Source of the DNA: a virus
IMG/VR virus record: IMGVR_UViG_3300031227_000496
Coordinates: 1-21,870 of that record
Reading direction: 5' to 3' (one strand)
DNA length: 21,870 nt
A program made the position numbers and the translations under genes. The notes under the pieces are model-generated. The model did no database searches, was not told the origin of the DNA, and worked only from the letters and a program-made list of their open reading frames with translations. Of this stretch, positions 1 through 21,870 are shown piece after piece (the first letter of the stretch is position 1; each line of letters starts with the position of its first letter).

Positions 1-242
1 ACATCCCCTCGGACGGAGAGATCCCGCAGGATCTATGGACGAAATGCTTTATTGTCCGACCGGCGGATATATGGTGGCGCGAATGTAAACTTTCCTCTTT
101 TGGGAGTCTGTATGATTGGTATGGGGACATTACGGATGGCGCGAATCATTATTATGCACATACATTGATGGGTGAACCGTCGTGGGCGAAGGATCGGAAG
201 TCCCAATTAACTATCGGCGGGCATAAATTTTATCGATTGTAA
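1..242 (+). CDS. SleB/CwlJ-type cell wall hydrolase, C-terminal part (phage endolysin)
   Basis: This reading frame enters from the left edge (first full codon at base 3) and ends with TAA at 240-242, leaving about 79 residues. The end of the protein reads ITDGANHYYAH, then EPSWAKD, then LTIGGHKFYRL. This is the typical C-terminal signature of the Hydrolase_2 (SleB) family: D-x-T-x-GA-x-HY, a WA motif, and TIGGH-x-FY at the very end. Family members cleave peptidoglycan, and phage copies act as endolysins. The position just upstream of a holin and other lysis genes fits that role. The N-terminal half with the catalytic Glu lies outside the window. Family assignment is by motif only. Confidence 0.8.
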   Translation, partial: IPSDGEIPQDLWTKCFIVRPADIWWRECKLSSFGSLYDWYGDITDGANHYYAHTLMGEPSWAKDRKSQLTIGGHKFYRL

Positions 243-291
243 TCTATTAATAAAGGAAAACATCATGGATAACCACAACAGGAGGAATGCA

Positions 292-999
292 ATGAAAACA
301 ATAATCGGGGCCGTTATCGGCCTTTTTATCGTTGCCCTGTGTATTAGCTGGGCCTACGGATTTTCCGTGGAGGGTCAGACACAGATCAACAATACAGGCA
401 TGTTTAAGGTGAACGCAAATGCGAGCGACGCGAATAATCGGGTGGAGGGTGTGTATGATCAGGAGCGCTACCAGCTCGATGTGTTCGGCCACGGCGGCCA
501 GGTGAGTGTCTATAATTCCTTTTCCTCGGAAGACGCTATGATCGAAACATCCATCGCGCATGCACCGGATCCGGCGGACAAAGGATCTCATATTAATATG
601 ACGGAGAAAGTGGGTACAACCCGGGTGAGTGAGGAGAACTGCTGCGCGGGCGCGGGCGGATCATCATTCAATACATATGGAGGCCTTGAGATGGCATCCT
701 CCGGCGATATGATCTCCGGCCTGTACGGAGTCGGCGCCCAGGGATCGGGCCGGTTTAATGTGGCCGCGGTCGAGCACCAGGTGGGCGACGGGATTCACGG
801 CATTGCCATATATAATTTTGATCAGCGGGGCAATGGGGATTTTAGTCTAAACCATGCATTCGAGTTCGGCTGTGGTGGACCATCCACCGAGGCGGGACCA
901 CCGGACATGGATTTGGGGAGTAAACTTGTGCTGTGCCCGTGGGATGCCGCGAAAGACCAGGGAGTGGGGAGTCTTTTCGGCGGGAATATAGTGCCGTAG
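292..999 (+). CDS. secreted protein of unknown function
   Basis: This encodes 235 residues. I chose ATG at 292 because AGGAGG (280-285) sits 6 nt upstream and the product then begins with a classical signal peptide: MKTII, a hydrophobic run to about residue 20, and a likely cleavage after AYG near residue 24. An in-frame ATG at 265 would add nine residues before the signal and is less likely. The mature part is rich in Gly, Asn and Ser with short alternating segments, suggesting a beta-rich extracellular or periplasmic protein. Four Cys occur late (CC, then FGCGG, then LVLC) and could form disulfides. I do not recognise the family. It lies between endolysin and peptidase genes, so a role in lysis or host-envelope modification is possible but not shown. 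Confidence 0.7.
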   Translation: MKTIIGAVIGLFIVALCISWAYGFSVEGQTQINNTGMFKVNANASDANNRVEGVYDQERYQLDVFGHGGQVSVYNSFSSEDAMIETSIAHAPDPADKGSHINMTEKVGTTRVSEENCCAGAGGSSFNTYGGLEMASSGDMISGLYGVGAQGSGRFNVAAVEHQVGDGIHGIAIYNFDQRGNGDFSLNHAFEFGCGGPSTEAGPPDMDLGSKLVLCPWDAAKDQGVGSLFGGNIVP

Positions 1000-1000
1000 C

Positions 1001-1049
1001 GGACAGAGGACAGAGGACGGAAGACAGAGGACAGATGACGGAGGACAGC
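1001..1049 (+). repeat. heptamer array, unit GGACAGA, 7 copies
   Basis: Seven consecutive 7-bp units of consensus GGACRGA fill the gap between the stop of the secreted-protein gene (999) and the next ATG (1050), with one base left over. The last two units join to give GGAGG at 1040-1044, which is the ribosome binding site of the next gene with a 5-nt spacer. Confidence 0.9.
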
Positions 1050-1661
1050 ATGACTATGATGGAGCGCGTGAGGGAAATGATGGCCCGAATGAGGGGTCAG
1101 AGATCAGGGACCAGGCGGCAGAGGCCAGGGATCAGGAAGAAAATATCGTATGAACGTGGCACACGCCGCACGGGATATGAAAGAAAGATATTGAACTGGC
1201 AGGCTCGGGAAATGGTAAGCCTCGGAATGCAGGAAATAAAGACGTTTCAGGAGGGTGCCTACGATTTTGACAAGATCCGCAAGGCCCACGACTGGGTGCT
1301 ACGGAATATAAAATGGAATTCCGACCAGGTTGTTTATGGCCGCACTGATTTCTGGGCGATATCAGATCGGGTTATCAAGCTAAAGACCGATGATTGCGAC
1401 GGCCAGGCAGTGGCAATGTGGCGCAAGATGCTGGATGCGGGTCTTCCGGATCTGGAGATAGGCATGGCCATCCTGATAGGCAACGGTCAGGGACATATGA
1501 CCGGACTGTATCATTTTACCGACGATGATTTCTGGGTGCTCGACAATGGATATATGACCACGGATATTATTAAGGCCTCGGAATTATTTGCAAACAAGAA
1601 ACGATGCAAGGGAATGAAACCCGTGGCAGGGTTTAATCTGCATCAGTTCTGGTCATACTAA
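1050..1661 (+). CDS. transglutaminase-like cysteine peptidase (BTLCP type)
   Basis: This encodes 203 residues. ATG 1050 is preceded by GGAGG at 1040-1044; the frame is open further upstream, but that part is translated repeat and was excluded. Residues about 70-170 match the bacterial transglutaminase-like cysteine proteinase fold (BTLCP, PF06035): a helix with HDWVLRNIKW, then YGRTDFWA, then the catalytic Cys in DDCDGQAVAMWR (C116), a His in GQGHMTG (H149) and an Asp in WVLDN (D165). Members are thought to be peptidases or peptide crosslinkers acting in the cell envelope. No signal peptide is visible. Residues 16-30, rich in Arg, Gln and Gly, are encoded by a second heptamer array. The lysis-module setting suggests an envelope-directed role (inference). 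Confidence 0.78.
   Translation: MTMMERVREMMARMRGQRSGTRRQRPGIRKKISYERGTRRTGYERKILNWQAREMVSLGMQEIKTFQEGAYDFDKIRKAHDWVLRNIKWNSDQVVYGRTDFWAISDRVIKLKTDDCDGQAVAMWRKMLDAGLPDLEIGMAILIGNGQGHMTGLYHFTDDDFWVLDNGYMTTDIIKASELFANKKRCKGMKPVAGFNLHQFWSY
1095..1136 (+). repeat. heptamer array inside a coding region, consensus GRYCAGR, 6 copies
   Basis: Six degenerate 7-bp units (GGTCAGA, GATCAGG, GACCAGG and so on) lie within the 5' end of the peptidase gene. 42 bp is 14 codons, so the frame is kept. A 14-bp segment here (GAGGCCAGGGATCA) recurs in reverse complement at 7610-7623. Confidence 0.8.
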
Positions 1662-1667
1662 AATACT

Positions 1668-1752
1668 CACCACGGAGACACAGAGGGCACGGAGAATAAA
1701 AAAAATTATAAAAAAAAGATATTTACTCTGTGAACTCTGTGTCTCTGTGGTG
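1668..1752. repeat. inverted repeat with 27-nt arms around an A-rich loop
   Basis: Left arm 1668-1694 and right arm 1726-1752 are near-perfect reverse complements: 23 of 27 Watson-Crick pairs, two more as G-U, and one two-base mismatch. The 31-nt loop is almost all A and T. The element fills the gap between the peptidase and holin genes. The right-arm sequence occurs again at 8381-8407, so this is a dispersed repeat and not simply a terminator; no U-tract follows the right arm. Confidence 0.85.
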
Positions 1753-1772
1753 AATAAAACGTGAGGGGGATC

Positions 1773-2342
1773 ATGGACTGGAAGGAAGTAGGTTCGGCGT
1801 TTGTGAGTAAGGGATTGCCTTTGCTTGGCGCGGTACTCGGTGGACCGGCAGGCGGCGCTATTGGGGCCGGTGTATCCGGACTTTTGTCTTCCGCCCTGGG
1901 ACTTACCTCGGATGAGATTCAGCCGAATAAAATTCTTGAGATGATGACCACGGATCCGGCGGCCATTACCAGGCTCCGGGAAATAGAATCAAATAATAAA
2001 ATAGAACTCCAGAGGCTCATCGTCCGTGGCGAGGAATTACGATTAGCCGGCGAGACACAACAGATCATGGCCGTTAATCAGACCATGCAGGCGGAGTCTA
2101 AAAGCGAGCATTGGGCACAATGGGCCTGGAGGCCCTACTGGGGCTTTATCTCCGGGACTACCTTTCTTGTGGTCGCGGTGTTTGTCTGTGTACTGGGATA
2201 TAAGGCGGTGACCGGCAGCAACCCGCAGGCCATCGGTATGATTCCCCTGCTGGTCGGCGCGTTCACCACGCTCTTTGGCGTGCCCGGCGCGATACTCGGC
2301 ATCAGTGCCTGGGGACGTAATAAGTTAAAGATTAAAAATTAA
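1773..2342 (+). CDS. 3-TM holin (GTA holin-like)
   Basis: This encodes 189 residues. ATG 1773 has GAGGGG at 1763-1768; a GTG at 1761 in the same frame would place the start before that site. Three hydrophobic segments are seen: a Gly/Ala-rich one at about 14-44, then about 122-142 and about 155-178. A charged, probably helical stretch lies between the first two. HWAQWAWRPYWG just before the second segment matches the WxRP motif of the 3-TM holins called GTA_holin_3TM (PF11351). Such proteins form lesions in the inner membrane that release the endolysin. Its position next to the SleB-type hydrolase and the lipoprotein gene supports a lysis role. The next gene starts 14 nt downstream. Confidence 0.72.
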   Translation: MDWKEVGSAFVSKGLPLLGAVLGGPAGGAIGAGVSGLLSSALGLTSDEIQPNKILEMMTTDPAAITRLREIESNNKIELQRLIVRGEELRLAGETQQIMAVNQTMQAESKSEHWAQWAWRPYWGFISGTTFLVVAVFVCVLGYKAVTGSNPQAIGMIPLLVGAFTTLFGVPGAILGISAWGRNKLKIKN

Positions 2343-2356
2343 AGTGAAGCAATTAT

Positions 2357-2722
2357 ATGAGTTATATCAAATACTTAGCATTTATATTAATTTTGCCGTT
2401 TATCTTCTCCTGCGCATCCATACCGGCAAAGTGGTCTCTCCGGGATAAGGCCCTTGGCACTATTGCCATTACAGGCTCTATCGCGGATACGGCGATCACG
2501 GAGCGCATGCTTGACACGGGCCGGTACAAGGAAACGAATTTATTTCTGGAGGATCATCCCTCCGATGGGGCTCTGGGCCTGCTTACGGCAATCGAGATCA
2601 TCGGCGTGATGCTCCTCGCTCACTATGCACCGGAGAAATATCGACCGTATATTCTTGGCACCTGGGCGGCAATTGGCTGGGGCTGTACATATCATAATTA
2701 TAGATTATGGAAAAAGGAGTAA
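2357..2722 (+). CDS. small phage lipoprotein of the lysis region
   Basis: This encodes 121 residues. The N-terminus has a lipoprotein signal: Lys5, a hydrophobic run, and the lipobox IFSC with Cys19 followed by Ala, a +2 residue that does not retain the protein in the inner membrane of proteobacteria. Two further hydrophobic stretches occur at about 75-92 and 100-113. An outer-membrane spanin would be expected to be a lipoprotein in this position, but the extra hydrophobic segments are unusual for one, so the function stays open. No strong Shine-Dalgarno precedes ATG 2357. The stop nearly touches the next gene (ATG 2726). Confidence 0.65.
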   Translation: MSYIKYLAFILILPFIFSCASIPAKWSLRDKALGTIAITGSIADTAITERMLDTGRYKETNLFLEDHPSDGALGLLTAIEIIGVMLLAHYAPEKYRPYILGTWAAIGWGCTYHNYRLWKKE

Positions 2723-2725
2723 TGG

Positions 2726-3058
2726 ATGGAAACCGCCGTATTATCGCAGACACTACAAAACGCAAAGCCCTATGGTTTCGTCGGGCTCGTACTCATGTTA
2801 ATAATAATTCTTTGGTATATCGACAGCCGCAAGGTTTACAGCATTCTCAATCAGTACAAATCGGATATGGCGGAGATGCGCCGCATGTATGAAAGCAACG
2901 TGGCCCTGGTTAGAGACTACAAGAACCTGGCAGCGGATCTCAAAGAAGTTGTCATCATGAATACCCAGGCGATCACACGAATGGACAGCGACGTAAAAGG
3001 CAACCAGTTTTGTCCGATGGTGCGCCTGGATAAAAAGGCAAAAGGGGTAACAATTTGA
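2726..3058 (+). CDS. membrane-anchored coiled-coil protein (DUF2730/Mu gp25-like)
   Basis: This encodes 110 residues. AAGGAG at 2714-2719 lies 6 nt before ATG 2726. One membrane segment (about residues 16-32, GFVGLVLMLIIILWYI) is followed by a basic residue cluster and a long helical, charged region (about 35-95) with heptad-like spacing. Single-pass N-terminus plus coiled coil, and position just before the terminase genes, match the small DUF2730 proteins of Mu-like phages; it could instead be an inner-membrane spanin. Its stop overlaps the TTG start of the next gene (TTGA at 3055-3058), so the two are probably translationally coupled. Confidence 0.62.
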   Translation: METAVLSQTLQNAKPYGFVGLVLMLIIILWYIDSRKVYSILNQYKSDMAEMRRMYESNVALVRDYKNLAADLKEVVIMNTQAITRMDSDVKGNQFCPMVRLDKKAKGVTI

Positions 3059-3297
3059 GCGAGATATTAAAATACAAGGGACGGCTTTCCGAAAAAGAGC
3101 TGGAGGCCAAACAATTACGCCTCGGCGCCGATGGTCTTGTTAAATCCCTGCGGGATACACTGGATCCATTCGAGCCGGTGGAAGAGCTCAACATCGAGCT
3201 GGCATCCCAGGAAATGGCAAACCTGGAAAAGGCGTTGCTGGAGCTCAGAGACACATTACACGACATCACGGCCATTAAAAAGGCCCTGGGGAGATAA
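3055..3297 (+). CDS. small coiled-coil protein upstream of the terminase
   Basis: This encodes 80 residues from a TTG start at 3055 that overlaps the preceding stop by four bases; GGGG at about 3044-3047 is the likely ribosome binding site. The product is highly charged and predicted helical throughout, with Leu at regular spacing and no membrane segment. It occupies the place of the short Mu gp26-like genes that precede the terminase. I do not recognise a specific family. Confidence 0.6.
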   Translation: MSEILKYKGRLSEKELEAKQLRLGADGLVKSLRDTLDPFEPVEELNIELASQEMANLEKALLELRDTLHDITAIKKALGR

Positions 3298-3302
3298 CGG
3301 AT

Positions 3303-3692
3303 ATGACCGAGTCCTTAGAGCGCAGAGATCAGGCAGAGGAGCTCTACATAATCGACGGCCTCACTCTGGAGCAGGTCTCGGAGCGGACCGGCATATCCGT
3401 CCAGACACTGAAGCAGTGGTCCACAAAGGATGGCTGGAAAACAAAGCGCAAAGACTATCGCCAGGATCGAGAAACCTTCCAAGGCACCCTGAGCACCCTG
3501 CGCACAAAGATGTTGACGCAGGCCCTGAATACCCTTGATCCGCAGGTGATATATGCACTGGTGGCCCTGGAAAAGGTATTGATAAGCAAGGGGAAAGACA
3601 AGGTTGATTCTCCCGACGGAGAGCCGGAGGAAAAGATGGACCCCAAGGAACTCATTAAATTCATAAAGGAGCAGGTTTATGGGCTCCGTTGA
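3303..3692 (+). CDS. phage terminase small subunit (DUF1804-like, HTH)
   Basis: This encodes 129 residues. GGGGAG at 3288-3293 precedes ATG 3303. Residues 8-40 contain a helix-turn-helix, with LTLEQVSERTGIS as the first two helices and VQTLKQWSTKDGWKTKR as the recognition helix and wing. The KDGW motif after the HTH is typical of small-terminase and DUF1804 proteins of Mu-like and B3-like phages. Such proteins bind phage DNA and present it to the large terminase. The C-terminal part is acidic then helical, as expected for oligomerisation and large-subunit contact. The last 14 nt overlap the large-terminase gene. Confidence 0.78.
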   Translation: MTESLERRDQAEELYIIDGLTLEQVSERTGISVQTLKQWSTKDGWKTKRKDYRQDRETFQGTLSTLRTKMLTQALNTLDPQVIYALVALEKVLISKGKDKVDSPDGEPEEKMDPKELIKFIKEQVYGLR

Positions 3693-5151
3693 TCCGGCGG
3701 TAAACCTAACGGACTACCAGAAAAACTGGGTGCAGGATCACAGCCGGTTTAAGATCGGCGTCATTACCCGGCAGGGCGGCAAATCATTCAGCGGCGCCCT
3801 GGAGCCCGTGTTGGACTGCGCGGAGCAGAAAGACATGTGGGTGTTTCTCTCGGCGGGCGAGCGTCAGAGCAAGGAGTTAATGAGCAAGGCCGCGATGCAC
3901 GCACGTGCGGTCGGCAAGGTGATCGAGGAATTGGAGGGCGAATACTGGGTCGATAAGGATACGGTCTACAAACAACTTGAGATCGTGATGCCAAACGGCT
4001 CTCGTATTATCGGGCTTCCCGCGAACCCGGACACGGCCCGCGGATGGTCCGCGAATATCCTGCTGGATGAGTTTGCCCTGCATAGGGACAGCCGCGAAAT
4101 ATGGAAGGCCATGTTTCCCACGGTCACCCGTGGGTATAAGATTCGGATTATTTCTACATTCAAGGGAAAGAGCAATAAATTTTATGAGTTGTTTTTCGGC
4201 GCTCCCACAAAGCAGCGATTCACGGGCGCCGACTTTGAGAATGTCGGTGAACGGGGCGGATGGTCCAAGCACTTTGTAAATATCTATCAGGCAATACAGA
4301 TGGGCCTTGAACTCCATGATGAGGAAGGGGCACCCATCGAGCCGGAAGACCTCAGGCTTGCCCTCAATGACGACGACGCGTGGCAGGAAGAGTTCGAGTG
4401 CGTGCCGTCGGATGAGGTGAGCGCATGGCTCGGCCATGATTTGATCTCATCCGTCGAGGATGTACGCATAGAGAAAGAGCCTTCCTGGGTGGCGGATCTC
4501 ATAGCCGCCGCAACGGAAAATTACAAACTCTATAAACAAACAAAGATAAAGCCGGCCCTGCCGTTACACGTCCTCGCCAAGATAAAATTTTTAGGGGGCC
4601 TCCATGTCGGCATGGATATAGGCAGAAAAAAGGATTTGTCGGTGATCTGGGTGGATCAGGAAATAGACAATATACTGCAATGTGCCGCGGTGGTTGAACT
4701 AAAACGAACCCCGTTTTTTATTCAAGAGCAGGTACTGTATACGATTCTTTCCATCCCGAGATTTATTCGCGCCTGTATAGATGAGACCGGCATCGGCGCG
4801 CAGATCGCCGAGGGCGCCCAGGATCGATTCGGCGAATATAAGGTCGAGGGTATCCCATTTACAGCGGAGAATAAGGAGGTACTGGCCATCGGTATCAAGC
4901 AGAATTTCGAGGATATCGGCAGCCGGATTCCGTCCGACAGCACGATCCGGAGTTCACTGCACAGTGTAAAAAAATATCCGACAACCACCAAACATTTCCG
5001 GTTTGACGCGGAAAAGACCGAGGCCACGGGCCACGCCGATCATTTCTGGGCCAAGACCCTTGCCGTGCATGCGGCAAGTACACCCGCCGGCATCATAGAA
5101 TATAAAACAGTAATATCCCGCCGGTTCACGGCGATGCAGGGAGCATATTAA
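3679..5151 (+). CDS. terminase large subunit (Mu gp28-like)
   Basis: This encodes 490 residues. AGGAG at 3667-3671, inside the preceding gene, precedes ATG 3679 by 7 nt. The N-terminal ATPase shows a Walker A-like TRQGGKS (residues 30-36) and a Walker B ILLDEFA with D130/E131. The C-terminal RNase H-like nuclease shows three well-placed acidic residues: D313 in VGMDIGRKKDLSVIWV, D368 in CIDETGIGAQ, and D454 in HADHFWA. The protein drives ATP-dependent packaging of DNA into the prohead and cuts the packaged end. Length and motif order fit the Mu-type headful terminases. Start and stop abut the small terminase and portal genes, consistent with one operon. Confidence 0.92.
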   Translation: MGSVDPAVNLTDYQKNWVQDHSRFKIGVITRQGGKSFSGALEPVLDCAEQKDMWVFLSAGERQSKELMSKAAMHARAVGKVIEELEGEYWVDKDTVYKQLEIVMPNGSRIIGLPANPDTARGWSANILLDEFALHRDSREIWKAMFPTVTRGYKIRIISTFKGKSNKFYELFFGAPTKQRFTGADFENVGERGGWSKHFVNIYQAIQMGLELHDEEGAPIEPEDLRLALNDDDAWQEEFECVPSDEVSAWLGHDLISSVEDVRIEKEPSWVADLIAAATENYKLYKQTKIKPALPLHVLAKIKFLGGLHVGMDIGRKKDLSVIWVDQEIDNILQCAAVVELKRTPFFIQEQVLYTILSIPRFIRACIDETGIGAQIAEGAQDRFGEYKVEGIPFTAENKEVLAIGIKQNFEDIGSRIPSDSTIRSSLHSVKKYPTTTKHFRFDAEKTEATGHADHFWAKTLAVHAASTPAGIIEYKTVISRRFTAMQGAY

Positions 5152-6717
5152 ATGATTGTAGATCAGTTTGGTAGAGAGATCAAAATAAAAAAGCGACCGG
5201 AGACGCGGGAGATCGCGGTCACCACAATCCGGGACAGGTGGTCTGGATATCCGAGCCAGGGTTTAACCCCGCAAGGTCTGACAACTATTCTTAAGAACGC
5301 GGACGCCGGGGATCTTTACAGCCAGGCGGAGCTATACGAGGAGATGGAGGAAAAAGACACACATCTGTTTTCCCAGATGCAGACAAGAAAAAACGCGGTC
5401 CAGGGTCTGGAGTATGAGATCCTGCCGTATTCAAACAGCGCCGAGGACACCAAGATCCGGGATTTTATAACCGATGTGATTGCGGCAATAACGGATTTTG
5501 ACGACGCCCAATTGAATTTGCTGGATGCCATTGGGAAGGGCTTTGCCCTGTCCGAGGTCATGTGGGATGTCCAAGGGAAACAGGCGGTAATCAGCGGGCT
5601 CAACTGGATCCACCAGAAGCGCGCCCTCTTTTATTCCGATTACGAAAAAGGCCTCTGGGAAAAACAATACGAGATGCCGCGCATCATCACGGAATCCGAG
5701 CAGGTCAAGGGCGAGGAGATGCCCGCGTTCAAATTATTGTATCACCGATACAAGGCCAGATCCGGCTATGACACCAGGGCCGGCATACTCAGAACGTGTG
5801 CCTGGATGTATTTGTTCAAGAACTACGCCATCAAGGACTGGGTTGCATTCACGGAGATCTTCGGTATGCCCATGCGGCTTGGAAAATATGATTCGAGCGC
5901 GGGCAAGGAAGACAAGGAGGCACTTATCTCCGCTATCCGAAGCCTGGGAAGTGACGCGGCCGGAATTATCTCAAAAAACACCGAGATTGAATTTCTCGAG
6001 GTCGCCAAGTATGCGGGCAGGGATAATACCTACGAGGTACTCGCGGAATTCTGCAACAAGGAAATGTCAAAGGCGATTTTGGGCCAGACCGCGACCACGG
6101 AGGGAACCCCAGGCAGGCTTGGGGCCGACGATGCCCAGGACCTGGTGCGGCATGATCTCATCAAGGCGGATGAAGAGTCTCTCGCCAAGACATATCGTTC
6201 ACAATTTATACGCCCCCTCGTGGGCTATAATTTTGGATGGGATAAACCCCTGCCGTGGTTCAAATTCCGATTCGAGACAGCGGAGGATCTCAAGGACCTC
6301 TCCGAGGTATACAAAAATCTCCGTGAGATCAACCAGCCCATGTCCGCGGAGCATGTATCGGAGAGGTTCAAGATCCCCCTCCCTAAAAAGGGAGAGACGA
6401 CATTGGATGCCCCGGCGCAAAAATCAACCATGACCTCGGCCAAGGACAGACACATTATCGCGAAACAGACCCCATTTTCGCCTGAACAGGAGACAATAGA
6501 GGGTTTGGTAGGGGAGAGCATGGATCGTGCAGCCACGGCCATGTCAGGCCTTCAGGAGCCGGTAAAAAAACTAATTGCACGGGCCACATCCCTGGAGGAG
6601 ATCCGTGACGGGCTCTCCGCGCTCTACGATGAAATGGACCGGAAGGAAATGGAGGAGCTCCTTGCACGCTCCGTGTATGTGGCGGAGTTGTATGGGAGGC
6701 TGAGTGTGAGGGAGTAG
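5152..6717 (+). CDS. portal protein (DUF935, Mu gp29-like)
   Basis: This encodes 521 residues, with the ATG immediately after the terminase stop and GGGAG upstream at 5139-5143. Diagnostic stretches of DUF935 portals are present: YEEMEEKDTHLFSQMQTRK near residue 62, GKGFALSEVMW near 128, WVAFTEIFGMPMRLGKYD near 233, and ILGQTATTEGTPGRLG near 312. The portal forms the dodecameric ring at the head vertex through which DNA enters and on which the connector assembles. The C-terminal 100 residues are helical and charged, as usual for the crown region. Length is typical for the family. Confidence 0.93.
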   Translation: MIVDQFGREIKIKKRPETREIAVTTIRDRWSGYPSQGLTPQGLTTILKNADAGDLYSQAELYEEMEEKDTHLFSQMQTRKNAVQGLEYEILPYSNSAEDTKIRDFITDVIAAITDFDDAQLNLLDAIGKGFALSEVMWDVQGKQAVISGLNWIHQKRALFYSDYEKGLWEKQYEMPRIITESEQVKGEEMPAFKLLYHRYKARSGYDTRAGILRTCAWMYLFKNYAIKDWVAFTEIFGMPMRLGKYDSSAGKEDKEALISAIRSLGSDAAGIISKNTEIEFLEVAKYAGRDNTYEVLAEFCNKEMSKAILGQTATTEGTPGRLGADDAQDLVRHDLIKADEESLAKTYRSQFIRPLVGYNFGWDKPLPWFKFRFETAEDLKDLSEVYKNLREINQPMSAEHVSERFKIPLPKKGETTLDAPAQKSTMTSAKDRHIIAKQTPFSPEQETIEGLVGESMDRAATAMSGLQEPVKKLIARATSLEEIRDGLSALYDEMDRKEMEELLARSVYVAELYGRLSVRE

Positions 6718-6727
6718 GGGAAGAAGA

Positions 6728-6755
6728 TGAAATTGGAAATTGGAAATTGGAAATT
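6728..6755 (+). repeat. heptamer array, unit GGAAATT, 4 copies
   Basis: One TGAAATT and three exact GGAAATT units fill the gap between portal and methyltransferase. Together with the preceding bases they form the 19-bp sequence at 6723-6741, which is repeated exactly at 8309-8327. Confidence 0.9.
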
Positions 6756-6766
6756 GGGAAGAAAAG

Positions 6767-7558
6767 ATGAAACCATATTACGACCATAACGGCATTACGA
6801 TCTATAACGGGGATTGCTTAGAGATAATGCCGGATATCCCTACTGGTTTTGTTGATATGGTAATGGCAGATCCGCCCTACGGCACGACTGCTTGTGCTTG
6901 GGATTCGATTATACCGTTTGAACCAATGTGGGAGCAACTGAAGCGAATTATCAAGCCTAATGGTGCGATTGTAATGACTGCATCCCAACCGTTCACCACG
7001 ACCCTAATAAGCTCTAATATGGGGATGTTTAAATATGAATGGATTTGGAAGAAATCAAATCCTTCAAATATTGCCTTGGCAAATAAACAACCCATGAAGT
7101 ATCATGAAAACATTATAGTTTTTTGTGATGGACAGTCCTTGTATAATAAGGAAATGGTTACAAGGCTTAGTAACCGGATAAAACAAGCGCAAAGTTCTAA
7201 TTACAGTTTCCATAATTCTGGAAGCGCACAAACTGGCTTAAAGTATATAGAGGTTAATTCTAATAAATATGATGCAAACAAGAAGAATCCAAGTAGCGTT
7301 TTGGAGATAAATTCTTTGCGGCCCAACTCAAAGGAGTTTGTAAATCACCCCACCCAAAAGCCAGTAGCACTTATGGAATACCTTATCAATACCTACACCA
7401 ACGAAGGCGAAATGGTGCTGGACTTTGCAATGGGTTCAGGCACAACCCTTGTAGCTGGTAAAAAATTAGGGCGCAAGGCAATAGGGATTGAAATATCAGA
7501 AAAAGATTGCGAGACAGCGGTGGGGCGGCTTGCACAGGAGGCAATGCCTCTTGGCTAA
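6767..7558 (+). CDS. DNA methyltransferase, beta class (DPPY)
   Basis: This encodes 263 residues from ATG 6767; the frame is open upstream to a TTG inside the heptamer array, which I regard as untranslated. The catalytic motif ADPPYGTT (D35-Y38) comes first, a variable region follows, and the SAM-binding motif VLDFAMGSGTT (from about D219) comes last, so this is a beta-class enzyme. DPPY points to N6-adenine methylation, though N4-cytosine is not excluded. SQPFTTTLI and HPTQKP are also typical of this family. It probably protects phage DNA from host restriction. It interrupts the usual portal to F-protein order, is visibly AT-richer than its neighbours, and is bordered by heptamer arrays, so it looks like a cargo gene gained later. 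No restriction enzyme is present. Confidence 0.88.
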   Translation: MKPYYDHNGITIYNGDCLEIMPDIPTGFVDMVMADPPYGTTACAWDSIIPFEPMWEQLKRIIKPNGAIVMTASQPFTTTLISSNMGMFKYEWIWKKSNPSNIALANKQPMKYHENIIVFCDGQSLYNKEMVTRLSNRIKQAQSSNYSFHNSGSAQTGLKYIEVNSNKYDANKKNPSSVLEINSLRPNSKEFVNHPTQKPVALMEYLINTYTNEGEMVLDFAMGSGTTLVAGKKLGRKAIGIEISEKDCETAVGRLAQEAMPLG

Positions 7559-7644
7559 CAGCTCAAAGCTCAAAGGTTAGAGCACAGAGGACGGAGGACG
7601 GAAAAATACTGATCCCTGGCCTCTGGCTACTGACAACTGGATAT
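7554..7644 (+). repeat. heptamer array in two orientations, 13 units
   Basis: Thirteen units of 7 bp run without a phase break from the methyltransferase stop to one base before the next ATG. The first units (GCTCAAA twice, then GGACGGA twice) have the form GNNNNRA. After an A-rich unit the last five (TGATCCC, TGGCCTC and so on) begin with TG, and most read as the reverse complement of the GRRNYCA-type unit seen at 1095-1136. The array includes the upstream stop codon. Confidence 0.85.
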
Positions 7645-7645
7645 T

Positions 7646-8329
7646 ATGACAATCGAATTAACACCATTGCCGTTTGATGAGGCGCGGGAATATTTTGAGG
7701 GGCTTTTGCCCCTGGCGGCGGAGGAATATTATGCCCTGGAAGAGGGGGCGCGGCGCACGGCTTTTACCGTGGCCGATGTGGCGGCGAAGGATATTATCGA
7801 GGATATTCATGGCGCCATCAGCGCGGCCATTACGGAGGGCGAGACACTGAGTGATTTCCGGGACCGGCTGGATGATATTTTTCAGGCGCGGGGCTGGGAT
7901 ACGCCACCGGACATGACGCCCTGGCGGGTGCAGACTATCTTTCGGACCAATGTACAGACGGCCTATCAGGCCGGGCGGTACAAGCAGATGAAGGACCAGG
8001 CGGAGAGGTTTCCCTTTTGGGAATACGACGCGGTGATGGATAGCCGCACCAGGCCGACACACGCGGCCCTGGATGGCAAGGTTTTCCCGGAGGATCATTC
8101 CTTCTGGGATACCTGGTATCCGCCCAACGGCTTTAACTGCCGGTGCACGGTCCATGCGGTACACAAATACGCGGCCGAGGAGGAGAATCTTACAATAGAG
8201 ACACACGACCCGACCGGGGAATTAATCGAGCCGGTAGACCCGGCAACCGGAAAAAGGATGCCGGCCAGACCCCTGATCCCTGACGAGGGATGGGATCATA
8301 AACCGACTGAAGATGAAATTGGAAATTAG
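7646..8329 (+). CDS. minor head protein, Mu F-like (SPP1 gp7 family head morphogenesis)
   Basis: This encodes 227 residues. ATG 7646 has no recognisable Shine-Dalgarno; the 5' side is entirely heptamer repeat. Core motifs of the Phage_Mu_F family are clear: IFRTNVQTAYQAGRY near 113, then the zinc-finger-like stretch with MDSRTRPTHAALDGKVFP, then YPPNGFNCRCTVHAV with two Cys, and a late RPLIPDEGWDH. These proteins sit in few copies inside the head near the portal and help prohead assembly. The protein is shorter than Mu F (gp30) and represents mainly the conserved domain. The last codons (DEIGN) and the TAG stop are part of the GGAAATT array, so the C-terminus was shaped by the repeat. Confidence 0.88.
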   Translation: MTIELTPLPFDEAREYFEGLLPLAAEEYYALEEGARRTAFTVADVAAKDIIEDIHGAISAAITEGETLSDFRDRLDDIFQARGWDTPPDMTPWRVQTIFRTNVQTAYQAGRYKQMKDQAERFPFWEYDAVMDSRTRPTHAALDGKVFPEDHSFWDTWYPPNGFNCRCTVHAVHKYAAEEENLTIETHDPTGELIEPVDPATGKRMPARPLIPDEGWDHKPTEDEIGN

Positions 8330-8341
8330 AAATTAGAAATT
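8314..8341 (+). repeat. heptamer array, unit RGAAATT, 4 copies
   Basis: Units TGAAATT, GGAAATT and two AGAAATT overlap the stop codon of the F-like gene. The first 14 bp plus five bases upstream equal the copy before the methyltransferase (19 bp identical, 8309-8327). Confidence 0.9.
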
Positions 8342-8380
8342 GGAAAGAAAAAAGATAAGCAGTGTTTAAAAATTATTATT

Positions 8381-8407
8381 CTCCGTGAACTCTGTGTCTC
8401 TGTGGTG
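8381..8407 (+). repeat. second copy of the 27-nt dispersed repeat
   Basis: This is 26 of 27 identical to the right arm at 1726-1752. Here there is no matching left arm, so it cannot form the long hairpin. It lies between the F-like and protease genes, upstream of the protease ribosome binding site. Confidence 0.88.
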
Positions 8408-8430
8408 ATAACTGAAATTGAGGAAATACT

Positions 8431-9471
8431 ATGAAAGTACATTTGATTTTAAAGGCGATCGAGGGGACTCCCACTGAATTTCAGGTGTTGCCCTCGGGGA
8501 CGGTACAAATCGAGGGCGATAAGGATGCATTTGTGGATGATATGGCAATGGATTCCATTATCGCGGAGTTTGACCGCCGGGGAAACGACCTGGTCATCGA
8601 CTATGAACACCAGACCCTTACCGGAAAAGAAGCCCCGGCCGCTGGCTGGGTGCGCGCGTTCCTGAAAAAGGGAACCGAGGGATTGTGGGCGACGGTAGAG
8701 TGGACGGAAAAGGCGAGGGAGTATATCGCCAAGCGGGAGTACCGTTATTTTTCCCCCGTTTTCTGGGTGCGGCTGGCGGACCAGAGGGTCGTGGTAATCG
8801 ATAGCATTGCGTTGACTAATTTTCCTAAGATCAACCATCTGCAACCGATCACGGCAAAAATGAACAGTGAATATAAACTTAAAAATGATCCTAACACGGG
8901 TCAAGAGGAGGAGAAGATGACGATAGGGAAGCTTAAAAAGATATGCAAGTTGGCGGACAATGCCGACGAGGCAAAGGTGGTCGAGGCCGTAGAGGCGGTC
9001 GTGGCCAAAAACACGGAGCTTGAACTGGCCGCGTCAAAGCAGGTGGAAGTAATTGCCTGTAGAGAGGTTATGCATGAGCTAAAGCTGGGCACCGACGCAA
9101 AAAAAGAGGTTGTTCTTAAGAGCATCACGGACCTGCGCGCGGCACAAAAACCGGCCCAGGAGTTGAGCCTGGAGGTCACAAGCCTGCGCGCGGAACTGAG
9201 CGGGATGAAACAGGAAGGTCTTGTGTCGATGGCCCTCAAGGAAGGCAAAACCTCTCCCGACGAGCTGGACAAATGGGCACGGGATCTGGCCCTAAATAGC
9301 CCAGATCAATTTAAACTCATCGTGCTCTCGCGGCCACCGGGCAGCGTAATCCCCGTCGGCGATATTGCCCCGGGTCCAGAGGATAAACCGGGCGCTATTA
9401 CGGACGGCGCCCTGCTTATAGCCAAACAGTTTGGTAATACGGCGGAGGATTTGGCGTCCTTTGGCGCATGA
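8431..9471 (+). CDS. Mu I-like prohead protease with C-terminal scaffold
   Basis: This encodes 346 residues. GAGG at 8420-8423 precedes ATG 8431. Residues 1-150 match the Mu-like prophage I protein (PF10123): LVIDYEHQTL (H60), APAAGWVRAF, YRYFSPVFW (S108) and ALTNFPKI. These motifs surround the predicted active site. The second half is charged, helical and scaffold-like (about 163-290) and ends in a short conserved tail. The protease cleaves scaffold and itself during prohead maturation. As in Mu, the gene seems to encode two products, see the internal start at 8917. Confidence 0.88.
   Translation: MKVHLILKAIEGTPTEFQVLPSGTVQIEGDKDAFVDDMAMDSIIAEFDRRGNDLVIDYEHQTLTGKEAPAAGWVRAFLKKGTEGLWATVEWTEKAREYIAKREYRYFSPVFWVRLADQRVVVIDSIALTNFPKINHLQPITAKMNSEYKLKNDPNTGQEEEKMTIGKLKKICKLADNADEAKVVEAVEAVVAKNTELELAASKQVEVIACREVMHELKLGTDAKKEVVLKSITDLRAAQKPAQELSLEVTSLRAELSGMKQEGLVSMALKEGKTSPDELDKWARDLALNSPDQFKLIVLSRPPGSVIPVGDIAPGPEDKPGAITDGALLIAKQFGNTAEDLASFGA
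8917..9471 (+). CDS. nested scaffold protein (Mu gpZ-like) from an internal start
   Basis: Inside the protease gene and in the same frame, AGGAGG at 8906-8911 is followed after 5 nt by ATG 8917 (Met163 of the protease). This would give a 184-residue product, MTIGKLKKICKL onward, that holds only the helical scaffold part. In Mu the scaffold Z is likewise produced from the 3' part of gene I. The site is as strong as the best ribosome binding sites in the window. Translation from it is inferred, not shown. Confidence 0.65.
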   Translation: MTIGKLKKICKLADNADEAKVVEAVEAVVAKNTELELAASKQVEVIACREVMHELKLGTDAKKEVVLKSITDLRAAQKPAQELSLEVTSLRAELSGMKQEGLVSMALKEGKTSPDELDKWARDLALNSPDQFKLIVLSRPPGSVIPVGDIAPGPEDKPGAITDGALLIAKQFGNTAEDLASFGA

Positions 9472-9533
9472 TCCTGGTCATCAGGGAGATGGAATCAGGA
9501 CATAATAGATAACAAACAGAAGGAGGAACGATT

Positions 9534-10613
9534 ATGACAGCATTAACAGAAGACAAGAGTCTGCAATACACCGAGGGTGTGGAGCTGGCCTTTGAGGTGT
9601 CCGCCGCGGATACCATCTATGGAGGCTCGTTTGTATGCGTGGCCGCCGATGGATATGCAGTACCGGGCGCGGATACCGCGGGCCTGATATTTCAGGGCGT
9701 GGCCACCGAGCAGGTAGATAACTCCGGCGGATCGGACGGCGACGAGCAAGTAGTCCTGCGCCGGAGGGGCCTGATTAAAGCCCTTCTCGATACGGCAATT
9801 ACTATCGCAAACGTGGGGGATAATGTTTTTCTCGTGGACGATCAGACCGTGGACATTACGGCCTATACCACTCACGATATCTTTTGCGGGATCATCGCGG
9901 GATATATCGACACAACCCACGCGTGGATCGACATAGAGCCTGCCATACGCCAGGCAGACGTTGCCACGCATATCGCGGACACAACCGGGGCACACGCCGC
10001 AAGCGCCATCAGCGGCGCGGACGCCGGTTTATTTACCACCGAGACAGATCTGGAGGGGATGATGCAGGAAATCTACCAGCATATTAAAACAACCAAGGGC
10101 ATCATCGATATCCCCATGCCCACCATCACCGATGCAGGGGTACCACTGGCGGCGTTCTCGAATGCCTCCAATCCCCTGCCTGGCTTTTGCGTAACGGCGA
10201 AGGGGATGGGCGTCCGGTGGAACAATGACCCCAATCCCACGGCGGTCGCAACCAAGGCTATGGTCCCGCCCGATATGGATGTCACCGCCAACGCGGTGGT
10301 TCATATACTGGCGGCCAAGGTCGGCGCAACCGATGCCGATGACACCAAGTTCACCGTGGTTGCATATAACAATGTGGTGGCCGCGCTCTATGACGCGGAC
10401 ACGGATTTCGGGGGCGATACCGATGCGATGGTCGGAGTCTCCGCGACAAAGACCGTGCAGCACGTCACCCTGACCCTGGCACTGGCAAACCTGGCAGCAT
10501 ATCCGGCGGCAATAGAACTGACCCTGCAGCCCAAGGACGGGACGCTCGGCACGGATGATGTCATCATGCTCACCCAGTGGATCGAGTATAAACGCAAGGC
10601 ATTAACATCGTAA
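9534..10613 (+). CDS. head decoration-like protein with extra C-terminal domain
   Basis: This encodes 359 residues, with AGGAGG at 9521-9526 before ATG 9534. Residues 1-130 resemble small phage head-decoration proteins: LIFQGVATEQVDN, RRGLIKALLDTAI, VGDNVFLVDDQTVD, and GIIAGYIDTTHAWIDIEPA. They form a compact beta domain. A linker (about 140-180) contains the DTTGAHAAS motif often seen in phage fibres and a helix. Residues about 190-359 form a second beta-rich domain that I cannot name. The place between protease and gpT major head fits a decoration protein, and the second domain may project from the capsid (inference). Confidence 0.68.
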   Translation: MTALTEDKSLQYTEGVELAFEVSAADTIYGGSFVCVAADGYAVPGADTAGLIFQGVATEQVDNSGGSDGDEQVVLRRRGLIKALLDTAITIANVGDNVFLVDDQTVDITAYTTHDIFCGIIAGYIDTTHAWIDIEPAIRQADVATHIADTTGAHAASAISGADAGLFTTETDLEGMMQEIYQHIKTTKGIIDIPMPTITDAGVPLAAFSNASNPLPGFCVTAKGMGVRWNNDPNPTAVATKAMVPPDMDVTANAVVHILAAKVGATDADDTKFTVVAYNNVVAALYDADTDFGGDTDAMVGVSATKTVQHVTLTLALANLAAYPAAIELTLQPKDGTLGTDDVIMLTQWIEYKRKALTS

Positions 10614-10676
10614 CATCGTAATAGATATTCAACGTAGTTTTTCGACGGATGGATAACAAAAAAAAGGAGGAATATT

Positions 10677-11579
10677 ATGATAGTAAATAGAGCGAATATA
10701 GAGTCGGTTTTCATCAATCTGAAAACCACGTTTAACAAGGCATTCGACGCGGCCCCGGCGGTGTGGCAAGAAACCACTATGCTGGTCCCCAGCGGGTCCG
10801 GCCAGAACGACTATGCCTGGCTGTCGAGATTTCCCAAAATGCGCAAATGGCTGGGCGACAAGGTTATTAAAGACCTGGAGGCATTCAAGTATACGGTGGT
10901 CAATGATGACTGGGAGGCCACGATAGAGGTGGATCGTAACGATATTGATGACGATAACGTGGGCATTTATGCACCGCAGGCACAGGAGGCGGGCTACAGC
11001 GCGAAGCAGCTCCCGGACGAGCTCGACGCGACCCTGAAAAATAACGCCTTTGCAACCGATTGCTTTGATGGGCAATATTTCTACGACAATGATCACGATG
11101 TGGCGGGCGCCAGCGTGAGCAACGTAAGCGCGGTCGCTCTTTCAGCGGCTACCACCGCGGCAGCTACCGCGAGTTATGGCGCAGCCCGGTTGGCGATCAT
11201 GAGCTTTAAGGATGACGAGGGAAGGCCGTTGGCCCTTATCCCGAATGTTCTTGAAGTCGGACCGGCGTTAGAGGCCACGGGAAGGCTCATACTCGAAAAC
11301 GCGAAGTTGACCGACCAGAGCCCGAACCCGTACCACGGCACGGCGAGACTATTGCTAAATCCCCGCATTACGAGCGCGACTCAGTGGATGCTCCATGTAA
11401 CCAACCGCCCCCTGAAGCCTTTCGTATATCAGGAGCGGAAAAAACCCGTTTTCGTGCAGCAGACCACGGAGGAAACCGACAACGTATTTATGCGGAAGAA
11501 ATTCCGATTCGGCGCCGAGGCACGGGCGGCCGGTGGCTATGGCCTCTGGCAGCTATCGTTCGGCAGTACCGGGGCGTGA
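10677..11579 (+). CDS. major head protein (Mu gpT-like)
   Basis: This encodes 300 residues. A strong AGGAGG in an A-rich leader (about 10655-10676) precedes ATG 10677, as expected for the most abundant virion protein. Characteristic gpT (PF10124) stretches: LKTTFNKAFDAAP near 15, PKMRKWLGDKVIKDLEAFKY near 54, VDRNDIDDDNVGIYAPQA near 86, and the late region FVYQERKKPVFV. It forms the capsid shell. Length is close to Mu gpT. Neighbours on both sides are head genes. Confidence 0.93.
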   Translation: MIVNRANIESVFINLKTTFNKAFDAAPAVWQETTMLVPSGSGQNDYAWLSRFPKMRKWLGDKVIKDLEAFKYTVVNDDWEATIEVDRNDIDDDNVGIYAPQAQEAGYSAKQLPDELDATLKNNAFATDCFDGQYFYDNDHDVAGASVSNVSAVALSAATTAAATASYGAARLAIMSFKDDEGRPLALIPNVLEVGPALEATGRLILENAKLTDQSPNPYHGTARLLLNPRITSATQWMLHVTNRPLKPFVYQERKKPVFVQQTTEETDNVFMRKKFRFGAEARAAGGYGLWQLSFGSTGA

Positions 11580-11580
11580 T

Positions 11581-11615
11581 AGACGGAGGACAGAGGACGG
11601 AGGACAGAGGACGGC
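11581..11615 (+). repeat. heptamer array, unit GGACRGA, 5 copies
   Basis: Five units alternating GGACAGA and GGACGGA follow directly on the gpT stop. It is the same unit as the array at 1001-1049, 10.5 kb away. Confidence 0.9.
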
Positions 11616-11649
11616 CTTCGGCCTGGAAAGCTAACAACCCAGTGATAGT

Positions 11650-11675
11650 GCCCGCGCCGGAGTACTGGCGCGGGC
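11650..11675 (+). promoter_or_regulatory. GC-rich hairpin just before the gp35-like ribosome binding site
   Basis: Left arm GCCCGCGCC (11650-11658) and right arm GGCGCGGGC (11667-11675) pair perfectly over 9 bp with an 8-nt loop. AGGAG of the next gene starts 4 nt after it. There is no U-tract, so it is not a standard terminator. It may stabilise an mRNA end or limit readthrough after the highly expressed gpT gene. Confidence 0.6.
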
Positions 11676-11691
11676 CAATAGGAGCAAGACT

Positions 11692-12099
11692 ATGATAAAA
11701 ATAGCAGGTAAACGACATAATTTCCGGCGCTGCGGCATAGCACATCCAAAGGACCCGGTCGAGCACAATGATGATCGGTTTTCGAAAAAAGAGCTTGCGA
11801 TATTAAAAGCGGAGCCCATGTTAATCGTGGAGGTTACGGTTGACGAAGACACAGGACAACCGCCCGATGACTCCGAGCCCGGTATATTGGAACATGCGGT
11901 TTACGTTGCCCCGGCGCAGCCAGAGGATCCCCTGATAGCCGCGGCACGAGAGGCGATATTACGGGGCAAGACAACCGGGGACGGCAAACCGTTGGTTTCG
12001 GCAATGGAGGAGATAATGGAGGAAGATATTTCCGCCGCGGATCGAGACCGGGCCTGGGAAAGTATTCAAGAAGGCCTCAGAAGTAAGGGGATCGTATAA
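11692..12099 (+). CDS. Mu gp35-like small head protein
   Basis: This encodes 135 residues; AGGAG at 11680-11684 precedes ATG 11692. The first 47 residues show the pattern of the Mu-like gp35/HI1506 N-terminal domain: FRRCGIAHP near 11, then FSKKELAILKAEPMLIVEV. The middle is acidic and low in complexity, and residues about 80-130 are helical. Its precise job is not known; in Mu-like phages the gene always lies between gpT and gp36, as here. The stop shares a base with the next start (TAATG at 12097-12101). Confidence 0.72.
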   Translation: MIKIAGKRHNFRRCGIAHPKDPVEHNDDRFSKKELAILKAEPMLIVEVTVDEDTGQPPDDSEPGILEHAVYVAPAQPEDPLIAAAREAILRGKTTGDGKPLVSAMEEIMEEDISAADRDRAWESIQEGLRSKGIV

Positions 12100-12524
12100 T
12101 GGCATACAGCACACAGGCGGATATACTGGAGCAAATGGACAGTGATATTCTTGTCCAACTCACCGACGACGCGGACGCCGGCGCGGTCGACGCGGACGCC
12201 GTGACCCGCGCCATTGCGGACGCGGACGCGGAGATCAACGGCTATTGCGGTGCACGGTATGCAACCCCATTCGCCACGGTCCCGGCAATAATTCGCAAAG
12301 TCTCGGTGGATCTGGCCATCTACAATCTCTATGCCCGGCGCACAAGCGTGCCCGAGGATCGACAAAAGCGATACACCGATGCCATACGATTTTTGAAAGA
12401 TGTGGCAAAAGGCATCGCCACTCTCGGGGCAAACGACCCGGACGGAAGTCCCGCCGAGGCAAACACACTGGATATAGACCAGTCGCCCAGGCTCTTTACC
12501 AGGGACACACTACACGGTTTTTAA
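12099..12524 (+). CDS. gp36-like head-tail joining protein (DUF1320)
   Basis: This encodes 141 residues. The DUF1320 pattern is clear: YSTQADILEQMDSDILVQLTDD at the N-terminus, VTRAIADADAEINGYCGARYATPF in the middle, then LAIYNLYARR and the RYTDAIRFLKDVAKG helix. These helical proteins are counterparts of gp6-type connector adaptors under the portal. It is coupled to both neighbours by TAATG overlaps (12097-12101 and 12522-12526). Confidence 0.9.
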   Translation: MAYSTQADILEQMDSDILVQLTDDADAGAVDADAVTRAIADADAEINGYCGARYATPFATVPAIIRKVSVDLAIYNLYARRTSVPEDRQKRYTDAIRFLKDVAKGIATLGANDPDGSPAEANTLDIDQSPRLFTRDTLHGF

Positions 12525-13042
12525 TGATTTCACTCAAACTAAATTTAGACGATACAGAGCTCAAGCGAAACATCGGCGAGATAATAGGTCGCCTTGAAAA
12601 GCCCAAGCAGGCACTCAAAGAGTGCGGGCTGGTATGGTTGCGCTCGATAGGCAAAAACTTCAAGACCGGCGGCCGGCCCATGCGGTGGAAGACATCGAAA
12701 AGGGCGGCGGCAACGGGCGGCGGAAAGACATTGGTGGATACCGCAGTGCTTAAGAACTCCATCACAGTCAAGGCCGATGAAACAAGCCTTACCGCGGGAA
12801 CAGTTGTAAAGTCCGGGGCCATTCATCAGCTTGGCGGAAAGATAAATAAGAATGTCAAGGTTAATAAATTCTGGCGCTATATGGACACGGCATTTGGAAA
12901 GGCAATCGCCCCTCGGCATGTGCTTGTCAGCGCACATACAAGACAGATGAATCTGACCATGCCGAAACGACCCTTCCTGGTGGTCCAGGACGCGGACTGG
13001 CGGGTATTTCAACGAATATTCGAGGATTATGTAACACAATGA
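12524..13042 (+). CDS. virion morphogenesis protein (Mu gpG-like, phage tail S family)
   Basis: This encodes 172 residues. The start is ATG 12524, which overlaps the gp36-like stop; a longer open frame upstream of it lies on top of the gp36-like gene. Typical features: a helical N-terminus ending in GLVWLRSIGKNFKTGG, then RWKTSKRAAATGGGKTLVDTAVLKNSI, GAIHQLGG, and PKRPFLVV near the C-terminus. Members help complete the tail end or head-tail joint. In Mu this gene (G) lies earlier next to F; here it sits between the gp36- and gp37-like genes, as in the siphovirus relatives. Confidence 0.87.
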   Translation: MISLKLNLDDTELKRNIGEIIGRLEKPKQALKECGLVWLRSIGKNFKTGGRPMRWKTSKRAAATGGGKTLVDTAVLKNSITVKADETSLTAGTVVKSGAIHQLGGKINKNVKVNKFWRYMDTAFGKAIAPRHVLVSAHTRQMNLTMPKRPFLVVQDADWRVFQRIFEDYVTQ

Positions 13043-13473
13043 AAGCCCTGATAAAAGCGATAAAAACACAGCTTCAAACATCGTTGACCACGATCCGAAA
13101 CAGCGACATATTCGTGACCGAGGATGAGCGGCTGATTCCCTCATCCGTTAAGTTTCCGGCGGCGGGAATCAAGGATGGGTCTATCGCGTATGAGATGCAG
13201 ACCAACATCCAGGAGAAGCACGAACTCGATGTCAAAATAATTATATATGTGCAGCTCCACAAGCCGGAGGCGTCCATCATGGGCGATACATCCACGACCA
13301 AGCTGGGCGTCCTGGATCTTATGGCGGCGGTGTATGCGGCACTCAAAAACAATCTACTGTCCGGACAGGCCGACATTGCCTGGCCCGTGGGGGAGAGCGA
13401 GAGCGAGCTTCTCGCGGACGATGACACGGCGATACAGATGAAGATCATCACCATGCGGTATACGAGGCTTTAA
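13039..13473 (+). CDS. gp37-like tail terminator/completion protein (DUF1834)
   Basis: This encodes 144 residues. Start and preceding stop overlap as ATGA (13039-13042). DUF1834-like features: a helical N-terminus, a central beta segment with FPAAGIKDGSIAYEMQ, and then HELDVKIIIYVQLH, followed by a helix (VLDLMAAVYAALKNNLL) and a final strand MKIITMRYTRL. Members close the tail tube at the head end. It is the last gene of the connector group before the array at 13474-13564. Confidence 0.78.
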   Translation: MKALIKAIKTQLQTSLTTIRNSDIFVTEDERLIPSSVKFPAAGIKDGSIAYEMQTNIQEKHELDVKIIIYVQLHKPEASIMGDTSTTKLGVLDLMAAVYAALKNNLLSGQADIAWPVGESESELLADDDTAIQMKIITMRYTRL

Positions 13474-13564
13474 AGATAATTGATAATTGATAATGAATAA
13501 TTGAAAATTGATAGTTGAAACTCTTTCTAATTGCAAGTTTCAAGTATCAAATTTCAAATTAAAA
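13474..13564 (+). repeat. heptamer array forming a large inverted repeat, 13 units
   Basis: Thirteen contiguous 7-bp units occupy 91 bp starting at the base after the gp37-like stop. The left units read TTGATAA/TTGAAAN; the right units read as their reverse complement (GTTTCAA, GTATCAA, ATTTCAA). Arms 13501-13521 and 13537-13557 match at 19 of 21 positions; both mismatches fall on the seventh base of a unit. The loop is 15 nt. Confidence 0.92.
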
Positions 13565-13577
13565 AGGAGGAAATATC

Positions 13578-14768
13578 ATGACAATAGGAAAAGGTTTTGA
13601 AGGAATTCTCGGCATTAAAAAGGAAGCCGCTTATGGCACGGCCATTGCCGTGACCGAGTCGATCCCGTTTGTGTCGGAGTCATTCGGCAACGAGATCGAG
13701 AAACACGCGGACGAGGTGCTACGTGGCAAGGCAGGCATAGGATCGAGCATTGCGGGAAACACCATGTATCCCTTTACCATCCCCTGCAAGCTCACATACG
13801 AGGATCTTGATTTTGTGATCGCGGCCGCCCTGGGCCACGCGGGTCCGCCGATTGCAAACGCCGCGCTCTACGACAACACCTACTCACTGGCGAAAAATAT
13901 CGACTATTCCTTTACGGCGGCGGCCTACAAGGGCGTGAGCGTGTGGGAGTATGCGGGCTGTAAGATCAACACAATCAAGATATCCGGCGAGGCAAACAAA
14001 CCCCTGGATTTTGAAATCAGCGGTGTGGCTAAGGCATTGGATCTGGCCTCCGCCACAAACACCGCAGCCATACTTTTGGCCCTGAGCACGGAAGATGATG
14101 CGGCGAAGATCATGTTTAGCGACCTGGAATTTAAGATAGCTGCACAGGCAACCGACCTGGCCGGTGAGGCCGAGGTGGGGATCAACAGCTTTGAGCTCCT
14201 GATCAACAACAATATGGCCGTCGACCAATTTGATAACCGCGCAACCACGATCCTTGAGCCGCAGAGAAACGGTTTCAGGGCCGTAACCCTCAAGTTTGCC
14301 GTGCCACGCTATGAGGCGGATACATACCTGGACTGGCGGGACGGCGATACCAAGCTCAACGCGTATCTCAAGTTTGCCTCCGGCAATTATGTATTTGACA
14401 TCCACGCCCCGGAGCTCAAGATCGACAAGGCGGAGGCCCCCATAGGCGGCCCCGGTCTCATCGAGCAGAGCATCGAGAGCACATGCTTCAGGGATGCAAG
14501 CCGGGCGACCGGTACCTTTACGCGCGCCGTATGGACGGCGACAACGGCATACGCCCTGGGCGACGTCGTGGTGCCGCTTGCCACCGAGAATGGTTTTAAA
14601 TACGTTTGCAGTTCTGCCGGTAACTCGGACGGAGGCGAGCCTGTCTGGCCAACGGCGGATCTGGACACGGTCGTTGACGATGGCGCAACATGGACCCATG
14701 ACGGCACGGTGGATTGCGAAGTGGAAATCGATGTCACCAATGCAAGGGCAGCATCAGTGTTGGCGTAA
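13578..14768 (+). CDS. tail tube protein 1, with carbohydrate-binding-like insertion
   Basis: This encodes 396 residues, with a strong AAGGAGG before ATG 13578. The first 310 residues resemble phage tail-tube proteins that begin with GFEGILGIKKEAAYGTAI and contain repeated beta strands, such as FELLINNNM and LKFAVPRYEADTYLDW, ending in APIGGPGLIEQ. The next gene is a paralogue. Residues about 319-376 are an extra domain: W319, TAYALGDVVVP, NGFKYVC, AGNSDGGEPVWPT, DDGATW372. This is the pattern of the small CBM-like or Ig-like modules common on phage tails. A final strand (CEVEIDVTN) resumes the tube fold. The module probably projects from the tail surface and binds glycans (inference). Confidence 0.8.
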   Translation: MTIGKGFEGILGIKKEAAYGTAIAVTESIPFVSESFGNEIEKHADEVLRGKAGIGSSIAGNTMYPFTIPCKLTYEDLDFVIAAALGHAGPPIANAALYDNTYSLAKNIDYSFTAAAYKGVSVWEYAGCKINTIKISGEANKPLDFEISGVAKALDLASATNTAAILLALSTEDDAAKIMFSDLEFKIAAQATDLAGEAEVGINSFELLINNNMAVDQFDNRATTILEPQRNGFRAVTLKFAVPRYEADTYLDWRDGDTKLNAYLKFASGNYVFDIHAPELKIDKAEAPIGGPGLIEQSIESTCFRDASRATGTFTRAVWTATTAYALGDVVVPLATENGFKYVCSSAGNSDGGEPVWPTADLDTVVDDGATWTHDGTVDCEVEIDVTNARAASVLA

Positions 14769-14771
14769 GAG

Positions 14772-14876
14772 AAAGAAGTAAGGAATAAGGAGTAAGCAGT
14801 AAGCAGTAAAGAGTAAGGAATAGGCTGAAGGACAGCCTAATAGCTAATAGCTAACGGCTAAGAGCTAACTGACAGA
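14772..14876 (+). repeat. heptamer array with central hairpin, 15 units
   Basis: Fifteen 7-bp units run in one phase through the gap between the two tail-tube genes. The left half is TAAGGAA/TAAGCAG, the right half AGCTAAT/AGCTAAC. At the changeover TAGGCTG (14821-14827) and CAGCCTA (14833-14839) form a perfect 7-bp stem with a 5-nt loop. Confidence 0.9.
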
Positions 14877-14890
14877 AGGGAGGTTTTACC

Positions 14891-16015
14891 ATGACTACCG
14901 GCGCGGGATTTTCATCTTTGGCGGCGTGGAAGAGGGAGGCGGATCAGTCTGATTACGGCACGCCGATAGAATGCGTGGCCGAGGATCAGTTTCCCCTCCT
15001 TACGGAGGGCCTGGCCAGGGATGTTGAGAAGGAATTGGATAATGTAATCCGCCACAAAGCCGGATACGGCGCAAGTGATGTGATAAGTAAACTTGTGGGC
15101 GGGCCAGTGGCAATGGAGGCCGTGTATAGAGGCATGGAATCCATCATATGCACGGCCCTGGGGTTCTGCAATTATAGCGCTTCTCCGGAGACCGTGGCCG
15201 CCGGCGTATACAAACATACAGTTGAGCCCTCGGACAATATGCATACACAGTCCTGGCTCGCGGGCGACGGCATCCTCGCGGGGGCCGGCTACCTCGCCGG
15301 TGATCAGAAGGTGCGGCGGGGGACACTGTGTATCGACAAGGGCGTATCGCTCTGGGAGTTTATCTCTACCATGATAAACACCATCACGATCAAGGGAGAT
15401 TCAAAGGGGGTCTCTATCGATCTCGACATGATCCCCTATGATCTTGACCGGGGCTCCGCGGTTAACACAACCTCGGCGGCCTGGACTATCTATAACAATG
15501 ACTGGGAGTCCATCCTGTTTCAGGACATGGTGCTCTGGATAGACGATTACTCGGCGGGAACCGCCCTGACCGATGCGGACGCGCAGGGTGTGTCGGAATT
15601 TGAGATCAAGATTGAAAACAATATGGGCCAGGGGCGGGACAGCCTCTCGGGCCTCTATATCGCGGAGCCCAGGCGTGATCAAAAACGCAAGGTCACGGGT
15701 AGCTTTACCTTTCCAAGGTATGAAGATGATAATTTTCTCGATGACCTGAGCGCCCAGAACGCGCTTATGGCCATGCTTAGATTTACCGGCTCCCAGATCG
15801 GGGCCACCGGCTATTATAGAACATTCTGGATCTGGCTGCCTACCATGAAATTCGACAAGGTGGACGCCCCTATGGGCGGCCCCGGCCTTATATCCGTGAC
15901 ACACACATTCACAGCGGAGATACCGGCCGCGTGCCCAGCGGGCTTTCCGCCCGAGGCCACCCGGGAGATCATAGTCGAGATGCAGAATGATAATGCAACA
16001 AATCCGTTAACATAA
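14891..16015 (+). CDS. tail tube protein 2 (paralogue of the preceding gene)
   Basis: This encodes 374 residues; GGGAGG at 14878-14883 precedes ATG 14891. It shares the overall order of tail tube 1: an N-terminal KREADQSDYGTPI, a central FEIKIENNMGQ, TGSFTFPRYEDDNFLDDL, and MKFDKVDAPMGGPGLISVTH, ending in a last strand REIIVEMQNDNAT. It lacks the CBM-like module of its neighbour. Two tube genes of this size side by side suggest either a mixed tube or one copy serving as a specialised ring, for example at the tail end. Which is the main subunit cannot be decided from sequence. Confidence 0.78.
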   Translation: MTTGAGFSSLAAWKREADQSDYGTPIECVAEDQFPLLTEGLARDVEKELDNVIRHKAGYGASDVISKLVGGPVAMEAVYRGMESIICTALGFCNYSASPETVAAGVYKHTVEPSDNMHTQSWLAGDGILAGAGYLAGDQKVRRGTLCIDKGVSLWEFISTMINTITIKGDSKGVSIDLDMIPYDLDRGSAVNTTSAAWTIYNNDWESILFQDMVLWIDDYSAGTALTDADAQGVSEFEIKIENNMGQGRDSLSGLYIAEPRRDQKRKVTGSFTFPRYEDDNFLDDLSAQNALMAMLRFTGSQIGATGYYRTFWIWLPTMKFDKVDAPMGGPGLISVTHTFTAEIPAACPAGFPPEATREIIVEMQNDNATNPLT

Positions 16016-16042
16016 AAGGTTCAACGATCAAAGGAGAGTGAC

Positions 16043-16408
16043 ATGAGTGAAAAAAAGGGGGGAATAAGAGCTGTAAACGCGAGTGAAAGGCTGGAATACA
16101 AGAAAGGTGAGTCGACAATATTCTACAGGCGGATCTCATCGTATGAACACGGCCTGATCCAGAAACGTCACACACGTAGGGGAAAACCCGACTGGACCGA
16201 AATATCCAGGGAAGTAATGGAATATGTTGTTATTGGATGGGAAAAAATAAAAGAAGACGAGGAAAAATACCTTTCTTTTGAAAAACAACATATTTCAGCT
16301 TTGCCGCAGGATGACCAAATGGAGCTGTTAGATTTGGCCGGTGCATCGGATATTGCAGGCCATGAGAACAAATTAAAAAACTTAAAGACTTCCTCGTCTG
16401 GCAAATAA
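16043..16408 (+). CDS. tail assembly chaperone (lambda G-like), zero-frame product
   Basis: This encodes 121 residues; AAGGAG at 16031-16036 precedes ATG 16043. It begins with a charged tail, then STIFYRRISSYEHGLIQKRHTRRGKPDWTEISREVMEYVVIGWE, a pattern seen in tail-assembly chaperones of Mu-like siphoviruses. The C-terminus is helical and acidic. It lies directly between tail-tube and tape-measure genes, where nearly all long-tailed phages keep a G/T-type pair. Most ribosomes would stop at TAA 16406-16408; a fraction should shift at 16375-16381 into the -1 frame. The chaperone coats the tape measure during tube assembly. Confidence 0.82.
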   Translation: MSEKKGGIRAVNASERLEYKKGESTIFYRRISSYEHGLIQKRHTRRGKPDWTEISREVMEYVVIGWEKIKEDEEKYLSFEKQHISALPQDDQMELLDLAGASDIAGHENKLKNLKTSSSGK

Positions 16409-16453
16409 CGCATCAGACAAGCTGCACCGAGTGCAGACAAACCTACGAGGAAG
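16375..16453 (+). promoter_or_regulatory. programmed -1 ribosomal frameshift signal
   Basis: The zero frame reads TTA AAA AAC, giving the slippery heptamer A AAA AAC at 16375-16381. After 7 nt (16382-16388) a stem begins: CTTCCTCGT (16389-16397) pairs with ACGAGGAAG (16445-16453), 9 bp without mismatch. Inside its loop CTGCAC (16422-16427) and GTGCAG (16431-16436) form a second hairpin with a 3-nt loop. The -1 frame is open from 16366, so the overlap of the two frames is only 43 nt and holds exactly this site. Confidence 0.85.
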
Positions 16454-16713
16454 AAAACAGGGACCCGCCATGCGAGGAAAAGGGACATTGCCCAATCAGC
16501 GCAATCGAGCTCATGCCGGAAAATCAATTCGCCCTGGACTTTTGGCACAAAATCAAGGGCCTGGGCACGGATCTCGTCTTCCGGCTGCTGGACAAGTCAT
16601 TTACCGGCCTGGAAGCGGAAAATCTGTTAGAGACACTGGCCTACATCGACCATGTGGTCAATGAGGTCCAGCGACAGATGCAAAAGGAAGAGGATAAGAA
16701 GAGGAAAAGATAG
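16381..16713 (+). CDS. tail assembly chaperone extension (lambda T-like), made by -1 frameshift
   Basis: This frame adds 110 residues to the first 113 residues of the chaperone, giving a fusion of about 223 residues. It opens at 16366 with no start codon of its own near the beginning; an ATG at 16513 would cut off the most conserved part. The extension contains TSCTECRQTYEEENRDPPCE and a later HC, so four Cys that may bind a metal, then LMPENQFALDFWHKI and an all-helical end. Cys pairs followed by PEN-x2-A are typical of the second tail-chaperone reading frame in phages. It ends at TAG 16711-16713, which is also the start of a heptamer array. Confidence 0.82.
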   Translation, partial: LKDFLVWQITHQTSCTECRQTYEEENRDPPCEEKGHCPISAIELMPENQFALDFWHKIKGLGTDLVFRLLDKSFTGLEAENLLETLAYIDHVVNEVQRQMQKEEDKKRKR

Positions 16714-16746
16714 TTATTAGTTATTGGTTATTGGTTATTGGTTACT
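16712..16746 (+). repeat. heptamer array, unit RGTTATT, 5 copies
   Basis: Units AGTTATT (2), GGTTATT (2) and GGTTACT follow one another and overlap the stop codon of the chaperone extension. The remaining 55 bp to the next start has no clear repeat apart from the palindrome CTCCGGAG (16745-16752) and the ribosome binding site. Confidence 0.9.
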
Positions 16747-16801
16747 CCGGAGAGAGCCGAAATCCAGTCAGAGCAACGAGAACAACTGAAAGGAGGAGCA
16801 A

Positions 16802-17095
16802 ATGGCACATTTAACATGGATTGATTCAACTCCGGTCAACCCAACAAATTTAAATAAGCTAAGTCAGGAGGAAGATCTGCAGCCGCCCGTGGCGGTGGCA
16901 TTCGCGGGGGATACAGGGCACACCATAAACCACAGCTACGGACATACGGACTACCAAGTGATCATCAATCCCGTTGCGGATCCGGCCGGATTTCTCGGCG
17001 ATATCTGGATCAGCAAAGCGGCCAATACCGCGGTAGTTTACAACAGCGGCTCGGCCACCGGGAATTTTGATTACGTGGTTATTCCGGCTGCGTAG
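16802..17095 (+). CDS. small beta-rich tail-associated protein of unknown function
   Basis: This encodes 97 residues, with AGGAGG at 16791-16796 before ATG 16802. The N-terminus LTWIDSTPVNPTNLNKL matches the W-x-D-x-TPV-x3-NLN motif common at the start of phage fibre and baseplate-associated proteins. The rest (GDIWISKAANTAVVYNSG, then TGNFDYVVIP) looks like a small beta domain. No membrane segment. It could be a tail decoration or a short adaptor; I do not recognise a named family. Confidence 0.65.
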   Translation: MAHLTWIDSTPVNPTNLNKLSQEEDLQPPVAVAFAGDTGHTINHSYGHTDYQVIINPVADPAGFLGDIWISKAANTAVVYNSGSATGNFDYVVIPAA

Positions 17096-17100
17096 AAAGA

Positions 17101-17135
17101 AGGTTTAAGGTCAGAGGTCAGAGGTCAGAGGTCAG
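17101..17135 (+). repeat. heptamer array, unit AGGTCAG, 4 exact copies plus one degenerate
   Basis: AGGTTTA followed by four exact AGGTCAG units lies between the beta protein and the MerR-like gene. The unit is a rotation of GAGGTCA, related to the degenerate unit at 1095-1136. Confidence 0.92.
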
Positions 17136-17150
17136 AGGGATGGGTGAAAG

Positions 17151-17441
17151 ATGGAATATACATCGCAGGAACTTTTGAAAATTATTGGGGAGCCGCAGAG
17201 GACCCTTACGTCTTGGTGTGAGAGTGGCCTGCTAGTGCCCATAGTTGAGCCCCGAGGCCCTGGTTACGGGAGGGTATTTGATAATAGGGCAATTCTGGAA
17301 GCGCGGCTTATTAAAAAGCTCTATGGTCTTAAATTTCAAAGATCGATAATACGAATAATCATGAATAAAACAAGGGGAAAGATTAGCTCACATATGTATA
17401 TTCCATTGTCTGATTTGGATATTTTAGAGGTGAAGCTCTAA
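17151..17441 (+). CDS. MerR-like DNA-binding protein in the tail operon
   Basis: This encodes 96 residues from ATG 17151; only weak purine-rich sequence (AGAGGG about 12 nt upstream) precedes it, so translation may be low. Residues 1-70 show a MerR-type winged HTH: YTSQELLKIIGEPQRTLTSWCESGLLVP, a wing with PGYGRVFDNRAIL, then a helix LIKKLYGLKFQRSIIRIIM. There is no metal-binding or effector domain. It is AT-richer than its neighbours and interrupts the tail genes between a virion protein and the tape-measure region, so it looks like a cargo gene. A regulator of host or phage genes, expressed late, is possible. Confidence 0.72.
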   Translation: MEYTSQELLKIIGEPQRTLTSWCESGLLVPIVEPRGPGYGRVFDNRAILEARLIKKLYGLKFQRSIIRIIMNKTRGKISSHMYIPLSDLDILEVKL

Positions 17442-17464
17442 TCAACCCAACAAAGGAGAAAACC

Positions 17465-17875
17465 ATGAAACCAACTATTACCGTGAGCGGCAGTAAAGTT
17501 ACCATCGGGGCGTTTACCCCGGGGATCGGGGAACTGAAAGAGATTAAGAAGGCAACTATTGATCTGGCGCCCTTTGCGGGCAGACATATCAGGATATGGC
17601 TCGATGACGACGGCACTTATTCGACCGATAGCCGACTGGGCCATCTCTGGCAGATAGCGGAGCTGGACGTGCCGGTGCAGGAACATGAGGCGATCAAGAC
17701 AAAGGAAATTGATCCCATCACCAAGGCGCCCGTCATCCGGATGCAGCCGAAACCAATTAATATCAAGGGATCGGATATCGGCCTGCTTGAATTGCCGAAG
17801 GCGGCAAAGATCGCAAAACAGATAATAAAAAGGGACTCGAAGGCACCGGCCTCGGCCATAAAGAATAGAGCCTAA
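17465..17875 (+). CDS. conserved-looking protein of unknown function before the tape measure
   Basis: This encodes 136 residues; AAGGAG at 17453-17458 lies 6 nt before ATG 17465. The first 80 residues alternate hydrophobic and polar residues as in beta strands (ITVSGSKVTIGAF, RHIRIWLDDDGTYS). After that come Pro- and Lys-rich segments and a basic helical end (AAKIAKQIIKRDSKAPAS). No signal or membrane segment. It ends 6 nt before the tape-measure start, so a tail role is likely by position only. Confidence 0.6.
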   Translation: MKPTITVSGSKVTIGAFTPGIGELKEIKKATIDLAPFAGRHIRIWLDDDGTYSTDSRLGHLWQIAELDVPVQEHEAIKTKEIDPITKAPVIRMQPKPINIKGSDIGLLELPKAAKIAKQIIKRDSKAPASAIKNRA

Positions 17876-17881
17876 AAACCT

Positions 17882-20800
17882 ATGAGTTCAAACACCATAC
17901 AATTAGTTCTTGACGTCGACGATAAGGGGAGCGCTGTTGTCAAACAGTTCTCCTCCGGCACGGTCAACAAGGTCAAGTCCATGAGCGAGCAGTCCGAGCG
18001 CCATATCAGCCGTATGCAAAAGGCGATGAAAGCGGTCGGCGGCGTGGCCCTGAGCGTGGGCAACAAGCTTGCCAATGTCGCGGTCAAGGCGGCGGCCATA
18101 GGCGTGGCCCTGGCAACCGCGGCCGTGGGCTTTACGGTCAAAAAGGCTCTCGGCGGTTTTATGGAGTTTGAGAGCGCACTGGTGAGGATAGGCAATGTAG
18201 GCAAGGAGTCCATAGATAAAGTCAAGGAAAAAATTATGGCCATGCCGAATGCCCTGGGCGGCGCCACGGAACTCGTGCTTGGATATTACCAGGTGCTCTC
18301 CGCCGGCGTAAAAGACCCGATTGCATCGATGGAACTTTTGACAACCGCAGGAAAGATGGCAAAAGAGGGCACGATAGAAATGGCCGAGACGGTCAAAGGC
18401 CTGGCCGCCTTATACAAAATATACAGGGGTGAGCTTAAGGACACGGGGGATGCGGCGGATTTGATGTATAAGATGGAGGCCGGCGGTATCACATCCACAA
18501 GAGAGATAATCCCTTATATTGGTAACCTCTCATCGATGACAAAGGTCCTCGGCATAAACGCAAAAGAAATGGCCGCCTCCTTTGCCCAGGTCGCAGGCAT
18601 AGGCCAGGGGACGGCAAAGGCCATGACCCAGCTTGAGGCAATATATGTCGCGCTGATGCGACCGACAAAGAAATTGACGGAGCTTTTTGAGAAGCAGAAA
18701 GGGGTACAAAATGCAATAAAGAAACTCGGCTATGTCGAGGTGCTAAAGAAAGTCCAGGCCGCTACAGGCGGCTCGGCAGAGGCTTTGCTCAGTCTCCTCA
18801 ACACAAAAGAGGCGACGCAGGGCTTCATACAGCTCGCAGCCAGGGGATTTGAAGGATTATCAGGCCAGTTGGGGGAGATGGAGGAACGCACCGGCGCGTC
18901 GGAGGACGCATGGAAACGATACAAGAGTACCCTGTCCGCTATCTGGAACACATTTAAAAACACCATCGGCAAACAGCTTATTATGCTGGGCTCCGATCTG
19001 GCCCCGGCCATAAAATCCGTGCTCACAGCATTAAGTAACTGGTTTGAAAAGATGCGCGACCCTATTGCTAAGGAGTTCGAAGGTTGGATTAAAAAAATTG
19101 TAAAATACGGTAAGGAGTTGAAGCCGATTATTGCCGATATGGTTGGGCGCTTTGGTGAATGGTATGAGATCAATAAGGATGTTATGGGCCAAAAGTTTGA
19201 GACCTTTCTCCAGGCCCTTGTGGGCGCGGTCATGGCATTATCCGATAACCTGGCGCTATTAGCCTGGCCATTTAAGGTTTTTCATGACAGCATAATGGCG
19301 GTTGTTCACCCCATTGACTCTCTGACGGGCCTCTTAAAGAGTACGTGGGGATGGCTGGGAAAGGTAGGCGACGCCATGCTTAAGCCCGCCAAGTGGGTGC
19401 TGAAATTTATGGGTGTCGGCTCTCGCGAACTCCCTATCACGGAAAAAGTAAAGGAGGTCGGAGGGCTTATCAGCGGGCTGTCCGATGACGTCAGTACCGC
19501 GAAGCCTGATTTCACCGTGGATTTCTCGCCGGCCAGGGAAAACCTCGAAGATTATCACGATAACTGGGAGAAGGTTCTCTCTCAAACAAGAAACTCCTTT
19601 GTCCTTGCCACGGATGATCAGCTCGATACATATCGCAGAATGTACTCCGACATGGAGGGCTATGAGAATGAGAACCATGCCATCCAGGTACTCTTGATAG
19701 GGAAACAGAGAGAGGAATACGCCAAGCTCACCGGCAATATAGTGGCCGCAAAGGAATGGGAGACCCAGCAGCTCAATAACCTCACGGCGGATCAGGCAGA
19801 GGCCGTGACAAGGGCGTCAGACGATAAGCTCAACGCCTATCGCGGCATGTACTCCGATATGGAGGGTTATGGGGCGCGGAACTATGATGTACAGGTAGCC
19901 TTGATCAGCCGGCAGAAGGATAAGTATATAGAACTGACCGGCGATGTTGTCACCGCAAAGGAATGGGAGACCCAGCAGCTCAACCAACTCACGGCGGATC
20001 AGACAGAGGCCGTGACAAGGGCGTCAGACGACAAGCTCAACGCCTATCGCAGTATATATGAAGATATGAAGGGGTATGATAACGAATATTACGCAATACA
20101 AAAAACCCTTATCACCAAGCAAAAAGATGAATATATAGCGCTTGGCCTCGATACAGTCGCTGCAAAAGCATGGGAGACGGAACAATTTAAGGAACTCGAA
20201 CAGGTAAAGGCATTGGCACATGGTTCCTTTGTTGCCGGTGTAATAGTCGGTCTTCAGGATATAACGGAGAAAACGCAAACATGGGCGGAGGTCGGGCATG
20301 AAGCGGTCACCACCTTTGCAACCGGGGCAAAGGAAACACTTTCAAATGTATTCTTTGATTTCTTCACGGGAGAACTAAAATCCCTGAAGGATTATTTTAG
20401 CTCCTGGGCAAAAAACCTGCTCCGGATATTTACCGATAAGATCTCGGATATGATCGTCCAATGGGCGTTGTTCGGCTCATCGGCACAAGGCCAGCTCGGC
20501 GGCATCGTAGGCGCGTTAAGCAGCCTGTTCGGCGGCGTGGAAAGCCAGGCCGAGGGGGCAACAAGCAAGGTCACAAGCCTGATCAGCGGTCTAAAGAGCG
20601 CCCTCGGCCTGGGATCGAGCCTAACAGCGGCAGCCCCGGCAACGGCCTCCATAGGCTCCCTCGCAACAACGGCAGGCGGCACCGCCGGATATCAAGCAGC
20701 CATCGGCTCCGCCACCTATGGGGCAACGACAGCAGGCACGGCCGTGGCGGGAACCACAGCCAACCTTGCCGCAACCGAGGCCATAGCATCCGGGGCATTA

Positions 20801-21870
20801 GCCCCCACCGCGGCCACGGGGACAGCCGCGACAAGTGCAGGCGCGACAGCCGGATTGGGTGTGGGATTAGGTCTCATGGGGGCCGCAATGATTACGCCAA
20901 TTTTAGGTAAGCTTCTATTCGATGACTCGAAAAGTTTTTGGGAATATTCCCCTGAGGAGCAATACGCCAAGTTAGAGAAAGGGTATGAGAACGACGAAAA
21001 TTATTGGGGAAGGTGGGGCAGCGTCTTAGTAAACAGCAATGCATCTACCATAGCCCCGGACGATAAGGCGAGAACGCTGCAATCCATCAGCGAAATCACC
21101 GGTACACCTCAAAACGAGTTAACAGAGAAATTAACCGCAGGGTGGAAGGATTACTCCGCGTATCTTGACCAAATGTCATCCGAAAAGCAAGCCTTGGCAC
21201 AATGGCAAGATGGCAGAGGCCCAATGGGTTCTGAGGCGTATAATGATAAAATGAGAGAATTGAATTTGAAATACAACCCCACATTTGAAGGCCACGCCAC
21301 CGGCGGATGGCTCGGTACGCATCCCAACGGCGGCACAATCCGGGAAGGCTCCGGTCTCGTCGACGATGTATTTCTTGGAACCGTAGCCGGCGCGGCACAT
21401 TATGGCATGGGCGGGGAGTATGTGGTCAACAAAGAATCCGCAAATAGATACGCACCCCTGCTCGACGTCATCAACACGGAGAACGGCGGCATATCCAATG
21501 TCAGCAACAACTATCAACCGGTCATATCAAGAGTACGGGACATCATGCAGCCCTCGGCGGAAAGCGAGGAAGAAACCACCGAGCAGGCGGCAATGGGTGG
21601 CATGTCAAGTCCGGGCATAATCTCTATAGTTCAAGAAAAAGCAACAAACGGATACCAGGGAACAAGCGCCGGCGATGTTAACTACAATTCTGCAATATAC
21701 AACCACGCCACCGGCGGCTTGCTCGGTACGCAGCCTGAAGGCGGCACAATCCGGGAAGGATTAGGATCCGTAGACGATGTGGTTTTAGGCTACATCCGCG
21801 CAATGGCAAACTGGGGCATGGGCGGGGACTATGCAGTAAATAAAGATTCCGCAAATAGATACGCACCCCT
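17882..21870 (+). CDS. tail tape measure protein (TP901 family), 3' end outside the window
   Basis: The frame is open from ATG 17882 to the right edge: 1329 codons without a stop. Weak ribosome binding site. Layout: helical N-terminus; hydrophobic Ala/Gly/Val stretch at about 48-90; TP901 tape-measure core from about 94 (FMEFESALVRIGNVG) to about 355 (SAIWNTFKNTIGK); a region with amphipathic helices; three tandem 69-residue repeats at 577-645, 646-714 and 715-783; an Ala/Gly/Thr-rich, membrane-like segment at about 870-1016; and two copies of a GGTIREG...DDV...GMGG motif near 1138 and 1275, the second cut by the window edge. The protein sets tail length and helps DNA entry. At about 0.15 nm per residue a tail of 200 nm or more would follow (rule of thumb). 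Confidence 0.92.
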   Translation, partial: MSSNTIQLVLDVDDKGSAVVKQFSSGTVNKVKSMSEQSERHISRMQKAMKAVGGVALSVGNKLANVAVKAAAIGVALATAAVGFTVKKALGGFMEFESALVRIGNVGKESIDKVKEKIMAMPNALGGATELVLGYYQVLSAGVKDPIASMELLTTAGKMAKEGTIEMAETVKGLAALYKIYRGELKDTGDAADLMYKMEAGGITSTREIIPYIGNLSSMTKVLGINAKEMAASFAQVAGIGQGTAKAMTQLEAIYVALMRPTKKLTELFEKQKGVQNAIKKLGYVEVLKKVQAATGGSAEALLSLLNTKEATQGFIQLAARGFEGLSGQLGEMEERTGASEDAWKRYKSTLSAIWNTFKNTIGKQLIMLGSDLAPAIKSVLTALSNWFEKMRDPIAKEFEGWIKKIVKYGKELKPIIADMVGRFGEWYEINKDVMGQKFETFLQALVGAVMALSDNLALLAWPFKVFHDSIMAVVHPIDSLTGLLKSTWGWLGKVGDAMLKPAKWVLKFMGVGSRELPITEKVKEVGGLISGLSDDVSTAKPDFTVDFSPARENLEDYHDNWEKVLSQTRNSFVLATDDQLDTYRRMYSDMEGYENENHAIQVLLIGKQREEYAKLTGNIVAAKEWETQQLNNLTADQAEAVTRASDDKLNAYRGMYSDMEGYGARNYDVQVALISRQKDKYIELTGDVVTAKEWETQQLNQLTADQTEAVTRASDDKLNAYRSIYEDMKGYDNEYYAIQKTLITKQKDEYIALGLDTVAAKAWETEQFKELEQVKALAHGSFVAGVIVGLQDITEKTQTWAEVGHEAVTTFATGAKETLSNVFFDFFTGELKSLKDYFSSWAKNLLRIFTDKISDMIVQWALFGSSAQGQLGGIVGALSSLFGGVESQAEGATSKVTSLISGLKSALGLGSSLTAAAPATASIGSLATTAGGTAGYQAAIGSATYGATTAGTAVAGTTANLAATEAIASGALAPTAATGTAATSAGATAGLGVGLGLMGAAMITPILGKLLFDDSKSFWEYSPEEQYAKLEKGYENDENYWGRWGSVLVNSNASTIAPDDKARTLQSISEITGTPQNELTEKLTAGWKDYSAYLDQMSSEKQALAQWQDGRGPMGSEAYNDKMRELNLKYNPTFEGHATGGWLGTHPNGGTIREGSGLVDDVFLGTVAGAAHYGMGGEYVVNKESANRYAPLLDVINTENGGISNVSNNYQPVISRVRDIMQPSAESEEETTEQAAMGGMSSPGIISIVQEKATNGYQGTSAGDVNYNSAIYNHATGGLLGTQPEGGTIREGLGSVDDVVLGYIRAMANWGMGGDYAVNKDSANRYAP
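19610..20230 (+). repeat. three tandem 207-bp repeats within the tape-measure gene
   Basis: Repeats begin at 19610, 19817 and 20024. Each encodes about 69 residues of the form S/T-DD-x-L-x2-YR, then DM-x-GY, then Q-x2-L, K-x-x-Y, and WET-x-Q. The junctions between copies 1-2 and 2-3 share long nearly identical DNA, so part of the array is recent. Confidence 0.88.
21293..21870 (+). repeat. duplicated C-terminal motif of the tape measure, 411 bp apart
   Basis: HATGGWLGTHPNGGTIREG at 21293 recurs as HATGGLLGTQPEGGTIREG at 21704. Both are followed by VDDV, a hydrophobic stretch, GMGG-[ED]-Y-x-VNK and SANRYAPL. Such GMGGEYVVNK segments normally appear once near the tape-measure end. Confidence 0.85.

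Follow-up and report, generated by a model that had tools for sequence, protein, structure and literature searches.

The window analyzed here, the whole 21,870-bp IMG/VR virus record IMGVR_UViG_3300031227_000496, is a metagenome-derived fragment that carries the late genes of a Mu-like phage: a terminase, a Mu portal protein, an F-like protein, an I-like protease, a gpT capsid protein, two tail-tube proteins, and a tape measure protein. Short runs of a repeated 7-letter word occupy almost all of the larger gaps between structural genes, and the word differs between gaps (Table 1). Apart from the weak array at 1095 and the second members of array pairs, the arrays are found no more than about 12 bp from an upstream stop codon, or their start falls at or inside that codon. 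A preliminary description of this DNA had the unit changing from place to place under a constant period. Period 7 does hold throughout, but GGACRGA occurs three times (at 1001, 7587, and 11582) and GAAATTR twice (at 6729 and 8315). Placement in intergenic gaps, also stated there, is true of most arrays but not of the one that starts in the 3' end of the F-like gene, nor of the array at 1095 to 1136, which sits in the called N terminus of a BTLCP-like gene (1050 to 1661) for which a later start codon is possible. The latter array is weaker than the others and fell under the run threshold of the scan described below.

Table 1. Heptanucleotide arrays in the window
Positions	Strand	Unit	No. of units	Context
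997..1049	+	GGACRGA	7	1 bp past upstream stop codon (gene end 999)
1095..1136	+	GRYCAGR (degenerate)	6	Lag-7 identity 0.66, P about 0.001
6723..6763	+	GAAATTG	4	11 bp past portal gene stop codon
7559..7645	+	GCTCAAA x2, GGACGGA x2, then TGGCYNN-type units		Heptad-filled gap; single stem-loop (z = -4.6)
8310..8349	+	GAAATTR	4-5	Starts within 3' end of Mu F-like gene and provides its stop codon
11581..11615	+	GGACGGA/GGACAGA alternating (perfect 14-bp repeat)		2 bp past major capsid gene stop codon
13472..13520	+	TGATAAT and variants		5' arm; 1 bp past stop codon
13524..13564	+	GTTTCAA and variants		3' arm; inverted relative to end of 5' arm
14765..14822	+	TAAGNAR	6-7	Immediately past first tail-tube gene
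14837..14871	+	AGCTAAY	4-5	After short hairpin TAGGCTG/CAGCCTA
16708..16749	+	GGTTATT	5	Begins at stop codon of 16513-16713 ORF
17099..17144	+	AGGTCAG	4-5	12 bp past upstream stop codon

Lag-7 identity in the window gaps was 0.483 compared to 0.293 in within-gap dinucleotide shuffles (z = 13.2), and none of 500 shuffles reached the observed value. Lag 14 (z = 8.9) and lag 21 (z = 4.7) were likewise raised, no other lag from 2 to 20 was clearly raised in these gaps, and the coding DNA of the window gave a lag-7 identity of 0.247, i.e., no signal. Scanning the window in 28-bp segments recovered 10 lag-7 arrays, whereas lags 4 to 6 and 8 to 13 gave no array. The ten intervals to which the preliminary description had assigned an exact 7-bp period were tested singly, and 7 was the best lag in each (P about 0.001). 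Neither outcome that it had named as a refutation occurred: the lag-7 signal exceeded that of shuffled gaps, and such arrays are present in relatives and in bacterial genomes (see below). The window thus carries tandem arrays of 7-nt units longer than expected by chance, as in heptanucleotide LSSR, the long simple-sequence repeats (SSR) of bacteria. Super-periods were also multiples of 7: 14 bp in the array at 11582 and 21 bp in the array at 1002. Folding predicted stem-loops built of heptads in the gaps at 7559 to 7645 and 13474 to 13577, and two arrays flank a short hairpin in the gap at 14769 to 14890. The array gaps at 6718 to 6766, 8330 to 8430, 16714 to 16801, and 17096 to 17150 folded no better than shuffles.

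Two other IMG/VR contigs of the same phage share these arrays over their overlap with the window, without any indel: L003 (99.97% identical, window positions 4292 to 13931) and L271 (99.62% identical, 6148 to 15952). The 37 differences in L271 include 34 in one tract of the portal gene (6228 to 6557). The presence of the same arrays in both contigs makes assembly error unlikely. Array indels were found in 0 of 39 comparisons among contigs about 99.6% identical or more; these comparisons are not all independent and cover very low divergence, and the absence of indels rules out only very fast slippage.

A portal search for related phages yielded 80 phage contigs, of which 28 contain lag-7 arrays. 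Together with the window, the related phages have 105 runs at lag 7 compared to 27 at lag 8, the next independent lag, and 16 at lag 9. The period is 7 irrespective of the unit, as 73 distinct units occur in 90 phage arrays. When named genomes were searched, the nearest prophages were found mostly in Deltaproteobacteria/Desulfobacterota MAGs; 20 of these prophage loci contain lag-7 arrays, while Bacillota loci contain none, and the prophage loci of named genomes gave 89 lag-7 runs against 12. Two contigs picked only by one array sequence, L402 and L403, encode Mu-type transposition genes, indicating that the arrays extend beyond late operons.

The chromosomes of the prophage-bearing genomes carried such arrays as well, again with period 7 dominant, with 90 arrays in 359 kb of G004 (∼250 per Mb), 31 in 94 kb of G009 (∼330 per Mb), and 12 in 197 kb of G005 (61 per Mb); no array was found in 364 kb of Bacillota-derived DNA. 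The CAGTRAT family, sought with the pattern CAGTRATCAGTRATCAGT, had 294 matches in G004, and the reversed control pattern had none. Heptad arrays are patchy across the Desulfobacterota phylum, and GGACRGA is present in only 5 of 198 Desulfobacterota genomes, none of which is a clear host of the window phage. The mainly intergenic, genome-wide distribution of LSSR is seen in the window and in related hosts. Similar repeats are dispersed over the chromosomes of many of the sulfate-reducer-type bacteria (Desulfobacterota) in which related viruses occur, so the heptad arrays are a lineage-wide DNA habit common to the phage and its probable Desulfobacterota hosts rather than a special viral device. 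The Mu-like late operon is therefore not the special setting for which it had been taken, since chromosomal gaps in Desulfobacterota are filled by the same arrays.

Units from different gaps of one genome were within one substitution of each other in 14 to 35% of pairs in hosts and in 16% within phages; pairs from different phages gave 3.3% and random heptamers 1.8%. Prophage units are similar to those of the lineage to which they belong. The units thus fall into lineage-specific families, often as inverted pairs, and are not free to vary, a qualification of the variable sequence in the preliminary description. The unit families of the window do not match those of the sampled chromosomes (0.3 to 1.7% of pairs alike, or 7% with G161).

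The position of arrays within gaps was analyzed in phages and hosts with simple in-house gene calls, on which the statistics that follow rest. The first array starts no more than 10 bp from the upstream stop codon in 46 of 65 co-directional phage gaps (10.6 expected) and in 52 of 91 co-directional host gaps (13.4 expected). Among gaps with arrays, inverted repeats are present in 27 of 72 in phages, versus 0 in shuffles and 9% of array-free gaps, and in 58 of 93 in hosts, versus 2 in shuffles and 17% of array-free gaps. An inverted partner is far more common in the flanks of an array itself than in the flanks of other arrays, and the spacer between the inverted arms ranges from 7 to 55 bp. In phages and hosts, then, the arrays are short (about 3 to 8 units), belong to lineage-specific families, often form inverted pairs, and lie between co-directional genes.

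Several candidate properties of these gaps were tried and rejected. Offsets were uniform in CAGTRAT, the one family with enough cases, and it showed no heptad register carried through the loop. Mirrored unit order between arms was not significant (60 pairs, low power), leaving strict copying of one arm from the other unsupported by this low-powered test. A sense-strand purine bias is not a general trait (0.61 in single phage arrays, 0.48 in hosts), and no known RNA family was matched in the window by Rfam.

Comparison of orthologous gaps shows how the arrays change. At 80 to 90% flank identity, an array is present in 45% of the orthologous gaps whose partner has one and in 11% of those whose partner lacks one. 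The units differ by at most one substitution in 14 of 18 such pairs, which are not independent, compared to 6% at random; at 70 to 80% flank identity, unit similarity nears the random level. In the congeneric G004 and G005, an array is found in both at 7 of 12 alignable array gaps, some of the G005 contigs having been chosen for CAGTRAT arrays. Arrays therefore tend to stay in place at orthologous gaps, and it is the unit that drifts or gives way to another. Replacement can be wholesale: a CAGTRAT/ATYACTG hairpin in L107 is exchanged for AAAAGGG/CCCTTTT in L109, and in some orthologous gaps both hairpin arms are changed together. L062 has an entire array inserted where sister genes otherwise overlap or abut in L058, and L125 and L126 differ in length by 7 bp. 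Unit variants show a mild transition excess resembling ordinary point mutation. The median length of gaps with an array is 102 bp and that of array-free orthologous gaps is 83 bp, so the latter are mostly not simply empty. Choosing arrays by lag-7 identity biases a test of neighbor correlation, and an order-independent choice abolished the effect: interior neighboring units of arrays chosen in this way were no more alike than units two apart.

The reading that we favor, with a probability of roughly 0.5, is that the arrays are heptanucleotide SSR elements of the kind found in Desulfobacterota genomes, carried by a phage that replicates or lysogenizes there, and that they are most likely kept up by duplication and merely tolerated. 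Arrays would originate and be renewed as replication duplicates 7, 14, or 21 bp at a time, by strand slippage or template switching, and it would be the lineage's copying machinery that fixes the unit length at 7. The 14- and 21-bp super-periods agree with steps in multiples of 7, as does the 7-bp difference between L125 and L126. Survival would be expected chiefly in the stretch that separates a stop codon from the following ribosome-binding site, since an array elsewhere would break a gene. Array-to-array template switching or conversion would homogenize unit families and so make them common within a lineage, and ordinary point mutation would act on the arrays afterwards. Several observations count against parts of this scheme. 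Array length was constant among contigs about 99.6% identical or more, so turnover was not seen, and one-unit slippage predicts a correlation between neighboring units that is not found; the fixed-step slippage of the preliminary description, in its plain one-unit form, was thus not directly seen. The mirrored unit order, not significant in the low-powered test above, likewise gives no support to copying between arms. The host-type origin is faced with the mismatch between the unit families of the window and those of the sampled chromosomes. By default, we regard the arrays as tolerated gap filler with no sign of use to the phage, but the adjacency to stop codons and the kept position leave room for some function.

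One alternative is a spreading element, small and either mobile or retro-copied, that has heptad arms and inserts beside stop codons, with new families spreading and displacing old ones. The recurrence of families at many loci per genome, the inverted arms around a spacer, the block insertion in L062 relative to L058, and the whole-hairpin swap from CAGTRAT to AAAAGGG between L107 and L109 would all be expected of such an element. However, no conserved core, ends, or target duplication is visible by eye in alignments, the spacer varies without a fixed register, dozens of unrelated units share one period, and many arrays have no inverted partner. We consider a spreading element unlikely, though not negligible.

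We judge it about equally unlikely that the arrays are functional and act on transcript ends, stability, or protein output. The location beside the stop codon, the conservation of position while units change, and the joint alteration of both arms in orthologous hairpins point in that direction, and the TAACTGA repeats of Beggiatoaceae have been proposed as sites for a translational regulator (PMC4679880). In contrast, arm mismatches that would give G.U in mRNA are no more common than A.C mismatches (35 versus 39 in hosts, 6 versus 11 in phages), which also speaks against RNA-level selection via wobble pairs. No T-tailed stem or other terminator-like site is found at arrays and there is no clear excess in convergent gaps, so a role as transcription terminators was rejected. 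Furthermore, about half of the orthologous gaps at 80 to 90% identity lack an array, and the four window gaps named above fold no better than shuffles.

A dedicated copying enzyme with a 7-nt step, such as a specialized polymerase, reverse transcriptase, or telomerase-like enzyme, that heptad-rich lineages would possess and that would write arrays of changing sequence right behind stop codons in host and phage DNA is improbable. An enzyme with a 7-bp footprint, raised in the preliminary description, is not a new idea: Mrazek et al., as cited in PMC4679880 and PMC4692102, had already suggested in 2007 that heptanucleotide repeats stem from a 7-nt polymerase contact. We give still less weight to phase-variation SSR that switch late genes by a change in copy number; there are short tandem units near genes, but the units are imperfect, they lie in intercistronic gaps of structural genes, and copy number is constant among near-identical contigs, though divergence there is small. 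Assembly artefact or chance can practically be dismissed in spite of the metagenomic origin of the fragment, as the arrays are repeated in two other contigs, shuffles never reach the signal, and named genomes carry such arrays.

Heptanucleotide repeats as such are already known and, according to Mrazek et al. (2007) as cited in PMC4679880 and PMC4692102, are the most common class of longer SSR. In the literature searched, which covered few subscription papers, no description of multi-family heptad arrays from Desulfobacterota or from their phages was found. The reason for the favored 7-bp period of bacterial SSR has been an open question since at least 2007. A fixed period with a changing unit, together with orthologous gaps comparable across many relatives, separates step length from sequence and makes the question testable. 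Concrete predictions follow from the stop-codon adjacency and the lineage-specific families, and the unit family of such a phage may hint at the lineage of its host.

Relative to the bacterial LSSR of Mrazek et al. (2007), as far as these are described in the citing papers, the arrays here comprise many unrelated units per genome or phage and are short, imperfect, often inverted, and close to stop codons. The likeness to cyanobacterial STRR is one of kind only, the nearest prophages here being in Desulfobacterota. The GGGAATC and GGGGA(C/T)T repeats of Xanthomonas and Nostoc (Rehm et al. 2015, PMC4692102) are also heptad arrays, mostly of about four units, partly degenerate, with some inverted pairs, and occupy the same gene gaps in sister species with varying length and sequence. 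They form one G-rich, quadruplex-forming family, whereas dozens of families, mostly without G-tracts, are found here; no window array is made of G-tract units of the kind that would give a G-quadruplex (four G-tracts of at least 3 G). In the deltaproteobacterium Geobacter metallireducens (PMC2700814), heptads occur as GGGACCG x4 at 49 sites and as MTYCTGA x5, but these are two fixed families, annotated as putative regulatory elements and also found within genes. The TAACTGA repeats of Beggiatoaceae, Cyanobacteria, and Bacteroidetes (PMC4679880) likewise are short intergenic heptamer arrays common to distant lineages; they differ in having one unit, mostly located just upstream of start codons, while the many units here are mostly downstream of stop codons. 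Tandem TAACTGA is absent from the window arrays, and a single copy lies near 14866.

A further parallel is stem P6b of the Nostoc trnL (UAA) intron (PMC4476775, PMC3488679), where degenerate heptads (Class I, TDNGATT; Class II, NNTGAGT) occupy both hairpin arms, a class is replaced whole while the stem is kept, and indels are of 7 or 14 nt. That is a single locus in a group I intron, whereas the arrays here are dispersed over genomes and phages, and the window, having no Rfam match, places them in no such intron. Heptads on both arms of a hairpin are found in the window at 7559 to 7645 and 13474 to 13577 and in 27 of 72 phage array gaps, and thus in only part of the arrays. The gaps at 7559 and 13474 look in register, unlike the CAGTRAT family.

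The inverted repeat, with arms CACCACGGAGACACAGAGG...CTCTGTGTCTCTGTGGTG and an AT-rich loop, is long and has a fold z of -13.6, and a second copy of its right half is found elsewhere in the window. Because similar ACAGAG/CTCTGTG stem-loops adjoin heptad arrays in the prophage-bearing Desulfobacterota genome G004 (L182, near 2570-2750), this repeat appears to be a second dispersed element.

The portal and F-like genes are separated by an N6/N4 DNA methylase gene that has heptad gaps on either side. The methylase gene is probably an insertion, since in the compared contig L004 just ~90 bp separate the stretches of portal and F that can be aligned. The window and L271, another contig of the same phage, show 37 differences, 34 of which cluster in one tract at the portal gene's 3' end, a pattern that recombination could have produced.

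Two neighboring genes with a heptad gap between them each have a match to the tail-tube family PF18906 and are probably a duplication. The tape-measure gene contains a 207-bp (69-residue) tandem repeat in 2.2 copies. A small ORF amid the late genes may encode a MerR-type DNA-binding protein, which its product resembles.

Coordinates of the features in the window
Feature	Positions
Inverted repeat	1667-1753
Copy of its right half	8380-8410
Difference cluster, portal gene	6228-6557
N6/N4 DNA methylase gene	6767-7558
PF18906 gene pair	13578-16015
Heptad gap between the pair	14769-14890
Small ORF	17151-17441
Tape-measure tandem repeat	19730-20178
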